Shown: one piece after another, positions 1 through 64,000 of the stretch | Layout of the letters: the number at the start of each line of letters is the position of its first letter | How positions within the stretch are numbered: the stretch's first letter is position 1 | NCBI RefSeq assembly: GCF_007751715.1 | Contig: NZ_CP036292.1 | Coordinates: 558,001-622,000 of the forward strand | DNA: 64,000 nt | Reading direction: 5' to 3' | Source: Rosistilla oblonga | GTDB lineage: Bacteria > Planctomycetota > Planctomycetia > Pirellulales > Pirellulaceae | Notes under the pieces: model-generated | Told to the model about the DNA's origin: nothing | The model's database searches: none | What the model saw: only the letters and a program-made list of their open reading frames with translations | Made by a program: the position numbers and the translations under genes

Positions 1-789
1 TTTGAAATGGTCGGTCAGTTCGTACGCGCGAAGGAAGTTGATGCAGGCGGCGGCGTCCGAATCGTACTGATGTTTCGTCGGTTCTTTCGGCTTCGGTTCG
101 ATCAAGAACGGCCCGTCGAAACCAATCTCTTTGGCGTAATCGACAGCCATGTGGAAGAACGATCCCAGGTGATCCAGTTCGCGGCGGATGTCGGTGTTGT
201 AGAGGTTCTGGTAGCCTTCGCGGCCGCCCCAGAAAACGTAGTTCTCGCCGCCGAGTTCCTTGGTGACTTCGAGGGCCTTTTTAACTTGAGCGCCGGCGTA
301 CGCGACGACGTCGGCGTTGCATGACGTGGCTGCACCGTGCATGAAGCGGGGGTTGCTGAACATGTTCGCCGTTCCCCACAACAGCTTGATGCCGGTCCGT
401 TGCTGTTCCTCTTTGAGGACGGCGACGACGGCGTCGAGGTTGCGGTTGGTTTCGGCGAGCGATGCGCCTTCGGGAGCGATATCGCGATCGTGGAACGCGT
501 AGAACGGAGCTCCCAGTTTCTCGATGAACTCAAACGCCACGCGGGCTCGGTTGCAGGCGTTTTCGACTGAATCGGTGCCATCTTCCCAGGGACGAACAGC
601 CGTGCCGGGGCCAAACGGATCCGATCCCGTGCCGCGGAAGGTGTGCCAATAGACGACGCTGAATCGCAGGTGATCCTTCATCGTCTTCCCTTCGACAACT
701 TCGTCGGGGTTGTACCAACGGAAGGCCAGCGGGTTGTCCGATTCAGGACCTTCGTAAGCGATCTTGCCGATTTCGGGAAAAGCAGTCAT
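1..789 (-). CDS. xylA: Xylose isomerase, N-terminal part (runs off the left edge)
   Basis: Interconverts D-xylose and D-xylulose (also glucose and fructose) in the cytoplasm with two divalent metals. About 262 of the usual ~440 residues are present; the 3' end lies outside the window. The ATG at 789 gives [17 protein letters not shown], a normal XylA start. Visible signature elements are the catalytic FHDRD segment (His100, Asp103), the [12 protein letters not shown] strand near 182-193, and the metal-ligand motif [15 protein letters not shown] with Glu231 and Lys233. The gene stands alone at the window edge, with no xylulokinase visible. Family assignment is from motifs; partial only because of the window boundary. 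Confidence 0.95.
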
Positions 790-1057
790 GGCAGCTCTAG
801 AATAATAAAGGAGTTGGAGGAGGCGCGATTCCGACGCGGGGCCTGCGGTTCGATTCGCGTGGTCCTGCAACGGCATCTCAGCCGTTAAGGGCAGAGTGTG
901 CAGCGTTTCGTGCCACGCAAGGTCGGAACCGCCAATATCATCGACGCTCCGAACGCCGGAAACAAGTCCACGGCGGCAGCGAGCGGAAGCCGTTTGCTGC
1001 GGCGTGATTGTCGGCGGTTCGATCTAGGAAACGCGTATTTGCGGCCGCGAACGCGGA

Positions 1058-2368
1058 TTAGCCGGCAAATTTCGCGATTCGGAACGCCGTCGCTTGGCCT
1101 TGAGGCGAGACGTTCAAGCTGACGAAGTTATCGCCGGCCGGGACGTCGTTGGAGCTGACGACGTTGATAGGGCAGTCGGCGTCGGGGGTCTCGTAGTTCA
1201 GCGTCGGCCACAGCGAACCCTCGGAAAGGGCTTGGATGCTGGCGATCGCTTCGACCATTCCGCCGCCGGCACCGAGGTTGCCGAAGTTGCCCTTGGCGGC
1301 AACGACTGGCGGCGTGTCGGGGCCCAGAACTTCGACGATCGCAGCAGCTTCCTGGATGTCGCCGTCGGGGGTGCCAATGCCGTGGGCGTTGACGTGACCG
1401 ACGCTTGTGTCGCTGTTCCGCATCGCACCACGCAACGCGTTGGCCATCGCGGTTTGGATGAACTGAGGCCCCGCAGTGGCGCCAGCGGTCCCGGAGCCGA
1501 AGCCGACGACTTCGCCAAGGATCTCGGCGCCGCGAGCTTTCGCGAATTCCAGTTCTTCCAGGATGAACGCACCCGCTCCTTCGCCCAGCACCGAACCGGT
1601 GCGGTCTTTGTCGAACGGGCGACTCAGTCCCGCCGGGTTTTCACTTCCGCCGGCCAGAACTTCTTGCATCACCACGTGCAGCGTGCGGAAGGGATTGATC
1701 CGTGTGCCGGTCGCTCCAACGACCATCGCGTCGACGATCCCGCGGGAGATTGTCGAGACAGCTTCGCCGATCGCCGCTCCGGGAGAGGCTTCGCGCAAGG
1801 TGAGTGAATTGTTGGCACCGCGCAGATCGTTGTAGATCGCGATGTGACTGGCGGGCATGTTCGGCAGATACTTCAACAGCCACAGCGGATTGACTTCGGG
1901 CAGCCCCAGTTCGCTCCAGCGTTCGAATTGGAAGCGTCCTTCGGCATCCTGGCACTTGCGAATCCCGGCGGCGAATTCTTCGGGCAGCGTCATAATATAG
2001 TCGCTGCCATAGAGGACGCCGGTGCGGTCGGGGTCGCGAACGTCGGACGAGAGTCCCGAATCGTGCAGCGCCAATTGAGCTGCTGCGACGCCCATCTCAA
2101 TCTCGCGGCACATCAGCTTCAGTCCCTTTTTGATCGCGCGTTGGAGCTGTTTGTCCAACGGACCAAATTCGCTGATGCTGCCGGTGAAGTCGCGCGCCTC
2201 GGCGCCACAACTGATCGACATCGCATCGCTGGGGAGGGCTTGCAGCAGGTCGACGCCGCTCTTGCGGTCGCGCAATGCTTCCCACACCGCTTCGACTTGA
2301 TTGCCCAGCGGGCTGATTAGTCCGACACCAGTGATCACAACGCGGCGAGGAGAGACGGAGTCACGCAT
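1058..2368 (-). CDS. Beta-ketoacyl synthase-like protein lacking the catalytic Cys and one His
   Basis: A 436-residue thiolase-fold protein like FabF/KAS II (opening RRVVITGVGLISPLGNQ). The ATG at 2368 is preferred over the upstream extension because the fold begins right there. When aligned on the nucleophile elbow without gaps, the active-site Cys (TACTSG in FabF) is Glu193 (LREASPG). The first His is kept (NAHGIGTPDGD, His329), but the second His of KSMTGH is Asn364 (KGNFGNLG). It should therefore not carry out normal Claisen condensation. It resembles chain-length factors or KSQ-type decarboxylases, where Cys is Gln. No acyl carrier protein or partner ketosynthase is adjacent. Family is certain, function is not. 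Confidence 0.85.
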   Translation of the reverse strand: MRDSVSPRRVVITGVGLISPLGNQVEAVWEALRDRKSGVDLLQALPSDAMSISCGAEARDFTGSISEFGPLDKQLQRAIKKGLKLMCREIEMGVAAAQLALHDSGLSSDVRDPDRTGVLYGSDYIMTLPEEFAAGIRKCQDAEGRFQFERWSELGLPEVNPLWLLKYLPNMPASHIAIYNDLRGANNSLTLREASPGAAIGEAVSTISRGIVDAMVVGATGTRINPFRTLHVVMQEVLAGGSENPAGLSRPFDKDRTGSVLGEGAGAFILEELEFAKARGAEILGEVVGFGSGTAGATAGPQFIQTAMANALRGAMRNSDTSVGHVNAHGIGTPDGDIQEAAAIVEVLGPDTPPVVAAKGNFGNLGAGGGMVEAIASIQALSEGSLWPTLNYETPDADCPINVVSSNDVPAGDNFVSLNVSPQGQATAFRIAKFAG

Positions 2369-2610
2369 ATTCAAAGCAATTTGAGAGGTAGCTTGCCAAA
2401 CCGGGCATTTTATCCCAACCTGGGCTGGAGTGAACGGGGTGGAGCAGGGGAGGGCGGGCGAACTTGGCAAGAACCGCTGAAAAGACAGGGATTAAGCCAC
2501 CCAGGGTGAGACCATTTTCGCTCGGTTTTTAGCCGATCTGACGCTTTGGTCTCGCAGGGCGTGCCAGCTGATCCGCTCGCCTGCCGATCGATTTTTTCGA
2601 TTCGATCGGA

Positions 2611-3780
2611 TTAGTAACGGCCTCGGCTGATGCTTCCCGCGACCGCTGCTTGGGGAGCGGGAGCAGGAGCGAGTCCTTCGCCGGCGCGGCCGCCAAAGGT
2701 GATGAACAGCAGGGCATCGGCGCGGCCGGGGGTGTTGCCGATGAAACGGTCGAGGTTCAGCAGTGGATTGGACGAAGTTTGCCGATCGGGGCTGGCGATC
2801 ACGCCGCACGACAGCAGCAGGACCATGTCGGAATCCCAGCGGAAGCGTTCGTGCAGTCGCCAGCTGACGATCTGTGGCACTTCGATCTGCGTGCGGTGCG
2901 ATTGTCCGTTGGGCAGCGGCAGGTCGATGCCGACTGGAACCAATTTATCGACTTGGTCGATCTGGGCTCGGATCACGCATTCGATCGTTTTGCCATCGGT
3001 GTCCAACAGCGGGCTGATCTCCAATTGATAGCCTTCGTGGACTTCGCTGATCTCCGGTTCATAGGGTGGCCAGACGGTCGACGCTTGGCGGATCGTGCGG
3101 ACATAGGTTCGCCCTTTGGTGCTCGAAAGCGATTGGGTTTGCCCGTTGTAGATCGTCATTTGGGAGTTTTGCGATTCGCGAGCGTCGGTTCGCGAGCTGA
3201 GCATCGAAATCAGCACGGCGGCGTTTTCTTTGGTCAGCAGCCAAGCTTGGACACCCGGCGATTGCACGTTGACGTCTTGGATCAACGGCAGAGCGCGAGC
3301 CCGCCAGTTGGGGCTGGATACGGTCAGCAGACGCATCTTCAGGATCTGAGGATCGGTGGGGCCGTTGACGAATCGGTCGACCATTTTTTTGACAACCGCT
3401 TGCATCTCCGGCGTGTGGTAGGCGGTCAGCATGTTGCGGTTGGTGCTAAGGAACCCAAACGGTTCGGAGAACCAGACGTCGGTGCCGGTTTCTCGCAGCA
3501 CCCAATCGACGACAGCTTGTTCGGGCTTGTCGATCTTCGACAGATTGTTGGTGTAGCGGCTCAGATCGTATTGCCGGAACTCTTGGTTCGCGTCGCGCGG
3601 CAGCTGCCCGCTGACCGAAGTCGCCGCGGTTGTGGCCGGTGCGCGTTGCATGCTCGGCGGTGTCGAGAGTCCACCGGTTGTGGGCGGCGGAGTAACTTGG
3701 GCGTAGAGGCTGCGCGCGGACGTCGCAAAACCAATCGCCAGTGCGATCGTGAGCGATGCGTGTAGAGTCTTTTGGAACAT
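2611..3780 (-). CDS. Secreted protein of unknown function
   Basis: A 389-residue protein with a typical signal peptide: basic start (MFQKTLHAS), hydrophobic core, and an Ala-x-Ala-like end near SLYAQ at about residue 28. The ATG at 3780 is chosen so the signal peptide begins at the N-terminus. After a Pro/Thr/Ala-rich linker come mixed alpha/beta sequences (for example WVLRETGTDVWFSEPFGFL near 105-125). The tail is rich in Pro, Ala and Gly and ends SISRGRY. I recognise no catalytic motif or named domain. It stands alone between the ketosynthase-like gene and the Rpn-type gene on the same strand. Probably exported; role unknown. Confidence 0.6.
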   Translation of the reverse strand: MFQKTLHASLTIALAIGFATSARSLYAQVTPPPTTGGLSTPPSMQRAPATTAATSVSGQLPRDANQEFRQYDLSRYTNNLSKIDKPEQAVVDWVLRETGTDVWFSEPFGFLSTNRNMLTAYHTPEMQAVVKKMVDRFVNGPTDPQILKMRLLTVSSPNWRARALPLIQDVNVQSPGVQAWLLTKENAAVLISMLSSRTDARESQNSQMTIYNGQTQSLSSTKGRTYVRTIRQASTVWPPYEPEISEVHEGYQLEISPLLDTDGKTIECVIRAQIDQVDKLVPVGIDLPLPNGQSHRTQIEVPQIVSWRLHERFRWDSDMVLLLSCGVIASPDRQTSSNPLLNLDRFIGNTPGRADALLFITFGGRAGEGLAPAPAPQAAVAGSISRGRY

Positions 3781-4039
3781 GCGTTGCCTTCCTTGGTCGC
3801 CGTCTGCCAGCAAGATCGATCGATTTTGTACTCAAAATGGTAGCGCGTTGGCGGGAGTATAGACAGGCGATGTCACGCGGGCCAAGAGCGAATCCCGGCA
3901 TCGGAGCCGCAAAGCTTGAGCCCTTTTTCCAAAAAGTCTTCGGTGCGACATCGTCGACAGCTTTGCTTGCAATTGCATTGAGCCGGACGTTTCGAACTGT
4001 CGCGTCTGGCGGCGGCAGAGGCGTTGGGCAGGCCGCGTC

Positions 4040-4918
4040 TCAGGTGTTGCGGAGGCGAGCTTGCGATTGGAGATCGGTATGTTGTGCCGTCAGTTTTTCG
4101 GTGGGCAATTGCAGCAGTTCTTCCAATGGCTGTTCGGGCTGTTGCAACAATCGCTGGAGCAGCTGGATTTGACCGGCGAGCACGCCCGCTTGTTCGCCTT
4201 CCTGGCGTGCGGAGCTGAGCAGCCATTGCTGGTCTCGAATCGCTTTTTCTCGTTGGTCGTACATGACGCGGTCCTCGGTTTTGGATGCGATCCGTTCAAC
4301 AACAGAAATCGCTGCATGGAATTCGAGACCAGGAAGCATCGCCTGCAATTCCGCTGCGGAGTACCGGTCGGCCCGTAATAGGAAGAAAACCCATTGTTCG
4401 ATCCGACTGGCTCGGCTGATTGTTTCGGTTACTAAATTATACTTCGGCAGCTCAATCGTGTGTACTTCGATCCCGGCGGGTAATCGACGACCGCTGGCCC
4501 TGTCGGTCTGTTCAAAGCGGTGATGCTGCTGGGCCGTGTCGCGAAATAGCCAGTCATTCAAAAAGCAGATCGAGATTGCGGGACGGAGCGTCCAGTATTC
4601 GTTGCCTCGTTCCAGTTGGTCGGTGTATAGCGAACAGGCATAGTAGGTCATTCGTTGCAGCAGGCCGCTGGCTCGCGCCACCTGCATTTCCACGTTCACC
4701 GACCGCCCCAGGTCATCGCGTGCTCTGACATCCAAGACGATCTGTTTGGCATCGGCGAATTCTTGGTAGTTGAACGGGTTGAGGATCTCGACTTCGGTGA
4801 TCGGCGAGTCGCGGTCGAGCACTGCATTGAGCAGTCCGATCAGCGCCTGAGCACTCTCGGGACTGCCAAAGATCATTTTGAAAGCAAAGTCGACTAAAGG
4901 ACTGATCCCCAGAGCCAT
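4040..4918 (-). CDS. Rpn-family PD-(D/E)XK nuclease/putative transposase
   Basis: A 292-residue member of the RpnA-like family, whose E. coli members are DNA endonucleases that promote RecA-independent recombination. The opening MALGISPLVDFAFKMIFGSP, the NPFNYQEFADAKQIVLDVRARD strand and the VNVEMQ element (Asp63, Glu77, Gln79) make up the PD-(D/E)XK core. The conserved ERMTYYACSLYTDQL-type helix follows. The C-terminal third is Gln/Leu rich. The start at 4918 matches family starts; an in-frame ATG 48 bases upstream adds only non-conserved residues. No terminal inverted repeats were seen, so it is not shown to be a mobile unit itself. Confidence 0.8.
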   Translation of the reverse strand: MALGISPLVDFAFKMIFGSPESAQALIGLLNAVLDRDSPITEVEILNPFNYQEFADAKQIVLDVRARDDLGRSVNVEMQVARASGLLQRMTYYACSLYTDQLERGNEYWTLRPAISICFLNDWLFRDTAQQHHRFEQTDRASGRRLPAGIEVHTIELPKYNLVTETISRASRIEQWVFFLLRADRYSAAELQAMLPGLEFHAAISVVERIASKTEDRVMYDQREKAIRDQQWLLSSARQEGEQAGVLAGQIQLLQRLLQQPEQPLEELLQLPTEKLTAQHTDLQSQARLRNT

Positions 4919-5069
4919 CGGGCACCTCCGCCCCTTATTGTCGCCGAGGCCGGAGTCCTTGAACAAGCCAGTCGCGTGGGGGGCGGCATTGCGAGCCAGG
5001 ATGTTCTCGAACCGGCGTTCCCTGTCGTCGGTCTGCTTCTTTCATTAGGATTGAGGTGCTTGCGAGACA

Positions 5070-6896
5070 ATGGCTCCCCCACCTCAAAGAACTCGACGAA
5101 TGAAACATATTCGCAATTTTTGCATTATCGCCCATATCGATCACGGTAAATCGACGCTCGCGGATCGTTTGATCCAGTCGTGCGGCGGTGTTTCGCTGCG
5201 CGAGTTCCAGGACCAGTTGCTCGATTCGATGGATATCGAACGCGAGCGGGGGATCACGATCAAAAGCAATACCGTCACGCTCGACTATCGAGCCCCCGAT
5301 GGCCAGGACTATCTGCTGAACCTGATCGATACGCCCGGACACGTCGATTTTTCGCACGAGGTCCGCCGTTCACTGATGGCTTCCGACGGCGCGTTGATCG
5401 TCGTCGATGCCTCCCAGGGCGTCGAGGCGCAGACGGTCGCCAATCTCTATCTGGCGATGGAATACGATTTGGAAATGTTGCCGGTGATCAACAAGATCGA
5501 TCTGCCGGCAGCCGACGTCGATCGAGCTCGCGAGGAGATCGATGCGGATTTGGGGCTCGATCCGTTTGCAGCGATTCCCGTCTCCGCCAAGACCGGCGTC
5601 GGGATCGAAGACGTGCTGGCTGGGATCGTCGAACATCTACCAGCGCCCACCGGCGACCCCGAGGCGCCGCTGAAAGCTCTGGTCTTCGACGCCCACTTCG
5701 ATAAATACCGCGGCGTGATCCTGCAGGTTCGCGTCATGGAAGGGACGCTCAAGCCGCGCGATATCATCCACTTCATGCATACCGATCGCGACTTCAAAGT
5801 CGATGAACTTGGCTACAACCAACTGAAACTCGTACCTCGCAAACAGCTCAGCGCGGGCGAAGTCGGCTACATCGTCGCGGGAGTCAAAAGCGTTCAAGAC
5901 ATCGAGATCGGCGATACGATTACGTTGGCAGATCGCCCAGCCACCGAACCGATCCCAGGCTATCAACCGGCACGCCAAGTCGTCTTCTCGTCGGTCTATC
6001 CGATGAGCACCGACGAATACCAGGACCTGACCAAGGCTTTGGACAAATTGGCCATCAACGACGCTGCGTTGACTTACGAAAAAGATAGCTCCGCCGCGTT
6101 GGGCTTCGGCTTCCGTTGCGGCTTCCTCGGCTTGTTGCACCTGGACGTGATCCAGGAACGACTGCAACGCGAGTTTGACATCGGGCTGGTGATTTCCGCT
6201 CCCTCGGTGAAGTATCAGTTGACGATGACCGACGGCTCGACGTTGGAAGTCGACAACCCGAGCTATTGGCCCGACCCGATGAAGATCCAGTCGGCGGCGG
6301 AACCTTATATCAAGGCGACGATCCTGACGCCCGAGGCGTATGTCGGTCCGATCATGGAGTTGTGTCGAGATCATCGCTCCGAATCGCAGACGATGAACTA
6401 CCTGTCGGCGGGGCGTGTCGAAGTGGTCAGCGAGATGCCGCTAGGCGAGGTGCTGTTCGATTTCTACGGCAAGCTGAAGATGATCACCCGCGGCTACGGA
6501 TCGTTCGATTACGTGCCGATCGAATACCGCACGACCGACGTGGTGAAGGTCGAGATCTTGGTCAACAAAGAACCGATCGATGCACTCTCTTATTTGGTCC
6601 ACCGCGAGAAGGCACGGACGCGAGCGTTGCACTACTGCGAACAGCTTGCCGAGGCGATTCCACGACACCAGTTCAAGATCCCGATCCAGGGTGCGATCGG
6701 CGGCACGATCATCGCCCGAGCTACGATCCAACCCTATCGCAAAGATGTTACGGCCAAACTGTACGGCGGTGATGTGACGCGAAAGAACAAGCTGTTGGAG
6801 AAGCAGAAGAAGGGTAAGGCGAAGATGAAGCAGTTCGGCAGCGTGAACATCCCGCAGAAGGCGTTTGTCTCCGTATTGCAAGCCGATAAAGACTGA
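5070..6896 (+). CDS. lepA: Elongation factor 4 (back-translocating GTPase)
   Basis: A ribosome-associated translational GTPase that can back-translocate stalled ribosomes. The G domain shows the P-loop AHIDHGKST, switch ERGITIKS, DTPGHVDF, and NKIDLP for guanine specificity. It is followed by EF-G-like domains II, III and V and the LepA-specific C-terminal domain ending in a Lys-rich stretch (KNKLLEKQKKGKAKMKQFG). The full 608 residues match the family. A second ATG at 5100 gives the canonical MKHIRNFCIIAH start; the first ATG has a GAGG 13 bases upstream. It is transcribed divergently from the Rpn-like gene. Confidence 0.97.
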   Translation: MAPPPQRTRRMKHIRNFCIIAHIDHGKSTLADRLIQSCGGVSLREFQDQLLDSMDIERERGITIKSNTVTLDYRAPDGQDYLLNLIDTPGHVDFSHEVRRSLMASDGALIVVDASQGVEAQTVANLYLAMEYDLEMLPVINKIDLPAADVDRAREEIDADLGLDPFAAIPVSAKTGVGIEDVLAGIVEHLPAPTGDPEAPLKALVFDAHFDKYRGVILQVRVMEGTLKPRDIIHFMHTDRDFKVDELGYNQLKLVPRKQLSAGEVGYIVAGVKSVQDIEIGDTITLADRPATEPIPGYQPARQVVFSSVYPMSTDEYQDLTKALDKLAINDAALTYEKDSSAALGFGFRCGFLGLLHLDVIQERLQREFDIGLVISAPSVKYQLTMTDGSTLEVDNPSYWPDPMKIQSAAEPYIKATILTPEAYVGPIMELCRDHRSESQTMNYLSAGRVEVVSEMPLGEVLFDFYGKLKMITRGYGSFDYVPIEYRTTDVVKVEILVNKEPIDALSYLVHREKARTRALHYCEQLAEAIPRHQFKIPIQGAIGGTIIARATIQPYRKDVTAKLYGGDVTRKNKLLEKQKKGKAKMKQFGSVNIPQKAFVSVLQADKD

Positions 6897-6948
6897 TCGG
6901 TCGGTTTCGTTCTTCGATAGCTCTAGCATTCAATAGTTGGTCGGCGAG

Positions 6949-8124
6949 ATGACAAACCTGACGATCGCGATGCACGGTGTCACCGGGCGGATGGGAACCC
7001 ATCAACATTTTGTCCGCTCGATTTTGGCGATCATGCGCCAAGGAGGCGTCCGTGCGGCCAACGGAGAAATGATTCAGGTGACGCCGATTCTGCTTGGACG
7101 CAACGAAACGAAGTTGCGACACTTGGCGGAGGTTGTGGCGGACCAAGAGATCGGGACGCAGGTCGCTTGGTCGACCGATGTCGCTGCCGTCCTGACCGAT
7201 CCCCGGGTCGATATCGTCTTCGATGCTTCGAGTACTCAGATGCGGGCGTCGATCGTCCGTCAGGCGGCTCAGCAGGGCAGGGCGGTTTATTGCGAAAAAC
7301 CGATCGCCGTCGATGTGTCACAGGCGATGGTCTTAGCCGAGCTTTGTGAATCGGCGGGAATCAAAAATGGTGTGGTCCAGGACAAGTTGTGGTTGCCGGG
7401 CGTTTGCAAATTGAGAACGCTCCGCGACGGAGGTTTTTTCGGCGATATCCTCAGCGTCCGCGGCGAGTTTGGTTATTGGGTCTTCACCGGCCATGATCCC
7501 GATCGCCCGGCGCAGCGGCCTTCGTGGAACTATCGTCGCGAGGACGGCGGCGGAATGATGCTGGATATGTTCTGTCATTGGCAATATCTGCTGGGCGATC
7601 TGTTGGGCCCAATCGATCGCGTTCTGGCTCACGCGACGATCGATCTGCCCGAGCGAATCGACGAGGCGGGCAACCCTTATGCCTGCACCGCGGACGATTC
7701 GGCGTATGCGATTTTTGTGACCGAAAGCGGGATCACGTGCCAGTTCAATTGCTCTTGGGCGACGCGCGTGCGACGCGACGATCTGTTGACGATCCAAATC
7801 GATGGGACCAAGGGATCGGCGGTCGCTGGATTGCGAGACTGTTGGGTTCAAGAGATGGCTGCGACGCCGCGACCGGTTTGGAATCCCGACATCCCACAAC
7901 CGATCGACTTCCACAGTGGATGGCAGAAGCTGCCCGACACGACGACCTACGACAACGCCTTTAAGGTTCAGTGGGAGTTGTTTTTGCGGCACGTTGCGGC
8001 GGACGAACCATTTCCTTGGACGCTGCGTCGTGGAGTCGACGGAGTTGCGTTGGCCGAAGCCGGTCAGACGTCATCGGCAGAACAACGTTGGGTGTCGCTC
8101 GGCGGATCGCCGTCGTCAATATGA
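6949..8124 (+). CDS. Gfo/Idh/MocA-family oxidoreductase
   Basis: A cytoplasmic NAD(P)-dependent oxidoreductase of about 391 residues. The N-terminal Rossmann fold ([19 protein letters not shown], a variant of the GxGxxG motif) runs to about residue 130, with the typical EKPIAVD motif ([11 protein letters not shown]) that supplies the catalytic Lys region. The C-terminal alpha/beta domain carries the [12 protein letters not shown] segment. The ATG at 6949 is preferred over an in-frame TTG at 6937. The substrate is unknown; many planctomycete homologues act on sugars or inositols. It begins about 50 bases after lepA on the same strand and is followed by a hairpin at 8139. It contains a polar GGGCAGGG at 7275, read as QQGRA. 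Confidence 0.9.
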
Positions 8125-8138
8125 ACGGCAATTCCGTT

Positions 8139-8201
8139 GGTCGCCTTTCGCTCCGCGAAAGTGCGTCAGCAGCGCGCACTTTCGCGGAGCGAAAGGCGAC
8201 C
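8139..8201. repeat. Dispersed hairpin A, copy 1 (27-bp perfect arms)
   Basis: The arms at 8139-8165 (GGTCGCCTTTCGCTCCGCGA then AAGTGCG) and 8175-8201 are perfect inverted complements around a 9-base loop. It starts 14 bases after the oxidoreductase stop, where it could act as a strong transcription terminator or mRNA 3' stabiliser. Near-identical copies are at 9565-9627 and 23361-23437, also at gene ends. The arms are conserved while the loops differ in sequence and length, which suggests a mobilised REP/MITE-like unit rather than chance terminators. Confidence 0.9.
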
Positions 8202-8616
8202 ATCGAAGCGAAAAATGCCACGGTTGATCGTCGGCTACAATCCCACGTCTCGCCGAGCTGCATTTGTCCTTCGTCGCTCCCCACGTTCATTTGCGGCAAC
8301 CGTATGTTCACACGAATTTAGCCGGTTCATCACGCGCCCTGAACAATGGGAATGCTTGCACCGATTCGAATCGCTCGGGCACATATTCAGGAATGGCTTG
8401 GGTGTGTAGGCTGGGCCAGTGGCATCGGTTCGCTGGCATGTCGGCGGCGCTTGTTATTGCGAGAGTGGGGGCTCCCGTTTGCAGCGGGCCAGCCGCTAGA
8501 TGGTGTCCGTTGTCACTGAACCTATCGCCCGATAGGTTGTCTCAAGCGGTGGGTTGGCGATCGACACCGATCAATCGAGAGTGACGGGAAAAGGGACTAC
8601 GGAAAAGGAAAACGGG
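8202..8616. other. Intergenic, no gene recognised
   Basis: After the hairpin, about 415 bases carry only short open frames of unlikely composition. I see no RNA gene, promoter of note or conserved peptide. The true start of rarD probably lies at the end of this stretch. Confidence 0.4.
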
Positions 8617-9558
8617 TTGAACGAGCAGCAGGGTGAAGAGTGCGATTTGTCGACGCGTCACGAGCGGATCGGTGCGATGTGCGCTGTTGGTGCACATATG
8701 ATGTGGGGCTTTTTTCCGCTCTACTGGCACCTGCTCGATTACGTTCCCTCGGCCACGCTGACGGCGTACCGGGTGATTTGGTCGTTCCTGTTGTTGATGA
8801 CGCTATCGATCGCGATGCCTCAGCTGCGTCGTGCTCTGCTGCAGCTACGCGAGCCGCGGAAACTGGCGATCTACGCGGCGACAGCGACGATGATCGGGAT
8901 CAACTGGGGTGCGTTCATGTACGCAGTTGGCAGCGGCCAAGTGCTGCAGGCCTCTCTGGGCTACTACATCAATCCGCTGCTGAACGTGTTGCTTGGAGTC
9001 GTCGTGTTGGGCGAACGCTTGAAGCCATTTCAGTGGATCGCCGTCGGATTTGCCGCGATTGGCGTTGCCGTGATGGTGATGATGGGCTCGGGGATGCCGT
9101 GGATCGCGTTGGCGATGGCCTCCGCTTTTGCAATCTATGGTCTGCTGAAGAAGAAGGCGACGCTGCCGCCGTTGGAAGGATTGTCGATCGAGACGGGGCT
9201 GCTGTTTCCCGCCGCGTTGGCGTTCCTGTTGCTGCAATCGCCCGATCCGGGCGCACAGCCTTACTCTCCGGTCACCTGGTTGCTGTTGATCATCGGCGGA
9301 GCGCTCACGATCGCACCGCTGGCTCTGTTTGCGACCGCAGCCAAGCGCGTCACGCTGACAACGATTGGGATCTTGCAATACGTGGGGCCGACGTTGCAGT
9401 GGTTTGTCGGCGTCGTGTTGTTAGGCGAAGCGTTTGGCGGCAGCAAACTGATCGGTTTTCTGTTCGTCTGGACCGGCGTGACCGTCTTCATCGTCGGCGG
9501 CCTGCAGATGCAGAGCCGAGCGACGCGGCAAGCCCGCCAAGTCGCGCTGGCCGAATAG
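8617..9558 (+). CDS. rarD: RarD-type EamA/DMT transporter
   Basis: A ten-helix inner-membrane permease of the drug/metabolite transporter superfamily. The opening GAMCAVGAHMMWGFFPLYWHL, the NWGAFMYAVGSGQVLQASLGYYINPLLNVLLGVVVLGE region and the second EamA repeat with QYVGPTLQWFVGVVLLGEAF are RarD hallmarks. The substrate is unproven; chloramphenicol resistance is reported for the family. No ATG lies before the first helix except within it. The TTG at 8617 is preceded by GGAAAAGGAAAACGGG and gives 313 residues, close to the ~300 of the family; TTG 8554 and GTG 8581 are alternatives. Hairpin A copy 2 lies 6 bases after the stop. Confidence 0.9.
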   Translation: MNEQQGEECDLSTRHERIGAMCAVGAHMMWGFFPLYWHLLDYVPSATLTAYRVIWSFLLLMTLSIAMPQLRRALLQLREPRKLAIYAATATMIGINWGAFMYAVGSGQVLQASLGYYINPLLNVLLGVVVLGERLKPFQWIAVGFAAIGVAVMVMMGSGMPWIALAMASAFAIYGLLKKKATLPPLEGLSIETGLLFPAALAFLLLQSPDPGAQPYSPVTWLLLIIGGALTIAPLALFATAAKRVTLTTIGILQYVGPTLQWFVGVVLLGEAFGGSKLIGFLFVWTGVTVFIVGGLQMQSRATRQARQVALAE

Positions 9559-9564
9559 AACGAT

Positions 9565-9627
9565 GGTCGCCTTTCGCTCCGCGAAAGTGCGGTCGGCGTG
9601 CGCACTTTCGCGGAGCGAAAGGCGACC
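9565..9627. repeat. Dispersed hairpin A, copy 2
   Basis: Arms at 9565-9591 and 9601-9627 are identical to those of copy 1 and enclose a 9-base loop of different sequence. It sits in the 87-base gap between the convergent ends of rarD (9558) and the methyltransferase (9646), where a symmetrical hairpin could terminate both transcripts. Confidence 0.9.
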
Positions 9628-9645
9628 AACCGAAGACGTCGCTTC

Positions 9646-10386
9646 TTACTTGCGAGGCTTGGTGAATCGCAGCAGGTAGTTTTCTTCGAACGCATCGACT
9701 TCGACTTCATCGGTGAACTGGAAGCCGGCCGCGATGACTTCGCTTTGGAAGACCTCTTTTCCAGCCCGCACATGGCCGAGGATGAACTCGCGCGATTTGC
9801 CTGGAATGCGGTCGAAGTCGATCAGGATCAATCGCCCGCCGGGCTTTAATGCACGGTAGATCGACGCCAGCGATTGCATCGGCTTTTCAAAGTGATGGTA
9901 GGTATCGCAGATGAATACCAGGTCGACCGATTCGGAAGGCAAGCGGATCGAAACGTCGGTGCCAAGCACGGGCGTTAGGTTTTCGATCCCATCGGCTGTC
10001 GCTCGCGAGGCGATGTGCTGCAGGAAGCTTGGTGCGATGTCGACGCTGTAGACCCATCCGTCCCAACCGGTCGTCTTGGCAAACAACTGGCTGTAGAAAC
10101 CGGTCCCCGCTCCGACGTCGGCGATCCTTTCGCCCGGTTTGATCGCACACGCTTCGAGCACAGCTTTTCGCCCGGCGTAGACCTCGCGGCTTTCGACTTC
10201 GAAGCGATCCAGCCATTCGCTGACGTTGAGTTCGGGATCCTTGAAGTTGTCGTTGATCCCAGCGGGCAGCGGAATCGTGGCGGGAGCTTCGGTTGCCGTC
10301 TGTTGGGCTTCCAGTCGTGCCGACGTTTGGACCGAGAGGGCAAACAATGCTGCTAGCGAGATGTGAAGGAAGGATCGGTGAGTCAT
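9646..10386 (-). CDS. Exported SAM-dependent methyltransferase
   Basis: A class I methyltransferase domain behind an N-terminal signal peptide (MTHRSFLHISLAALFALSV, cleavage near LEAQQ). Motif I is ADVGAGTGFYSQLFA; the acidic ribose-binding position follows in VYSVDIAP, then motif II DLVFICDTYHHFEKP and motif III LKPGGRLILIDF. It is about 246 residues. A secreted SAM enzyme is odd, because SAM is cytoplasmic, but this architecture is common in planctomycetes. The hydrophobic stretch could also be an anchor. The ATG at 10386 is chosen so the signal begins at the N-terminus. Substrate unknown. Confidence 0.85.
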   Translation of the reverse strand: MTHRSFLHISLAALFALSVQTSARLEAQQTATEAPATIPLPAGINDNFKDPELNVSEWLDRFEVESREVYAGRKAVLEACAIKPGERIADVGAGTGFYSQLFAKTTGWDGWVYSVDIAPSFLQHIASRATADGIENLTPVLGTDVSIRLPSESVDLVFICDTYHHFEKPMQSLASIYRALKPGGRLILIDFDRIPGKSREFILGHVRAGKEVFQSEVIAAGFQFTDEVEVDAFEENYLLRFTKPRK

Positions 10387-10541
10387 CGGTTCTCTCATTC
10401 CTCTTGGGCTGTAAAGTTGACTGCTGTTTTGTTTACTCGTCTGCAGGCATCCGCTGGCCTGCGGTTGGGGCTGGCGCCTATTGTAACAAGGGCATTGCGA
10501 CTTCGTTCTGCTCGAGATTGACCAGAGTGCTCAGCCACGAG

Positions 10542-11624
10542 TCAGTTCGATTGGTTTGACGCCTTGGTGTCGGTTGCCTTTTCTGCTGGGATCTTCTTCG
10601 GCGGCCCGGTGCTGGTCATTTGATCGTGCATGCCCAGGCCGACGAAGGTTGCGAATAAGATGCTTGTCGCAAGCAGGCCCATCCCCAACCATCGCGTTCG
10701 TTTGATCTGCCACCACATCAACAAACCCGAACAGCCCCAGAAGACCATCGAGACGAACATCACATCGACCAGCAGCGCCCACAGCCAACGGATCTCCACG
10801 ACCGGCGTGTAGATTCGTCCCAGGTGCATGCGTTGCAAGAAGGCTTTTTTGGTCAGTTGCGGGCGGTCGTCCTCGCGAACACTGTTGACGCTGCCGTCGG
10901 CCAAGTTGTAGCTGACGATGCAGGGAATGCCGTCGGCTTCAGCCGAAAAGACGACGCTCAGTTTTCGATACCCGAGGCTGGCCCGGTTCGATGGCAGCCC
11001 CAATTGATCGAGCACTTCGGGGATCTGGCGTTGGATGTCGGCAGAAACATTGGGCTCGATCTCGACTCGATAGACCTCTGCCAACGGATCGGATTTATCA
11101 TCTGCCGCGTCGTCAGCTTCGGCGTCGACAAGCGTCGTGCGAACTTCGCCGTCGCCGGTGACGGGATTGACGGCCAATTGATGTTTGGCGGTGGGAGTGT
11201 TGACGTTGTATTCCAGGTGTCCGCTGAACAGCGGTCGCCGGTCGTCGGTGATGCGCAGCTCGGGGCCCTGCGATTCGGACGTTAGAAGGTTGATTTGTTC
11301 GACGACCGCAATCGCTGTCTGCTGCGCCGATGTCAGGTCGGTCAGCAGCCCGGCGTCGAGATCCGCCGCGTGGTAGGTGGTGACTTCGTCGGCGGTGAAC
11401 ATCCGCGGGTGATTGAACATCCATCCGCTGAACCCGTACATCAGCACCCAGGGGAACATGAAGATACCCGAATAGAGATGGATCCGCCGCAGCAGCATCA
11501 CCGTCGATCGGCCCAGCTTTTCAGCTCGCGTCTTCTTTTTAGGTAGCCGTCGCGCCGATTCGCCGTTTGCGTTATCGAGATCGTCGGGCGAATTGGGAGT
11601 GGCGGATTCGGTCGAGCTCGACAT
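10542..11624 (-). CDS. PepSY-associated transmembrane protein
   Basis: A 360-residue inner-membrane protein of the PepSY_TM family, often linked to iron uptake or respiratory reductases. A basic N-terminal tail (RRLPKKKTRAEK) precedes a first helix RRIHLYSGIFMFPWVLMYGFSGWMF near residues 45-70. A large extracytoplasmic part covers about 80-285, with an acidic DAEADDAADDKSD segment. Two closing helices follow (WLWALLVDVMFVSMVFWGCSGLLMWW and LGMGLLATSILFATFVGLGMH). The ATG at 11624 fits the family. It stands alone with no TonB receptor beside it, so an iron role is only a family-level guess. Confidence 0.8.
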   Translation of the reverse strand: MSSSTESATPNSPDDLDNANGESARRLPKKKTRAEKLGRSTVMLLRRIHLYSGIFMFPWVLMYGFSGWMFNHPRMFTADEVTTYHAADLDAGLLTDLTSAQQTAIAVVEQINLLTSESQGPELRITDDRRPLFSGHLEYNVNTPTAKHQLAVNPVTGDGEVRTTLVDAEADDAADDKSDPLAEVYRVEIEPNVSADIQRQIPEVLDQLGLPSNRASLGYRKLSVVFSAEADGIPCIVSYNLADGSVNSVREDDRPQLTKKAFLQRMHLGRIYTPVVEIRWLWALLVDVMFVSMVFWGCSGLLMWWQIKRTRWLGMGLLATSILFATFVGLGMHDQMTSTGPPKKIPAEKATDTKASNQSN

Positions 11625-11951
11625 GGCAGGCGTTGAGGATTGGGGAGGTGAATCGCGGCCAACGCGATCGCGCGGTGGATCGCAGTTACGCTGGGCGGAT
11701 GCATTGTAGAGTGGGAGGTTCGCCGCAGGGTGCGCGGTCGATTAGATCGTTGCTGCAATCTGAGCAAGCAACAAGGGGGCAATCGAGTCGGCAGCAACTG
11801 CTATACGTGGGGCAGGGCAGGGGGGGCTTTTATTGTCCGGACTCGCCTCTTCATTCGACCTGCGATAGATCGCGACCGGCGGATGCTGCAGTTGCTGCTA
11901 ACTGCACATCTTAAAAAAGGCGGAAGCCTCGGATCTCGCCGAGTGTGTTCC
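11625..11951. other. Intergenic stretch holding a double polar motif
   Basis: There are 327 bases between two - strand genes with no credible ORF. The clear feature is the + strand GGGCAGGGCAGGG at 11810-11822. No promoter or terminator could be assigned with confidence. Confidence 0.5.
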
Positions 11952-12752
11952 TTATTCATCCCAGAGGTCGTCGGTGTAGCCTTCGGGGAAGGGGTTGTAG
12001 TTCTCTTGCTGCAGTTTGCGTTTGCTGAGGTCGTCCGGTTTCGTTGCAGGCTGCTTCTTTTTGCTCCGCGGCGGCGCTGGCTTCTTGAGTGGCTTGGGCT
12101 GCGATTTTTGTTTGGTTGCTTTTTTAGCTGGCTTTGCTTTGGGCTGGGGCAGGGCAGGGGGGCATGGTTTGGGAATTGGCGAGGGTTCTTCGGCGAGCGA
12201 GCTGAGTTCGTCTTGGATCGCGTCGGCATTAAACCGATCCAGCCAGCGGGCCAGTTGTTCGTCGGTCAGTGGGCTGTCGGGCTTGTGCGATTTGCCTCGC
12301 TTGGCCTGTCGATTGCCACGGCCTTGTTTGTTTTTCTTCGCACCGGTAGTGACTTGGCCAGCGAGCAGTCGTTCGTACCAGATGTCCGCGTCGACCGATT
12401 TCCCGCCGCGGCGATCGATCGCTTTTTGAAGCCGATGGTCCGACGAGACGACAGTCAATTGCTTGGGGTGCGAACTCTTTGCGATCAAGTCTTCGATCAA
12501 GTCGTCCGCTTCAGGATGGTCGACGGCATAGAAGATTTGGATTCCGCTGGAGTCGACCTGGTGGGCGTCGATCTGTTTTCCCGAGTGACGGTCGAAGACG
12601 ATCGTCGTTTGGGGAAGGTCTTGCGGTTCCAAATAGGCAGCGATCGTATCGATCAATCGCTGCCGCGCCCGTTCCAACCATGCCGCTCCATGACCGGTTC
12701 CCATCAGGTCGGATTGGTGCAGCAGGTTGTATCCATCGATTAACAGACGCAT
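11952..12752 (-). CDS. NYN-domain (YacP-like) ribonuclease
   Basis: A 266-residue protein with an N-terminal PIN-like NYN domain. It opens MRLLIDGYNLLH (Asp6), followed by TIVFDRH, the acidic HPEADDLIEDLI segment and TVVSSDHRLQKA, which supply the metal-binding acidic residues. Bacillus YacP/Rae1 homologues cleave mRNA on the ribosome. The C-terminal ~90 residues are Lys/Pro/Gln rich, low complexity, and likely RNA- or ribosome-binding. The + strand GGGCAGGGCAGGG at 12147-12159 lies inside this tail and is read on the - strand as PCPPALPQP, so the polar motif overlaps a weakly constrained coding segment. Confidence 0.85.
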   Translation of the reverse strand: MRLLIDGYNLLHQSDLMGTGHGAAWLERARQRLIDTIAAYLEPQDLPQTTIVFDRHSGKQIDAHQVDSSGIQIFYAVDHPEADDLIEDLIAKSSHPKQLTVVSSDHRLQKAIDRRGGKSVDADIWYERLLAGQVTTGAKKNKQGRGNRQAKRGKSHKPDSPLTDEQLARWLDRFNADAIQDELSSLAEEPSPIPKPCPPALPQPKAKPAKKATKQKSQPKPLKKPAPPRSKKKQPATKPDDLSKRKLQQENYNPFPEGYTDDLWDE

Positions 12753-12822
12753 AGATATCTACAGTGGCATTGGGAATCAAAGCCGTGTTGTCCTGCCGCG
12801 GCTGTCAACGGTCGCATCTATC

Positions 12823-12970
12823 CTGTTACTAGCACGAAGCGCCAGCGAGTGATGGATCTGTTACTAGCACGAAGCGCGAGCGAGTGTTGAATCTCCTGAA
12901 TCTGTTACTAGCCCGAAACACCCGCGAGTGTTGGATCTCCACTCGCTTGCGCTTCGTGCTAGTATTGCTA
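12823..12970. repeat. Short direct repeats plus an inverted copy (TTACTAGCACGAAGCGC type)
   Basis: Three imperfect direct copies of a unit built on TGTTACTAGCACGAAGCGC followed by CAGCGAGTG begin near 12823, 12859 and 12903. An inverted copy (ACTCGCTTGCGCTTCGTGCT) at about 12941-12960 can pair with any of them. It lies between the convergent/downstream sides of the NYN gene and leuA. Probably a dispersed planctomycete intergenic repeat; no coding potential. Confidence 0.7.
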
Positions 12971-13010
12971 GGCGAAAGGCGACTCGCCATTCACCGTTTT
13001 GGCATCCGCG

Positions 13011-14564
13011 TCAGGAGGCGTTTTCGGTCTCCGCTGCGATCCGATTGACGGCGTTGAGCATCGCCAGGATCGTCGCTTCGACCGTGTCGGTGCTGACGCC
13101 GATCCCGCGATAGGTCTTGCCGTTATATTCGATCTCCAGCGTCGTTTCGCCTTGCGCGTCGCGACCCAGCGTGGCGCTGTGGACTTGGAAATCCTTGCAC
13201 ATGACTTTCATGCCGGTGATCTGTTCGACGGCCCAGAAGGCGGCGTCGATCGGTCCGTCCCCTTGGTTGACCTCGGCCGAATGTTCTTCGTCGCCGCGGC
13301 GAAGCGTCAACTTCACGGTCGGCGTGCTGGTCCGCGAGTTGCGAACTTCGTAATCGACAAGCGACCACTGGGCTTGGTTGTTGCCGGAGATCTGTTGTTG
13401 AATCAACGCAGTGATATCGCCGTCGTAGATCTCCTTTTTCTTGTCGGCCAACGCCTTGAAGCGTTCGAAGACGACTTGCAATTGTTCGCCGGTCAATTGG
13501 AAACCCAGCTGGCGAGCGCGATCGGCAAGCGCCGCCCGGCCGCTGTGCTTGCCCAGCACGAGGTCGGTCTTGGCAAATCCGACATCTTCGGGGCGGATGA
13601 TCTCGTACGTGGTCGGTTCTTTTAACATCCCGTCTTGGTGGATCCCCGATTCGTGAGCGAAGGCGTTGCGGCCGACGATCGCTTTGTTGCGTTGGACCGA
13701 CATTCCGGTCGTGCTGCTGACCAATCGGCTGGCCGGGACCAGACGCTGAGTGTTGATTCGCGTGTCGACTTTGTAGAAGTCGGATCGGGTGCGGAGCGCC
13801 ATCACGACTTCTTCCAACGAACAGTTGCCGGCCCGTTCGCCGATCCCGTTGATCGTGCATTCGACTTGCCCGGCACCCGCTTGAACTCCAGCCAAGCTGT
13901 TGGCGACCGCCATCCCCAAGTCGTCGTGGCAGTGGACGCTGATGACGGCTTTGTCGATGTTGGGCACGCGGTCGATCAACATCTTAATCCGAGCATGGAA
14001 TTCAGTCGGAGTGGTGTAGCCGACGGTGTCGGGGATGTTGATCGTTGTCGCTCCGGCGGTGATCGCCGCTTCGACGACGCGGCACAAGAAATCGGGCTCG
14101 GTCCGAGCGGCATCTTCCGGCGAGAATTCGACGTCGTCGCAGACGTTGGCAGCACGCGTGACGCCCGCGATCGCTCGTTCGACGATCTCGTCGGTCGTCA
14201 TCTTCAATTTGAACTGGCGATGGATCGCGCTGGTCGCCAAGAAGACGTGGATCCGCGGCTGTGGGGCTCCTTTGAGTGCTTCCCAGGCGCGGTCGATATC
14301 CTTTTCGGCACAGCGAGCGAGCCCGCAGATCGTGGCGCCGCGAACGGTTTGTGCGATCTCGCGGACGGCTTCGAAGTCGCCAGGCGACGCGATCGGAAAA
14401 CCGGCTTCGATCACGTCGACGCCCAATTCGACCAGCATCTGCGCGACTTCCAGTTTCTCATTCAGATTCATGCTTGCGCCGGGCGATTGTTCGCCGTCGC
14501 GAAGCGTCGTGTCGAAGATCTTGATGTGGCGTGTTTCGGTCGATTCGTTATCGTTGACTGGCAT
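13011..14564 (-). CDS. leuA: 2-isopropylmalate synthase
   Basis: Catalyses the first committed step of leucine biosynthesis, acetyl-CoA plus 2-oxoisovalerate to 2-isopropylmalate. The 517-residue enzyme has the HMGL-like TIM barrel with DTTLRDGEQSPGASMN near the start, the metal-binding HCHDDLGMAVAN loop, and NGIGERAGNCSLEEVVMAL. The C-terminal LeuA dimer (leucine-feedback) domain covers roughly residues 375-510. It ends near EIEYNGKTYRGIGVSTDTVEATI. It is preceded by a promoter, a Leu-rich leader peptide and an attenuator terminator (14604-14818). Dual control by attenuation and feedback inhibition is therefore likely. No leuB/C/D is adjacent. Confidence 0.96.
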   Translation of the reverse strand: MPVNDNESTETRHIKIFDTTLRDGEQSPGASMNLNEKLEVAQMLVELGVDVIEAGFPIASPGDFEAVREIAQTVRGATICGLARCAEKDIDRAWEALKGAPQPRIHVFLATSAIHRQFKLKMTTDEIVERAIAGVTRAANVCDDVEFSPEDAARTEPDFLCRVVEAAITAGATTINIPDTVGYTTPTEFHARIKMLIDRVPNIDKAVISVHCHDDLGMAVANSLAGVQAGAGQVECTINGIGERAGNCSLEEVVMALRTRSDFYKVDTRINTQRLVPASRLVSSTTGMSVQRNKAIVGRNAFAHESGIHQDGMLKEPTTYEIIRPEDVGFAKTDLVLGKHSGRAALADRARQLGFQLTGEQLQVVFERFKALADKKKEIYDGDITALIQQQISGNNQAQWSLVDYEVRNSRTSTPTVKLTLRRGDEEHSAEVNQGDGPIDAAFWAVEQITGMKVMCKDFQVHSATLGRDAQGETTLEIEYNGKTYRGIGVSTDTVEATILAMLNAVNRIAAETENAS

Positions 14565-14603
14565 GGAAAAGGTCCTGGAAATGCTGAGTCGGATTCATCC
14601 AAT

Positions 14604-14642
14604 AAAAAAACCCCGTGGCTCATCGACGAGCCACGGGGTTTG
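14604..14642 (-). terminator. Intrinsic terminator (attenuator) in the leuA leader
   Basis: On the - strand, arms AACCCCGTGGCTC (14640-14628) and GAGCCACGGGGTT (14621-14609) pair perfectly around a 6-base loop and run straight into a T-tract of seven. The tract ends about 40 bases before the leuA ATG. A terminator upstream of the gene, downstream of a Leu-rich leader ORF on the same transcript, is the classical arrangement of amino-acid attenuation. Confidence 0.92.
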
Positions 14643-14684
14643 GTGATTTGTTACGTTCGCGGTTTTGCGAATCCAATCGTTCCC

Positions 14685-14747
14685 CTAGCACTCGCCCTTG
14701 GCAGCGCGTCGCAAGTATAGCGATAGGAGGTGCAGTTGGATGGTCAT
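14685..14747 (-). CDS. leuL: Leucine leader peptide controlling leuA
   Basis: ATG at 14747, stop TAG at 14685, encoding MTIQLHLLSLYLRRAAKGEC. Five of the first twelve residues are Leu (codons CTG, CTC, CTA, CTA, TTG), a density and spacing expected of a ribosome-stalling leader. The stop lies about 45 bases before the attenuator hairpin. The bases GCTAGGGG, which include the stop codon, can pair with CCCCGTGGC, the left arm of the terminator, with one bulge. That gives a simple antiterminator exposed when a ribosome stalls at the Leu codons and masked when it reaches the stop. The peptide itself probably has no other job. Confidence 0.85.
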   Translation of the reverse strand: MTIQLHLLSLYLRRAAKGEC

Positions 14748-14789
14748 TTAGAAGACGTCGCAAAAAAGGTGGAACGGGAGGCCGCTTCG

Positions 14790-14818
14790 ATTATTGACTA
14801 GGCAAGCCCCGCGGTCAA
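14790..14818 (-). promoter_or_regulatory. Sigma-70-type promoter for leuL-leuA
   Basis: On the - strand TTGACC (14818-14813) is separated by exactly 17 bases from AATAAT (14795-14790), each one mismatch from the TTGACA/TATAAT consensus. Transcription would begin near 14783, about 36 bases before the leader-peptide ATG. Confidence 0.75.
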
Positions 14819-14820
14819 GA

Positions 14821-15204
14821 CAGCAGCAGGGCAGGGCGGGTTCGCGCTTTGAAGAATTAATACAACACGCATTACCACGCGGGCGTCGCGGCTCCCCCAG
14901 CCATCGCTCTGCGGTCCACTTCGTTCTGGGGATCGTCTCGCTGGCTGTGGGAACGATGGCAGAATGATTGCTGGCAGAATGAGAAAAGCGGGGGGAGCGA
15001 GCGTTGTTCGTCGCGGAAGCTGCAGCGCCAATAGACTTCGCCTCGTGCGATTGGCTATTTTGCTCCCATCATCCTGCCGAAGTTTTGTTCCGCCCCGTCA
15101 TCGTGTGTCGATACCAAATACGACAGGAGACGCAACCGTCTCGTTCTGCGGAGCACCTGCTGGGCAGAGAATGATTCGCAGGTGCATTTGCAAGGGTCGT
15201 TAGG
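14821..15204. other. Intergenic, degenerate copy of the GGCAGAATGAT repeat family
   Basis: No convincing gene. It holds a + strand GGGCAGGG at 14829. Around 14935-15185 are fragments such as GGCAGAATGATTGCTGGCAG and TCATCCTGCC that resemble the ~195-bp tandem repeats at 17.2-17.7 kb, so it is probably an eroded copy. Confidence 0.45.
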
Positions 15205-15488
15205 TCACCGGTCAGTCCAGTAGTCGGGAGGCCGCGATCCGTGGGCAACAGCGATCACCACAATGTCGGCTCCATCCGTTCGGAAGATAATTCGAAACGG
15301 GAATCGCCGCAGCAAAAAGTAGCGATGGCGAGAGTTGCACTTTGGAAACCGCTCGGGGGCATCTGCGATAACGCCCGATCGAATTCTGTATCGAAATCGT
15401 TTGCCGTTTCAATGCTTCGTTCGGCGTACCATTTCAGGGACTCCGTGTAGTCGTCCTCTGCCGCCGAACAGATCGTGACGTTAGCCAT
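15205..15488 (-). pseudogene. ParE/RelE-type toxin, frameshifted
   Basis: The ATG at 15488 opens MANVTICSAAEDDYTESLKW and continues to FDTEFDRAL near 15372, as in ParE-family mRNA-interferase-fold toxins. The family-like continuation VIADAPERFPKC, then SRHRYFLLRRFPFRIIFRTD and VAHGSRPPDYW to the TGA at 15205, lies in another frame. The switch corresponds to one missing base near 15368-15375. The reading frame is therefore broken, unless a programmed -1 shift is used (no slippery heptamer was seen). The antitoxin just upstream is intact and overlaps this start by 8 bases, so the pair was an operon. Confidence 0.8.
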
Positions 15489-15717
15489 CCAGGCCGGCCT
15501 TGCGTCGTGCGCGCTGGCGCACTTCAGCCCATGGTGTGCTGGTCGTTTCACCCGCGTCGTAAGCGTCGCTGCGTCGATTGGCCTCGGTAATCCATTGCGA
15601 ATCGGGGGGCACCCAGTCAAGTGGAGAAACGCTGTCCCAAAGGTTTGCGATCAATTGGGCACGATCCGAAGCAGGCAACGACTGCGCGGCGGTCAAGATT
15701 TCGTTCATGTTGGTCAT
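15481..15717 (-). CDS. Addiction-module antitoxin (PF09720-like)
   Basis: About 78 residues: MTNMNEILTAAQSLPASDRA then QLIANLWDSVSP, RRSDAYDAGETTSTPWAEVR and a basic tail. This matches the short unstable antitoxin family that partners ParE/RelE toxins. A second Met (15708) is an alternative start. Its stop overlaps the toxin ATG, the usual translational coupling. The toxin is frameshifted, so this antitoxin may be an orphan relic, or may neutralise a toxin elsewhere. Confidence 0.8.
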   Translation of the reverse strand: MTNMNEILTAAQSLPASDRAQLIANLWDSVSPLDWVPPDSQWITEANRRSDAYDAGETTSTPWAEVRQRARRKAGLDG

Positions 15718-15983
15718 AAACGTCAGTGTACCAGTTCGCCCGCAATAAGACACTAAAAGCGACAGTTCCCACAACTACTTCGTTCAGTGGTGGACTGCTT
15801 GGCCGGATAAAGATTTCGCGATGGCGAGGCGCGTTGGTCGCGACAGGTGCGTAGCAGAACGGACTTGCCCCAACGCTGCTGATCATTTTGCCCGCGTCGT
15901 TGGCTCGTTCTGCGGTTTGGCGGGATGGCAGGATGCTTGCTGGCAGTGCGATAGACCACGACTGACGGACACTCCAAGGGGCG

Positions 15984-16868
15984 TCAAAGGGCTAAGGATT
16001 GCTCGTGGTCGACTTCGAACTGGTTGGGAGTTCGGTAGCCAAGGGTTTGATGAATTCGCGTGGAGTTGTAAAACGTTTCGATGTATTCAAATACGCTGGT
16101 GCGGGCATCGTTGATATCGGCAAATGATTCAAATTTAGTCCACTCATGTTTCAGGGACCAAAAGAATCGTTCCATCACGGCGTTGTCGTAACAACATCCA
16201 GTGCGGCTCATCGAGCAGGTGATGCCGAGAGTCTTCAGCGTACGTTGATACTCGCTGCTGGTGTACTGGCATCCACGATCGCTGTGGTGAAGCAGGTTCG
16301 CTGTGTCAGGCCGTCGATTTGCGATCGCTTGCCTCAACGCATCTTCGACCAGAGGCGTTGCGAGGCTTTCGGAAATCGACCATCCAACCACTTTGCGGCT
16401 AAACAGATCGAGCACAACAGCAAGATAGATCCAGCCGTTGGCCGATGGCAAATAGGTGATGTCGGTTACCCATTTGCGGTTCGGCCCTTCCGCCTCGAAA
16501 ACCTGGTCGAGTAGATTCGGTGCGGGGACTTTGGTTGGATCGGCGACCGTGGTCGTTGGAGTGAAACGCTTGTGGACCTTGCTTTTTAGGCCCATTTCAC
16601 GCATCGCCTTGGCCACCGTATTGCGACTTGCCGACTCGAGCTGCGCGTCGGCCTGCATCAGTTCGGCGACCTTGTAGCTTCCGTAGATCTGCTTCGAACT
16701 GGCGTGCACCCGCTGAACATCCGCGCGAATCTTATTCGTTCTTTGCTTGCGTGCACTTGGCTCACGCACGCACCAGGCGTAATAGCCACTTCTGCTGACA
16801 AGCATCACTCGGCACATGGTCTGAATTGGAAACGAGTCGCGATGTTGTTTGATCCAGGCGTACTTCAT
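15984..16868 (-). CDS. IS3-family transposase OrfB (DDE integrase)
   Basis: 294 residues. An N-terminal helical HTH_21-type region (GYYAWCVREPSARKQRTNK, IYGSYKVAELM) precedes the rve integrase core. The DDE triad is visible: Asp in KWVTDITYLP, Asp in LLHHSDRGCQYTS, and Glu in CYDNAVMERFFWSLKHE, 35 residues after the second Asp as in the family. The end YNSTRIHQTLGYRTPNQFE is typical. It overlaps orfA by 4 bases (ATGA), so it may be made by translational coupling as well as by the usual -1 frameshift. Confidence 0.95.
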   Translation of the reverse strand: MKYAWIKQHRDSFPIQTMCRVMLVSRSGYYAWCVREPSARKQRTNKIRADVQRVHASSKQIYGSYKVAELMQADAQLESASRNTVAKAMREMGLKSKVHKRFTPTTTVADPTKVPAPNLLDQVFEAEGPNRKWVTDITYLPSANGWIYLAVVLDLFSRKVVGWSISESLATPLVEDALRQAIANRRPDTANLLHHSDRGCQYTSSEYQRTLKTLGITCSMSRTGCCYDNAVMERFFWSLKHEWTKFESFADINDARTSVFEYIETFYNSTRIHQTLGYRTPNQFEVDHEQSLAL

Positions 16869-17170
16869 TTCGACTCCTTCGCAAAATACGCCGTGGCTTT
16901 TTTTAATATGTCTCGTTCCATTTCGGCCTGCAGCAGCGCCTTCTTCAGGCGACGGTTCTCGGCAATCAGCGCATCGTTGCTTGAGCCGACTGAAGCGGGG
17001 ATCGCACTGGCGTCAAACTTCTTGATCCAATCGCGGATGCTCCTCGGAGCCACCGCAACTGCATCGGCGGCCTGTTTGATCGTGTAGCCCTTCTTCGTAA
17101 CGAGCTCCACGGCACTGCGTTTAAATTCGTCCGAATGCACACGTCGCGGCTGTCTAGGATTCTCTGGCAT
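16865..17170 (-). CDS. IS3-family OrfA (HTH protein)
   Basis: 101 residues with a HTH_Tnp_1 domain (RVHSDEFKRSAVELVTKKGY then TIKQAADAVAVAPRSIRDWIKKF). A Leu-zipper-like C-terminus follows (LIAENRRLKKALLQAEMERD then ILKKATAYF). It binds the terminal repeats and multimerises with OrfAB. The start ATG at 17170 lies about 60 bases inside the right inverted repeat. Confidence 0.93.
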   Translation of the reverse strand: MPENPRQPRRVHSDEFKRSAVELVTKKGYTIKQAADAVAVAPRSIRDWIKKFDASAIPASVGSSNDALIAENRRLKKALLQAEMERDILKKATAYFAKESK

Positions 17171-17232
17171 TATTTTCTCCTGGGAAGATTCTGAGTAATC
17201 CTTGGAGTGTCCGCCAGTCGTGGTCTATCGCA

Positions 17233-17735
17233 CAGAATGATAGAGGCGTGGATGGCGAGGGGGGTGCGTAGCAGAACGGACTTCACCCAATGTTGCTGCT
17301 CATTTTGCCCCCATCATTCTGCCAACACTTCTATGTTCAGCTTTGTGTCACAACGACACTCGTTGCGACACACCGTGGGGTTACTTCGTTCTGCGGTTCG
17401 GCGGGATGGCAGGATGCTTGCTGGCAGAATGATAGAGGCGTGGATGGCGAGGGGGGGCGCGGCCGGCGCGTAGCAGAACGGACTTCGCTCAACGCAGCTC
17501 ATCCTGCCCCCATTATTCTGCTAACACTTCTATGTTCTGCTTTGCGTCGCAACGACACTCGTTGCGAACGGCCGCGAGGTTACTTCGTTCTGCGGTTCGA
17601 CGGGATGCCAGGATGATTGCTGGCAGAATGATAGAGGCGTGGATGGCGAGGGGGCCGTGGCAGGTGTATAGCAGAACGGACTTCGCCCAACGATGCTGCT
17701 CATTCTGCCCCCCCCATCGTTCTGCCAAAACTTTT
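17233..17735. repeat. Tandem ~195-bp repeats (GGCAGAATGATAGAGG units), first unit split by the IS
   Basis: Units begin CAGAATGATAGAGGCGTGG at 17233, 17425 and 17624 (spacing 192 and 199). Each has GTAGCAGAACGGACTTC, a CATTCTGCC stretch, CAACGACACTCGTTGCGA and GTTCTGCGGTTCG. The left flank of the IS (about 15820-15946) is the front part of another unit. GGCAGAATGAT and its complement ATCATTCTGCC recur inside each unit, so the RNA can fold into hairpins. No ORF is shared by the units. Confidence 0.85.
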
Positions 17736-17839
17736 CCGATGTGCGACGCGGCGAATGGCAATGCGTGGCGTCGCTGCGATTGGGGCAGGGCAGGGCGGTT
17801 TGAGATCGCGCGGGTGTGGGCGAGCGATTTGGATGCGAG

Positions 17840-17893
17840 CTACCGCGAGTAGCCGAGGCCTTTGACGAACGAGAGCATCTCTTCGAACGTGAT
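17840..17893 (-). pseudogene. 3' fragment of the small planctomycete RRRYITFEEML gene
   Basis: The - strand reads ITFEEMLSFVKGLGYSR and a stop, the same ending as the intact gene at 21210-21455. Just upstream the frame is broken by TAA and the remainder is missing. It lies next to a + strand GGGCAGGGCAGGG (17783-17795), as in the other two copies at 19.7 and 21.2 kb. The unit therefore appears to have been duplicated together with the polar motif. Confidence 0.75.
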
Positions 17894-18232
17894 TTAACAG
17901 AGGCGGTCTCGAGTATCGTGACGGCCGATCGTTGTCGAAGCGGTCGCCAACGCTTTGGAGATTGTTAGCTCAACGAGAATTCGAAACCTGAGGTTCTGCT
18001 GCGAAAGTTGCCGGAGGCTTTGTGGGTCTCTACAGGCTTAGCGGAATCCGATTTGAAGTCGTTTTCCACCAGCGGGTTCCGCCTGCCTTTGAGGTCTCGT
18101 CCGTTGCTCGTTTTACCTTTCTGTCCCATTTTGCCTTTCCTATCGAAGGTGCAGCGTTTTCTTGCTTTTGGGGACACCGACCTGTAGGTTTTACTGTATC
18201 CGAAACACCTTTTCCTCTGGGGGATTGTTCCG
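17894..18232. other. Intergenic, no gene recognised
   Basis: About 340 bases between the gene fragment and the VWA gene, lower in GC than most of the window. Open frames here on either strand show no recognisable protein features. The VWA promoter is probably here, but no convincing -35/-10 pair was found. Confidence 0.4.
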
Positions 18233-19468
18233 ATGCGGCCCGTTAAGATTCTATCGATCGTGTTTTGCGTCTTGTTAGGATCTCTGTCGCAGGCAGCAAC
18301 TCCGCCCGATCTTTTTAAGCATCTCAGTAACAAACGCGAACCGATCCGGCTGAGGGCCATCGCCATGCTGCGAGCCGATCCAACAGCGATCGGGGCCAAC
18401 CTTGATGTTCTTTGCCGTGCCATTTCGCAGCACGAAGCGAAACCGCCCGCCGACCCGTCTTTAGTGCCCAGCAGCACCCTGCATCTGATCGATTTGGTTG
18501 GTAGTGTTAACCAAACGCAAGCGACCGACGAGCTTGTTCGTTTGCTGGAATCCCCAAGAAAGGAAATTGTAATGGCCGCCGCCGATGCGATTGGCCGCTA
18601 CTCGTTCCACGACGGTGCACTGCCGACGTTGATAGAGCAAGTTCAGCGTCCCGAGTTCAAGGCAAGTTATGGATTTCGAGTGAGCGTTTTGCGTGCGGTA
18701 TCGAAGATTTCAAGTCCAGCTGCGGTAGAGGTTTTGACCGAGCAGGCACAAGTGTTAACAGGGCAGTTGGGGTTTGAAATCAATGAGTACCTGGACACCT
18801 TAACTGTCGCGGATTTTGGTGGGGATGAAGTCAAATTTGAAGCGTGGAAGCAAGTGCGTGCTGGGCCAAGAAAGCCGCGTTTGCAGTTATTCGACCATGA
18901 TCCCTATCGGCGGATCAAGCTAGCCCCGGCACAATTCTATGGCCTTGATATCCATGCCGACCGGATGCTGTTTATCATCGATCGCTCTGGCAGTATGGCC
19001 GAAAATTACAAAGGGGCTTCTCGGCTAAGCCGTGTCGTCGCCGAGCTGAGTCGAACGTTGGAAGCATTGCCTGAAACCTCGATGTTTTCAATCATCTCAT
19101 ATTCGGACAAGGCCAAGGTTTGGCAGCAACAGCTTGTCCCGGCAACCGCAGAGCACAAGCGAAGTGCAATAGGATTTTTAGCGAGGATGTACTCGGTAGG
19201 ATTAACCAATACGCACGAAGCGTTGACAACTGCGCTGTTTATGAATCAGGATGTCGAAGCCATTTATTTACTGTCCGACGGAGCGCCGACCACCGGTAGG
19301 ATCGTCGTTCCGGCGATGATTTTGGAGGACATCACGTTTCGAAATACATTTCGAAACATCACGATCAACACCATTGGAATTACTGTGACGGGTAGAGCTC
19401 GGGCATTTATGGAGCAGCTTGCCGAACAAAATGGTGGTCAGTACAAATTGGTAGATACCCAGCGCTAA
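18233..19468 (+). CDS. Exported von Willebrand factor type A protein with HEAT-like repeats
   Basis: 411 residues. A signal peptide (MRPVKILSIVFCVLLGSLSQ) precedes HEAT-like helical repeats over about 25-170 (LIDLVGSVNQTQATDELVRLL, AAADAIGRYSFHDGALPTLIE). A VWA domain follows over about 240-400. The metal-ion-dependent adhesion site is complete: MLFIIDRSGSM (DxSxS), a Thr in SVGLTNTHEAL, and Asp in LLSDGAPTTG. It probably binds protein partners in the periplasm. Codon use is less GC-rich than in the neighbouring housekeeping genes, and it lies among repeats and gene fragments, consistent with acquisition by transfer. No operon partner is visible. Confidence 0.85.
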   Translation: MRPVKILSIVFCVLLGSLSQAATPPDLFKHLSNKREPIRLRAIAMLRADPTAIGANLDVLCRAISQHEAKPPADPSLVPSSTLHLIDLVGSVNQTQATDELVRLLESPRKEIVMAAADAIGRYSFHDGALPTLIEQVQRPEFKASYGFRVSVLRAVSKISSPAAVEVLTEQAQVLTGQLGFEINEYLDTLTVADFGGDEVKFEAWKQVRAGPRKPRLQLFDHDPYRRIKLAPAQFYGLDIHADRMLFIIDRSGSMAENYKGASRLSRVVAELSRTLEALPETSMFSIISYSDKAKVWQQQLVPATAEHKRSAIGFLARMYSVGLTNTHEALTTALFMNQDVEAIYLLSDGAPTTGRIVVPAMILEDITFRNTFRNITINTIGITVTGRARAFMEQLAEQNGGQYKLVDTQR

Positions 19469-20036
19469 ACTTTGCGGCAGCGAGGTTTCACGCTTTAGCG
19501 CCCGAAGTGAGCTCCGGCGAACCGAAAGCCGAGCAAGCGACATTCGTTTGCTGGGGTTTGGGTTGCGGTGGAGCCTTTCGGCGAATTCAGCGGCGCTTGA
19601 ATCGGCTGAAGCCTCGACTCCAGCGCGCATTTGGGGCAGGGGAGGGCGGTTTGAAATCGCCCGGGTTGTGGGGGAGCGGTTGGGCGCGAGCTGTCGCAAG
19701 TAGCCGAGGCCTTTGACGGCCGAGAGCATCTCTTCAGAGGTGATGGGCAACATTTTGTGGGGGTCCCCTTCTTCCTCCCCGCACTTCGTGCCACGTTCCA
19801 TCAACGATGGTAGCGGCAGACAGCGCAGCGGCGATCTGCTGGTAGCGTTTGAGAGCGTCTCGAAGCGATATCGGTCGATCCGGCCGGAAAAGTTCGGTAC
19901 AGTGGGCTCGGCGTTCGGCTTCCTCTCGCTTCCTCGTAGGGAGTCATGTTTGTTGCTCCTTATGAAAGAATGCAGCGAAGTTGGAACGTTGGAAGACCGT
20001 CACGCGACCTCATTGCAACGCGAAGATTTTTGAACC
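19469..20036. pseudogene. Gene remnants with a second copy of the RRRYITFEEML 3' fragment
   Basis: On the - strand near 19695-19760 the sequence reads KMLPITSEEMLSAVKGLGYLR. The family stop codon has changed to CAG, so the frame reads on. Upstream, the - strand region 19780-19960 has a degraded ORF starting near 19945. At 19597 there is one TCGGCTGAAGCCTCGACTCC element as in the 31.6-31.9 kb array, then GGGCAGGGGAGGG at 19634. No intact gene is seen; this is a graveyard of duplicated pieces. Confidence 0.6.
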
Positions 20037-21041
20037 GTGGTAGACACGCTCTCCAACATCGTCCGGCGAATGACCGGCGCACAATCCGTTCAGCTTGGTG
20101 AACCGATCCAGAGCCTCTGGAGTGGCTACGGTGTGATTCAGCGTGCTCTCTTGCGAGGACTCCAGGACGACGGATCGGGCGAGCCAACTCCCGTGGTCAT
20201 CAAACACATCGATGTCTCTAGGGCACGCTCTAACCGTCGAGGCTGGGGAGGCGACGCGTCGCACTTGCGGAAAGTCCGTTCCTACGGAGTCGAGCAGGTG
20301 TTCTACGAGAAGTACTCGGGGCAATGCGGACCATCCTGCCAGGTCCCCGGCCTTGTTGCAGCTCACCAGAAAGCAAACGAAGCCGGCTGGGTGATTGTGC
20401 TCACCGATCTCGACGCTCAAGGTTTCGATCGCCGCAAAAACGCTCTCGACCAGCATGGACTCCGCGACTGTCTGACTTGGCTGGCAAGCTTCCACGCTAC
20501 GTTCCTGGGAAGCTCGGCGAGCGGCTTGTGGCCAATTGGCACCTACTGGCACTTGGACACACGCCCCGACGAACTCAACGCCTTGCCGGCCGGCCCCCTG
20601 AAGTCGTCGGCACCGGAGATCGATCGCCATTTAAATGCTGCAAGGTTCCAGACGTTGGTTCACGGGGATGCCAAAGTTGCGAACTTCTGCTTTTCTGACA
20701 GAGACAGTGGCCGCGTAGCTGCGGTGGACTTTCAATATGTCGGTCGCGGCTGCGGCATGAAGGACGTCGCCTATCTGGTCAGCAGTTGCTTGAGCGCAGA
20801 CGACGCGGCATCCCAGGAGGCTGCGCTCCTGAATGTCTATTTCGATTCGTTACGGGATGCCATCGCCGTCCGCCACATCGAAGTAGATGTCGCGGAACTG
20901 GAACGCGAATGGCGTGCGTTGTACCGGTTCGCCTGGGCCGATTTCTACCGTTTTCTTGCGGGCTGGTCTCCGGAGCATTGGAAGCTGAACGCCTACAGCG
21001 ATCGCATTACGCAGTCGGTCATCCAGCAACTGGGCCATTAG
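20037..21041 (+). CDS. APH/ecdysteroid-kinase-like phosphotransferase
   Basis: 334 residues with a kinase-like phosphotransferase fold. The catalytic loop is [13 protein letters not shown] (HGDxxxxN) and the metal-binding Asp is in [12 protein letters not shown]. The N-lobe contributes VVIKHIDVS with a likely ATP-contacting Lys. It is closer to the ecdysteroid-kinase/DUF1679 branch ([11 protein letters not shown] after the DFG-like site) than to classical aminoglycoside kinases, so the substrate is a small hydroxylated molecule of unknown kind. The GTG at 20037 follows an in-frame TGA six bases upstream; ATG 20070 is an alternative. It lies in the accessory stretch. Confidence 0.8.
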
Positions 21042-21209
21042 CTGACCGCCTGCCGCATTCGAGGCTTCCACGTTTTCTGCTGCCAAAGTCTCCTCGTCCT
21101 GCGACGCGGCATGACGAACGTGAATGCGCGGTGTCGCCGCGACTGGAGATTGGGGCAGGGCAGGGCGGTTTGAAACCGCCCGGGTGTGAGAGAGCGCGTG
21201 GGACGCGAG

Positions 21210-21455
21210 CTATCGCGAGTAGCCGAGGCCTTTGACGACCGAGAGCATCTCTTCAAACGTGATGTAGCGGCGGCGGTGCTGCAGTTTGTAGCTGTCGATC
21301 GCCAGCGCCAATTCTTTGGCTTCATCCGATAGGCCGTCGTGCGAGCTGACGAACTGGCGGCGCTCGGAAACCGAAGCATTTGGGTTTGGTGCGCTGCGAC
21401 GGTCGACAAAGGTGTTGGTTGGTCCTGCCGGCGGGCTGAGGGTCGTTGACTGCAT
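21210..21455 (-). CDS. Small conserved planctomycete protein (RRRYITFEEML type)
   Basis: 81 residues: a variable Pro/Ser/Arg-rich first half, then LSDEAKELALAIDSYKLQHR, RRYITFEEML, and SVVKGLGYSR. From memory, short proteins with this C-terminal signature are widespread in planctomycetes, without known function. The basic helix YKLQHRRR could bind nucleic acid (speculative). This is the intact member of three copies in 4 kb; those at 17.84 and 19.7 kb are broken. ATG 21455 is the likely start. A + strand GGGCAGGGCAGGG (21153-21165) lies just beyond its 3' end. Confidence 0.7.
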   Translation of the reverse strand: MQSTTLSPPAGPTNTFVDRRSAPNPNASVSERRQFVSSHDGLSDEAKELALAIDSYKLQHRRRYITFEEMLSVVKGLGYSR

Positions 21456-21654
21456 GGGGCCCCTTTCGATTGTAACGAGCAATCTGGTTCTGCCGTCCAA
21501 AACGCAATAAGCGTGCCTTGAGCCCGGTGGGGACTTCGGCAGCGTTCTGAGGGACGGTCACACAAGAACACAAGCAACAATACCTCACGATTGAAGACCT
21601 GGCAAAATTGGTGGCGGTTTTGCCCGCAGATCAGCCGCGGTGGTTCGCCTTCTA

Positions 21655-22572
21655 TCAACGTTCCTGCGTCAGGTCGTCGTTGGCGGTGTCAGCGGCCAGT
21701 CGGGCTTGAGCTTGTTGAATGTTCTGCGCCAGCGAGAGGCTTTCGGCGTCGTCGGGAGCTAGTTGCAGGGCGTTGCGGATCGCGTGGCTCGCCGCGGCGA
21801 ATCGGCGACTGGCAAGCTCCGTCTTGGCCAATTCGTGATAGACCTCTCGGCCGCTCATTCCCAACGCGATCGCTCGTTGCAGATGTTGGGCACCGCTGTC
21901 GGGATGTCCCAGTTCCCGCATCGCAATCCCTCGCATCATTTCCAGTTGTGCCGCTTGTTCGGTTGGGATGGTCGATTCTTCCAATTGGTCGACTGTCGCC
22001 AGCAGGCGATCGTGCCGCTGTTGTCGGCTGTAGATGTCGGCGATCGCTAACCGGACTTGCGGGGATTGGCGGTCGAGAGAGATCGCGCGGTGGTAGGAGG
22101 CCAAGGCGGCTTCCAGTTTCTCTTGGCGGACGAGGATATCGCCATGCAGTGCCCAGGCGGTTGCCATGTCGCGAGTCGATTCGAGGACGTGTGCGACTTG
22201 GGTTGCCGCGTCGTCGACGCGATCTTCTTCCAAGTACATGTTGCCGAGTCGGACGCGCAGTTCCGGCGCACCGGCCGACAGACGGACTGCTTGTTCCAGA
22301 TGACTGATCGCTTCGGCGTGCTGCCCCTTCTGCCACAGGACTTCGCTGTAGCCCCAGTAGGCACGGTCGTCGGAACGACTCAGTTCCAGCGCCGCTTCGA
22401 ACAGCTTTTCCGCTTCCTCCCAGCGATTCTGGTGGATCGCGGCGAGTCCCTCACGCGACATCCGCCGGGCTTCGATCGATTGCCGGCTGTCGACAGTGCG
22501 GCGGATCGCCCGGCAACCGGGAGCGAGGCCCAGGCAGACGAAGATCAGGAGGATGGCAGTTTTCAACCGCAT
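21655..22572 (-). CDS. TPR-repeat lipoprotein
   Basis: About 305 residues. The ATG at 22572 gives a lipoprotein-type signal (MRLKTAILLIFVCLGLAPGC) with the Cys at residue 20. At least six tetratricopeptide repeats follow (GLAAIHQNRWEEAEKLFEAA, GYSEVLWQKGQHAEAISHLE, LHGDILVRQEKLEAALASYH), so it is a protein-interaction scaffold on the periplasmic face of a membrane. The lipobox APGC is acceptable but not ideal. An upstream in-frame start at 22665 would bury the signal and is less likely. Partners are unknown. Confidence 0.8.
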   Translation of the reverse strand: MRLKTAILLIFVCLGLAPGCRAIRRTVDSRQSIEARRMSREGLAAIHQNRWEEAEKLFEAALELSRSDDRAYWGYSEVLWQKGQHAEAISHLEQAVRLSAGAPELRVRLGNMYLEEDRVDDAATQVAHVLESTRDMATAWALHGDILVRQEKLEAALASYHRAISLDRQSPQVRLAIADIYSRQQRHDRLLATVDQLEESTIPTEQAAQLEMMRGIAMRELGHPDSGAQHLQRAIALGMSGREVYHELAKTELASRRFAAASHAIRNALQLAPDDAESLSLAQNIQQAQARLAADTANDDLTQER

Positions 22573-22910
22573 GTGCAGTCTGGATAAGTGTCGGGATTCG
22601 CGGGGCGATGGTTCGATAGGTTGCTGTGCCACACGCGTCGCGCGGTGGGAATCATTGGGGTTCATAACAAAGCGAGGCTAGGAGGAGCAAGGTCTGCTGG
22701 CTGGAGCGATGATCCGCTGGCGCGAAAAGCCGCCGCTAGCAAAGCGGTTTGATTTGCAGCGGTTGTCACCGTTACGATTCGCGGCCGACTGAGCTAATAT
22801 GAACGCTTTATTGTGTTCTCAGCTAAGGGTTGCGCGATCGAGGCGTACCCGAGCAATAACGACATCCAGACCGATGGTCTGCCACAGCGATAGAAGGCGA
22901 GCTAGAAAAA

Positions 22911-23342
22911 GTGCCGAAAAAATGTGACTTCTTGGGGACTGAGTTGATGTACCCCGACAATTGGGAATTAACCGGGCCGGTCGACGATGGCGACAGCGAG
23001 GGTTATGTCGTCGAGAGCCCCACGGGGATGTTCTTCTCGTTGAACCGATATGCGGGGCGCAGCGACCATGAAAACATCTTGAAGCAGGCCTGCCAGGCGA
23101 TGGACGCCGAATACGATGAGGTGGAGTCGGAGGTGTATAAGTCCGAGGGAGCGTTTCCGGAGGAGGTTGGGGTGGAGTTGCAGTTCTATTGCAACAGCCT
23201 GGTGATCACGTCGCGGATGCTGGCGATGCAGTATCAAGACGACGTGCTGCTGGTGCAGATGCAGGCGGAAAACCGCGACTTCGATCAGAACGAACTCGTC
23301 TTCGCAGCGATGCTGAAGACGGTCCGCGACGGCCTGGCCTAG
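22911..23342 (+). CDS. Conserved hypothetical protein, 143 residues
   Basis: An acidic cytoplasmic protein starting with GTG at 22911 (MPKKCDFLGTELMYPDNWEL). It has alternating strand-like segments (YVVESPTGMFFSLNRY, ELQFYCNSLVITSRML, QDDVLLVQMQAENRDF) and a final helix. The pattern resembles small single-domain proteins that sense a hydrophobic ligand or act as chaperones, but no family is recognised. It is a single gene ended by hairpin A copy 3, which separates it from the convergent ppk1. Confidence 0.65.
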   Translation: MPKKCDFLGTELMYPDNWELTGPVDDGDSEGYVVESPTGMFFSLNRYAGRSDHENILKQACQAMDAEYDEVESEVYKSEGAFPEEVGVELQFYCNSLVITSRMLAMQYQDDVLLVQMQAENRDFDQNELVFAAMLKTVRDGLA

Positions 23343-23360
23343 TCCGCGGGCGTGGTGGAT

Positions 23361-23437
23361 GGTCGCCTTTCGCTCCGCGAAAGTGCGCTAGCGTCTACCT
23401 GCGAGGGGGACGCACTTTCGCGGAGCGAAAGGCGACC
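23361..23437. repeat. Dispersed hairpin A, copy 3
   Basis: Arms 23361-23387 and 23411-23437 have the same 27 bases as copies 1 and 2; the loop is longer (23 bases). It lies in the 116-base gap between the convergent ends of the 143-residue protein gene and ppk1, again where a bidirectional terminator would act. Confidence 0.9.
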
Positions 23438-23458
23438 ATCGTTTGGGCGGTTCTTGTG

Positions 23459-25573
23459 CTACTTCGGTTCGGCTTGGTGCGTTTCGAAGTGTGTCCGCCG
23501 CACGTGTTCCGCCTTTTTGACTTCGGCAACGACCGTGTTGTATAGGACTTCTTGAGCCCGGAAACGCTTGCCTTTGGTCGGCGTTTTGCGTGTGTAGACG
23601 CCATCGGGTCCCAGTTGCCAAGCGTTGACGTTGTCCTGGAAATAGGTGTCCAGCGACTGCAGCAGCTTCTGCCGGCAGGCGGTATCTTGCACCGGGACAA
23701 ACAGTTCGACGCGGCGGTCGAGGTTGCGAGGCATCCAGTCGGCGCTGCTGATGAAGACAGCTTCGTCGCCGCCGTGGTGGAAGTAGGCGATTCGCGCGTG
23801 TTCGAGGAAGCGATCGATGATGCTGGTGACCTCGATGTTTTCGCTGAGCCCCGGGACGCCCGGCTTCAGGCAGCAGATGCCGCGAATGTTCAGTTTAATC
23901 TTCACGCCCGCTTGGCTGGCGCGATACAGGGCATCGATGATCGTGTTGTCGACCAGCGCGTTCATCTTCGCCACGATCACCGCGCGTTGGCCTTGAGCGC
24001 GGCGGCGAGTTTCGTTTTCGATCAGTGATAAGACGCGCGTTCGCAAGCTGGTCGGGGCCATCGACAATTGATGGAACTGCTGCGGCTGGCTGGCTCCGAT
24101 CACTGAATTGAAGAAGTTGGTCGCGTCGGCGCCGAATTCTTCGTTGCAGGTCATCATGCTGACGTCGCCGTAGAGAGCGGCTGTTGCTTCGTTGTAGTTC
24201 CCCGTGCCGAAGTGAACGTAGCGGGCGATGCCTTGCGTTTCGCGGCGGACGACGATGCAGATCTTGGCGTGCGTCTTGAGGCCGCGGACGCCGTAGACGA
24301 CTTGCACGCCGGAGGCTTCCATTTCGCGAGCCCATTCGATGTTGCGAGCTTCATCGAAACGGGCCTTCAGTTCGACGATCGCGGTGACGTATTTGCCTCG
24401 CTCCGCCGCTCGCATCAATGCCGCAACGATCGGGCTGTTGCGGCTGGTTCGGTACAGCACCTGTTTGATCGCCAGCACGTCGGGATCCTCCGCTGCCTCC
24501 TGGATCAACCGGACGACGGGGTCAAATTGTTCGTAGGGGTGCAGCAGCAACAGGTCGCGTTGGGCGATGTTGTCGAACATCGATTCGGCGGGATCGATCT
24601 CGGGGGAATGCTGTGGAGCCCAGTGCGGATCGCGGAGCGCCGAAAATCCTTTCAGCCCAGCCAGTTGGAACAGGTAGGTCAGGTCCAGTGGGCCGCGCAT
24701 CGACGTGATGTTTTGATCGCACAGATCCATCTTGTCGCTCAAGAACTGCAGCATCTCTTCGCTCACGCGCTCGTCGATTTCCAGACGAACGCAGCCCGAG
24801 GTGCGGCGACTCTCCAGCAGTTCTTCCATCCCGACCATCAGGTCGCGGGCGGAGTCTTCTTGGATCGCGATGTCGGCGTTGCGAGTGACGCGAAACGCGA
24901 TGCACTCGGCGACTTCACGCCCGTTGAAGAACTCATCGATGTGGTGAGCGACGACATCTTCCAGCAGGGCGTAGGCGTAGCCCCCTTCGGTCGGCAGCGT
25001 GACCACGCGTCCCACGGCTCGGCCCAGTGGAATGATCGCATAGTCCCAAGGCGTCTCTTCGGTCAGGCCTTTCAAGCGAACGCACAGCTGGATGGTCAGC
25101 ACTTGGACCAGCGGGAATTCCCCGCTGCTGACGATCTGTGGCGAGAGGACCGGTTGGATCAAGGTTTGGAAAACCGAGCGGACCGTCTTTTGATGTTGTT
25201 CTCCCGCCTCACTCATCGTGACCCGTGCGATGCCGTGAGCCTGCAGCGTCGGTTCGATGTCTTCCAGCAGGATCCGGTACTGGTCGTCGACCATTTTGCG
25301 ATAGCGCGTGCGGATCGCGGACAACTGTTCCGCGGTGCTCCGCCCCGACGGGTCGGTGAACGATTCGGGGCGCCGGCTTTGCAGGATCAGCCCGCCAACG
25401 CGGACCATAAAAAACTCGTCCAGATTGGAACTGGTGATCGCCAGGAATTTCAGCCGTTCCAGGGCGGGATTGTTCTCATCATCGGCGTGATCCAACACGC
25501 GTTGGTTGAATTCAAGCCAACTGAGTTCGCGGTTGAAGAAGCGATTTTCTGGCAACGGTTCCGGTTTATTCAC
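23459..25573 (-). CDS. ppk1: Polyphosphate kinase 1
   Basis: Polymerises the terminal phosphate of ATP into polyphosphate, usually at the inner membrane. The 704-residue protein has the PPK1 order: N domain (NRELSWLEFNQRVLDHADD), head domain, then two phospholipase-D-like C domains. The autophosphorylated His is in VRGLKTHAKICIVVRRE. The second site is in FLEHARIAYFHHGGDE, and the ATP-binding Arg/Tyr-rich segment is YRTSRNSPIVAALMRAAERG. The GTG start at 25573 gives a normal N-terminus. No exopolyphosphatase or Pho regulator is adjacent. Confidence 0.96.
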   Translation of the reverse strand: MNKPEPLPENRFFNRELSWLEFNQRVLDHADDENNPALERLKFLAITSSNLDEFFMVRVGGLILQSRRPESFTDPSGRSTAEQLSAIRTRYRKMVDDQYRILLEDIEPTLQAHGIARVTMSEAGEQHQKTVRSVFQTLIQPVLSPQIVSSGEFPLVQVLTIQLCVRLKGLTEETPWDYAIIPLGRAVGRVVTLPTEGGYAYALLEDVVAHHIDEFFNGREVAECIAFRVTRNADIAIQEDSARDLMVGMEELLESRRTSGCVRLEIDERVSEEMLQFLSDKMDLCDQNITSMRGPLDLTYLFQLAGLKGFSALRDPHWAPQHSPEIDPAESMFDNIAQRDLLLLHPYEQFDPVVRLIQEAAEDPDVLAIKQVLYRTSRNSPIVAALMRAAERGKYVTAIVELKARFDEARNIEWAREMEASGVQVVYGVRGLKTHAKICIVVRRETQGIARYVHFGTGNYNEATAALYGDVSMMTCNEEFGADATNFFNSVIGASQPQQFHQLSMAPTSLRTRVLSLIENETRRRAQGQRAVIVAKMNALVDNTIIDALYRASQAGVKIKLNIRGICCLKPGVPGLSENIEVTSIIDRFLEHARIAYFHHGGDEAVFISSADWMPRNLDRRVELFVPVQDTACRQKLLQSLDTYFQDNVNAWQLGPDGVYTRKTPTKGKRFRAQEVLYNTVVAEVKKAEHVRRTHFETHQAEPK

Positions 25574-25909
25574 GGCGCATCAGGGGAATGAACGAGAGCG
25601 GATACAGTAAGCATGTTGGGGCAGGGTAGGGGGCCAGCCCGGTTGGATCAATCGCAGCTTGTCATTGCCCCAACTCTAATAAACTCTAGCGTTGTCGAAT
25701 CGAAGATACGATCACCCCTGGCCAGATTTCATCGTGGCAGCGGACCGATTTTTGATCGCGATTTACTCGCTTGATTGCTGCCGTTGCGAGGTCGAGAGTG
25801 CGGGAGAGGAGATCGATCGCTATCGATCCTCCGCGTCCGTTGGAGCCCTGGCATGCGATGTCGCTGCTGCCCCGACGGCGGCCTTCGTCGAAAGCCTAAA
25901 AGAAATGAG
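25574..25909. other. Intergenic upstream of ppk1
   Basis: About 336 bases between ppk1 and the tRNA. The polar motif GGGCAGGGTAGGG lies at 25619-25631, about 50 bases upstream of the ppk1 start. No gene or PHO-box-like repeat was recognised. Confidence 0.5.
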
Positions 25910-25992
25910 TGCGGATGGCGGGATTTGAACCCGCACGCCCGTGAAGGCACTAGCCCCTCAAGCTAGCGTGTCTGCCGTTCCACCACATCCGC
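25910..25992 (-). tRNA. tRNA-Leu, anticodon GAG
   Basis: Reads on the - strand from 25992 with acceptor GCGGATG pairing CATCCGC and discriminator A at 25910. The anticodon stem-loop CTAGCTTGAGGGGCTAG presents GAG. There is a long class II variable arm (TGCCTTCACGGGCG) and a T-loop GGTTCAAATCC. At 83 bases it has the size of a leucine tRNA. CCA is not encoded. It decodes CTC/CTT codons. Confidence 0.96.
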
Positions 25993-26034
25993 ATTGGATA
26001 AGAATTCAAAAGATTACTCAATCTTCGGCTGGCG

Positions 26035-27810
26035 TCAATGCCGGTCGCGTTTAGTCAGAGGAGCGGGACGCCGGGGCGGTTTGACCGCAAACGTCCGGCG
26101 ACTCTTGCCGCTGCCGATGATCACGTGCGACCAAGAGGCGGAGATGGCGGTCTCGGAGCCAGCAAATTCGCGGATTAAATTGCCTCGCCGCGACGCGGGG
26201 GTGTCTTTGGGAGGCATCCGCATCGCGCTGGAAATCTCGTCGACTTCGACGATCGAACAGCAGGGAACCGCTCCCGTTAAACGGTGGTAATATCCGTTGG
26301 GTGAGAGTTCGTGGTACCGCAGATCGACCTTTTTTCGCGACGCCAGGCTGGCATCGCTTCCCATCTGATCGATCAGCCACTTTTTGGAGGCCCAGTCGAT
26401 CTTGGCCAGCGAGGGTTCGTAATCGACTGGCAGTTCGCGGATCTGCCCGGCTGCGTCGAGCATCTGCTCCCACAGTTCGAGGATGTCCCAGGCTTCGGAG
26501 TTCGCCGGTTCCTCGCTGTCGAAGACGAATTGGCGGCAGCGGTGCAAGTAGGCTTGCTGGATTTCCAGTGCTGTCATCGGACCGCTGTTAGTCGCCACAC
26601 GAGCGATCAGGCTCCAGTCGCTGGCGATCTGTTGCAGCGCCTCGAGCGGTTTCTTCAGCTTGGGCAGCCCCTTGGCGTAGCCCGCTTCGATCATGTCCAG
26701 GACGAGGCTTGTCGCGCCGACTTTTAAATATTCCGCCGCATCGGCGACGTTCGAATCGGCCAATCCGATCTGCAGTCGCTGACGTCGCCCCAGCAGTTCC
26801 AGCAGGCAGCGGGGCGAGATGATCGATTCGCTGCACATCGTTTGCAACCAGTGACCGAAGACATAGATCGGCCGCTCGTTCAGATAACCGCCCATGCCGA
26901 CCATACTGTTGATCGCGGCGGCTTTGCCCGAAAGCGAGAACTTGCCACGAGCATTTAAATGTCCCGTACCGCAGAGGATCGTCCGGGAGATCAGGAACGG
27001 GGTGAGCCCTTGGCGTTGTTGGCGGAAGGCGGTGAAGCGGGCGACCAACCACAGCAGGCACGTCAGCGGAGCGTGGACGATTCGCAGCAGTCCCGCGGCG
27101 GCGCGGATGCACCAGTTGGGAATGTCCAGCAGGCTTTCCAGGCAGGGGCGGCGGCCGCGAACGATCGCGCCGACACTCTTCAGCGAGACCAGCAGCGAAA
27201 CGCCTAAAAAGGTTAGCGTCAGGCAGATCGCGACGTACAGCATGTACATCGGGATCAGCATCAAGATCCCGGCGCGGTAGGCCCACAGCATCGGGCCGCT
27301 GGCGACGTCGGCCGAATAATTCTCTTGGCATCCGTAGACATGGTCTTCGGCATCGCGGGAGTTCTTCAGCAAGCAGACCGAAGCGGGGAGGTCGCATTCG
27401 GCGACCGCGTCGGCGAACAGCCGATCTTGAGCGCGTTGGCAGACCAGCAGATTGCGTGGGCTGCTGCATTCGGGAGTCGCTCCTTCGATCAATCCGCCCG
27501 GTTGGTCCATCCAGTCGAAGCACGATTCCAGCGAGATCGCACCGCCGGTCGCGAGGAACAATCGGCAATCATCGAACCTCGCCTTGGCCGTCGGGACCGA
27601 TTGCGTCAGGCTCTTGCAGACCGCATCGTAAACCTCGCGTCGCGATGGCGGATGTTCCTGGTCGGCTGGCGTTTGAACGACCGTGGCGTATTCGGTTTCC
27701 AGCCCGATGTGGCGGCGCAGCAACCGGCTGGGCACGGCGTTATTCGCCTTGTTGCTGTGTGTTTGCACGGCGAATGTACTCGCGAGGGGATCGATGGGCG
27801 TCGCAGACAA
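26035..27810 (-). CDS. PafA2/Pup-ligase-like carboxylate-amine ligase with membrane insert
   Basis: 591 residues of the Pup ligase/deamidase family (glutamine-synthetase fold). Family marks are RRHIGLETEYA near residue 32, where the Glu pair binds Mg-ATP, then VYGCQENYSAD near 160, TGHLNARGKFSLSGKA, and RLQIGLADSNVAD. Unusually, an insert over about residues 175-275 contains at least two hydrophobic segments (GILMLIPMYMLYVAICLTLT) absent from actinobacterial PafA and Dop, suggesting membrane anchorage. The TTG at 27810 is the best start; GTG 27768 is possible. No pup-like or proteasome gene is adjacent. Ligase versus deamidase activity cannot be decided. Confidence 0.82.
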   Translation of the reverse strand: MSATPIDPLASTFAVQTHSNKANNAVPSRLLRRHIGLETEYATVVQTPADQEHPPSRREVYDAVCKSLTQSVPTAKARFDDCRLFLATGGAISLESCFDWMDQPGGLIEGATPECSSPRNLLVCQRAQDRLFADAVAECDLPASVCLLKNSRDAEDHVYGCQENYSADVASGPMLWAYRAGILMLIPMYMLYVAICLTLTFLGVSLLVSLKSVGAIVRGRRPCLESLLDIPNWCIRAAAGLLRIVHAPLTCLLWLVARFTAFRQQRQGLTPFLISRTILCGTGHLNARGKFSLSGKAAAINSMVGMGGYLNERPIYVFGHWLQTMCSESIISPRCLLELLGRRQRLQIGLADSNVADAAEYLKVGATSLVLDMIEAGYAKGLPKLKKPLEALQQIASDWSLIARVATNSGPMTALEIQQAYLHRCRQFVFDSEEPANSEAWDILELWEQMLDAAGQIRELPVDYEPSLAKIDWASKKWLIDQMGSDASLASRKKVDLRYHELSPNGYYHRLTGAVPCCSIVEVDEISSAMRMPPKDTPASRRGNLIREFAGSETAISASWSHVIIGSGKSRRTFAVKPPRRPAPLTKRDRH

Positions 27811-28156
27811 TCTTTTGGGCTACATCCTGCAACGCCCCTTCGTTTGCCGACGGAGGAGGGGAGGCCGTGGGGAGGTTGGCACGTTTGACGGGTGTCTGTG
27901 TTGTCATCGGTTAATCGTTCCCGTGGGGTGGCCTCGTGTGGACGCGTGCTCGTCAAACTCAATTGTAACGAGGATTGGCTTGCCAAGTACAGCGACAAAT
28001 CGAATAGCAAAAACGCAAAATTCTATTTTCTGCAAAATCGTTCTTCCGCTTCACCTTGCCCGTTGACGGGTGTCGCGCTGCGGTGCTAGTAGGCGCGTCG
28101 GGCGACGCGATCCGATCGCATTGCTGACACTCCAGGCGATCGATACGCTTTAAAGC
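27811..28156. other. Intergenic region between divergent genes
   Basis: 346 bases between the PafA2-like gene and the MMPL transporter, which are divergent. A relatively AT-rich patch (about 27985-28045, GACAAATCGAATAGCAAAAA and beyond) is the likely promoter zone. No convincing -35/-10 pair and no gene were identified. Confidence 0.4.
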
Positions 28157-30466
28157 ATGATCTTCCCCGCGCCCGACATTCCCCGCTTGCTCGTCTCCAA
28201 TCGCTATCTGTTGCTGGTGATTGCAGTCGCAGTTTTTGCGCTGGCTTGGTCGATCGATCAACGGTTGCAGTTCGATCGGCGGATCGAGCGGATGTTTCCC
28301 GAAGCTGATCCGGCGGCGCAGGCTTACCAACAATTAAAAGAGACCTTCGGCGGCAACGAGGTCGCGATGTTGACCTATCCCAATGCCGATCTGTTCGATC
28401 GCAGCGGGGCAGGGCTGAAGTTGCAGCGAGAGTTGATGCAGCGGATCGAAGCGCTGCCGGGGGTGGCGAGTGTGTTGAGTCTCGCCAAAGTCGATGCTGC
28501 CCTGACCAAGATGCGTCCGGCCGCGTTGTTCTTCGCCGCCGATTCCGCTCCGGAAATCCTGGCCGACGATCAATTAGCCACCGCGTTTCGTGAACTGTTT
28601 GCCGGCTACACGCACTCCGACGATGGCGACTACGCCGCACTGGTCGTGATGTTGGACCCGCAGCGCACAACAGACGACGGCCAAGACGCCGCGGTCGCTG
28701 GGCTTCGCGAAATCGCGGCGACGCTACCCGCCGAGCACCAGCCGGCGAGTTTGGTCGGCGAGCCGGTTTTGGTGAGCGAAGGTTTTTCGATGGTCCAAGC
28801 CGATGGTCGGCGCTTGGGATTGGTGACGCTGTCGCTGTTGTCCGTCGCGATGTTTGTGATGTTCCGCTCGCTTCGCTGGGTGCTGGTGCAAGTCGTTGTG
28901 ATATGTTGGTCGGTCGTCTGCACCAGAGCTTTGGTCGCCTTAGTCGGTCTTCAGTTAACACTTGTCAGTTCGATGTTGACCGCGGTGGTGACCGTGATCG
29001 CCGTGGCGTCGATTATTCATCTTGCGGTGGCCGACCGCAACGCGCGGCTGCGTGGCCGGTCGGGACGCGAAGCGACCGTGTTGGGGCTGCGCAGTGTGCT
29101 GCGGCCGATCGCTTGGGCTTGTCTGACCGATGCGGTCGGCTTCGCCGCGCTGTCGGTATCCGACGTGGGGCCGATTCGCGATTTCGGATGGATGATGGCG
29201 ATCGGAGCCCTGGTCGTGTTGGTCGCGATCGTTTTGTTTGTGCCCGGCTTGGCCTCGATAGGACCGGCCGGCGGAGGCTCGCGTCCGCGGCAGACCAACC
29301 GCCGCGTGCGGCACGCGATGTATGCCGGTTACCATTGGCTGACGCTGCATCGGAGGATCGCGCTCGCCGCGCTTGTGTTGCTGACGATTGGGATTTCGCT
29401 GGGGCTGGGGCGGCTGACGATCGAGACTAATTTCATTCGAAACTTTCGCGCCAATCATCCGCTTGCGATCGATTACCGCATCGTTGAATCGGATCTTGGC
29501 GGAGCGGGTGTGTGGGATGTTTTGTTGCCGGCTCCCGATCTCCTTTCCAGCGAATATCTGGCCAGCGTGCGCGAGTTGGAAGATCGGCTGCGTGCGATCG
29601 GCGACCAGCCCGACGCGCGGTTGAGCAAAGTCTTTAGTATCGCCGACGCCGACGAAGCGGCTAGTACTTCGCCGCTGCTTGCGATCGCGCCGCCGTCGCT
29701 GCGGATCGCTGGCATGCGAGCGTCGATGCCATATTTCATCGACGCCTTGGTCGCCGGACCGTCGACCGATGGCAAGCCGGCGATGTTGCGCATGATGATC
29801 CGCAGCAGCGAGCAGGTGCCGGCGGAAACGAAGCAGCAATTGATCGCCAGCGTTCGGCAGACCGTTCGCGAGCATACCGCTTCGGATCGTTGGAAAGCGT
29901 TTTTTGAAGAGACGCAGCCGGCGGTCGAGCCGCAGGTGACGGGGTATTACGTGTTGATGACGGGGCTCGTCTCGGGGCTGGTTGCCGATCAATGGATCTG
30001 TTTCGGCGTTGCGTCATTGGGCGTGTTTGGGATGTTGTGGATTGTCGCCAGGTCGCTGAAGCTGGCCGTTTGTGGAATGCTGCCGAACATGCTGCCGATT
30101 CTCGGCGTCCTGGCGTTGTTGGGCTGTTGGGGGACGCCGGTGAATCTGGGGACCGCAATGATCGCCGCGGTTTCGATTGGGATCTCGATCGATGGATCGA
30201 TTCATTTTCTGTGCGCGTACCGTCGGCATCGAATCGGTCACGGCGTGCAGCGATCGATCGCCAGCGTCTATCAAACCGTTGGCATCGCGGTGATCTTGGC
30301 GACGCTGTCGTTGACGATCGGGTTCTCGACGTTGGCGACCAGCCCTTTCATTCCGACGGCGACGTTTGGCGTACTGGTCAGCATCACCTTGGTTGTCAGC
30401 AGCATCGCCAACCTGACGTTGCTTCCTTTTATGATCCGCATCGTCGATGGGACTGGCTCCCGTTAA
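28157..30466 (+). CDS. MMPL/RND-superfamily transporter (HAE3 type)
   Basis: 769 residues with the twelve-helix RND plan. A first helix (LLLVIAVAVFALAWSID) precedes a large periplasmic loop to about residue 215. A helix bundle with a sterol-sensing-like patch follows (SMLTAVVTVIAVASIIHLAV, GWMMAIGALVVLVAIVLFVP). The pattern is then repeated: second loop 420-600, and helices to the end (GTAMIAAVSIGISIDGSIHF, TVGIAVILATLSLTIGFSTL). Export of lipids or hopanoid-like molecules is typical of HAE3 proteins; the cargo here is unknown. It ends 11 bases before the DUF2817 gene, so the two may be co-transcribed. GGGCAGGG at 28407 lies inside the coding sequence. Confidence 0.88.
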   Translation: MIFPAPDIPRLLVSNRYLLLVIAVAVFALAWSIDQRLQFDRRIERMFPEADPAAQAYQQLKETFGGNEVAMLTYPNADLFDRSGAGLKLQRELMQRIEALPGVASVLSLAKVDAALTKMRPAALFFAADSAPEILADDQLATAFRELFAGYTHSDDGDYAALVVMLDPQRTTDDGQDAAVAGLREIAATLPAEHQPASLVGEPVLVSEGFSMVQADGRRLGLVTLSLLSVAMFVMFRSLRWVLVQVVVICWSVVCTRALVALVGLQLTLVSSMLTAVVTVIAVASIIHLAVADRNARLRGRSGREATVLGLRSVLRPIAWACLTDAVGFAALSVSDVGPIRDFGWMMAIGALVVLVAIVLFVPGLASIGPAGGGSRPRQTNRRVRHAMYAGYHWLTLHRRIALAALVLLTIGISLGLGRLTIETNFIRNFRANHPLAIDYRIVESDLGGAGVWDVLLPAPDLLSSEYLASVRELEDRLRAIGDQPDARLSKVFSIADADEAASTSPLLAIAPPSLRIAGMRASMPYFIDALVAGPSTDGKPAMLRMMIRSSEQVPAETKQQLIASVRQTVREHTASDRWKAFFEETQPAVEPQVTGYYVLMTGLVSGLVADQWICFGVASLGVFGMLWIVARSLKLAVCGMLPNMLPILGVLALLGCWGTPVNLGTAMIAAVSIGISIDGSIHFLCAYRRHRIGHGVQRSIASVYQTVGIAVILATLSLTIGFSTLATSPFIPTATFGVLVSITLVVSSIANLTLLPFMIRIVDGTGSR

Positions 30467-30477
30467 GAGAACTCACG

Positions 30478-31554
30478 ATGGCCGAAGACTATTTTTCATC
30501 GTCGTATCTGCGAGCGCGGGAACGTTTCCGAATCGCAGCGGATGCGATCGGGGCCAGCTGTGATTCGTATCAAGTCAGCGGGGCAGGGGAGGGCGGTCTA
30601 ACGATCGATGTCGCCACGCTTGGCCCCGCCGATGCGCCGGCGGTTGTTGTCTCGTCGGGCGTGCATGGAGTCGAAGGCTTCTTTGGATCGGCGGTTCAGT
30701 TGGCGATGTTGGATCGATTCAGCCGGCAGCCGCCCGATCGTGGTTTGCGTTTCGTCTTGATCCACGCGATCAATCCGTTTGGCTTTGATCAGCTGCGTCG
30801 TTTCGATGAAGCGAACATCGACCTCAACCGCAATTTTCTGATCGATCCGCAAACCTATAAAGGATCGCCCGCCGGATACGCGGCACTCGACAAGTTTTTG
30901 AATCCCGCATCGCCGGCGGCGCGATGGGAGTTGCCGTTTCATCTGCAAGCGATGGCGTTGATCGCGCGTCACGGAATGCCAACGCTCAAGGCCGCTGTCG
31001 CTGGCGGGCAATACGAATATCCAAGCGGCTTGTTTTTTGGAGGCTCACAGCCCGCCGCGTCGATGCTCGTGGTGCGCGATCACTGCGCCCGTTGGATCGG
31101 CGACGCGCCGTCGGTCGTCCATCTCGATCTGCACAGCGGGTTGGGGCGATTTGGGGAGTGCCAGTTGATGCCGGTCGTCAGCGACGCGGCACCGGCGTCG
31201 GCTTTTATCGATGCGTTCCCGGGTCGTTCGCTCGAATTCGAAGCGACGCAACAGCGAACCGCTTATTCGGTCCGCGGCGGGATGGGGCAGTGGTTCGTCG
31301 ATCGATTCGGCGATCGACCGTATCGATTTGCACTCGCCGAGTTCGGGACGTACGGTCCGTTGCGCGTCCTGGCTGCGCTCCGTCGCGAGAACCGTTACCA
31401 TTTTCAAAGGCCTCGCGATACCGAGGCGCAGCGTCGCGCCAAAGCGGAATTGTTAGAATGCTTTTGTCCTCGATCGGCCGCATGGCGGCGACGCGTTATC
31501 GACGCCTCGCTCTCGATCGTCGATCAAGCATCGCGCTGGAGTGCCAGGCTTTAG
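30478..31554 (+). CDS. DUF2817 (M14-like) metallopeptidase
   Basis: 358 residues resembling zinc carboxypeptidase/aspartoacylase-fold proteins of the DUF2817 family. Zinc-site signatures are VSSGVHGVEGFFGSAVQ (His and Glu) and VHLDLHSGLGRFGE (second His). NPFGFDQLRRFDEANIDLNR supplies the substrate Arg/Asn motif, and FALAEFGTYGP a late Glu. The ATG at 30478 begins 11 bases after the MMPL stop. It lacks a signal peptide, so it is probably cytoplasmic. The polar GGGCAGGGGAGGG (30581-30593) is inside the gene, read as GAGEGG. Confidence 0.82.
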   Translation: MAEDYFSSSYLRARERFRIAADAIGASCDSYQVSGAGEGGLTIDVATLGPADAPAVVVSSGVHGVEGFFGSAVQLAMLDRFSRQPPDRGLRFVLIHAINPFGFDQLRRFDEANIDLNRNFLIDPQTYKGSPAGYAALDKFLNPASPAARWELPFHLQAMALIARHGMPTLKAAVAGGQYEYPSGLFFGGSQPAASMLVVRDHCARWIGDAPSVVHLDLHSGLGRFGECQLMPVVSDAAPASAFIDAFPGRSLEFEATQQRTAYSVRGGMGQWFVDRFGDRPYRFALAEFGTYGPLRVLAALRRENRYHFQRPRDTEAQRRAKAELLECFCPRSAAWRRRVIDASLSIVDQASRWSARL

Positions 31555-31912
31555 CCGACACAACCGCTGGAGTCGAGGCTTCAGCCGAACGAGTATAGTT
31601 GTTGGAGTCGAGGCTTTAGCCGAACAAGCATAGTTGTTGGAGTGGTAGGCTTTAGCCGAACCGATGAGGTCGAACTCGCATCGGCTAAAGCCTCGACTCC
31701 AGCGATGTGGTTGAACTCGCGTCGGCTAAAGCCTCGACTCCAGCGATGAGTTCGAACTCGCATCGGCTAAAGCCTCGACTCCTGCGATGTGGTTGAACTC
31801 GCGTCGGCTAAAGCCTCGACTCCAGCGATGAGGTCGAACTCGCATCGGCTAAAGCCTCGACTCCAGCGATGAGGTCGAACTCGCGTCGGCTGAAGCCTCG
31901 ACTCCTGCCGAG
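31555..31912. repeat. Array of GGAGTCGAGGCTTTAGCCGA units in both orientations
   Basis: The first part holds three units of GGAGTCGAGGCTTTAGCCGA (with CTTCAGCC and GTGGTAGG variants). From about 31678 there are six units of the reverse complement TCGGCTAAAGCCTCGACTCC. Each is followed by CAGCGATG and an alternating GAGGTCGAACTCGCA or TGTGGTTGAACTCGCG spacer, with a period of about 41 bases. The two halves can fold on each other. One more unit sits at 19597. Spacers repeat too, and there are no cas genes, so it is not CRISPR. Confidence 0.85.
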
Positions 31913-31955
31913 ACGCTCGAACTATCTATTCATCACAGAAAGGAATCGCAAGGCG

Positions 31956-33095
31956 ATGGCGAAGGAGCAAACCGGTACCGGTTTTAGTCTGAAGGATCAT
32001 CTGTTCAATCGAGAGCGCGTCGAATATCTGGCGGGGCTGTTGCATGCCGCCGACGATCGCTTCGACGCTTCGGGATTTGTCCGCGATACGATGCGGTCGC
32101 TCAAGTCGCTGGAGCTAAAGCAACGGATCACACACATTGCCGAGATGTTGGAACAACATTTGGCGAGCGATTATCGCGCGGCGGTAAAACATCTGGTCGA
32201 CGCGCTGCCGCCGCCGTTGGATCCGACCAAGACCGACGATGACTTTGGCGATTTCATCTTCGCTCCGTTTGGAGAGTTTGTCGTTCGCAATGGAACTGCG
32301 AAAAAGCATCTGCCGCTTTCGCTGAAGACATTGAAGCAGCTGACGCAGCGGTTCTCGATGGAGGATGCGATCCGCACGTTTATCAACGAGCATCCCGAAG
32401 CGACGATGGCGGAGCTGGCAAAATGGTCGACCGACAAGAACTATCACGTTCGCCGATTGGTCAGCGAAGGGACGCGTCCCAAGTTGCCGTGGTCGAAGCG
32501 GTTGACGATCGATCTGCTGCAGCCGCTGCCGTTGTTGGATTCGTTGCACGCCGATCCGACGCGTTATGTCACGCGATCGGTTGCCAATCATTTGAACGAC
32601 ATCGCCAAGTCGCATCCGGATCAGGTGTTGCAGCGGTTGCAGCGTTGGGCAGGGCAGGGGGCTCAAGATCCGGCGGAGCTGGATTGGATGAATCGCCATG
32701 CGCTGCGGACGTTGGTGAAGCAGGGGGATGTCGACGCGCTGCAGTTTCTCGGCTTCCATGCCAAGCCGAAGATCAAGGTCAGCCAATTTGAATTGGCTTC
32801 TGACCAGATCCGTCCGGGCGAAGCTGTCGAGTTTTCGTTTGTGATCACCGCGGAGCGCGAGGAGTCGCTGTTGGTCGATTTTGTCATCGACTTCGTCAAG
32901 TCCAACGGAAAGCTCTCCCCCAAGGTTCATAAACTCAAACAGTTGCAGCTGCGCAAAGGTGAATCGACAACGGTTCGGAAGCGTCATGTGTTGCGAGCCA
33001 ACGCGACGACTTACACCTTGTATCCAGGAACGCATCATTTGACTCTACAGATCAACGGCAAGCCGTTTGGAAGTCAAACGTTTGAGATCGTGTAG
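31956..33095 (+). CDS. AlkC-like DNA alkylation repair glycosylase
   Basis: 379 residues. The N-terminal ~260 residues form HEAT-like repeats of the AlkC/AlkD type (WSTDKNYHVRRLVSEGTRPK, LPWSKRL, TRYVTRSVANHLNDIAKSHP), the signature around the active-site Trp/Asp/Arg of 3-methyladenine glycosylases. The C-terminal ~110 residues (IKVSQFELASDQIRPGEAVE onward, ending HHLTLQINGKPFGSQTFEIV) look like the Ig-like domain that distinguishes AlkC from AlkD. It excises positively charged alkylated bases without base flipping. The ATG at 31956 follows an AGAAAGGAA site. The double motif GGGCAGGGCAGGG at 32647 lies in frame as WAGQG. Confidence 0.85.
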   Translation: MAKEQTGTGFSLKDHLFNRERVEYLAGLLHAADDRFDASGFVRDTMRSLKSLELKQRITHIAEMLEQHLASDYRAAVKHLVDALPPPLDPTKTDDDFGDFIFAPFGEFVVRNGTAKKHLPLSLKTLKQLTQRFSMEDAIRTFINEHPEATMAELAKWSTDKNYHVRRLVSEGTRPKLPWSKRLTIDLLQPLPLLDSLHADPTRYVTRSVANHLNDIAKSHPDQVLQRLQRWAGQGAQDPAELDWMNRHALRTLVKQGDVDALQFLGFHAKPKIKVSQFELASDQIRPGEAVEFSFVITAEREESLLVDFVIDFVKSNGKLSPKVHKLKQLQLRKGESTTVRKRHVLRANATTYTLYPGTHHLTLQINGKPFGSQTFEIV

Positions 33096-33338
33096 CAGGC
33101 GTTCGAACGCGGGGCAGGGCAGGGGGGCAAATCGCCGATCCCGAAGGACCCGATTTTCAGAAGACCCAACGGGTCGGTGTTATGTCAGCCCCGGGCAACG
33201 CCCTGGGAAAACGGAGCGGACCCAAATGAATTTCCAGCCCCAACGGGGCGGTTCTACGTTGATCGCCATTTGCGTTGCGTCGGTGATGTAGAGCCGCCAC
33301 GTTGTGGCTTCGCGTCGATGTTCATGGGGCGGTTCCCA
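33096..33338. repeat. Dispersed intergenic repeat B (left part), split by the IS4-type element
   Basis: From about 33150 the sequence GACCCAACGGGTCGGTGTTA, GGGCAACGCCCTGGGAAAAC, CCCCAACGGGGCGGTTCTAC and GAGCCGCCACGTTGTGGCTT matches 34942-35130 almost base for base. It consists of stacked short palindromes. The copy stops at the insertion at 33350. Upstream, 33112-33124 is a GGGCAGGGCAGGG motif. Confidence 0.85.
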
Positions 33339-33349
33339 GGGCGTTGCCC

Positions 33350-34835
33350 AAATGGCACTCATTTTCACATTCCAGTAACATTTCCCTTCCCACCACATGC
33401 GATTGGCACTGAATTTGCGCTAGCGGTTTGGTTTTCTTTTGACTGCCAGAAAAAGCCATTCCATGTCGAGCGATGCAAGAACTCAGAACCTTAGTGCGGC
33501 TTTCGAACTGCTCAAACAGTGGACGGACATCGGCGATGCCGATGTGTTTGAAGAGCTTGGGCCAGCGGCCGTCTATAAAACAAGTGTAGTTCTGTGGCTG
33601 ATGCTCTTCCAGCGCCTCAACCCCAAGGCGAGTCTGCGAGATGCCGTTCTCCACTTTATCGCAACGGCTCCCCCGGAACTCAAGACGAACAAGCGACTTC
33701 GTGAGGGTTCGCTTTCGACGAAGAGCAGCAGTTACAGCGATGCACGACATCGGCTCAGCTTGAAGGCAGCTCATTGGTTCCAAGAGCGTGTCGCGTCGTC
33801 GATCGTTAACTCGACGGCGCCGACATGGGGTGACCGGCGTGTGTTCTTGATCGATGGAACGACCTTTACACTGGCTCCAGTGGCCGAGCTTCAGGCCGCT
33901 TACCCACCCGCCTCTAACCAGTACGGCGAAAGTGTGTGGCCAATCGCGTATGTGGTTTTCGCACATGAACTCAGCTCGGGGGCAGCAGTGCCTGAGGAGA
34001 TTGGAGCTATGTATGGCCCAAACGCCGTCTCAGAAACTCGGCTTGCTCAAACTCTCATGAAGCGACTCCCGGCTAAATCCATCATCATGGCCGACGCTGG
34101 GTTCGGAATATTTTCGACTGCTTATCATGCCCATTTGAATGGACACAATTTTGTTCTACGGCTAAAGAAAGATCGATTCAATCGAATTCGGAAGCGGGCA
34201 GAGCTAATCCATTCGACAGCCACTTCGAAAAGCTACCGGGTGTCCTGGACTCCTTCGGCCAAGGAACGAGTAACCAATCCAGACCTCCCATCCGACTGTG
34301 TCATAGCGGCGATGATCCATGAATTGAAGATCGGGGAAGAGAGCCTCTACCTCGTCGAGGATATCGATGCGACGCCCAAGCAACTGCGCGATCTGTACTG
34401 GAAACGCAACGATATCGAAGTCGATATCCGCAACATCAAACTGGTAATCGGTACCGAAGAGATCCGAGCGAAGTCGAAGGAGATGTTTCTCAAAGAGTTC
34501 GCCTTGTCGATGGTAGCGTACAATTTAGCGACCCAATTGCGTCGCCAAGCCGCAGTGATTGCCGAGTGTGAGCCCCGCGAATTAAGCTTTACGGGCGTGT
34601 GGTCTGTCTACCGTCACATGCTGCAGGGGATTGAAGTCAGTGACCCCGGTCGTTGGATCGAACGTTTGGATCGCGTGCTGCACTACGCCTCAAAGCAAAA
34701 GCTTCCCAACCGCCCAGGCCGCAGTTATCCACGCGAGGCCTACGCCCGCCGCCCCAAAACCACCCACTTCCAGAAACGAAGAAAGAAAAGTAAACCCAAC
34801 GATCCAGAAGAACCAACGTCAAAGTGAGTGCCATT
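33350..34835 (+). mobile_element. IS4-type insertion sequence (about 1486 bp) with 11-bp target duplication
   Basis: Terminal inverted repeats AATGGCACTCATTTTCAC (left, from 33351) and its near-complement at the right end (to 34835) differ at 2 of 18 positions. The direct duplication GGGCGTTGCCC flanks it (33339-33349 and 34836-34846), a size typical of IS4-like transposition. The target is repeat B: deleting the element restores CCCAGGGCGTTGCCC running into GGGGTGGCGTAGGG. It carries one intact transposase. CCCTTCCC at 33384, the only reversed KOPS-type word in the left arm, is inside this element. Confidence 0.92.
33463..34827 (+). CDS. IS4-family DDE transposase
   Basis: 454 residues. An N-terminal DNA-binding region (SYSDARHRLSLKAAHWFQ) precedes the RNase-H-fold core. 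First Asp in VFLIDGTTFTLAP, second Asp in IIMADAGFGIFST, and the YREK-like signature in YWKRNDIEVDIRNIK with the catalytic Glu. The basic C-terminus (FQKRRKKSKPND) reaches almost to the right inverted repeat, and the stop codon lies within it. The ATG at 33463 is preferred over TTG 33439. The gene is complete and probably active. Confidence 0.93.
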   Translation: MSSDARTQNLSAAFELLKQWTDIGDADVFEELGPAAVYKTSVVLWLMLFQRLNPKASLRDAVLHFIATAPPELKTNKRLREGSLSTKSSSYSDARHRLSLKAAHWFQERVASSIVNSTAPTWGDRRVFLIDGTTFTLAPVAELQAAYPPASNQYGESVWPIAYVVFAHELSSGAAVPEEIGAMYGPNAVSETRLAQTLMKRLPAKSIIMADAGFGIFSTAYHAHLNGHNFVLRLKKDRFNRIRKRAELIHSTATSKSYRVSWTPSAKERVTNPDLPSDCVIAAMIHELKIGEESLYLVEDIDATPKQLRDLYWKRNDIEVDIRNIKLVIGTEEIRAKSKEMFLKEFALSMVAYNLATQLRRQAAVIAECEPRELSFTGVWSVYRHMLQGIEVSDPGRWIERLDRVLHYASKQKLPNRPGRSYPREAYARRPKTTHFQKRRKKSKPNDPEEPTSK

Positions 34836-35165
34836 GGGCGTTGCCCGGGGTGGCGTAGGGATGTCCCGTTGGGACGTTGGAACCGTGCGACCGCGTTGCG
34901 GTCGTGTCGGGTGTTTGCGTGTTTGGATTGCATTTTCCAAAGACCCAGCGGGTCGGTGTTATGTCAGCCCAGGGCAACGCCCTGGGAAAACGGAGCGGAC
35001 CAAAATGAATTTGCCAGCCCCAACGGGGCGGTTCTACGTCGATCGCCATTTGCGTTGTCTTGGTGATGTAGAGCCGCCACGTTGTGGCTTCGCGTCGATG
35101 ATGGCGGGGCGGTTCCCAGGGCGTTGCCCTGGGCTGGCGTAGGGATGTCCCTTTGGGACGTTGGA
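34836..35165. repeat. Dispersed intergenic repeat B (right part and a second full copy)
   Basis: Just after the IS comes the remainder of the split copy (GGCGTAGGGATGTCCCGTTG). A new full copy follows at about 34942-35160, with GACCCAGCGGGTCGGTGTTA, GGGCAACGCCCTGGGAAAAC, CAACGGGGCGGTTCTACGTC and GGGCTGGCGTAGGGATGTCC. The two copies flanking the IS are therefore tandem relatives about 1.8 kb apart. No coding capacity is evident. Confidence 0.85.
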
Positions 35166-35170
35166 ATTCG

Positions 35171-35256
35171 TGGGACGTTCGATTTCGTGGACGTTCGATT
35201 TCGTGGACGTTCGATTTCGTAGGCGGCTGATTTCGTGGGCGGTTGGTTTCGCGGGG
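35171..35256. repeat. 16-bp tandem repeat (GGACGTTCGATTTCGT), about five units
   Basis: Three near-perfect units of GGACGTTCGATTTCGT are followed by two degenerate ones (AGGCGGCTGATTTCGT, GGGCGGTTGGTTTCGC). The frame is open through the array into the glycosyltransferase, but the translation is low-complexity and does not resemble the enzyme, so I treat it as untranslated DNA. Confidence 0.75.
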
Positions 35257-35325
35257 CGGGCGGTTGGATTATTGTTGGCGAGTTCGTTTGCGGATGGTGT
35301 GATTGTTAGAAAAGGAATGTGTCGG

Positions 35326-36501
35326 ATGCGTGTCGCTCATGTAATTACTCGGATGATCGTGGGCGGAGCTCAGGAGAATACGCTCTTCAATTGCTTGGAT
35401 CTGCAACGGATCTATGGCGACGATGTGATCTTGATCACCGGTCCCAGCCTTGGCCCCGAAGGAGATCTGTTGCAGCAGGGTAGGGCGGAAGGTTTGAAAG
35501 TGATCCTGCTGCCGGACTTGGTCCGCGCGATCGATCCGGTTCGCGATTGGAAGGCGCTGCGTGCGATCCGCCAAACCCTACGCGACTTTCAGCCCGACGT
35601 CGTCCATACGCACAGCGCAAAAGGTGGGATCCTGGGACGTCAGGCGGCGCACGATCTGGGCGTTCCGGCGATCCTGCATACGGTTCACGGTGCGCCGTTT
35701 CATCCCTACCAATCGCCGCCGGTCCGCTGGTTTTATAAGGCCTGCGAAAAGCGAGCGGCCCGGCAATGCCATCGCCTGATTTCGGTCGCCGATGCGATGA
35801 CGCGGTTGCTGACCGACGCGGGAGTTGTCGCGGCACCGAAGTGCACGACGGTCTACAGCGGCATGAACGTCGATCCGTTTCTGTGGGCCGACACGCATCG
35901 GTTGGCCGTTCGCCAGCGGTTGGGAATCGGCGACGATGAAGTTGTCGTCGGCAAGATCGCTCGGCTGTTTCATCTGAAAGGACATGCCGATCTGATCCAG
36001 GCGGCGACCACCGTGGTGAAGGCTCACGCAAACGTCAAGTTCCTGTTGATTGGCGATGGGATCTTGCGCGACGAACTGACCGATCAGATTCGCCAGGCTG
36101 GGCTGGAGGATCGATTCTGCTTCACCGGTTTGGTGCCGCCCGAAGATATCCCCGAATACTTGGGAGCGATGGATCTGTTGGTCCACACTTCGTATCGCGA
36201 AGGGCTTGCCCGCGCGTTGCCTCAGGCGTTGATCGCTGGCAAACCGGTGATCAGTTACGCGATCGATGGCGCTCCGGAAGTTGTGATCGATGGCGAGACG
36301 GGGTTCCTGGTTTCGGCGGGGGATATCGATCGCTTGGCCGACCGAATTGTGGAACTGGTTGGTGACAAAAAAATGCGTGCGGATTTAGGAGGGCAGGGGA
36401 GGGCACGGTTTACGGACGCGTTCCGACACGAAACAATGACAACCCGTTTGAGAGAAATTTATCAGCAGATCCTGGCAGATTCCGCTGGCGGTGATCGCTG
36501 A
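35326..36501 (+). CDS. Glycosyltransferase family 4 (GT-B)
   Basis: About 391 residues. The donor-binding C-terminal half is clear: VVGKIARLFHLKGHADLIQA, KFLLIGDGILRDEL, FTGLVPPEDIPEYLGAMDL, and the EX7E-type signature SYREGLARALPQALIAGKPV. The N-terminal acceptor domain opens VAHVITRMIVGGAQENTLFN. It probably adds a sugar to a surface polysaccharide or lipid carrier; donor and acceptor are unknown. The ATG at 35326 is 9 bases after AAAAGGA; ATG 35317 is a near alternative. Polar motifs at 35478 (GGGTAGGG) and 36391 (GGGCAGGGGAGGG) lie inside the gene. Confidence 0.9.
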   Translation: MRVAHVITRMIVGGAQENTLFNCLDLQRIYGDDVILITGPSLGPEGDLLQQGRAEGLKVILLPDLVRAIDPVRDWKALRAIRQTLRDFQPDVVHTHSAKGGILGRQAAHDLGVPAILHTVHGAPFHPYQSPPVRWFYKACEKRAARQCHRLISVADAMTRLLTDAGVVAAPKCTTVYSGMNVDPFLWADTHRLAVRQRLGIGDDEVVVGKIARLFHLKGHADLIQAATTVVKAHANVKFLLIGDGILRDELTDQIRQAGLEDRFCFTGLVPPEDIPEYLGAMDLLVHTSYREGLARALPQALIAGKPVISYAIDGAPEVVIDGETGFLVSAGDIDRLADRIVELVGDKKMRADLGGQGRARFTDAFRHETMTTRLREIYQQILADSAGGDR

Positions 36502-36544
36502 AGATGCAATGTAAACATGTTCATTGACTTGTGAGTGATCCACC

Positions 36545-37447
36545 ATGGCGAAGATGCGAGACTCCCTCGGCCCCTATCGACTTGTCCGTTTGATCCGCAA
36601 CGGTGCGACATCGCAGATCTGGGAAGCTGTCGAAGATGCGTCGGACAAACGTGTTGCGATCAAGTTGTTGAAAGACAATTTCAAAGATGACAAAGAAGAG
36701 ATCGCATCGCTGAAGAACGAGTTCGAAGTCGCTTCGTCGATGAACAGCCCGCTGGTCCTGAAGGCCTTTCATCACGGCGTGGAAAACGGGATCCCACACA
36801 ACGTCTTCGAATTGGCTAGCGAGACTTCGTTCCGCAATCTGGTGCGAATGGGAGTCGACGCCTACGGCTTTATGCTCCAGAAGATGATCCAGAAATCGGC
36901 CGAAGGTTTGTATTACATGCACACCAAGGATTGGATCCATCGCGATATCAAGCCCGACAACTTCCTGGTCACTCGCGAGGGGGACGTCAAGTTGATCGAT
37001 TACCGGATCGCCGAGAAGAAGCGGACTGGGCTGAAGGCGATGTTCTACAAGCCGAAGGTTCAAGGGACGCGCAGTTATATGTCCCCCGAGCAGATTCGGG
37101 CCAAGGGAATCGATGAACGTTCGGACATGTATTCTTATGGCTGCACTTTGTTCGAGTTGGTGACCGGCAAGCCGCCTTATACCGCGACCAGCCCCACCGA
37201 GCTGCTCAATAAGCACCTGACGGGCCAGGTCGTTAGTCCACTGGCTGGAAACCCCAATGTGTCGCCGGAGTTTTCCGAGCTGATCAAAAAAATGATGGCA
37301 AAGAAAAAGGAGAGCCGTCCGGCGTCGATGTGGGAGTTCTTGAAGGAGTTGCGGGCGATCACACTGTTCAAAAAGTCACCTCGGATTCCCGACGTCCATC
37401 CGTTTGATCAGCTGGAAAAGGGCGAAAAAGGCTTTGGTTTGGACTGA
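36545..37447 (+). CDS. Ser/Thr protein kinase with altered DFG motif
   Basis: 300 residues, almost only a Hanks-type kinase domain, without transmembrane or sensor segments. The ATP Lys40 (VAIKLL), a helix-C Glu (LKNEFEVA) and the catalytic loop HRDIKPDNF (132-140) are present. The metal-binding DFG is LIDYRIAEKK (Asp152-Tyr-Arg). The Gly-rich loop is weak (LIRNGATSQIWEA). The activation segment QGTRSYMSPEQIR is normal. It may be an active but atypical kinase. A paralogue follows 210 bases downstream on the same strand, then accA. Confidence 0.88.
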   Translation: MAKMRDSLGPYRLVRLIRNGATSQIWEAVEDASDKRVAIKLLKDNFKDDKEEIASLKNEFEVASSMNSPLVLKAFHHGVENGIPHNVFELASETSFRNLVRMGVDAYGFMLQKMIQKSAEGLYYMHTKDWIHRDIKPDNFLVTREGDVKLIDYRIAEKKRTGLKAMFYKPKVQGTRSYMSPEQIRAKGIDERSDMYSYGCTLFELVTGKPPYTATSPTELLNKHLTGQVVSPLAGNPNVSPEFSELIKKMMAKKKESRPASMWEFLKELRAITLFKKSPRIPDVHPFDQLEKGEKGFGLD

Positions 37448-37657
37448 TTCGCTGGGATTTCGCCACTCCCCGGCTGCGGAGGGCTGCCGAACCGGTCGCT
37501 AGCTTGGCGGGCCGGGATAGGGCAGGGGGGCCGCAGATTTCCCGCAGTCCGATGATCTTCCGTAATCGGCAGCGGGTGAATAAGATGAATTGTCCGGGAA
37601 GGATTTTTCCTTGAATTCTTCGTAATCGACTCATCTTATCTCGCAGCGAGAATCCGT

Positions 37658-38572
37658 ATGGCTAAGGCCCGGGACTTCTTCGGTTCCTATCGATTGACAC
37701 GCCTGATCCGAATGGGCAGTGCATGCCAGGTTTGGGAAGCCATTAATGAGACGGACCAAAAGCGGTACGCGTTGAAGGTGCTTCGCGATGAATTGCGAGG
37801 CGACAAGGCGGAGGTTGCGGGGCTGAAGTACGAATACGACGTCGCAACTCAGGTTGGGCCGAGCCCGCGGTTGATCAAGATCCACGATTTTGTGACCGAT
37901 CCGAAGTCGGCTTATCTGGTGCTGGAACTGTTCAGCGAATTGAACATGAAGCAGGCGTTGCGGCACGGGCCCGATTCGCTGGCCTATATGCTGAACAAGG
38001 TCGTTGAACAGTCGGCCGAAGGTTTGTATTTCATGCATACCAAGGGCTGGCTGCACTGCGACATCAAGCCCGACAACTTTCTGGTCAGTCGGGAAGGGGT
38101 CGTCAAGCTGATCGACTTCCAGATCTCGCAGAAGAAGAAAACCGGGCTGTCGAAACTGTTCGGCAAGAAATCGCAGATCCAGGGGACGCGCAGCTACATG
38201 TCGCCCGAGCAGATTCGCGGCAAGAACATGGACGAGCGGTCGGATATCTATTCGTACGGGTGCGTGTTGTACGAAGTGGCAACCGGCAAGCCGCCGTATA
38301 CGGGCGAATCGCCTAACGATTTGTTGAACAAGCATCTCAGTGCCCCGATCCCCACGCCGTTGACCAGCAACGAAAACGTCTCCCAGGATTTCGCGGATCT
38401 GATCAAACGGATGCTCTCCAAGAAGCCAGAGCATCGGCCCGAATCGATGTGGGAATTTTTGAAGCTGGTTCGTGGGATGCGGTTGTTCAAGAAACAGCCC
38501 AAGAAGTTGGATGTGGACGTGTTTGATGTCGCGTCGGGATTCAAGTCGCCCGAGGACCTGCTGAAACATTAA
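37658..38572 (+). CDS. Ser/Thr protein kinase paralogue, non-RD and altered DFG
   Basis: 304 residues, a close paralogue of the preceding kinase (shared openings SYRLTRLIRMG / PYRLVRLIRNG, and QGTRSYMSPEQIRGKNMDER). Lys40 and the catalytic Asp135 remain, but the HRD Arg is Cys (LHCDIKPDNF) and DFG is DFQ (LIDFQISQKKK). Non-RD kinases usually do not need activation-loop phosphorylation. Both kinases lack extracytoplasmic domains, so they may act in the cytoplasm, perhaps one on the other. It ends 89 bases before accA, so co-transcription with accA is possible. Confidence 0.88.
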   Translation: MAKARDFFGSYRLTRLIRMGSACQVWEAINETDQKRYALKVLRDELRGDKAEVAGLKYEYDVATQVGPSPRLIKIHDFVTDPKSAYLVLELFSELNMKQALRHGPDSLAYMLNKVVEQSAEGLYFMHTKGWLHCDIKPDNFLVSREGVVKLIDFQISQKKKTGLSKLFGKKSQIQGTRSYMSPEQIRGKNMDERSDIYSYGCVLYEVATGKPPYTGESPNDLLNKHLSAPIPTPLTSNENVSQDFADLIKRMLSKKPEHRPESMWEFLKLVRGMRLFKKQPKKLDVDVFDVASGFKSPEDLLKH

Positions 38573-38661
38573 ATGTCGTGGCGGCAATCGCTGCGTTGCA
38601 ATGGAAAGAGCGCGGCCCGTGCGGCCGATCGAAAATCAACTGAAAAAGAGAACTCGAAGAT

Positions 38662-39636
38662 ATGGATGCTGGCACGACTTTGGACTTTGAGAAAAGTGTG
38701 GCTGAGTTGCAGCAGCAGCTTGCAGCGATCGAGAAGCAGACCGATCGCAGCGACGCCGCGGAGACGGAGATCCGAAACCTGCGACGGCAGATCAATGAAG
38801 AACTGCGGCAGATCTACGCCAATCTCGATCCGTGGCAGACGGTTCAGGTTGCGCGGCACAAAGACCGTCCGTATACGAACGACTATCTGAAGCTAGCGTT
38901 CGACGAGTTTGTCGAGCTGCATGGCGACAAGCAGTTCGGCGACGACCGGGCGCTGTTGACCGGGTTTGCGAAGATCGATCGCTTCAAAGTGATCGTCGCC
39001 GGGCATCAGAAAGGCCGTACCTATAAGGAACGCGCCGCGTGTCACTTCGGATGTGCCCATCCCGAAGGCTATCGCAAGGCGATGAGCAAGATGAAGATGG
39101 CCGAGAAATATCGGCTGCCTCTGATCTGCTTTATCGACACTCCTGGCGCCTATCCCGGCGTCGGAGCCGAGGAGCGCGGCCAGGCTCAAGTGATCGCCGA
39201 AAGCATGTTCCAGATGAGCCGGCTGAAGACGCCGATCATCTGCGTCGTGATCGGTGAAGGGGGGAGCGGCGGTGCTTTGGGGATCGGCGTCGGCGATCGC
39301 GTGGCCGTGATGGAGAACGCGTATTATTCCGTCATTAGTCCCGAAGGCTGTGCGGGCATTCTGTGGAAGAGCCACGAGCACGCGCCGAAGGCCGCCAAGG
39401 CGTTGAAGTTCACTTCGAAGGATTTGCCCGGACTTGGCGTCGTCGACGACGTGTTGCCCGAACCGTTGGGCGGTGCGCATCGCGATCATCATCAAGCGGC
39501 TTCGCGTTTGCGTAGCTATTTGACGCGGACGCTGACTCAGTTGGAATCGCTGCCGGTCGAAGAGTTGCTGGCTCAGCGTTACGAGAAGTTTCGCCGGATG
39601 GGCGTCTTCCTGGAGGCGGCCGAAGCGGCTGTCTGA
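38662..39636 (+). CDS. accA: Acetyl-CoA carboxylase carboxyltransferase subunit alpha
   Basis: Works with AccD to transfer carboxyl from biotin-AccB to acetyl-CoA, the first step of fatty-acid synthesis. The 324 residues start with the usual helical segment (LDFEKSVAELQQQLAAIEKQ). The crotonase-fold core follows: ARHKDRPYTNDYL, GHQKGR, FGCAHPEGYRKAMSKMKMAE, FIDTPGAYPGVGAEERGQ, IGEGGSGGALGIGVGDRV and SPEGCAGILWKS. It is the last + strand gene before the proposed dif site; its convergent neighbour is cvpA. Confidence 0.97.
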   Translation: MDAGTTLDFEKSVAELQQQLAAIEKQTDRSDAAETEIRNLRRQINEELRQIYANLDPWQTVQVARHKDRPYTNDYLKLAFDEFVELHGDKQFGDDRALLTGFAKIDRFKVIVAGHQKGRTYKERAACHFGCAHPEGYRKAMSKMKMAEKYRLPLICFIDTPGAYPGVGAEERGQAQVIAESMFQMSRLKTPIICVVIGEGGSGGALGIGVGDRVAVMENAYYSVISPEGCAGILWKSHEHAPKAAKALKFTSKDLPGLGVVDDVLPEPLGGAHRDHHQAASRLRSYLTRTLTQLESLPVEELLAQRYEKFRRMGVFLEAAEAAV

Positions 39637-39753
39637 TCTTCCGGGCGTCCGCGTCTTCGCGGCTCGGAAGCAAAGTCCTTGGTGCGACCGCCGCAGATGC
39701 TGGCGTTCGCCGGGGTGGGGCCTGGTTTTCAGGCCCTTAGAAACCGCCCCGCA

Positions 39754-39781
39754 ACGTCCGATAATGCCTCTTATGTTGTAT
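39754..39781 (+). other. dif: Candidate dif site (XerCD recombination, chromosome dimer resolution)
   Basis: Twenty-eight bases in dif format. The left 11-bp arm is ACGTCCGATAA, the 6-bp centre TGCCTC, and the right 11-bp arm TTATGTTGTAT. ATAA and TTAT flank the centre symmetrically. The right arm matches the E. coli XerD-side TTATGTTAAAT at 9 of 11 positions. The left resembles the B. subtilis left arm ACTTCCTAGAA. It lies in the intergenic gap between convergent accA and cvpA, inside the 4-kb zone where the polar GGGCAGGG motif changes strand. Position and form support dif; XerC/D and FtsK are not encoded in this window. Confidence 0.75.
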
Positions 39782-39875
39782 TAAGGCCCCCGTTTTCCCT
39801 GGGTTTTACGAACATTCGGGTTCTCGGGATCGCACGTTCCCCCGCCCTGAATTCCACAGCGACTGGGGCCAGCGG

Positions 39876-40562
39876 TTATGGCTGGATCTGGTCGAAGAAT
39901 TTCGGCGTCAGCAGCTCGGCTGGAATCAGGTTCTCGCTGTCGTTGGGCAGTTGCAGGTTCTGCTGCACCGCGTCGACGATCGCGCCGGTCGCGGATTCGT
40001 TGTTGCCCCATGGCGACGGTCGCGCCGGGCCGGCCGCTGCGTTGCCGTCGGCTCGCAGTTGTTCATCCAGTTGATCCAGGTACGGGCCGACAATCTCTTG
40101 GAGTTCGGCCGGGATGACTTTGTCGCTGTAGCTGAGGAGCTTGGCGATGTAGTATCCGCTCCGCGATTGCACGATCTGTGTGCGGACCGAATCGCCCAGC
40201 AGCGAGAGCGCGAACATCGTGATCAGAATGCAATAGATCACGCCCTTGGCCAATCCGAGGATTCCGCCCAGTTGATGGTCGAAGGTTCGGAGTCTCAATC
40301 GGTCGATCGTGCGCGATAGCATTCGGAATAAGATCCAGATCGCGATCATCGTGCCAGTGAACAGGATGAACATCGCCAGGAACATATTCCACGGCGGCTC
40401 GGCGTGAATCTGTTGCGAGAACGGTTCGCGGAAACGCATCGCCACCCAGTAGCTGAGCGAGATCGACGCGAGCGACGCGACTTGCCAGGCGAAGCCTTTG
40501 ATCGCGCCGAGGATCGTGGCGGCAGCCAGCGCGATCAGCATGATGATGTCGTAGGTTTCCAT
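39876..40562 (-). CDS. CvpA-family membrane protein
   Basis: About 228 residues with four N-terminal membrane helices as in CvpA, which in E. coli is linked to colicin V production and envelope tolerance. It opens METYDIIMLIALAAATILGA, then SLASISLSYWVAMRF, FLAMFILFTGTMIAIWILF, and LGLAKGVIYCILITMFALSL after the RTFDHQLGGI loop. A soluble C-terminal tail (YLDQLDEQLRADGNAAAGPA and beyond) is rich in Ala, Gln and Asn. The ATG at 40562 is preferred over 40610. It faces accA across the proposed dif site. Confidence 0.8.
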   Translation of the reverse strand: METYDIIMLIALAAATILGAIKGFAWQVASLASISLSYWVAMRFREPFSQQIHAEPPWNMFLAMFILFTGTMIAIWILFRMLSRTIDRLRLRTFDHQLGGILGLAKGVIYCILITMFALSLLGDSVRTQIVQSRSGYYIAKLLSYSDKVIPAELQEIVGPYLDQLDEQLRADGNAAAGPARPSPWGNNESATGAIVDAVQQNLQLPNDSENLIPAELLTPKFFDQIQP

Positions 40563-40690
40563 GATCGGTGGATTGGGGATTTCGGGCGGCGAAGAAAGCA
40601 AAGGTGCCAAGTATACGTAGGTCCTCGCCGCGGGCGAAGATCAATCAGATCGATCTTGGCAGCGAGGGGCGTTCGCGGTTATCTAATAGT

Positions 40691-41419
40691 ATGGCCGGAT
40701 TCAAGACACACATGACGGGAAGCACCGTCGTCGGCATCGGATACGGTTATCTGGGAGCAACCCAATTTGGGATGTCTCTGGAGTCGTGCTTGTTAGCCGG
40801 AGGCCTGTGCAGTGTCAGCGGGATGCTGCCCGATTTGGACAGCGATTCAGGGATACCGCTGCGCGAAACGGCAATGTTCGCATCTGCCGTGGTTCCGATG
40901 ATGTTGCTCCATCGGTTGCATGATTTGGGCCTGCGCCGCGAGACGATGATTGCGGTGGCCGGCGTCGTCTATGTCTTCATGCGATTTATCCTCGTCGAAG
41001 TTTTCAAAAAGTACACCGTTCATCGTGGGATGTGGCACAGCATTCCCGCGGCCGTTTCGGTCGGCTTGATCGCGTATCTATTGCTGCATTGCGCGGAGGA
41101 GGATGTGCGGATCTACAAAAGCATGGGGGTCTTCCTCGGCTTCATGGTCCATCTGGTCTTGGATGAAATTTGGTCGATTGAATTTGGGGTCACTGGGCTC
41201 CGTTTCAAAAAGTCGTTTGGGACGGCGATGAAATTTTGGGGCAACAACTTTTTGGCCAACGTCTCGGTCTACGGGAAGCTTGGCATCTTGGTCTACATGG
41301 TCTATCACGACCACTCGTTCATGTTGCATCAGCATCTCCCCGAAGCGCCGCAGTTCGAACAGATGGCCGAGCCGTGGATGCTGCCGCAATCGCCCTCGCC
41401 GCAACCGGGCTGGCGCTAG
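40691..41419 (+). CDS. YdjM-like membrane-bound metal-dependent hydrolase
   Basis: 242 residues of the PF04307 family. It begins MAGFKTHMTGSTVVGIG (metal His), with GMLPDLDSDSGIP giving the acidic metal site and VHRGMWHSIPAA the His pair. Helices follow over 65-190. LGFMVHLVLDEIWSIE carries the last HxxxD pair. E. coli YdjM is SOS-controlled; a phospholipase or lipid hydrolase activity has been suggested for relatives. The ATG at 40691 begins the family motif exactly. Transcribed divergently from cvpA. Confidence 0.82.
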   Translation: MAGFKTHMTGSTVVGIGYGYLGATQFGMSLESCLLAGGLCSVSGMLPDLDSDSGIPLRETAMFASAVVPMMLLHRLHDLGLRRETMIAVAGVVYVFMRFILVEVFKKYTVHRGMWHSIPAAVSVGLIAYLLLHCAEEDVRIYKSMGVFLGFMVHLVLDEIWSIEFGVTGLRFKKSFGTAMKFWGNNFLANVSVYGKLGILVYMVYHDHSFMLHQHLPEAPQFEQMAEPWMLPQSPSPQPGWR

Positions 41420-41442
41420 CATCTGAATCTTTGCTATCGCCG

Positions 41443-42226
41443 AGCATGGTGGTCTGGAAAAAAATCAGTCCCCTGCCCTGCTCCAATTTTTGGAGCCTCA
41501 GGATTATTTCGCCGTCGACGCCGGTTTGCCGATCTGGTCGCGCGTCTCGGTCACGCAGTTTGGCAGCAGTCGCGAAGGCGACGGTATGTGGTAGCCTGGA
41601 GCGCGAGTCCCAGGTCCGGTTGGATTGCGGCGTTCTGCAGTCGCGAAGGCGACGGTATTTGATAGACTGGGACGTAAGTCCCAGGTCCGGTGGACGATGT
41701 TGTTTGGAAGTCGCGAATGCGACGGCATGAGTTTTGGTCTGGTCCGTCGGGCGTCGCGCGATCGCATGCCGTCGCGTTCGCGACTTGCTGGGGTGGGGGG
41801 AGGTGGCGGCGGTGTTCCTGGGACTTGCGTCCCAGGCTGTTGCATGTCGTCGCGTTTGCGACTGATAGCATGGTGGGCTCAGAAAAATTCAGTCCCCTGC
41901 CCTGCTCCATTTTTTTGGAGCTCAGGAAGATTTCGCCATCGCCGCCGGTTTGCCGATCCGGTCACGCGTCTCGGTCACGCAGTTTGGCAACAGTCGCGAA
42001 GGCGGCGGTATTTGATAGCCCGGGACGCAATTCTCAGGTTCGGTGGACGTTGTTATTTTGAAGTCGCGAAGGCGACGGCATGAGTTTCGGTATGATGCCG
42101 TCGGTTGTCGCGCGATCGAATGTCGTCGCGTTCGCGACTCGTGGGATTGAGCTGTCGTCGGTGTTCCTGGGACTCGCGTCCCAGGCTGTCGCGTGTCGTC
42201 GCGTTCGCGACTGTTGCGGTTGGGCT
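41443..42226. repeat. Tandem duplication (period 424) of a palindrome-rich repeat holding the polar motif
   Basis: Copy 1 starts AGCATGGTGG at 41443 and copy 2 at 41867. Both go through CCCCTGCCCTGCTCC (polar motif, - strand), GGAGC-TCAGGA, GTCACGCAGTTTGGCA, AGTCGCGAAGGCGACGG, then CGTCGCGTTCGCGACT and GTTCCTGGGACT-CGTCCCAGGCTGT. AGTCGCGAAGGCGACG and its complement form hairpins repeatedly. A third motif copy is at 42255 just past the repeat. No protein is encoded consistently in both copies. Confidence 0.85.
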
Positions 42227-42299
42227 GGTGGGGGCGGCGAAAATTTTTTGGCCGCCCTGCCCTGCTCCGACTCGGCTGGGTGCTGTGTTGCGGTTTGGG

Positions 42300-43385
42300 T
42301 TAATCGACGTTTTCGTTGTTGTCTTCGGCGGGAGCGTCGACGACTTGGATGTTGGTTGCTAGATGTTCGTGGGCGGTTCGTTGGACCTCGTCGCCGGCGA
42401 CTTGTTTTTCGTGTCGGCGGACCGATTTGGGATTCGATAAGCGGCCGATGTGGACCACCGGTTCGCCTGGTTGGACGGCGGGCAGCGTGGTCATCCCGAT
42501 GATGATTCCCGAGAAGGGAGCCTCCAGCCGGTTTTGGTCTTCGGCTAACAGATTGCTGTTCGTGGCGATCGCTTGTCCTTTGACGATGCTGTCGCCCGGG
42601 GAGACGTGCATCGCGAGAAATCCGCCTCGCTCGGCGCGGATCCATTTGGTTTCGCGAATCGTCGCCTGGGTGTCGGGAATGTCCGGTTCGCCCGACATCA
42701 TCTTTAGCTCCATCAGCACGTTGAAGATCCCGCGGGTCATGCATTCGACGACCGACGATTCAACTTTCCAGACCTCGCCCCCTTCGACGATGATCGTTGG
42801 GCAGCCAGCTCGAGTCGCTTCGCGGCGGAGCGAGCCTTTGGGGCCTTTGGTTTGCAGGATGATTCCCGATCCGAAGGCTTCGGCCATGCGGCGGCAGTCG
42901 GGATGGGAGAGGTCGGCTCGGACGTTGGGGAAATTTGTCCGCCGGACCGCCGCGGTGTGCAGGTCGATGCCGAAGTCGCAGCGGGCGATCAGCGATTCAA
43001 AAATCACTTTGGCGAGTCGCGAAGCCATGCTCCCCGAAGCCGATCCGGGAAAGCAGCGGTTCAGGTCGCGGCGATCGGGCAGGTAGCGGGAGTGCCGTTC
43101 AAAACCGAGCATATTCAGCACCGGAATCATCAGCACGGTGCCGGACTGCAGCGACCATTCCTTGTCCGATAGCATTGTCCGAATCGCCCCGGTGCCGTTG
43201 AGTTCGTCGCCGTGCAGTGCGGCGGTGACAAAGACGGTCGGGCCTGGTTGCAGTCCGCGGCGGATGTTGACTGGAATCGAAACGTTTCGGCTGCTGTAGC
43301 TTTCGCTGACCACCAATTCGGTGCTCAGCGACTCTCCCGGGGCGATATCGTGGCCGAACCAATTCTGGGTTTCCGCGGCGCTCAT
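42300..43385 (-). CDS. Succinylglutamate desuccinylase/aspartoacylase-family protein
   Basis: About 361 residues of the AstE/AspA zinc-carboxypeptidase family. Metal and catalytic signatures are VTAALHGDELNGTGAIR (His, Glu), DRRDLNRCFPG (substrate Asn-Arg) and FGIDLHTAAVRRTNFP (second His); PTIIVEGGEVWKVE holds the likely catalytic Glu. The C-terminal part (AERGGFLAMHVSPGDSIVKG, EAPFSGIIIGM, PGEPVVHIGRL) is a biotinyl/lipoyl-like barrel common in this subfamily. The exact amide substrate is unknown. No arginine succinyltransferase genes are adjacent, so it is probably not a true AstE. Confidence 0.85.
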   Translation of the reverse strand: MSAAETQNWFGHDIAPGESLSTELVVSESYSSRNVSIPVNIRRGLQPGPTVFVTAALHGDELNGTGAIRTMLSDKEWSLQSGTVLMIPVLNMLGFERHSRYLPDRRDLNRCFPGSASGSMASRLAKVIFESLIARCDFGIDLHTAAVRRTNFPNVRADLSHPDCRRMAEAFGSGIILQTKGPKGSLRREATRAGCPTIIVEGGEVWKVESSVVECMTRGIFNVLMELKMMSGEPDIPDTQATIRETKWIRAERGGFLAMHVSPGDSIVKGQAIATNSNLLAEDQNRLEAPFSGIIIGMTTLPAVQPGEPVVHIGRLSNPKSVRRHEKQVAGDEVQRTAHEHLATNIQVVDAPAEDNNENVD

Positions 43386-43589
43386 TTTCGGTTTCTTGGG
43401 CTGGATTGTGGAAAAAATCGCATGGCAACGACTCAATATAGCAAGTCGAAGCCTGGGCGCGTGATACGTCTTTGGCGGGGCCGAGTTGGGCGACTCGAAT
43501 TCGACTTTCCTCGCCTCTCCAGGGTTGATAGTGTGCGCCTGAGCAGAGGTCTCTCATCTCTTCCCACACTTCTCCCGCTATCAAAGTCA

Positions 43590-46500
43590 ATGCGTTTCAA
43601 TACTCCGCTTCGATTTGTTTGCTGCTGTCTATTAGGTCCACTTGGACTGGCCGTAGCGCAGCCTGCTGAGAACGGTTGGCGGATGCCGCCCGTTGCAAGC
43701 AATCCCGTTGCCGTACCCGCAGCGATGCCGGTGCCACCAGCGGGCGCGATGCCTGTCGTGGCCCCGAACGCTGTAACTGCCGCGGCACCGGTGGAGCCGC
43801 AGCGCGTGGTGCCAGCAAGCTTTAATGAGTCGCCGTCGCTTGAGACGGCGGTGGTGACGCGCGAGTTGCTGGCGTCGGAGTTAGCGGCGATCGAAGCGAC
43901 GACCGATCTGGCGGAGGAGATTCGTAAAGCTTGCACCGAGCGAATAAACAAAGCGAAGGAATGGATCGACAGCGAGGAGGCGTCGCGGAAGCGTCAGCAG
44001 GAGATCGAGGCCTATCTGCCGACGATCGGCGATCTTGTCGCGGAGACCAAAGCGGCGCTCGAGAAGCCTGCCGATGCCGAGTTTGGGGCGAACCCAAGCG
44101 GCAATACGATCGCAGAACTGGAGAGCCAGTTGGCGGCGTTGCGCCAGCAGGTGGAAGCGGATGAAGCGCAGTTTGCAGCCAAAGGGAAAGAGCTTGAAGG
44201 GCGGACCGCGAGACTGGCGGATCTGGCAAAAGAAGTTGTCGAACTGGAACAGAAGATCGCAGAAAACGCCAAGCAGGCTGCGGCAGCAACTGGTACCGAT
44301 TTAAACGCTCACGTGCAAGCCTTGGAACTGAGGGCCAAATCGCAGTGTCGGCAACAGCAGTTGGTGACGACCAAGTTGGAGCGGCGGCGGTTGGACGAGA
44401 CGGGGACGCTGTTGCCGTTGGAACACGACTTGGCGCAGCGCAACCTCAATGGTCGCAAGCGGATGTTGGCGCGTTGGCAGACGGCGATCGACCAGTGGCG
44501 GAAAGAGGAGTCGCTGCGTCAAGCGACCGAAGCGCGGCGGATCGCTGAGACATCGCATCCGGCTTTGAAGTCGTTGGCTGAACAGAATGCGGAGATCGCA
44601 GAGCGCCGGATCGCCACGGCCGCCGGGATCGAACGCGTCACGAAAACGATCAAAGAACTGAAGGAGAAGATCCAGCAGTACGAGGCGGATTTCGAGACGC
44701 TGCGCGACAAGGTCGAGCACGCGGGAACGACATCGACGACGGGGTTGTTGTTGCGCAAGCAACGCAGCGAATTGCCGCGGATGTCGGAATTCGAGGAGCG
44801 AACGAAATACATTCAAGCGGAGATGCCGGCGGCGCATCTGCAGTTGACCGAATGGAAACAGATGCGGCGCGCCGTCGCCGATCCTGAGGAAGCGGCGGCG
44901 GAGATGTTCGATTCGCTCGACGCGTCGTTGGGAGATTACGATCGTCAGCAAGTCATCGACGTCCTGGTACGCGTGCTCCGCGACCGCCGCGATCTGCTGG
45001 CCAAAGCGATTCCCGATCAGGATACGCTGCTGCAGGATTTGAACGAACTGGAACTTGTCGATCACCGATTGGAAGCATTGGTTGAGGAGTTTCGCGAGTT
45101 TCTGAACCAACGTGTGTTGTGGATTCGCAGCAGCGATGCGATCGAATTAGACGATGTGCGGGCCGGAATTCAAGGGCTCGGCACGTTGGTCAATCCCGTT
45201 CGCTGGGGACAGGTGTTGCGTGTTGCGGGAGTCGATCTGTTGCGACGTCCCGCGGCCGCTCTTTCGCTGTTGGCGTTTGTGATTCTGTTGATCATCTTCC
45301 GCGCTCGCTTGCGTCAGACGCAAAGCAATCTTTCCGATCCGCCAGCTGCCGGTCAGGAAGCGAAGTTCTCGCGCTATGCGGCTGCGTTTATGATCGCTGT
45401 GGTCTTGTCGGCTCGCTGGCCTGCCCTGCTGTTGGTCGTCGGATATCGCTTGCGGACCGCGGCGGCGTCGACCGAATGGACGCAAGCGGTCGGCGACGCT
45501 TGTCTGACGATGATCCTGTTTCTGTTGGGCTGCGAGTTGTTGCGCGAACTGTGTCGCAGCGAGGGTGTCGGCGAGAAGGTGTTTGGTTGGCCCGAGCGGG
45601 CGACCGCGTCGGTTCGCAATACGTTGGAGATCACGGCGCTGGTCGGAACACCGATCTTTGGGTTCTTGCTGCTGTCGCAGTTCGGCGAATTGGCGGATCA
45701 GCAAAGCTCGCAGCGGTTGCTGTTCATCTCGATTCTGGCTTTGTTTGTTTTACAGATCGGTTGGTTGGTGCGACCTCGCGGGCCGTTGATGAAATGTCTG
45801 TCGGCGGATTCGCCGCAATCGCTTGTGGTGCGATTCAAGAAGCCGATCTGGTGCGCCGTCGCTGGCGCACCGCTGGCGTTTGCGATCCTGTCGCTGGTCG
45901 GATATCACTTCTCTGCCTATCAGTTGTCGGGCCGTTTGGCCGAAACGGGAGCTGCGGTGGTGGCGGCGATCGTCCTCTATTCGCTCGCTCTACGATGGTT
46001 GGAAGTGATTGGATACAACCGCGCACTGCGAGATGCCCCGGCGGCGGTACGGCACGACGAGGAGCGGTTGGTGATCGATTCGAGCCTGTCGGAGGAGAGC
46101 GTGGTTGTTGAGCCCGAACCGGTCGCGACGGTTTCGATGCACGCATCGGCCGACAGCGAATTCCGCGACTTGTTGCGGTACGCCGGGATCATGCTGTTGG
46201 TCTGCGCCGGATGGTTTATTTGGTCGGAAGTCTTTCCGGCCCTGCGAGTGTTGGACCGCGTGGTGCTGTGGCAGAACATCGAATCGGTCGCCGAAACGGT
46301 TGTCGATTCGGGGGGCGGCGAGTCGATTAAGCTGAGCGACCGGACGGTTCCGACGACACTGACCGATGTCTTGATGGCTGTGTTGGTCGTCGTTGCCACG
46401 ATGATGGTCGGTCGGCGTTTGCCGGGCGTCGTTGAGTTTGTGGTGTTGGAGCGGTTGCCGATGGAACAAGGAGGCCGCCAGGCAGTGGCGATCTTGGTTC

Positions 46501-47180
46501 GCTACGCGGCGACGCTTGTCGGGCTGTTGTTCGCTTGTCACATCATCCGACTCTCCTGGGGCAGCGTTCAGTGGCTAGCCGCTGCGATGACCGTGGGGCT
46601 TGGTTTTGGGTTGCAGGAGATCTTTGCAAACCTCGTGAGTGGATTGATCATCCTGTTCGAACGTCCGATCCGATTGACCGATCTGGTGACCGTCGGCGAT
46701 GTGACGGGGAACGTCACGCGGATGCAGATGCGGGCGACGACGATCACTGATTTCGATCGCCGCGAGTTGATCGTGCCCAACAAAAAGTTCATCACCGACA
46801 ACGTCATCAACTGGACGCTCACCGATCCGGTCAGCCGCGTCGTGTTGCCGGTCGGAGTCGCCTATGGCACCGACGTCAAAAAGGCACAGGGGATTCTGTT
46901 GCGGTTGGCGAAAGAGTGTCCGTATGTGATGCGTGAACCGGCCCCGTCGACGCTGTTCAAATCGTTTGGCGATAGTACGCTCAACTTGGAGCTGCGAGTC
47001 TTCATCGCCAAGCGGGATGTCTACTTGGATGTCGTCAACGAATTGAATCTGGCGATCACGCGTGAATTCCAGAAAGCGAATATCGAGATCGCTTTCCCAC
47101 AACGCGATCTCCACATCAAATCGGTCGAAACGCTCCAGGCGATCCTGCCCGATGTCCAGCAGCAGCGGAGCGCCGCCTGA
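43590..47180 (+). CDS. MscK/KefA-like mechanosensitive channel, very large
   Basis: 1196 residues. Signal peptide MRFNTPLRFVCCCLLGPLGL. A long periplasmic helical/coiled-coil region follows over about 60-530 (LAALRQQVEADEAQFAAKGK). About eleven membrane helices occupy 560-1010. The MscS pore and beta domain lie over about 1010-1190: GLGFGLQEIFANLVSGLIIL, FERPIRLTDLVTVGDV, FDRRELIVPNKKFITD, and SRVVLPVGVAYGTDV. It releases solutes on osmotic downshock. The ATG at 43590 restores the signal peptide; upstream sequence in frame is spurious. Polar motif pair at 47212 just after the stop. Divergent from the AstE-like gene. Confidence 0.92.
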   Translation: MRFNTPLRFVCCCLLGPLGLAVAQPAENGWRMPPVASNPVAVPAAMPVPPAGAMPVVAPNAVTAAAPVEPQRVVPASFNESPSLETAVVTRELLASELAAIEATTDLAEEIRKACTERINKAKEWIDSEEASRKRQQEIEAYLPTIGDLVAETKAALEKPADAEFGANPSGNTIAELESQLAALRQQVEADEAQFAAKGKELEGRTARLADLAKEVVELEQKIAENAKQAAAATGTDLNAHVQALELRAKSQCRQQQLVTTKLERRRLDETGTLLPLEHDLAQRNLNGRKRMLARWQTAIDQWRKEESLRQATEARRIAETSHPALKSLAEQNAEIAERRIATAAGIERVTKTIKELKEKIQQYEADFETLRDKVEHAGTTSTTGLLLRKQRSELPRMSEFEERTKYIQAEMPAAHLQLTEWKQMRRAVADPEEAAAEMFDSLDASLGDYDRQQVIDVLVRVLRDRRDLLAKAIPDQDTLLQDLNELELVDHRLEALVEEFREFLNQRVLWIRSSDAIELDDVRAGIQGLGTLVNPVRWGQVLRVAGVDLLRRPAAALSLLAFVILLIIFRARLRQTQSNLSDPPAAGQEAKFSRYAAAFMIAVVLSARWPALLLVVGYRLRTAAASTEWTQAVGDACLTMILFLLGCELLRELCRSEGVGEKVFGWPERATASVRNTLEITALVGTPIFGFLLLSQFGELADQQSSQRLLFISILALFVLQIGWLVRPRGPLMKCLSADSPQSLVVRFKKPIWCAVAGAPLAFAILSLVGYHFSAYQLSGRLAETGAAVVAAIVLYSLALRWLEVIGYNRALRDAPAAVRHDEERLVIDSSLSEESVVVEPEPVATVSMHASADSEFRDLLRYAGIMLLVCAGWFIWSEVFPALRVLDRVVLWQNIESVAETVVDSGGGESIKLSDRTVPTTLTDVLMAVLVVVATMMVGRRLPGVVEFVVLERLPMEQGGRQAVAILVRYAATLVGLLFACHIIRLSWGSVQWLAAAMTVGLGFGLQEIFANLVSGLIILFERPIRLTDLVTVGDVTGNVTRMQMRATTITDFDRRELIVPNKKFITDNVINWTLTDPVSRVVLPVGVAYGTDVKKAQGILLRLAKECPYVMREPAPSTLFKSFGDSTLNLELRVFIAKRDVYLDVVNELNLAITREFQKANIEIAFPQRDLHIKSVETLQAILPDVQQQRSAA

Positions 47181-47258
47181 TTCGGCGGGGGAGGAATTTA
47201 TATCGTCCCCCCCCTGCCCTGCCCCGCAGTGAGAATCACGGTTTCAATTTGAGGTATC

Positions 47259-47317
47259 AGCCGCCACGCGTTAGCGTCCGGTTGTCCAAGGGAGCCGGAC
47301 GCTAACGCGTGGCGGCT
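47259..47317. repeat. Dispersed hairpin C, copy 1
   Basis: The 23-base arms AGCCGCCACGCGTTAGCGTC-CGG (47259-47281) and complement (47295-47317) are perfect, with a 13-base loop. It is preceded by TTTCAATTTGAGGTATC, also present before copy 2 at 56386. It lies between the channel gene and corA, where it may stop read-through. Confidence 0.88.
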
Positions 47318-47430
47318 AATCTGGCTAAGCTCAACCAGTTAACGGCCCTGCCCTGCCCCGAGATGGAAATTGTGTTTCGCAATTCGGTCGCCTAGATTAG
47401 GGTTTACATTGCCCATTCTAGGATCCGATT

Positions 47431-48624
47431 GTGTCACTGCAGGCCGCGCGAAACATCATGCTCGAATCGATCGACAAGCTATCGAAGCGGATGTCGCGTC
47501 CGCGGGTTGTCGTCGGAGGTATTCCGGGAGCGCTGGAATCGCATCCGGGGAGCGTCAAAGGGCAGATTCGTCTGATCCAGTACAACGAACATTCGTCGAC
47601 CGACAAGGTTGTCGAATCGGTGGCTGAGTTGGTCGATTGGGTGTCGCATCGCAAGCCGCCCGAATCGTACGCTGGGTTGGCGCCGACGGTTCCTGGCAAT
47701 GGTGCCACGCCAGCACACGCTCGCCGCACGACCTGGATCGACATCGATGGTGTCGGCGATGTCGCGATGCTGGAAGAGCTTGGTAAGCTGTTCGATATCC
47801 ATCCGTTGGCGATGGAAGATGTTGTGAATGTTCATCAGCATGCCAAGTTTGAATACTACGGCGACACGATGTTTTTTGTCGCTCGGATGCCGATCGACGG
47901 AGGCGGATTTAATACCGAACAGGTAGGTATCTTTCTGATCGGTGATGTCGTGATCACGATTCAAGAGCGACCTGGGGATTGCTTGGAACCGGTTCGCCAT
48001 CGAATCGCCAACGCGGCGGGGCGGATTCGCGAGCGGCATTCCGACTACTTGGCCTATTCGATTATCGACGCCGTTATCGATGGCTACTTTCCGTTGTTGG
48101 ACCGGTATGCCGAAGTGTTGGATGACGCCGCCGAGGTGTTGCAGCAGGGAGGCGACCGATCGTTGCCGCTGCAGTTGCATGCGATCCGCGCCGATCTGTT
48201 GTTGATTCGCAAAGTCGTCAACCAGCATCGCTCGGCGATCAATGTTGTGCTGCGCGATGTGGGCTATCGGATGGAGGAGGATACCGCGTTGTACTTCCGC
48301 GATTGCCAAGATCATCTGCAGCATTTGATCGAAGCGGCCGACACCGATCGCGAAACCTGTGCCGAGCTCCGAGAGCTCTACTTCGCCATGCTCAGCGAAC
48401 GGAACAACGATGTGATGAAAGTGCTAACGATCATCGCGACGATCTTTATTCCGATGAGCTTTGTCGCCGGGATCTATGGGATGAACTTCGATAGCAACGT
48501 ATCGGAATGGAATATGCCCGAACTGCAATGGACCTATGGGTATCCGTTTGCGTTGGGGCTGATGACGTTGATGGCGGGCGGCCTGCTGGCCTATCTGTAC
48601 CGCAAGGGTTGGCTGACGAAGTAG
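47431..48624 (+). CDS. corA: CorA-family Mg2+/Co2+ transporter
   Basis: 397 residues. The cytoplasmic N-terminal domain includes TTWIDIDGVGDVAMLEELG and HPLAMEDVVNVHQHAKFEYY. A long stalk helix over about 210-320 is followed by two membrane helices near the C-terminus. The signature GMN loop is FVAGIYGMNFDSNVSEWNMP. It forms a pentameric Mg2+-gated channel. The GTG start at 47431 gives MSLQAARN; an ATG at 47458 is an alternative. A polar motif pair lies 80 bases before it (47346) and another just after its stop (48654). Confidence 0.94.
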   Translation: MSLQAARNIMLESIDKLSKRMSRPRVVVGGIPGALESHPGSVKGQIRLIQYNEHSSTDKVVESVAELVDWVSHRKPPESYAGLAPTVPGNGATPAHARRTTWIDIDGVGDVAMLEELGKLFDIHPLAMEDVVNVHQHAKFEYYGDTMFFVARMPIDGGGFNTEQVGIFLIGDVVITIQERPGDCLEPVRHRIANAAGRIRERHSDYLAYSIIDAVIDGYFPLLDRYAEVLDDAAEVLQQGGDRSLPLQLHAIRADLLLIRKVVNQHRSAINVVLRDVGYRMEEDTALYFRDCQDHLQHLIEAADTDRETCAELRELYFAMLSERNNDVMKVLTIIATIFIPMSFVAGIYGMNFDSNVSEWNMPELQWTYGYPFALGLMTLMAGGLLAYLYRKGWLTK

Positions 48625-48729
48625 TCGGTCTTCCCGTCGTTTCGCGTGCCCCCCCCTGCCCTGCCCCGCGTTTTGTGAGGCCGGGCGTCTGCCGAACTTA
48701 ACGCGGTGGTGTTGCGGATTGCTTCCCGT

Positions 48730-49179
48730 CTACCAACGCTTGCGGCTGTCCAACAGCAGCGTCACGGGACCTTGGTTCACCAAATGGACCTGCATGTCGG
48801 CGGCGAAGATGCCTGTCTGGACTTCGATTCCCGCGGTGCGGATGCGTTGGCAGTAGTGTTCGTACAGTTGCCGAGCGATCTCGGGATCGGCGGCGTCGGT
48901 GAACGCTGGGCGGCGACCTTTACGACAGTCGCCTAACAACGTGAACTGGCTGACTGCCAGCAGCTTGCCGCCGACCTGCGCGATGTCCAGATTCATCTTG
49001 TCGTCGGGGTCGGCGAACACTCGCAGCCCAATCGTCTTATCGGCCAGATAGTTCGCGTCGGTCTCGGTGTCTCCATTTTCGACTCCCAGCAAGACCAGGA
49101 ACCCAAGCTCGATCGCTCCGACCACTTGGTCGTCGACAGTAACCGATGCTTCCGAAACTCTTTGGATGACAGCTCGCAC
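48730..49179 (-). CDS. dtd: D-aminoacyl-tRNA deacylase
   Basis: Removes D-amino acids and glycine mischarged on tRNAs, guarding translation. 149 residues, the normal length, beginning MRAVIQRVSEASVTVDD. The active-site pieces are LLAVSQFTLLGDCRKGRRP, with the catalytic Thr of SQFTL, and the cross-subunit NQGPVTLLL motif (GPxT with the Gly-cisPro). It ends at 48730, facing corA. Start chosen at the only ATG that gives the conserved N-terminus. Confidence 0.95.
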   Translation of the reverse strand: MRAVIQRVSEASVTVDDQVVGAIELGFLVLLGVENGDTETDANYLADKTIGLRVFADPDDKMNLDIAQVGGKLLAVSQFTLLGDCRKGRRPAFTDAADPEIARQLYEHYCQRIRTAGIEVQTGIFAADMQVHLVNQGPVTLLLDSRKRW

Positions 49180-49328
49180 GATGTCTCTTTCCTTTTCTTC
49201 ACGATTGCGGTGGCGATGAACCGATCGGCCTCAGTCGATACAATAACGGGGGCTGATTGTAGGGCAAAACGCGACATCCGCCCTGCCCTGCTCCGTTGTC
49301 GCTTCATCCTTTTTGTGTTGCCGTTCCC

Positions 49329-50261
49329 ATGCCGCTGCTCTTTACCTGTCCCCATTGCCAAACGCAAACGCTGGTGGAAACGCAGTACGCCGGTCAAGCG
49401 GGAGCTTGCGCGGCGTGCGGTCAACCGATCACGGTTCCCGATTTTCAGGAGGAGACCGGCAGCATCGCCATGGAACCGCGGAAATCGATCGGCCGGCCGA
49501 TTCGGTTGATCGCCACGATCTGTGTCGCGGCGGTCGTTGTGTTGGCGGGCGGGATGTTGATGTTTCGTTACGGCGTTTCCGGGATCGCTCAGATTCGTGC
49601 GAATTCGCTGCGCGGGGCCTGCCGCAACAACGTTCGTTTGATCGCGGCGGCGCTGAACGCGTACGCCGATGATTATGGAACCTATCCGACTCCGATGGTG
49701 ACCGATGCGGCGGGGAAGCCGATGTACAGTTGGCGAGTTTTGATCCTTCCCTATCTTGGCCACCAGTCGCTGTACGATCAGTTCAATCTGGCGGAGCCGT
49801 GGAGTTCCGAGACAAACATGGCGCTCGCTTACAGTCGGCCGGCGGAGTATGGATCTCCCGCGGTGGGAAGCAATGTCTGGAGCGAGCCCAATTACATGTT
49901 GATCACCGGCCCAGGGACGCTCTTCCCCGCGTCGGGACCGCTGAGCCCACGCGATGTGATCGACCGACCCGATCAGACGTTGTTGGTCGTCGAGGTCGCG
50001 CGGCCCGCGAACCCGATGGCGGGCAACGAACTGCTGTGGACTCAGCCAGCCGATCTGGACGTCGCTAAGATGGTTCCCGCGATCAACGGGAAGGATGGCG
50101 TGGAGATCGGTGGCAATCACGAAGGAGGCGCGACGGCGGCGACTAGCGACGGACGGGATCACTTCTTGAGCGAGTCGCTGTCGGCGGGTGAGATTCGCGG
50201 CTTGATCACACCTCGCGGCGGCGAACCGCTGCCCGATGATCTTCTCGACGACTGGGAATGA
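49329..50261 (+). CDS. DUF1559-family protein with zinc-ribbon N-terminus
   Basis: 310 residues. The N-terminal zinc ribbon (FTCPHCQTQTLVETQYAG then ACAACGQPI, two Cys pairs) is followed by a single membrane helix over 55-80 (LIATICVAAVVVLAGGMLMF). The DUF1559 periplasmic domain comes next: RNNVRLIAAALNAYADDYGT, YSWRVLILPYLGHQSLYDQF, and DQTLLVVEVA. It resembles a pseudopilin-like segment, and the family is greatly expanded in planctomycetes. Here the helix sits after a cytoplasmic ribbon rather than at the N-terminus, unlike classic type II pseudopilins. The polar motif at 49281 lies 41 bases before the ATG. Confidence 0.85.
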   Translation: MPLLFTCPHCQTQTLVETQYAGQAGACAACGQPITVPDFQEETGSIAMEPRKSIGRPIRLIATICVAAVVVLAGGMLMFRYGVSGIAQIRANSLRGACRNNVRLIAAALNAYADDYGTYPTPMVTDAAGKPMYSWRVLILPYLGHQSLYDQFNLAEPWSSETNMALAYSRPAEYGSPAVGSNVWSEPNYMLITGPGTLFPASGPLSPRDVIDRPDQTLLVVEVARPANPMAGNELLWTQPADLDVAKMVPAINGKDGVEIGGNHEGGATAATSDGRDHFLSESLSAGEIRGLITPRGGEPLPDDLLDDWE

Positions 50262-50326
50262 TCGGCGGTGTGCGGCCGCAAGAAAGCGATCGCATCGAGC
50301 TGCGGATCGCTTGAGAATCGATTTGG

Positions 50327-51589
50327 TTATCGCTTCAGATCGTCCGGACGCATTCCGATCTCGACATCGACCAGCCGCGTGCTGTCGCCGCGATAGATTT
50401 CCATCGAGACGGTGGAACCACCGGTTGTGTCGCCAACCATCCGCATCAATGCGCCCATGTCGCGGACGGGTTGGCTGTTGAAGGCGATGATGATGTCGTC
50501 GGGCAGGATGCCGGCGTTGCGAGCGGGCGAGCTGCCGTTAGCCAGCCCTCGCACCAGTGCGCCTCGGATCAATGGATCGTCGCCGTGGCGTCGCGATTCG
50601 GGAACTTCGTCCAATGCCACGCCCAGCCAGCCGCGGTTGACGTAGCCCGAACTTCTCAGCCGCTCATAGACCTGTTTGGCGACGTTGCTGGGAATCGAGA
50701 AACTAACTCCGCGATAGGTCTCTCCGACGATGGCTGTGTTGATACCGATCAACTCGCCAGCGGAGTTGATCAACGGGCCGCCGCTGTTGCCGGGATTGAC
50801 CGCAACGTCGCTCTGCATGAAATCTTGGTACCGCGTTCCCGCTTTGGTCGCTCGATGCTTGCCGCTCAAGATGCCAAAGGTGACGGTGCGGTCGAGTCCA
50901 AAGGGGCTGCCGACGGCCCAGACCGGCGTGCCGACTTCCGATTTATCGCTATCGCCCCAGCGAACGGGCAGTAGGCCATTGGCTTCGATTTTTAAGATCG
51001 CGATGTCGGTCAACGCGTCCATCCCCACAACCTCTGCCGAAACGCGGCGTCCGTCGCTGAGGCCGACATGGATATCCGAACCCCCTTCGATCACGTGATA
51101 GTTGGTCAGGACAAAGCCTTGGTCGTCGACGATCACGCCGCTCCCTTGATCGCCTGGCAATTCCATCCCCGAACCACGGCGGATGGCGACGGCAAGTTCG
51201 CGTTCCTGTTCGGTCAGGTCGCGTTCGACATCGATGTGGACGACGCTAGGGCCAACGCGTTGGGTGACCATTTGGTAGGCTTGGGCCAGCGAATTCATCG
51301 AGACGTTTCGCAGCCCCTCGCCGCTCGATTCATATTCGGCTCGCAATTCCCCTCGATGCCATGCGTAACGGATCTCTTCGACCAGCGTCGGGACGAGGAA
51401 ACGAGTGGCCAGCAGCAGAACGCCCAGCATCACCAGGCTGACCAATGCTTGGGCCGCACCGGGGCTGGAGGATTGGTTCCGCAGTGGAGGGATTTCTTTC
51501 GGTGGTTTCGGCGAAGGTGTAGACTGGGGCCAGGCGTCCGCGGGACGCGAATATTCGGCCGGTTCGACGTCGAAATCCAGGTGATTCAT
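50327..51589 (-). CDS. HtrA/Deg-type serine protease (S1C) with PDZ domain
   Basis: 420 residues. A Pro-rich cytoplasmic tail precedes a membrane helix near 48-66 (ALVSLVMLGVLLLATRFLV). The chymotrypsin-like domain has the triad His165 (LTNYHVIEGG), Asp195 (DALTDIAILK) and Ser269 (VNPGNSGGPLIN). A single PDZ domain lies over about 315-410 (GWLGVALDEVPES, AGILPDDIIIAFNSQPV). It degrades or refolds damaged envelope proteins. The ATG at 51589 gives MNHLDFDVEP. Only one PDZ, like DegS, fitting a membrane-anchored sensor-type protease. Confidence 0.92.
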   Translation of the reverse strand: MNHLDFDVEPAEYSRPADAWPQSTPSPKPPKEIPPLRNQSSSPGAAQALVSLVMLGVLLLATRFLVPTLVEEIRYAWHRGELRAEYESSGEGLRNVSMNSLAQAYQMVTQRVGPSVVHIDVERDLTEQERELAVAIRRGSGMELPGDQGSGVIVDDQGFVLTNYHVIEGGSDIHVGLSDGRRVSAEVVGMDALTDIAILKIEANGLLPVRWGDSDKSEVGTPVWAVGSPFGLDRTVTFGILSGKHRATKAGTRYQDFMQSDVAVNPGNSGGPLINSAGELIGINTAIVGETYRGVSFSIPSNVAKQVYERLRSSGYVNRGWLGVALDEVPESRRHGDDPLIRGALVRGLANGSSPARNAGILPDDIIIAFNSQPVRDMGALMRMVGDTTGGSTVSMEIYRGDSTRLVDVEIGMRPDDLKR

Positions 51590-51704
51590 CGCTTCACACC
51601 TCAACCAAACGGTTTGGGGCTGCTGAATAGGAGAAGATTGCCGATCCGCGAGCGAATCGCCTTGCGTCTCATTGTAACGAAATCTTTAGCCCGCGACATA
51701 AAAA

Positions 51705-52424
51705 GTGGCCAATCCGCCGAAGCCTCACTTTTTCCCTCCCCCCTCCAGCGCCGATCGTAACGGTTTGGTTGCCATTGACCCCCGGTTCGATCGACCGCGG
51801 ATGTTGGACGCCTATCGGCACGGAATTTTCCCCTGGCCGTGCCGTTGGGCCGACCAGTGGTTTGTCGGTTGGCACAGCCCCGATCCGCGAGCGATCCTGC
51901 CGCTGGATAACGTGCGGATTCCCAAGCGATTGCAACGAAAATTGCGAGCTGGACACTTCCGTTTCCGTTGGAACAGCTGCTTCGACAGCGTGTTGGAACA
52001 TTGTGCCAGCGTGGGGGATCGCAAGGAAAATGCTTGGCTGTGCCCCGATTTGCTCGACGCGATCTCGTCGCTGCATCGATCTGGCGATGCCCACTGCATC
52101 GAGGTCTACGACCGCGACGGAACCCTCTGCGGGGGACTGTATGGGATCGCCGTTGGAGCTGCGTTTTCGGCCGAATCGATGTTCCATCTGCAGAGTGATG
52201 CGTCGAAGGCGGCGGTCTGTGGACTGGTCGCGGTCTTGCGCCACGCCGGCTTTGAATTGATGGACATTCAGCAAACCTCGCCTCATTTGCTCGCCTTTGG
52301 CGCTGTCGAAATCGATCGCTGCGATTATCTTGTAGCTCTCCAGCGGGCGCTGGGCAAACAGCCGTCGTGGCCCGCGACGACCGAACATCCGATCCCCATC
52401 GACCGGATTGGCGCGGAGGATTGA
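51705..52424 (+). CDS. aat: Leucyl/phenylalanyl-tRNA-protein transferase
   Basis: Attaches Leu or Phe from aminoacyl-tRNA to proteins with N-terminal Lys or Arg, marking them for ClpS/ClpAP (N-degron pathway). 239 residues starting at GTG 51705. Conserved marks are AYRHGIFPWP, WHSPDPRAILPLD, VLEHCASVGDRKENAWLCPD, IEVYDRDGTLCGGLYGIAVG, AFSAESMFH (usually GESMF) and the closing LMDIQQTSPHLLAFGAVEI. A polar motif pair (52448) follows the stop. Confidence 0.93.
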   Translation: MANPPKPHFFPPPSSADRNGLVAIDPRFDRPRMLDAYRHGIFPWPCRWADQWFVGWHSPDPRAILPLDNVRIPKRLQRKLRAGHFRFRWNSCFDSVLEHCASVGDRKENAWLCPDLLDAISSLHRSGDAHCIEVYDRDGTLCGGLYGIAVGAAFSAESMFHLQSDASKAAVCGLVAVLRHAGFELMDIQQTSPHLLAFGAVEIDRCDYLVALQRALGKQPSWPATTEHPIPIDRIGAED

Positions 52425-52501
52425 GCGGCGGTGAAATCCGATCGCCCCCCTGCCCTGCCCCGTTTTGTATTTGAACCCAACTTGCGAGCCGAACAAGACT
52501 T

Positions 52502-53788
52502 ATGACCAGCGAACTACGACAGCGAATCTATCAACAACTTGCCAGCGTCGAACTGATCGACCCGCATACCCACATCAACCCATTGGATGCCGGTTCGCAT
52601 ACGCTGGTCGATATCTTGGGCTACCACTATTACACCGAACTGGCCCACTCGGCCGGCATGCCACGCGAGCAGATCGAAGATCCCGCAATTTCGGCGAAGG
52701 AGAAAGTGGGCCGGCTGATCGAAGGCATTGGCCCGATCGATAACACGATCCAATACAGTTGGTTGATCGATATCTGCCAGCGGTTCTTCGGTTTCGAAGG
52801 CGACCGTTTGGACGCGTCGAACTGGGAAGCGTTGTTTGATTCGTCGGAGGCGCAGATGGCCGACGCGGGATGGAGCGACGAGGTGCTGCGACGTAGCAAC
52901 GTCAAGTCGGTCTTTTTGACCAACGATTTCGACGACCCCTTGGCCGGCTTCGACACCGCCAAATATGTTCCTTGCCTGCGGACCGACGATCTGGTTTTCC
53001 ATCTTGGCAAACCCGAGGTGCGGCAGCGATTGGAAGCCGCGACAAAAGTTTCGGTTGGCAGTTGGACCGAATTGCGGGAAGCGATCGGCGTGCTGTTCGA
53101 ACACTTTACGACGAACAACGCCCGCGCGTGTGCGATCTCGATTCCGCCATCGTTTGCTCCCGAACCGGTCTCCGACGGCCGCGTTGAGACGGCGTTGGAT
53201 GCTGTGCTAAAGGATGGCGTCAATGCTGACGAAAGTCATCTGCGGGCGCTCAGCCACCGCATCTTCTGGACCTTGGCCGAGATGTGTGACCAATACGAAT
53301 TGCCTTTCGATCTGATGATCGGCGTCAATCGTGGCGTCTACCCGACGGGCGTCTTCCAAGGGCAAGACCTCTACGACAGCCGCGTCTCGTTGATTCAGTA
53401 TCAACAACTGTTGAACGCCTTCCCGCGGGTCACTTTCCCGATCAGCGTTCTGGCGAGCGTCACCAATCAGGAACTAGCCAGCTACGCTTGGATCTTCCCT
53501 AACGTTGTCACCAATGGACACTGGTGGTACAGCAACACGCCAAGCATCATCGAACGCGACGCAGCGCATCGCTTGGAAGCGGTTCCGCGAACCAAGCAGA
53601 TCGGATATTACAGCGACGCGTACAAGCTGGAGTTTGTCGCACCGAAGTTCGACATGTATCGCAAGATCTTGGCCAAGGTGTTGGAAGAATATTACGTGAT
53701 CGATCGATCGTGGAGCGAAGAGCGAGCTGTCGAGTTCGGCACGCAAGTTCTACGCGGCAACGTCGAAACGACGTTCAAGATCTCGTAG
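52502..53788 (+). CDS. Uronate isomerase-like (UxaC family) protein
   Basis: 428 residues of the amidohydrolase superfamily branch around glucuronate isomerase. The N-terminal metal motif is LIDPHTHINPLDAG; RSNVKSVFLTNDFDDPLAGF, LPFDLMIGVNRGVYPTG and GHWWYSNTPSIIERD follow, and the last is typical of UxaC. If so, it converts glucuronate/galacturonate to the ketouronates. It is shorter and more diverged than E. coli UxaC (470 residues), so another sugar acid is possible. It stands alone, without uxaA/B or a regulator. Confidence 0.78.
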   Translation: MTSELRQRIYQQLASVELIDPHTHINPLDAGSHTLVDILGYHYYTELAHSAGMPREQIEDPAISAKEKVGRLIEGIGPIDNTIQYSWLIDICQRFFGFEGDRLDASNWEALFDSSEAQMADAGWSDEVLRRSNVKSVFLTNDFDDPLAGFDTAKYVPCLRTDDLVFHLGKPEVRQRLEAATKVSVGSWTELREAIGVLFEHFTTNNARACAISIPPSFAPEPVSDGRVETALDAVLKDGVNADESHLRALSHRIFWTLAEMCDQYELPFDLMIGVNRGVYPTGVFQGQDLYDSRVSLIQYQQLLNAFPRVTFPISVLASVTNQELASYAWIFPNVVTNGHWWYSNTPSIIERDAAHRLEAVPRTKQIGYYSDAYKLEFVAPKFDMYRKILAKVLEEYYVIDRSWSEERAVEFGTQVLRGNVETTFKIS

Positions 53789-53809
53789 ACAGCAGCTTTT
53801 TCACCCTCC

Positions 53810-53973
53810 CCCAAACGCAGTTTGTAGGGGAGGGTCGAACGAGCGTAGCAAAGTTCGGGGAGGGGAGTTCTCGATTCAAATCTGGGCCGGTTAATGGTTG
53901 CTGGTATGCCCTCCCCGGAAAACTTGCTAAACGCTTGTTTTTCGACCCTCCCAGCTTCGCCGGGCGGGTGAAG
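53810..53973. repeat. Dispersed repeat D, copy 1 (inverted relative to copy 2)
   Basis: About 164 bases: TTCACCCTCCCC, GTCGAACGAGCGTAGCAAAG, TTCGGGGAGGGG, ACTTGCTAAACGCTTG, CGACCCTCCCAGCTTCG and CGGGCGGGTGAAG. The reverse complement matches 55574-55745 closely. It lies directly after the isomerase stop. Short CCCTCCCC/GGGGAGGG arms make internal hairpins, so GGGGAGGG here occurs in both orientations. Confidence 0.88.
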
Positions 53974-54081
53974 TTATGGAGTGGCGATGTATCTCAATCG
54001 TGAGTTTTCACTATAATCTCATGTTCGTGGGCTCACTCCCCTGCCCTGCTCCGATCGCTTGTTGTGGAAGAGTCTATTTCT

Positions 54082-54510
54082 ATGCCCGAGCCTGCTGACG
54101 ACTCTGCCAACTCGCCGCTGTCGCATCTCTACGAACTGGGGAAGGTGACCGTCTTTTATCTTCCGTCGCACAAGTTGGACGATCCGCGGTATTACCAGGG
54201 AACGCAGACCGCGCGGACGGCGACTCACGATTTCATGATGGATCGCTACCGGGCGTACACGCATTCTCCCACGCCAGTCAAAGGCTATTGGGTCGATTTC
54301 AATGGCCAGTTGGTGCACGACGTGATGGAGCGGTTCGAGGTCTCGTTTGGCAGTGAAGCGGAGTTCGAGCGGTTGATCATTTTTTTGATCGAACTGTGTG
54401 GGCGGTTGAGCGAAGACGCGGTCTACGTGACACGAGGCGAGCGGAGTTTTCTGGTCCACGGCCAGCCGCGGCAAGAGATCGCAAGCGACAGCGGGCATGA
54501 CAACCGATAG
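54082..54510 (+). CDS. Conserved hypothetical protein upstream of truD
   Basis: 142 residues, acidic and soluble: LSHLYELGKVTVFYLPSHKL, RTATHDFMMDRYRAYTHSPT, PVKGYWVDFNGQLVHDVMER, FERLIIFLIELCGRLSEDAV and a disordered tail. No family recognised. Its 3' end overlaps truD by 14 bases, so the two are probably translated from one mRNA. The polar motif at 54039 lies 36 bases before the ATG. Confidence 0.7.
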   Translation: MPEPADDSANSPLSHLYELGKVTVFYLPSHKLDDPRYYQGTQTARTATHDFMMDRYRAYTHSPTPVKGYWVDFNGQLVHDVMERFEVSFGSEAEFERLIIFLIELCGRLSEDAVYVTRGERSFLVHGQPRQEIASDSGHDNR

Positions 54511-55552
54511 TGTTTTGAGATGGACCGCCATGAATCCGATCGATCCTCCCCGTCTGCTGGGTCCCTCGTTGGGATCGGTGATCTTCAAGTCGCAGCCGGA
54601 GGACTTTGAGGTCGAAGAACTGCTTCGCTTCGAACCATCGGGCGAAGGGGAACATTGTCTGGTTTGGTTGGAGAAGCGGCATCGCAATACCAACGATGTC
54701 GCGTCAGAACTGGCGACCAAGCTGGGGCTGCGAAAGCGGTTGATCAGCCACTGCGGCTTGAAGGACAAAGAGGCGGTGACGCGGCAGTGGTTTAGTCTGC
54801 ATCTACCCGGAAAGCCGTCGCCGTCGGCCGAGGATTTGACGGTCGAAGGGGTTCGCGTGTTGCGGATCGTGCGCCACTTGCGCAAGCTGCACCGCGGCGC
54901 GCACGATGGCAATCGCTTTTGGATCCGATTGCGAGGCTGTGAGTTCTCCAAGGAAGCCGCCGCCGCGCGATGGCAGCAGATGATCGACCGTGGCGTTCCG
55001 AACTACTTTGGCACCCAGCGGTTTGGCCGCGACGGTGGGAACGTGCCACAGGCGCTGCGATGGTTCAAGGACGAGATCCAAGTCCGCGATCGGATGCTGC
55101 GTGGGATCCTGTTGTCCGCCGCCCGCAGCTATCTGTTCAACGCCTGCGTCGGTCACCGCGTGCTCGACGGGACATGGGATACGCCGCTGTCGGGCGACGT
55201 GTTTGGGTTCGCCGACAATCGCAGCCTCGTCCTGCCGCACAATCTGCATGGCGATGAAGCCGATCGAGTACGGCAGGGAGCTCTGGAGTTAACCGCTCCG
55301 CTATGGGGCGAAGGGGAGCTGCAGAGCCAAGCCGCAGTCAAAGCGATGGAAGAGCAAGTCGTCGCTGCCTATCCCGAGCTGTTGGCCGGTTTGGCTCAGT
55401 TCAATCTGCGGCAAGAGCGGCGTGTGATGCGGCTGCGCCCACTGTCGGCGGAACTGACCTGGGAGTCCGATTCGACACTCGTGCTGCGGTTCGATCTTCC
55501 CAAAGGAACCTACGCCACGACGCTGCTGCGCGAGTTGGTCGATATTGGTTAA
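54497..55552 (+). CDS. truD: tRNA pseudouridine synthase D
   Basis: Makes pseudouridine 13 in tRNA. 351 residues: LGPSLGSVIFKSQPEDFEVE, WLEKRHRNTNDVASELATKL, then the catalytic Asp in HCGLKDKEAVTRQWFS (Asp90). VPNYFGTQRFGRDGGN and SYLFNACVGHRV follow, and the TruD insertion domain is present. It ends GTYATTLLRELVDIG. An ATG at 54530 would remove 11 residues and the overlap with the upstream gene. It is bracketed by inverted copies of repeat D. Confidence 0.94.
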   Translation: MTTDSVLRWTAMNPIDPPRLLGPSLGSVIFKSQPEDFEVEELLRFEPSGEGEHCLVWLEKRHRNTNDVASELATKLGLRKRLISHCGLKDKEAVTRQWFSLHLPGKPSPSAEDLTVEGVRVLRIVRHLRKLHRGAHDGNRFWIRLRGCEFSKEAAAARWQQMIDRGVPNYFGTQRFGRDGGNVPQALRWFKDEIQVRDRMLRGILLSAARSYLFNACVGHRVLDGTWDTPLSGDVFGFADNRSLVLPHNLHGDEADRVRQGALELTAPLWGEGELQSQAAVKAMEEQVVAAYPELLAGLAQFNLRQERRVMRLRPLSAELTWESDSTLVLRFDLPKGTYATTLLRELVDIG

Positions 55553-55573
55553 CGCCGATGAAGTGTTGTATCC

Positions 55574-55745
55574 CTTCACCCGCCCGAGCGGAGCTGGGAG
55601 GGTCGGGAAACGAGCGTTTAGCAAGTTTTCCGGGGAGGGTTTGACCGCTGGTTCGATCGCTGGCGATTTACCTTGTGACTCGCCTCCCCGAACTTTGCTT
55701 CGCTCGTTCGACCCTCCCCTTCAAGCTGCGCTTGGGGAGGGTGAA
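55574..55745. repeat. Dispersed repeat D, copy 2 (inverted relative to copy 1)
   Basis: CTTCACCCGCCCGAGCGGAG, GCGTTTAGCAAGTTTTCCGG, TTTGCTTCGCTCGTTCGACC and GGGGAGGGTGAA match the complement of 53810-53973. With copy 1 it brackets a two-gene block of about 1.6 kb. It begins 22 bases after the truD stop. No ORF is shared by the copies. Confidence 0.88.
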
Positions 55746-55790
55746 TTTTTGCAAGCCGACGGCTTCAACACGGTTGCCCGTTCATAAGGT

Positions 55791-56339
55791 TTAGCTTGGC
55801 GGTTGGTGCTGTTGGACGATGTCCAGGTGGACTTCGTGCATCGGCAACCAGAAGTCGTTTTTGAGTTTGGGATCGTTGGAGCGGACGATGTTCAGGCTGA
55901 CTTGCAGCTTCTTCAGCGCCGTGTCGAATTGGCTCTTCGTGCACGCGAGCCTTTCGATCGCTCGCTTTCGCAGCGGACCGGTGTAGTCGGGTTCGAGGCG
56001 GATGAATTGGTAGATCTCTTGTGCCAGCGAATCCAATTCGCAGGCCGGTTGGAACGCTGCGGGATAATGGACCTCGCGGAAGTACTGCATCTCGATCAAC
56101 GCGGCATCGCCACCGGGCACTTTTCCGTAGAAGACCGATTCGGGATAGGTCTGCGGAATCCGAGTCTTCCAGTCCCAAACCGCTTTGACCTTAGGGCTCC
56201 ATCCGCCTTCCTTGGGCTTCGCCTCCGGTAGATCGGTGTTGTCCCACAGCGACGGGTAATTCGAACATTGGCTGCCAAAGACCGTGCAGACTTTGTGAGT
56301 TAGCACAAATTGGTAGGCTTGATCAAATGTCTTTAGCAT
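55791..56339 (-). CDS. Conserved hypothetical, possibly AlkZ-related
   Basis: 182 residues with no signal or membrane segment. CTVFGSQCSNYPSLWDNTDL, then WDWKTRIPQTYPESVFYGKV and ALIEMQYFREVHYPAAF recall the PSLWDAI...WGWKD...YYGKLL pattern of short AlkZ-related proteins, relatives of interstrand-crosslink glycosylases. The C-terminus (PLRKRAIERLACTKSQFDTA, LKKLQVSLNIVR) reads like a winged helix. The link is from memory of the motif and uncertain; no catalytic residue can be assigned. Confidence 0.6.
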   Translation of the reverse strand: MLKTFDQAYQFVLTHKVCTVFGSQCSNYPSLWDNTDLPEAKPKEGGWSPKVKAVWDWKTRIPQTYPESVFYGKVPGGDAALIEMQYFREVHYPAAFQPACELDSLAQEIYQFIRLEPDYTGPLRKRAIERLACTKSQFDTALKKLQVSLNIVRSNDPKLKNDFWLPMHEVHLDIVQQHQPPS

Positions 56340-56385
56340 TGGAGCGAGACCCGGCAGGACTGGTAGTGTTTCAAATTGAGGTATC

Positions 56386-56451
56386 AGCCGCCACGCGTTA
56401 GCGTCCGGTTCCCTCCCCCCCCTGGCAACCGGACGCTAACGCGTGGCGGCT
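56386..56451. repeat. Dispersed hairpin C, copy 2
   Basis: Arms 56386-56408 and 56429-56451 are identical to those of copy 1 at 47259 (AGCCGCCACGCGTTAGCGTC-CGG), with a different 20-base C-rich loop. The lead-in TTTCAAATTGAGGTATC is also shared. It lies between the upstream side of the AlkZ-like gene and the end of the DUF202 gene. Confidence 0.88.
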
Positions 56452-56494
56452 GAGTTGCGCAGGTGCAACGGAATGGTGTGGCTGAGGGCCGCCG

Positions 56495-56932
56495 TTACAA
56501 CGGTGTCGATGGTTGTTGCAGGTGAATGTTTCCAGGTGTGGAGCCCGATGTCGGTTCGTCTTGCAGGATGAAGCTGGCGGTCAGGATCGCGGCGGCTGCC
56601 AACAGGTTGCAGAAGACGGCCAGCACCCAGAACGGCATCGCGTTGCGGGCCGCTGGTTGGCAATATTTGATGCCGCGAGCGTATCCGACAAATCCGATCG
56701 CAAACGAGAGGACGGCGACAAAGACCAGGATCATTCCCAGGGTGGTAACGGCCCACCGCGGTTCGGCGTTGGGCATCACCTTGGCAATCGCCAGCCCCGT
56801 CGCCATCGATGCCAGCCCGGTCCGGACCCATGCCGAACAGGTTCGCTCTTCGGCCATCAGCGTTCGATCCAAACCGGTGTCGGGCTGGGCGTTGGCGTTC
56901 TGGCTCTCTGGATTCACGCTATCGTTGCTCAT
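56495..56932 (-). CDS. DUF202-family membrane protein
   Basis: About 145 residues. A soluble N-terminus (LDRTLMAEERTCSAWVRTGL, the DUF202 signature) is followed by three membrane helices (ASMATGLAIAKVM, VTTLGMILVFVAVLSFAIGF, MPFWVLAVFCNLLAAAAILT). The ATG at 56932 overlaps the upstream small gene by 14 bases, making it the last gene of the MarR-YeiH operon. Function unknown; E. coli YidH is a relative. Confidence 0.82.
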   Translation of the reverse strand: MSNDSVNPESQNANAQPDTGLDRTLMAEERTCSAWVRTGLASMATGLAIAKVMPNAEPRWAVTTLGMILVFVAVLSFAIGFVGYARGIKYCQPAARNAMPFWVLAVFCNLLAAAAILTASFILQDEPTSGSTPGNIHLQQPSTPL

Positions 56933-57170
56933 CGGACGCCTTGTCGAGAAGTTGTTCGGCTCGCTGCCGTTGTAAAATCTGTTCCATGACTTCCAGTTCG
57001 GTGTAATACATCGCACTGGGGTCGATTCCTTGATGGTCGAGCCACTGCAGGTGCTTCGTCATCGCCGGTTGGCGGGCGTAGGCTGGCAGGATCACCAGCC
57101 AAACGACCGCGACGCCAGCGATGGCAAGCACCAATGAGAGCAGCTTTTTGGTGTCGGTTAGACCGATCAT
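56919..57170 (-). CDS. Small single-span membrane protein
   Basis: 83 residues: one membrane helix ([20 protein letters not shown]), then a helical tail ([20 protein letters not shown]). No family recognised. It starts within the yeiH stop (4-base ATGA overlap) and overlaps the DUF202 gene by 14, so it belongs to the same operon and may be an accessory of the transporter. Confidence 0.7.
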
Positions 57171-58618
57171 TGTTCAACCACAGGGGCAAAGACGACTTCG
57201 AACATCAGGTAGGCCATCAGCAGGGTCAGGCACAGGTTCAGTGTCTGGCCGCAGACGTAAAGGATCAACGGCTTGCCACCCTTGAGTTGCGGAAGGAGTT
57301 GCTTGAAGTTGGTCTCCAGCCCGATGCTGACAAAAGCGAGGCAGAAGAGCCAGCCACGCAGCGTTTTGGTCGAGCCTTTGATCATCGCGTTGATCAATTC
57401 GGGGCCGGCGGTCATCGTCGAATAGAGTACCGAAAAGAGGATCGACATCGCCACGAAACCGAGGACAAATTTGGGGAAGCGGTACCAGATCTCCGAGGCT
57501 CCCACGCGGGGCGCCGACGGGTCGCGTTCGACATACGTCACCCAATAGATCGCGACACAAAAGGCTGTCACGCCGATCAGGATGTTCTGGATCATCTTCA
57601 CCGTCGCGGCAACTTCTAACGCTTCGTCGCCCAACACCGCACCGGCGGCGGCGACCGCGCCTGTCGAATCGATCGTACCGCCCAGCCAGGCACCGCCCAG
57701 AGTCGGGCTCATTCCCGTCGCTTTGATGATCGCGGGCAGCACGACCATCATGATAACGGTGAAGCTGAGCGACATGCCGATAGCAAGCGATAGCTCTTCC
57801 TTTTTGGCTTTGCACGAGGCCGCGGTCGCGATCGCCGCGGAGACGCCGCAGACCGACATGTCGGCCGAGATCACCATGTTCAACGATCGCGATGGGATCT
57901 TCAAAACCTTCTGGCCGAATATGTAAGTGGATACCAAGACGATTGGCGTTACGACCCAGGCGACAAAGACGCCAGGCAGGCCAAGAGCCAACAAGCGGCT
58001 CATCAATACCTCTGCTCCCAGTAGCACCAAACCGGTCTTGATGAAGAACTCCGTCATGATCGCGGGCCGCAAAAATGCCGGAGTGCCGATTGTGTTACTG
58101 ATGATCAATCCGACCAGCAGTGCCCACAACGCGTATTCCAGGTTGTACGCCTTGAGCACGCTTTGCCCGGCCAGCACGTAGGCCAGCGTGGCGAGCAGGA
58201 AGACGATCGGGAACCCTGCCAGAAAGGCGGCTGCCGATTTGCCGCGACACCACATCGCGAAACCGCACAGGACCGCCAGCACGAGGAAGACGCCGCCGAT
58301 GCCGACCAGTTTGCCATCGAGTGACGCCAGCGGATCCGCTTCCCAGGAGCCCGGCTTGGAGAGGTACGCCTTCAGAGGGCTCACGACTTCCAAAGGTTCT
58401 CCCATCCCGATGCTTTCGGCCAGCCCATCGGGCCGCCCCAGCCAGACCGCACCAAATGCAAAGACCAACAAAAGTGCGGCACACCAAATCGCCCACCAGT
58501 CTTCGGCGGTCCGCATGTCGGTCCATAAACTGTGGCGCTCCGGAGGCAACGTGACCGTGTCATCACCGTCGGGGGCGGCATCGTTGTCGGATGGTTGAGA
58601 ACCTGGTTCGTTGCTCAT
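57167..58618 (-). CDS. YeiH-family putative sulfate exporter
   Basis: 483 residues with about eleven helices, PF03601-like. Family marks are [75 protein letters not shown] and [20 protein letters not shown]. Relatives are suggested to export sulfate or taurine-derived sulfur, although the N-terminal ~60-residue tail here is longer than usual. It lies downstream of a MarR-type gene on the same strand and is followed by two overlapping membrane-protein genes. The regulator probably controls this operon in response to a small anion or drug. Confidence 0.85.
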
Positions 58619-58696
58619 CGTGAATACTTTCGTCGTTGGTGGGAGAATGGTGGGGGAAGCCGACAGCTTTGGGGACTGCAGCTTAAACTAAATCGC

Positions 58697-59206
58697 TTAA
58701 TTCGATTGGCGGTTGCCGCTGGCCGCTCTTTGCTTGGCGGCGCAGCTCATGCTGGCGCGAACCAATTGCAGCAAGCGGATCAGTTCTTTCTGCTCCTTCT
58801 GTTTGAGGCCGTTGATCAAGTTGTCTTCAAATTCGCGAAGCTCTTCGCTGGCGGGACGAACAAGCTTTCTGCCCGCGTCGGTGATCGCGACATACACGGT
58901 CCGCCGGTCCTCTTCGGATCGCTCGCGCGTGACGAGATCGCGGCGCAGCAAACGGTCGACCAGCGCGGTGACGGCGGGGACGATTTGCACCAACCGGTCA
59001 CCGATTTCGCCACAGGTTAGCGGGCGATCTTCCATGTCCAGGATTCGCAACAGGTTGTATTGCGAAAACGTCAACTCGCGAGGACGGAAAAATTGTGACA
59101 GTTGATTGTCTAGTTGGTCGCCAGTTCGTGCCAGGCTGACAATCGCCTCTTGGGCAACGCTCGCAAAGGGTTGGCAGCGTTTTAATTCGTGACGCAGGTC
59201 GTCCAT
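58697..59206 (-). CDS. MarR-family transcriptional regulator
   Basis: About 169 residues starting at ATG 59206. The winged helix is typical: FSQYNLLRILDMEDRPLTCG, EIGDRLVQIVPAVTALVDRL then LRRDLVTRERSEEDRRTVYV (the DxRxxx wing). A C-terminal dimerisation helix follows (EFEDNLINGLKQKEQKELIR). MarR proteins are usually dimeric repressors released by small ligands. It is the first gene of an operon with YeiH, a small protein and DUF202, suggesting local control. Confidence 0.9.
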   Translation of the reverse strand: MDDLRHELKRCQPFASVAQEAIVSLARTGDQLDNQLSQFFRPRELTFSQYNLLRILDMEDRPLTCGEIGDRLVQIVPAVTALVDRLLRRDLVTRERSEEDRRTVYVAITDAGRKLVRPASEELREFEDNLINGLKQKEQKELIRLLQLVRASMSCAAKQRAASGNRQSN

Positions 59207-59412
59207 CGGTTGGATGCTCGTAGGCAGGAGGGGGGCGATCGCGGGTGGGGGAGACGCTGAAAGACGTTGACTCAGTAAAATCTTATGGATAAAATAATCG
59301 GCGATCAAGCGTTGTTTGCCGATTTTTGGCGGATCGGTCGTTAGCGCCCTTCGAGGCTCCGGTTTTCGGTCGCCCGTTGGGATTTTCTACCCCCCCTGCC
59401 CTGCCTCACGTT

Positions 59413-60846
59413 ATGCCTACCATGCAAACCACAGCCATCATCGGTGGCGGCTTCAGCGGAACGCTGGCGGCCGTCAATCTCGCTCGCTTTGCCACCACGC
59501 CTCAACGCGTCGTGATCATCAACTCGGGGCGTCCGTTTGGTCGCGGCACCGCCTATGGAACCACTCGCGGCGAACATTTGTTAAACGTTGCGGCGCGGAA
59601 CATGTCGGCGTTTCCCGACCACCCCAGCCACTTCTTCGATTGGTTGCGATCGCGCTGCGATTACGACGGACTCAGCGACGATGTGCTGCGAGAGACGTTT
59701 ATCCCGCGGCGGATCTTCGGCGACTATGTTCGTGGGTTGGCATCGCATTATTTGGGCGGAGCCGATCCTCGCAGCCAAGTCGAGTGTCAGGTCGTCGAGG
59801 ATTCAGCCGTCGACATCCAGCCGCGCGGCGAGAACGGCGGTGTGGTGATGTTGGAGCATGGCGATCCGATCGAAGCGGAGTCGGTGCTGCTGGCAACGGG
59901 CAATCAGCCGCCGGCTGGGCTGCCGGGATCGGGCAAACTGGCCAACGATCGTCGCTACTGCGGCAATCCCTGGACAGCGTGGCATGAAAACCTGCCCGAC
60001 GACGACAAGCACATCGTGATCTTGGGGACTGGGCTGACCGCTGTCGACGTGATCGTGACGCTACGGCACAAAGGATGGAACGGCAAGATCACCGCGATCT
60101 CGCGGAATGGGATGCTGCCTCAGCGTCACTTCCGTGGCATCGCCTGGCCGACCTCGATCCCCGACGACGGCCAGACGCGATCGTTGAAGGAGTTGGTTAG
60201 CCTGATCCGACAGGACTGTCAGCGGTTGCGTGGTGCCAGCCAAAACCCAGCGATCGCTGTCGACAAGTTGCGCAGCCGAACGCAGATGTTGTGGCGGAAT
60301 CTTTCGATCGATGAAAAACGCCAATTCTTGAAGGACTATGCGGCCGATTGGAATGTGATCCGGCATCGCATTGCCGGGCCGATCCACGACGCGGTCACCG
60401 ATTCGTTGGACTGTGGGCAGTTGACGATCCTTCCCGCCACGATCGAATCGTTGGATGCGGGGGAGACGTCGATCGAAGTTCAATTGGCTGCCGGCGGCGA
60501 TGGTCCCGATCGGATTCATGGCGACATGGTGATCAATTGCACCGGGCCGAAGTCGCGGTTTTCCGATTCGCAGATTCCGCTGTACCGCGCCCTGTTCGAT
60601 CGCGGCATCGCCAAGCCGGATGCGATGGACATGGGAATCGCCGTCACCGATGACTTTGCGGTCGTTGGGGATGATGATCGCCCGTCGCCCTTTCTGTATG
60701 CGATCGGTCCGATCTTGAAGGGGACTCTGTGGGAAACGATCGCCGTACCCGAGCTTCGCCAGCAAGCGATGGCGGTCGTCCAAACGATTCTCAAGCAAAA
60801 ACCGATTCGCGTGGCCAGTCCCGAGACGATCGAGTACTGCATCTAA
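59413..60846 (+). CDS. FAD/NAD(P)-binding oxidoreductase (YdhS-like)
   Basis: About 477 residues with a Rossmann start (TTAIIGGGFSGTLAAVNLAR) and a second nucleotide motif in HIVILGTGLTAVDVIVTLR. GRGTAYGTTRGEHLLNVAAR and NMSAFPDHPSHFFDWLRSRC match the FAD-NAD(P)-binding (PF13454) family. A substrate cannot be named. ATG 59413 or 59422 starts at the fold; the upstream TTG extension is unlikely. A polar motif (59394) ends 12 bases before the ATG, so it overlaps the ribosome-binding region. Confidence 0.85.
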   Translation: MPTMQTTAIIGGGFSGTLAAVNLARFATTPQRVVIINSGRPFGRGTAYGTTRGEHLLNVAARNMSAFPDHPSHFFDWLRSRCDYDGLSDDVLRETFIPRRIFGDYVRGLASHYLGGADPRSQVECQVVEDSAVDIQPRGENGGVVMLEHGDPIEAESVLLATGNQPPAGLPGSGKLANDRRYCGNPWTAWHENLPDDDKHIVILGTGLTAVDVIVTLRHKGWNGKITAISRNGMLPQRHFRGIAWPTSIPDDGQTRSLKELVSLIRQDCQRLRGASQNPAIAVDKLRSRTQMLWRNLSIDEKRQFLKDYAADWNVIRHRIAGPIHDAVTDSLDCGQLTILPATIESLDAGETSIEVQLAAGGDGPDRIHGDMVINCTGPKSRFSDSQIPLYRALFDRGIAKPDAMDMGIAVTDDFAVVGDDDRPSPFLYAIGPILKGTLWETIAVPELRQQAMAVVQTILKQKPIRVASPETIEYCI

Positions 60847-61136
60847 CCTCGACCCTGTTGGCGACTGCTTAGACGCGTCTGTTTCCTACCAGTCATCACG
60901 CTCGCGATCGGGGTTCCGCCTGCCGATCGCCTGCGATCGGGTCGCGTGAAGGTACCGCCCCGCCCTGCCCTGCCCCGATCTCTTGTCGTCAGCTCCAGGT
61001 GGTCTGGAGGATTGTGGTGTGGTGTTGAGTCAATGTTGAGCGAAGAAGGATCCCCGGCTGATTTCACCTGCCGGGGCGATAGCGTTTATCATCATGGCTC
61101 CCCTGCCCTTCTCCCTTTGCTCGCCTGGAGTTTGTC

Positions 61137-62753
61137 ATGATGTTTCGCTCTGCAGCCTTTCCTTTGTTGTTCGTCTTGGGGCTGATGGCTTCGATTGTTC
61201 GGGCGGACGAACCTGTCGCCAAGGAGTATTCCACCGTGATGCTCTCGGGCGACTGGGTTCCGGAGGATCCTCACCAGATCGATTTCGACAACCTGCCTAG
61301 GATACCCTCTCAGTATGTCGTGATCAGCGATGTGCGGAAGTCAAAGGGTGTGCACCAGCACAATTATTTGACCTTCCACGCTGGGAAATACTGGGCGATG
61401 TGGAGCGATGGGCCGGCGGTCGAGGATCGTGTTGGTCAACGCGTTTCGTACGCGACCAGCAAGGACGGGATCGACTGGAGCAAGCCGCGGTACCTAACGC
61501 CCGAACCGCCGGGATCGGGCAAGGGTTCCAAATATTACAACACGCGCAGGAGCAAAGGCTTTCGTTGGATCTCGCGTGGCTTCTGGCAGCGCGATGGCGA
61601 ACTGCTGGCTCTCTGTTCGCTCGACGAAGCTGCCGGCTTCTTCGGTAAAAGTCTCCAACTGCGGGCGTTCCGCTGGGACGAAGATGAAGGTGACTGGAGC
61701 GACCATGCTTTGGTACACGAGAACGCCATCAACAACTTCCCGCCAAAAAAGCTTCCCGGTGGCGATTGGATGATGTCCCGCCGAACGTGGGACTACTCCA
61801 AGCGTGGCGTCGATTTTTTAGTCGGTGGCGTCGATGCGATCGACGAATGGGATTCGTTTCCCGTGCTTGGCACGAGTCAGGAATTGGCGGCCGAGGAGCC
61901 GTATTGGTGGGTGCTGCCCGGTGGGCGTTTGACGGCGCTGTTCCGCGACAATCGTCGCAGCGGATACCTGTATCGATCGTTTTCCGAAGACGGCGGCCGG
62001 ACGTGGAGTCGGCCGCACCGCACCGATTTTCCGGATGCGCGGTCGAAGTTCAGCGGAGTTCAGTTGGCGGATGGTCGCTTTGTGTTGGTCTCCAATCCGC
62101 ATCCAAAGCGACGCGATCCGCTGGCCCTTTCGGTTAGCGACGACGGTGTTGTCTTCACGAAGATGGGCTATCTCGCTGGAGGGCGGCACGTCGATTATCC
62201 ACATGTGATCCAACAGGACGGCCATGTGCTGGTCGCCTTCGCCACGCAAAAGCAGACGGTGGAAGTGCTGAAGATCAATCTGGAGGATATCGACGCGTTA
62301 ACGATGCCCGATAAACCGCTGGCCGTCCCGCCGCCGTATCAGCCGCAAGCTGGCGATACGATCGTGGATGCCGGCAACAGTGATCAAGTGACCGTCACCG
62401 GGCCATGGAGATCGAGCGACCGCGATTCCGAGCGGCATGGCGACGGCTATCTCGTTCTCGATCCAACAGCTGGTGGCGCGGTTCGGTTCGACTTGAACGT
62501 GCCGGAGAAAGGGAACTATGAGATCTTTGCGATGTGGAGTGCCCGAGGGCAACGGGCGAAAGAAGTTCCGTTTGCGATCACTCACGACGATGGAACAAAG
62601 ACAGTCCGCGTTGATCAGCGACGCGATGGCGGCGTCTGGAACAGCTTGGGGACGTATTCGTTTTCCCCGGCCAAAGCGTCGGTCGAAGTGGCTGTAGAGA
62701 AAGCGAAGAACTACGTCATTGTGGATGCGATCTTGGTGGCACCGCGTCGATAG
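61137..62753 (+). CDS. Secreted sialidase-fold protein with golvesin-like C-terminal domain
   Basis: 538 residues. Signal peptide MMFRSAAFPLLFVLGLMASI then RADEP. The six-blade sialidase-like fold shows Asp-box-like turns (SKDGIDWSKPRYL, SEDGGRTWSRPHR, SDDGVVFTKMGYL). The C-terminal ~110 residues (TIVDAGNSDQVTVTGPWRSS onward, PEKGNYEIFAMWSARG) resemble golvesin/Xly carbohydrate-binding domains. It probably acts on sulfated or acidic glycans of algae, as in many marine planctomycetes (inferred from the family). The polar motif at 61101 is 28 bases upstream. Single gene. Confidence 0.82.
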   Translation: MMFRSAAFPLLFVLGLMASIVRADEPVAKEYSTVMLSGDWVPEDPHQIDFDNLPRIPSQYVVISDVRKSKGVHQHNYLTFHAGKYWAMWSDGPAVEDRVGQRVSYATSKDGIDWSKPRYLTPEPPGSGKGSKYYNTRRSKGFRWISRGFWQRDGELLALCSLDEAAGFFGKSLQLRAFRWDEDEGDWSDHALVHENAINNFPPKKLPGGDWMMSRRTWDYSKRGVDFLVGGVDAIDEWDSFPVLGTSQELAAEEPYWWVLPGGRLTALFRDNRRSGYLYRSFSEDGGRTWSRPHRTDFPDARSKFSGVQLADGRFVLVSNPHPKRRDPLALSVSDDGVVFTKMGYLAGGRHVDYPHVIQQDGHVLVAFATQKQTVEVLKINLEDIDALTMPDKPLAVPPPYQPQAGDTIVDAGNSDQVTVTGPWRSSDRDSERHGDGYLVLDPTAGGAVRFDLNVPEKGNYEIFAMWSARGQRAKEVPFAITHDDGTKTVRVDQRRDGGVWNSLGTYSFSPAKASVEVAVEKAKNYVIVDAILVAPRR

Positions 62754-62878
62754 TTATCGCTGCACATAAATCGGCAAGTAGGCTAAGCCGGTGGTTTGTT
62801 AGCTGGAGTTGTCGTGTGAGGCAGTCGGTCGATGAGATGAGGAGTTGTTGTTAACGGTCCGAGCGGGCGATCGATCGA

Positions 62879-64000
62879 CTAGCCAAACAGTTCTTCTGTC
62901 GGCTGAAGGGCCGATGGTGAGATCCGTCGGCCGAACTTGTCACTGTAGAAATCCCAAGTGACATTTTTGCACAGCGGTTTGTAATGCTTGATTACATCGC
63001 GGGCTGGACGCTGGAACGCGACGATGCCTTGGCTGTTCGCTTGGTTCGACTTTGACACTCGAGCAATGTCGGTGGGGTGAGTTGTCAGTAGGCTCGGCTG
63101 CTCCGCTTGCATCTCTTTGTCGATCTGCATCAAGTCGGTAGTCGGGAGCGACTGGCGAGCCCAGTCGCCGACAAGGATCATGTCGTCGGCGAGTTTGCCT
63201 TGTTGGAAGAGTTCAAACAGTTGGCCGATCATGATTGCTTGGGAATGTCCCAGCACGCGTAGGTCTCGCGACGTTTGAGCAAATGTCTCGCTGCCGACGA
63301 GTCCATATTCGTAGCGATCGGCGTCGTATTCCATCTGTCGCAGCAAGCCGCAGCTGATCGCATTGCTGGCGACCATAAAGCACCATAGAACACCGCGGGT
63401 ACCGACGACACAAACCTGAGCTAGTTGGAGGACGAGGCCGATCCGGTAGTCCGATTCTTGAATCGCATCCTCTAACATCTCATCCAGAGCATCGCGTTGG
63501 TAGACAACTCGGGTGAACCACCAATTGATCTTTCGAATCAGCATCGTCGCCCCCATCCCGATCCGTTGGGAGAAGTGTCCAAATTCGTGCGCCAAGACGC
63601 CCGCGAGTTGTTGCATCGAGAGACCGGCCAGCAGTGGAACCCCAATCGTCAGGACCATGTTTCCGGTGGCGACGCTGAACAGCCCGCCCGCCGGTTGTGC
63701 CGAAGCGTTGACATCGTAATCGACATCGATTCGCGTCGGCTTCGGCGCCCCAACGGCTTCACATATCTGGTCGACGAATTCGAACAGCAAAGGTTCTCCA
63801 CGCCGCGTCAGCGTGCGTCGCCGCGAGTCGGATGCGATTCGAAAGAAGAGTGGCTTGATGAGAAACAGGACCGTCACGACTCCTGCAATCGCCGGTGCGA
63901 GAACGGCCACGATATAGAAGATCGCCGCGCGGCCATGAGGGATGTGTGACATCAGTCCCGGAATGGTTACCGCGATGTAGTAGAAGACTCCAAATCCGGA
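62879..64000 (-). CDS. M48-family zinc metallopeptidase (runs off the right edge)
   Basis: At least 373 residues; the frame is open to the window edge, where a further hydrophobic segment (FGVFYYIAVTIPGL) precedes the internal Met at 63952, so the start lies outside. Two membrane segments are visible. The zinc motif is VLAHEFGHFSQ, and the third ligand is probably the Glu of MEYDADRYEYGLVG. M48 enzymes such as HtpX degrade misfolded membrane proteins. The C-terminal part has YKPLCKNVTWDFYSDKFGRR. Confidence 0.88.
   Translation of the reverse strand, partial: SGFGVFYYIAVTIPGLMSHIPHGRAAIFYIVAVLAPAIAGVVTVLFLIKPLFFRIASDSRRRTLTRRGEPLLFEFVDQICEAVGAPKPTRIDVDYDVNASAQPAGGLFSVATGNMVLTIGVPLLAGLSMQQLAGVLAHEFGHFSQRIGMGATMLIRKINWWFTRVVYQRDALDEMLEDAIQESDYRIGLVLQLAQVCVVGTRGVLWCFMVASNAISCGLLRQMEYDADRYEYGLVGSETFAQTSRDLRVLGHSQAIMIGQLFELFQQGKLADDMILVGDWARQSLPTTDLMQIDKEMQAEQPSLLTTHPTDIARVSKSNQANSQGIVAFQRPARDVIKHYKPLCKNVTWDFYSDKFGRRISPSALQPTEELFG

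Follow-up and report, generated by a model that had tools for sequence, protein, structure and literature searches.

The Rosistilla oblonga chromosome is a single contig of 7,250,512 bp, and the window analysed here is the whole 64,000-nucleotide stretch at positions 558001-622000. Exact counting confirmed the strand-polarised octamer of the original prediction: GGGCAGGG occurs 20 times on the + strand (7275-37527) and 17 times on the - strand (41471-61108), with no copy on the opposite strand, and merging overlapped copies gave 14 loci in the left arm and 12 in the right, as had been estimated. At the start given for the polarity, 2447, the word is GGGGAGGG; the first GGGCAGGG lies at 7275. 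The polarity switch is a 3.9-kb gap between the last + and the first - copy, and it contains a dif-like site. The features are listed below in window coordinates; putative KOPS sites, single, double or extended by NAGGG, come from exact counts.

7275..7282, + strand, KOPS GGGCAGGG
11810..11822, + strand, double KOPS GGGCAGGGCAGGG
12147..12159, + strand, double KOPS
14829..14836, + strand, KOPS
17783..17795, + strand, double KOPS
19634..19646, + strand, KOPS with NAGGG extension (GGGCAGGGGAGGG)
21153..21165, + strand, double KOPS
25619..25631, + strand, KOPS with NAGGG extension (GGGCAGGGTAGGG)
28407..28414, + strand, KOPS
30581..30593, + strand, KOPS with NAGGG extension
32647..32659, + strand, double KOPS
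33112..33124, + strand, double KOPS
36391..36403, + strand, KOPS with NAGGG extension
37520..37527, + strand, KOPS, final left-arm GGGCAGGG ahead of dif
38662..39636, + strand, accA (acetyl-CoA carboxylase alpha subunit), left neighbour of dif (Pfam ACCA, 452 bits)
39754..39781, + strand, dif candidate ACGTCCGATAATGCCTCTTATGTTGTAT: XerC-like arm, centre, XerD-like arm TTATGTTGTAT (weighted consensus)
39876..40610, - strand, CvpA-like membrane protein gene, right neighbour of dif (Pfam Colicin_V, 87.6 bits)
41471..41478, - strand, KOPS, nearest to dif on the right; context like the 41895 site (flank comparison)
41895..41902, - strand, KOPS, duplicated context (flank comparison)
42255..42262, - strand, KOPS
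47212..47224, - strand, double KOPS
47346..47358, - strand, double KOPS
48654..48666, - strand, double KOPS
49281..49288, - strand, KOPS
52448..52460, - strand, double KOPS
54039..54046, - strand, KOPS
59394..59401, - strand, KOPS
60963..60975, - strand, double KOPS
61101..61108, - strand, KOPS

Dinucleotide shuffles (n = 100) gave a mean of 1.58 and a maximum of 5 copies of GGGCAGGG, both strands summed. Relaxing position 4 to any base gave 56 matches in the window, compared with 6.2 expected, and a few of the 56 point the wrong way. The orientation of the octamer, which matches GGGNAGGG, reverses at the dif-like site. Across 464 kb (398-862 kb), 79 of 82 copies pointed toward the switch and 3 away, and in a scan of all octamers about dif over this distance GGGCAGGG ranked first in polarity among 21,454. 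Genome-wide it occurs 142 + 155 times, compared with 85 + 86 for the reversed word. In distance bins sampling about 28% of the chromosome, toward-pointing copies outnumbered away-pointing ones in 10 of 10 bins from 0 to 600 kb (five on each side), past which counts were small and close to background. KOPS abundance in these samples climbs toward dif, with 35-50 toward-pointing copies per 100 kb in the nearest 50 kb, 5-15 between 100 and 300 kb and about 1-3 beyond 1.2 Mb; the arms are dense within about 50 kb and thinner over several hundred kb.

Scored against a weighted dif consensus, the dif candidate is the best 28-mer on either strand of the 464 kb (28.5 of 39), with a modest margin over the runner-up (26.5). 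By plain mismatches to E. coli dif it has 11, tied with 12 other sites; the XerD-like arm is identical at 9 of 11 positions and the XerC-like arm at 5 of 11. Its sequence fits the 28-bp dif architecture of XerC arm, 6-bp centre and XerD arm. A genome-wide search for a second dif core (up to 1 mismatch) found none. A dif-like site is conserved at the flip in four relatives (G001, G002, G012 and G014), and a dif core with up to 1 mismatch was present in 99 of 294 genomes of the phylum; the reversed word occurred in 7 of the 294. Linkage to accA also recurs: the gene was found in 34 of 56 planctomycete dif loci, in 22 of these within 600 bp of dif, and a stricter accA test on the planctomycete loci gave 20.

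The genome encodes candidate proteins for such a system. The resident FtsK has the gamma domain that had been proposed as a check (4.41 Mb, 85.7 bits); this domain aligns by sequence with the solved FtsK gamma chains 2j5o, 2ve8 and 2j5p, and a gamma domain was found in 59 of 59 phylum genomes. A XerD (TIGR02225, 359.6 bits, cut-off 329.6) lies at 540 kb and a second full-length Xer, at 325.1 bits just under the same cut-off, at 4.468 Mb. Positions with which E. coli FtsK reads KOPS are altered in R. oblonga (1296 is G, 1303 is D and 1306 is A), and N at position 1296, unlike in the KOPS-reading FtsK of E. coli, occurred in 0 of 31 planctomycete gamma domains (our own and the best-scoring 30 from 59 genomes, some sharing one genus).

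The array recurs across planctomycetes. In five of five family genomes GGGCAGGG was the top octamer within ±100 kb of dif, with toward:away counts of 52:3 (G000), 48:2 (G001), 59:2 (G002), 34:0 (G012) and 38:1 (G014), and the best changepoint interval included dif in all five. It also ranked first about dif in two other genera, in which the surrounding DNA is barely alignable. Across 56 planctomycete dif loci, picked by a dif-like word among the matches listed and so possibly including chance hits, GGGCAGGG was first among 28,898 octamers at 123:10, that is, 10 of 133 copies pointed away. Individual KOPS sites are conserved above composition-matched controls: 48 of 51 sites were kept in G002 and 32 of 41 in G001, compared with 234 of 399 and 176 of 372 control 8-mers.

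The pooled sets did not behave as the E. coli form, in which position 4 may be any base: toward:away counts were 381:18 for C, 36:10 for T, 72:47 for G and 22:19 for A (T and G outside double sites). GGGAAGGG, with A at position 4, pointed mostly away from dif in the five family genomes (9:14) but mostly toward it in the 56 phylum loci (13:5). Only the family thus shows a clear restriction; there at least, position 4 is read mainly as C, more narrowly than in the E. coli GGGNAGGG. The double site, put forward originally as a frequent extended form, held up as a sequence pattern, with 22 of 79 sites extended by NAGGG against 0.4 expected by composition and a reference rate of 1.9% over all GGG. 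Such 13-bp double sites are frequent in the family of R. oblonga.

These features resemble the E. coli KOPS, FtsK gamma and XerCD-dif system in the octamer itself, its convergence on dif, the gamma domain and the Xer recombinases. In a control on E. coli K-12, 100 kb about dif, GGGCAGGG pointed toward dif at 6:0 and GGGNAGGG at 13:0, and GGGCAGGG, with its 6 copies, fell outside the 12 top octamers listed. The two systems also differ: within 50 kb of dif, the five family genomes have 25-45 toward-pointing copies of GGGCAGGG and E. coli has 6; A at position 4 stands at 5:0 in E. coli, compared with the family and phylum counts above; 13-bp double sites, common in the planctomycete family, account for 0 of 13 E. 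coli sites; and Rosistilla has no GC-skew flip at dif. Polar guides for FtsK-family pumps are also described for B. subtilis (SpoIIIE/SRS) and L. lactis (KOPS) in the available text of PMC5357621 and PMC9764985. The B. subtilis SRS is a different word, GAGAAGGG. The L. lactis KOPS motif is reportedly atypical. GGGCAGGG itself is dense near ter in Deinococcus radiodurans, a member of another phylum, and is bound by the FtsK of that species in vitro, according to the accessible part of PMC9764985.

Polarity of this kind could be a by-product, arising from strand composition or the orientation of genes, and carry no signal; skewed genomes often hold polar G-rich words, the + strand of the window is G-rich nearly throughout, and some one-base variants of the octamer remain partly polar (toward fraction up to 0.78). 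However, GGGCAGGG flips where GC skew stays unflipped, it holds first rank among the octamers scanned, and 381 of 399 pooled exact copies point toward dif against toward fractions of 0.42-0.78 for one-base variants (0.53-0.57 at position 8, 0.43-0.57 at position 6), which together rule out composition as the cause. Gene-strand bias is ruled out by the sites inside called genes, which ignore gene strand (8 co-directional and 5 anti in the left arm, 7 and 7 in the right); the calls came from a codon-usage caller that misses some genes (1,270 called, 74% coding). We consider a by-product very improbable. Still less probable, to the point of being negligible, is an array belonging to a mobile or duplicated element spread over the region: a few sites do share context, such as 41471 and 41895, but there is little shared flank information past the 13-bp extension, and arrays are also present in genera where hardly any of the DNA aligns.

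Another polar signal, with a different function, might merely sit around dif. AIMS are likewise strand-biased octamers that increase toward the terminus, mostly of unknown function in the available part of PMC5993296; several KOPS-reading residues of E. coli FtsK are altered in planctomycete FtsK, and the pairing of FtsK with GGGCAGGG is predicted from sequence. Against this, the octamer is already known as a KOPS, it switches orientation at dif, and an FtsK gamma domain is encoded in the genome; the Rosistilla octamer also differs from AIMS in that its rise is toward dif and not toward the points at which GC skew shifts. A Chi-like site is the less likely reading, since the same source, as far as its accessible text goes, contrasts Chi with words rising to the terminus. 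We hold a signal of different function to be unlikely. The two GGGCAGGG arms are very probably planctomycete KOPS that converge on one dif just downstream of accA, and the KOPS-like system originally proposed is supported by direct observations: a polar motif that flips at a dif-like site, genes for FtsK gamma, XerD and a second Xer, site conservation, and recurrence in other genera and across the phylum. We infer FtsK binding, pumping direction and Xer recombination at the dif candidate by analogy with E. coli: FtsK gamma domains would load on KOPS in one orientation, the motor would pump DNA to dif from both sides, and at dif FtsK would activate XerC/XerD, so that chromosome dimers would be resolved and the last DNA thereby cleared from the division site or bud neck.

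The GC-skew shift anticipated at the switch did not appear: skew is positive across nearly the whole window and unchanged at the switch, and in all five family genomes its sign to the left of dif is the same as to the right, G014 alone showing a step down. This absence, which touches a refutation criterion set originally, was not counted as refutation because dif and the gene set are present. Once corrected for gene strand, skew switches sign close to 3.6 Mb and again somewhere from 6.4 to 7.25 Mb, and dif, at 0.598 Mb, is away from both shift points; the Rosistilla dif is not where base composition places the end of DNA copying. Samples about the skew terminus (about 3.5-3.8 Mb) contained no KOPS cluster. 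The genome has 20 exact DnaA boxes, 3 of them inside 1.9 kb spanning the contig ends, and dnaA-dnaN lie at the contig start, so dif is about 8% of the chromosome away from a classical origin signature. Composition, dnaA-dnaN and DnaA boxes together would put the origin near 0 Mb, at 0.6 Mb from dif. Among the 27 of 31 genomes with dif and dnaN on one contig (3 of the 27 not single-contig), the two were separated by at least 25% of the genome in 19; in Rosistilla the distance was 7.6-9.1%.

Two markers instead fit a terminus at dif, conflicting with a skew-based origin near 0. One is parAB-parS at 4.57 Mb, with three parS-like words (1-2 mismatches) at 4.571-4.575 Mb and one further 2-mismatch site at 1.99 Mb; words with up to 3 mismatches number 23 per strand against 25 for the reversed word, so only the clustering beside parAB carries weight. 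The other is 16S orientation: 18 of 19 full-length copies from 10 genomes run toward dif and 11 of 19 away from dnaN, on arms taken as half-circles from rounded genome sizes. Related genomes among these 10, three of which are Rosistilla, are not independent; the 10 come from 25 genomes, the 15 without a match probably reflecting the 10 candidates scored in each; one 141-bp partial match was dropped. The strands of the 10 tRNA genes in the samples (5 toward dif, 4 away from 0) were uninformative on the replication axis. Of 21 E. coli queries for ribosomal and RNA-polymerase genes, 3 matched the samples; rpoA-rplQ (alpha operon, 5.86 Mb, - strand) fits an origin at 0, and rpsD (0.41 Mb, - strand) fits neither axis.

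Planctomycetes lack FtsZ, and many bud. In Planctopirus limnophila the conserved division gene ftsK was undeletable, whereas ftsI, ftsW and mreB were deletable (PMC6952346, available text). No account of what guides DNA through the planctomycete bud neck was found, nor any description of KOPS or dif in planctomycetes in titles and abstracts (open-licence PMC literature). A 2011 dif survey failed in this phylum, and the position of dif elsewhere correlates strongly with the skew shift point (PMC3025954, accessible part); because dif normally tracks the skew shift, the mismatch seen here might help explain that failure. Tentatively, and with rather more doubt than confidence, we suggest that the Rosistilla segregation axis, marked by dif and KOPS at 0.60 Mb and by parAB-parS at 4.57 Mb, is separate from its replication axis (origin near 0, terminus near 3.6 Mb), so that FtsK would drive the last DNA through the bud neck to an origin-near dif, and KOPS and dif would set what leaves last, wherever replication ends. 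The GC-skew mismatch lets one test whether dif must sit at the replication end, and a dif on which KOPS converge, with accA nearby in 34 of the 56 sampled loci, gives a concrete address for DNA passage through the neck.

Exact counting in the window gave 20 copies of the octamer GGGCAGGG on the + strand and 17 on the − strand, with a clean strand split between 37.5 and 41.5 kb; these are the numbers, and the change of orientation, that the original prediction had reported. The mean of shuffled sequences was 1.58 copies, and with any base at position 4 the octamer had 56 matches against 6.2 expected. The window occupies positions 558001–622000 on one contig of 7,250,512 bp, of which we examined 398–862 kb continuously plus 80 other 20-kb samples spaced at 80–100 kb. 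Over the continuous 464 kb, 79 of 82 copies aimed at the point where the strand switches, and 55 of the 82 fell outside called genes, in gaps that make up about 22% of the sequence. At window 41440–42260, similar segments each carry a KOPS (FtsK-orienting polar sequence), with short repeats containing GTCGCGAAGGCGACGG.

Both strands of the 464 kb were scored, 28-mer by 28-mer, against a weighted consensus for dif, the Xer recombination site, compiled from known sites. The top candidate (28.5 of 39; runner-up 26.5) occupies window 39754–39781, inside the polarity gap and in the short spacer separating accA from a cvpA-like gene, which agrees with the earlier reading that both arms point to about 39.5 kb. 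By plain mismatch count, this candidate is 11 from E. coli dif and ties with 12 others, so its place and conservation carry the weight. In an octamer scan centred on it, GGGCAGGG ranked 1 of 21,454. Two protein-kinase genes lie side by side at 36545–38569, adjoining accA and dif.

The resident FtsK, whose gamma domain the original prediction had singled out for inspection, has 896 aa and contains that domain, with recognition helix IGYGRAARMIDFMAEDGIV versus IGYNRAARIIEQMEAQGIV in 2j5p; residues 295–837 match the solved FtsK structure 2iut (E = 1.7e-127). In E. coli FtsK, R1300, E1303 and E1306 are reported to contribute to KOPS recognition (PMC2680272). Across 31 planctomycete gamma domains (our own and the 30 best-scoring among 59 genomes, some sharing a genus), position 1300 was always R or K, with D or E at 1303, while N occurred at 1296 in 0 of 31 and E at 1306 in just 3. 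The genome also encodes XerD and a second Xer.

With ≤3 mismatches permitted among 25 specified bases, the dif candidate was recovered from 7 of the 30 genomes searched, our own counted. The others were two congeneric species, with the site at 566 and 683 kb, G012 and G014, from two other genera, and G015 and G029. In all five family genomes (the window genome, its two congeners, G012 and G014), GGGCAGGG was the top octamer within 100 kb either side of dif, and dif fell inside the best changepoint interval of its orientation. Around dif, HSPs of G012 and G014 with the window genome total just 16 and 23 kb, so the arrays have been kept at largely different positions. In DNA alignable with the congeners, 48 of 51 (G002) and 32 of 41 (G001) GGGCAGGG sites were conserved, compared with 234 of 399 and 176 of 372 control 8-mers of the same base composition.

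Across the phylum, the dif core TCCGATAATNNNNCTTATGTT (≤1 mismatch) occurred in 99 of 294 genomes and the reversed word in 7 of 294. An exact scan of species genomes for this word, with S replacing C, matched at least 118 stretches, 80 of which were listed as loci and sorted by title into 58 planctomycete and 22 other or unlabelled; leaving out three loci with two matches apiece (two planctomycete, one other) gave 56 and 21. Among the matches listed, GGGCAGGG ranked 1 of 28,898 octamers at the 56 planctomycete loci (123 toward dif, 10 away) and 2 of 3,436 at the 21 others (15 toward, 1 away). Among those 21, it is aimed at dif-like sites in L170, L191, L199 and L235, loci from Omnitrophota and others without a planctomycete label. 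accA was found in 34 of the 56 listed planctomycete loci, at ≤600 bp from dif in 22 and on the same strand in 29, and in 0 of the 21 listed non-planctomycete or unlabelled loci; several planctomycete loci that lack it have little upstream DNA. In two planctomycete MAGs, JAISYL01 and JAITIZ01 (loci L183, L193, L200, L202, L228 and L240), dif-like words are spread over several contigs, and those of JAISYL01 form oppositely oriented pairs with a spacing of about 250 bp; these words are possibly Xer-dependent mobile elements.

Within 50 kb of dif, the window genome has 43 copies of GGGCAGGG toward and 1 away, whereas E. coli K-12 has 6 and 0; the five family genomes range from 25 to 45 toward. Pooling the 464 kb, four relatives and the 56 listed planctomycete loci, related genomes among them, polarity (toward:away) was strong with C at position 4 (381:18) and absent with A (22:19); outside double sites it was partial with T (36:10) and weak with G (72:47). 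Because A differed between the family genomes (9:14) and the listed phylum loci (13:5), its exclusion is firm for the family only. Downstream of the octamer the consensus is [CG]AGNG. The frequent extended form described earlier, two sites in register, is seen as a sequence pattern: NAGGG directly follows 22 of 79 sites in the window genome, and none of these 13-mers points away from dif in the five family genomes. Successive GGG, NA and GGG are reportedly touched by three gamma modules of FtsK (PMC5357621), and a 13-bp site would therefore present two registers 5 bp apart, which could aid FtsK loading.

The flip had been expected to coincide with a GC-skew minimum or maximum; instead, the skew passes dif without a change of sign in each of the five family genomes, with a step in G014 only. 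After correction for gene strand, + strand third codon positions show an excess of G in 8 of 9 0.4-Mb bins over 0–3.6 Mb (exception 2.4–2.8 Mb) and of T in 8 of 9 (2.8–3.2 Mb neutral), most strongly in the bin with dif; they are C- and A-rich over 3.6–6.4 Mb, and over 6.4–7.25 Mb GC skew is about zero while A-richness continues to about 7.2 Mb. dnaA–dnaN lies at contig positions 64–2687. Of 20 exact DnaA boxes in the genome, three are clustered in 1.9 kb spanning the contig ends, the densest 2 kb for boxes with ≤1 mismatch among 3,751 overlapping windows of the samples. Two genes encode a DnaA domain; the shorter adjoins dnaN at the contig start (C1:97–558) and the longer lies at 5.3 Mb (C1:5316456–5316920). 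Codon-position skew, dnaA–dnaN and DnaA boxes are suggestive of a classical origin near position 0, with the terminus at around 3.6 Mb.

Counting against that placement, parA and parB are found with three parS-like sites at 4.57 Mb, almost opposite dif, and 18 of 19 16S genes are oriented toward dif, one genome (G223) having divergent copies opposite dif. In the 30 listed planctomycete loci with ≥1.5 kb on each side, TA skew shifts at dif, in one direction in 25 of 30, and GC skew changes weakly (18 of 30); dif is mostly distant from dnaN in other planctomycetes, the separation being 25% or more of the genome in 19 of 27. Thus dif probably marks the replication terminus in most planctomycetes. 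In Rosistilla, either composition and dnaA are misleading, or the dimer-resolution site is separated from the replication terminus; that the segregation axis is uncoupled from the replication axis in this genus is conceivable, if somewhat doubtful.

The dif candidate at the switch, the FtsK gamma domain, the Xer genes and the recurrence of the pattern bear out the proposal of a KOPS-like system in planctomycetes, and the reading of the window array as KOPS converging on dif is well supported. This planctomycete KOPS differs from the E. coli form in reading and density and, as far as we searched the open literature, is new to the phylum. The position of dif directly downstream of accA (window 38662–39781) provides a handle to locate dif across planctomycetes.
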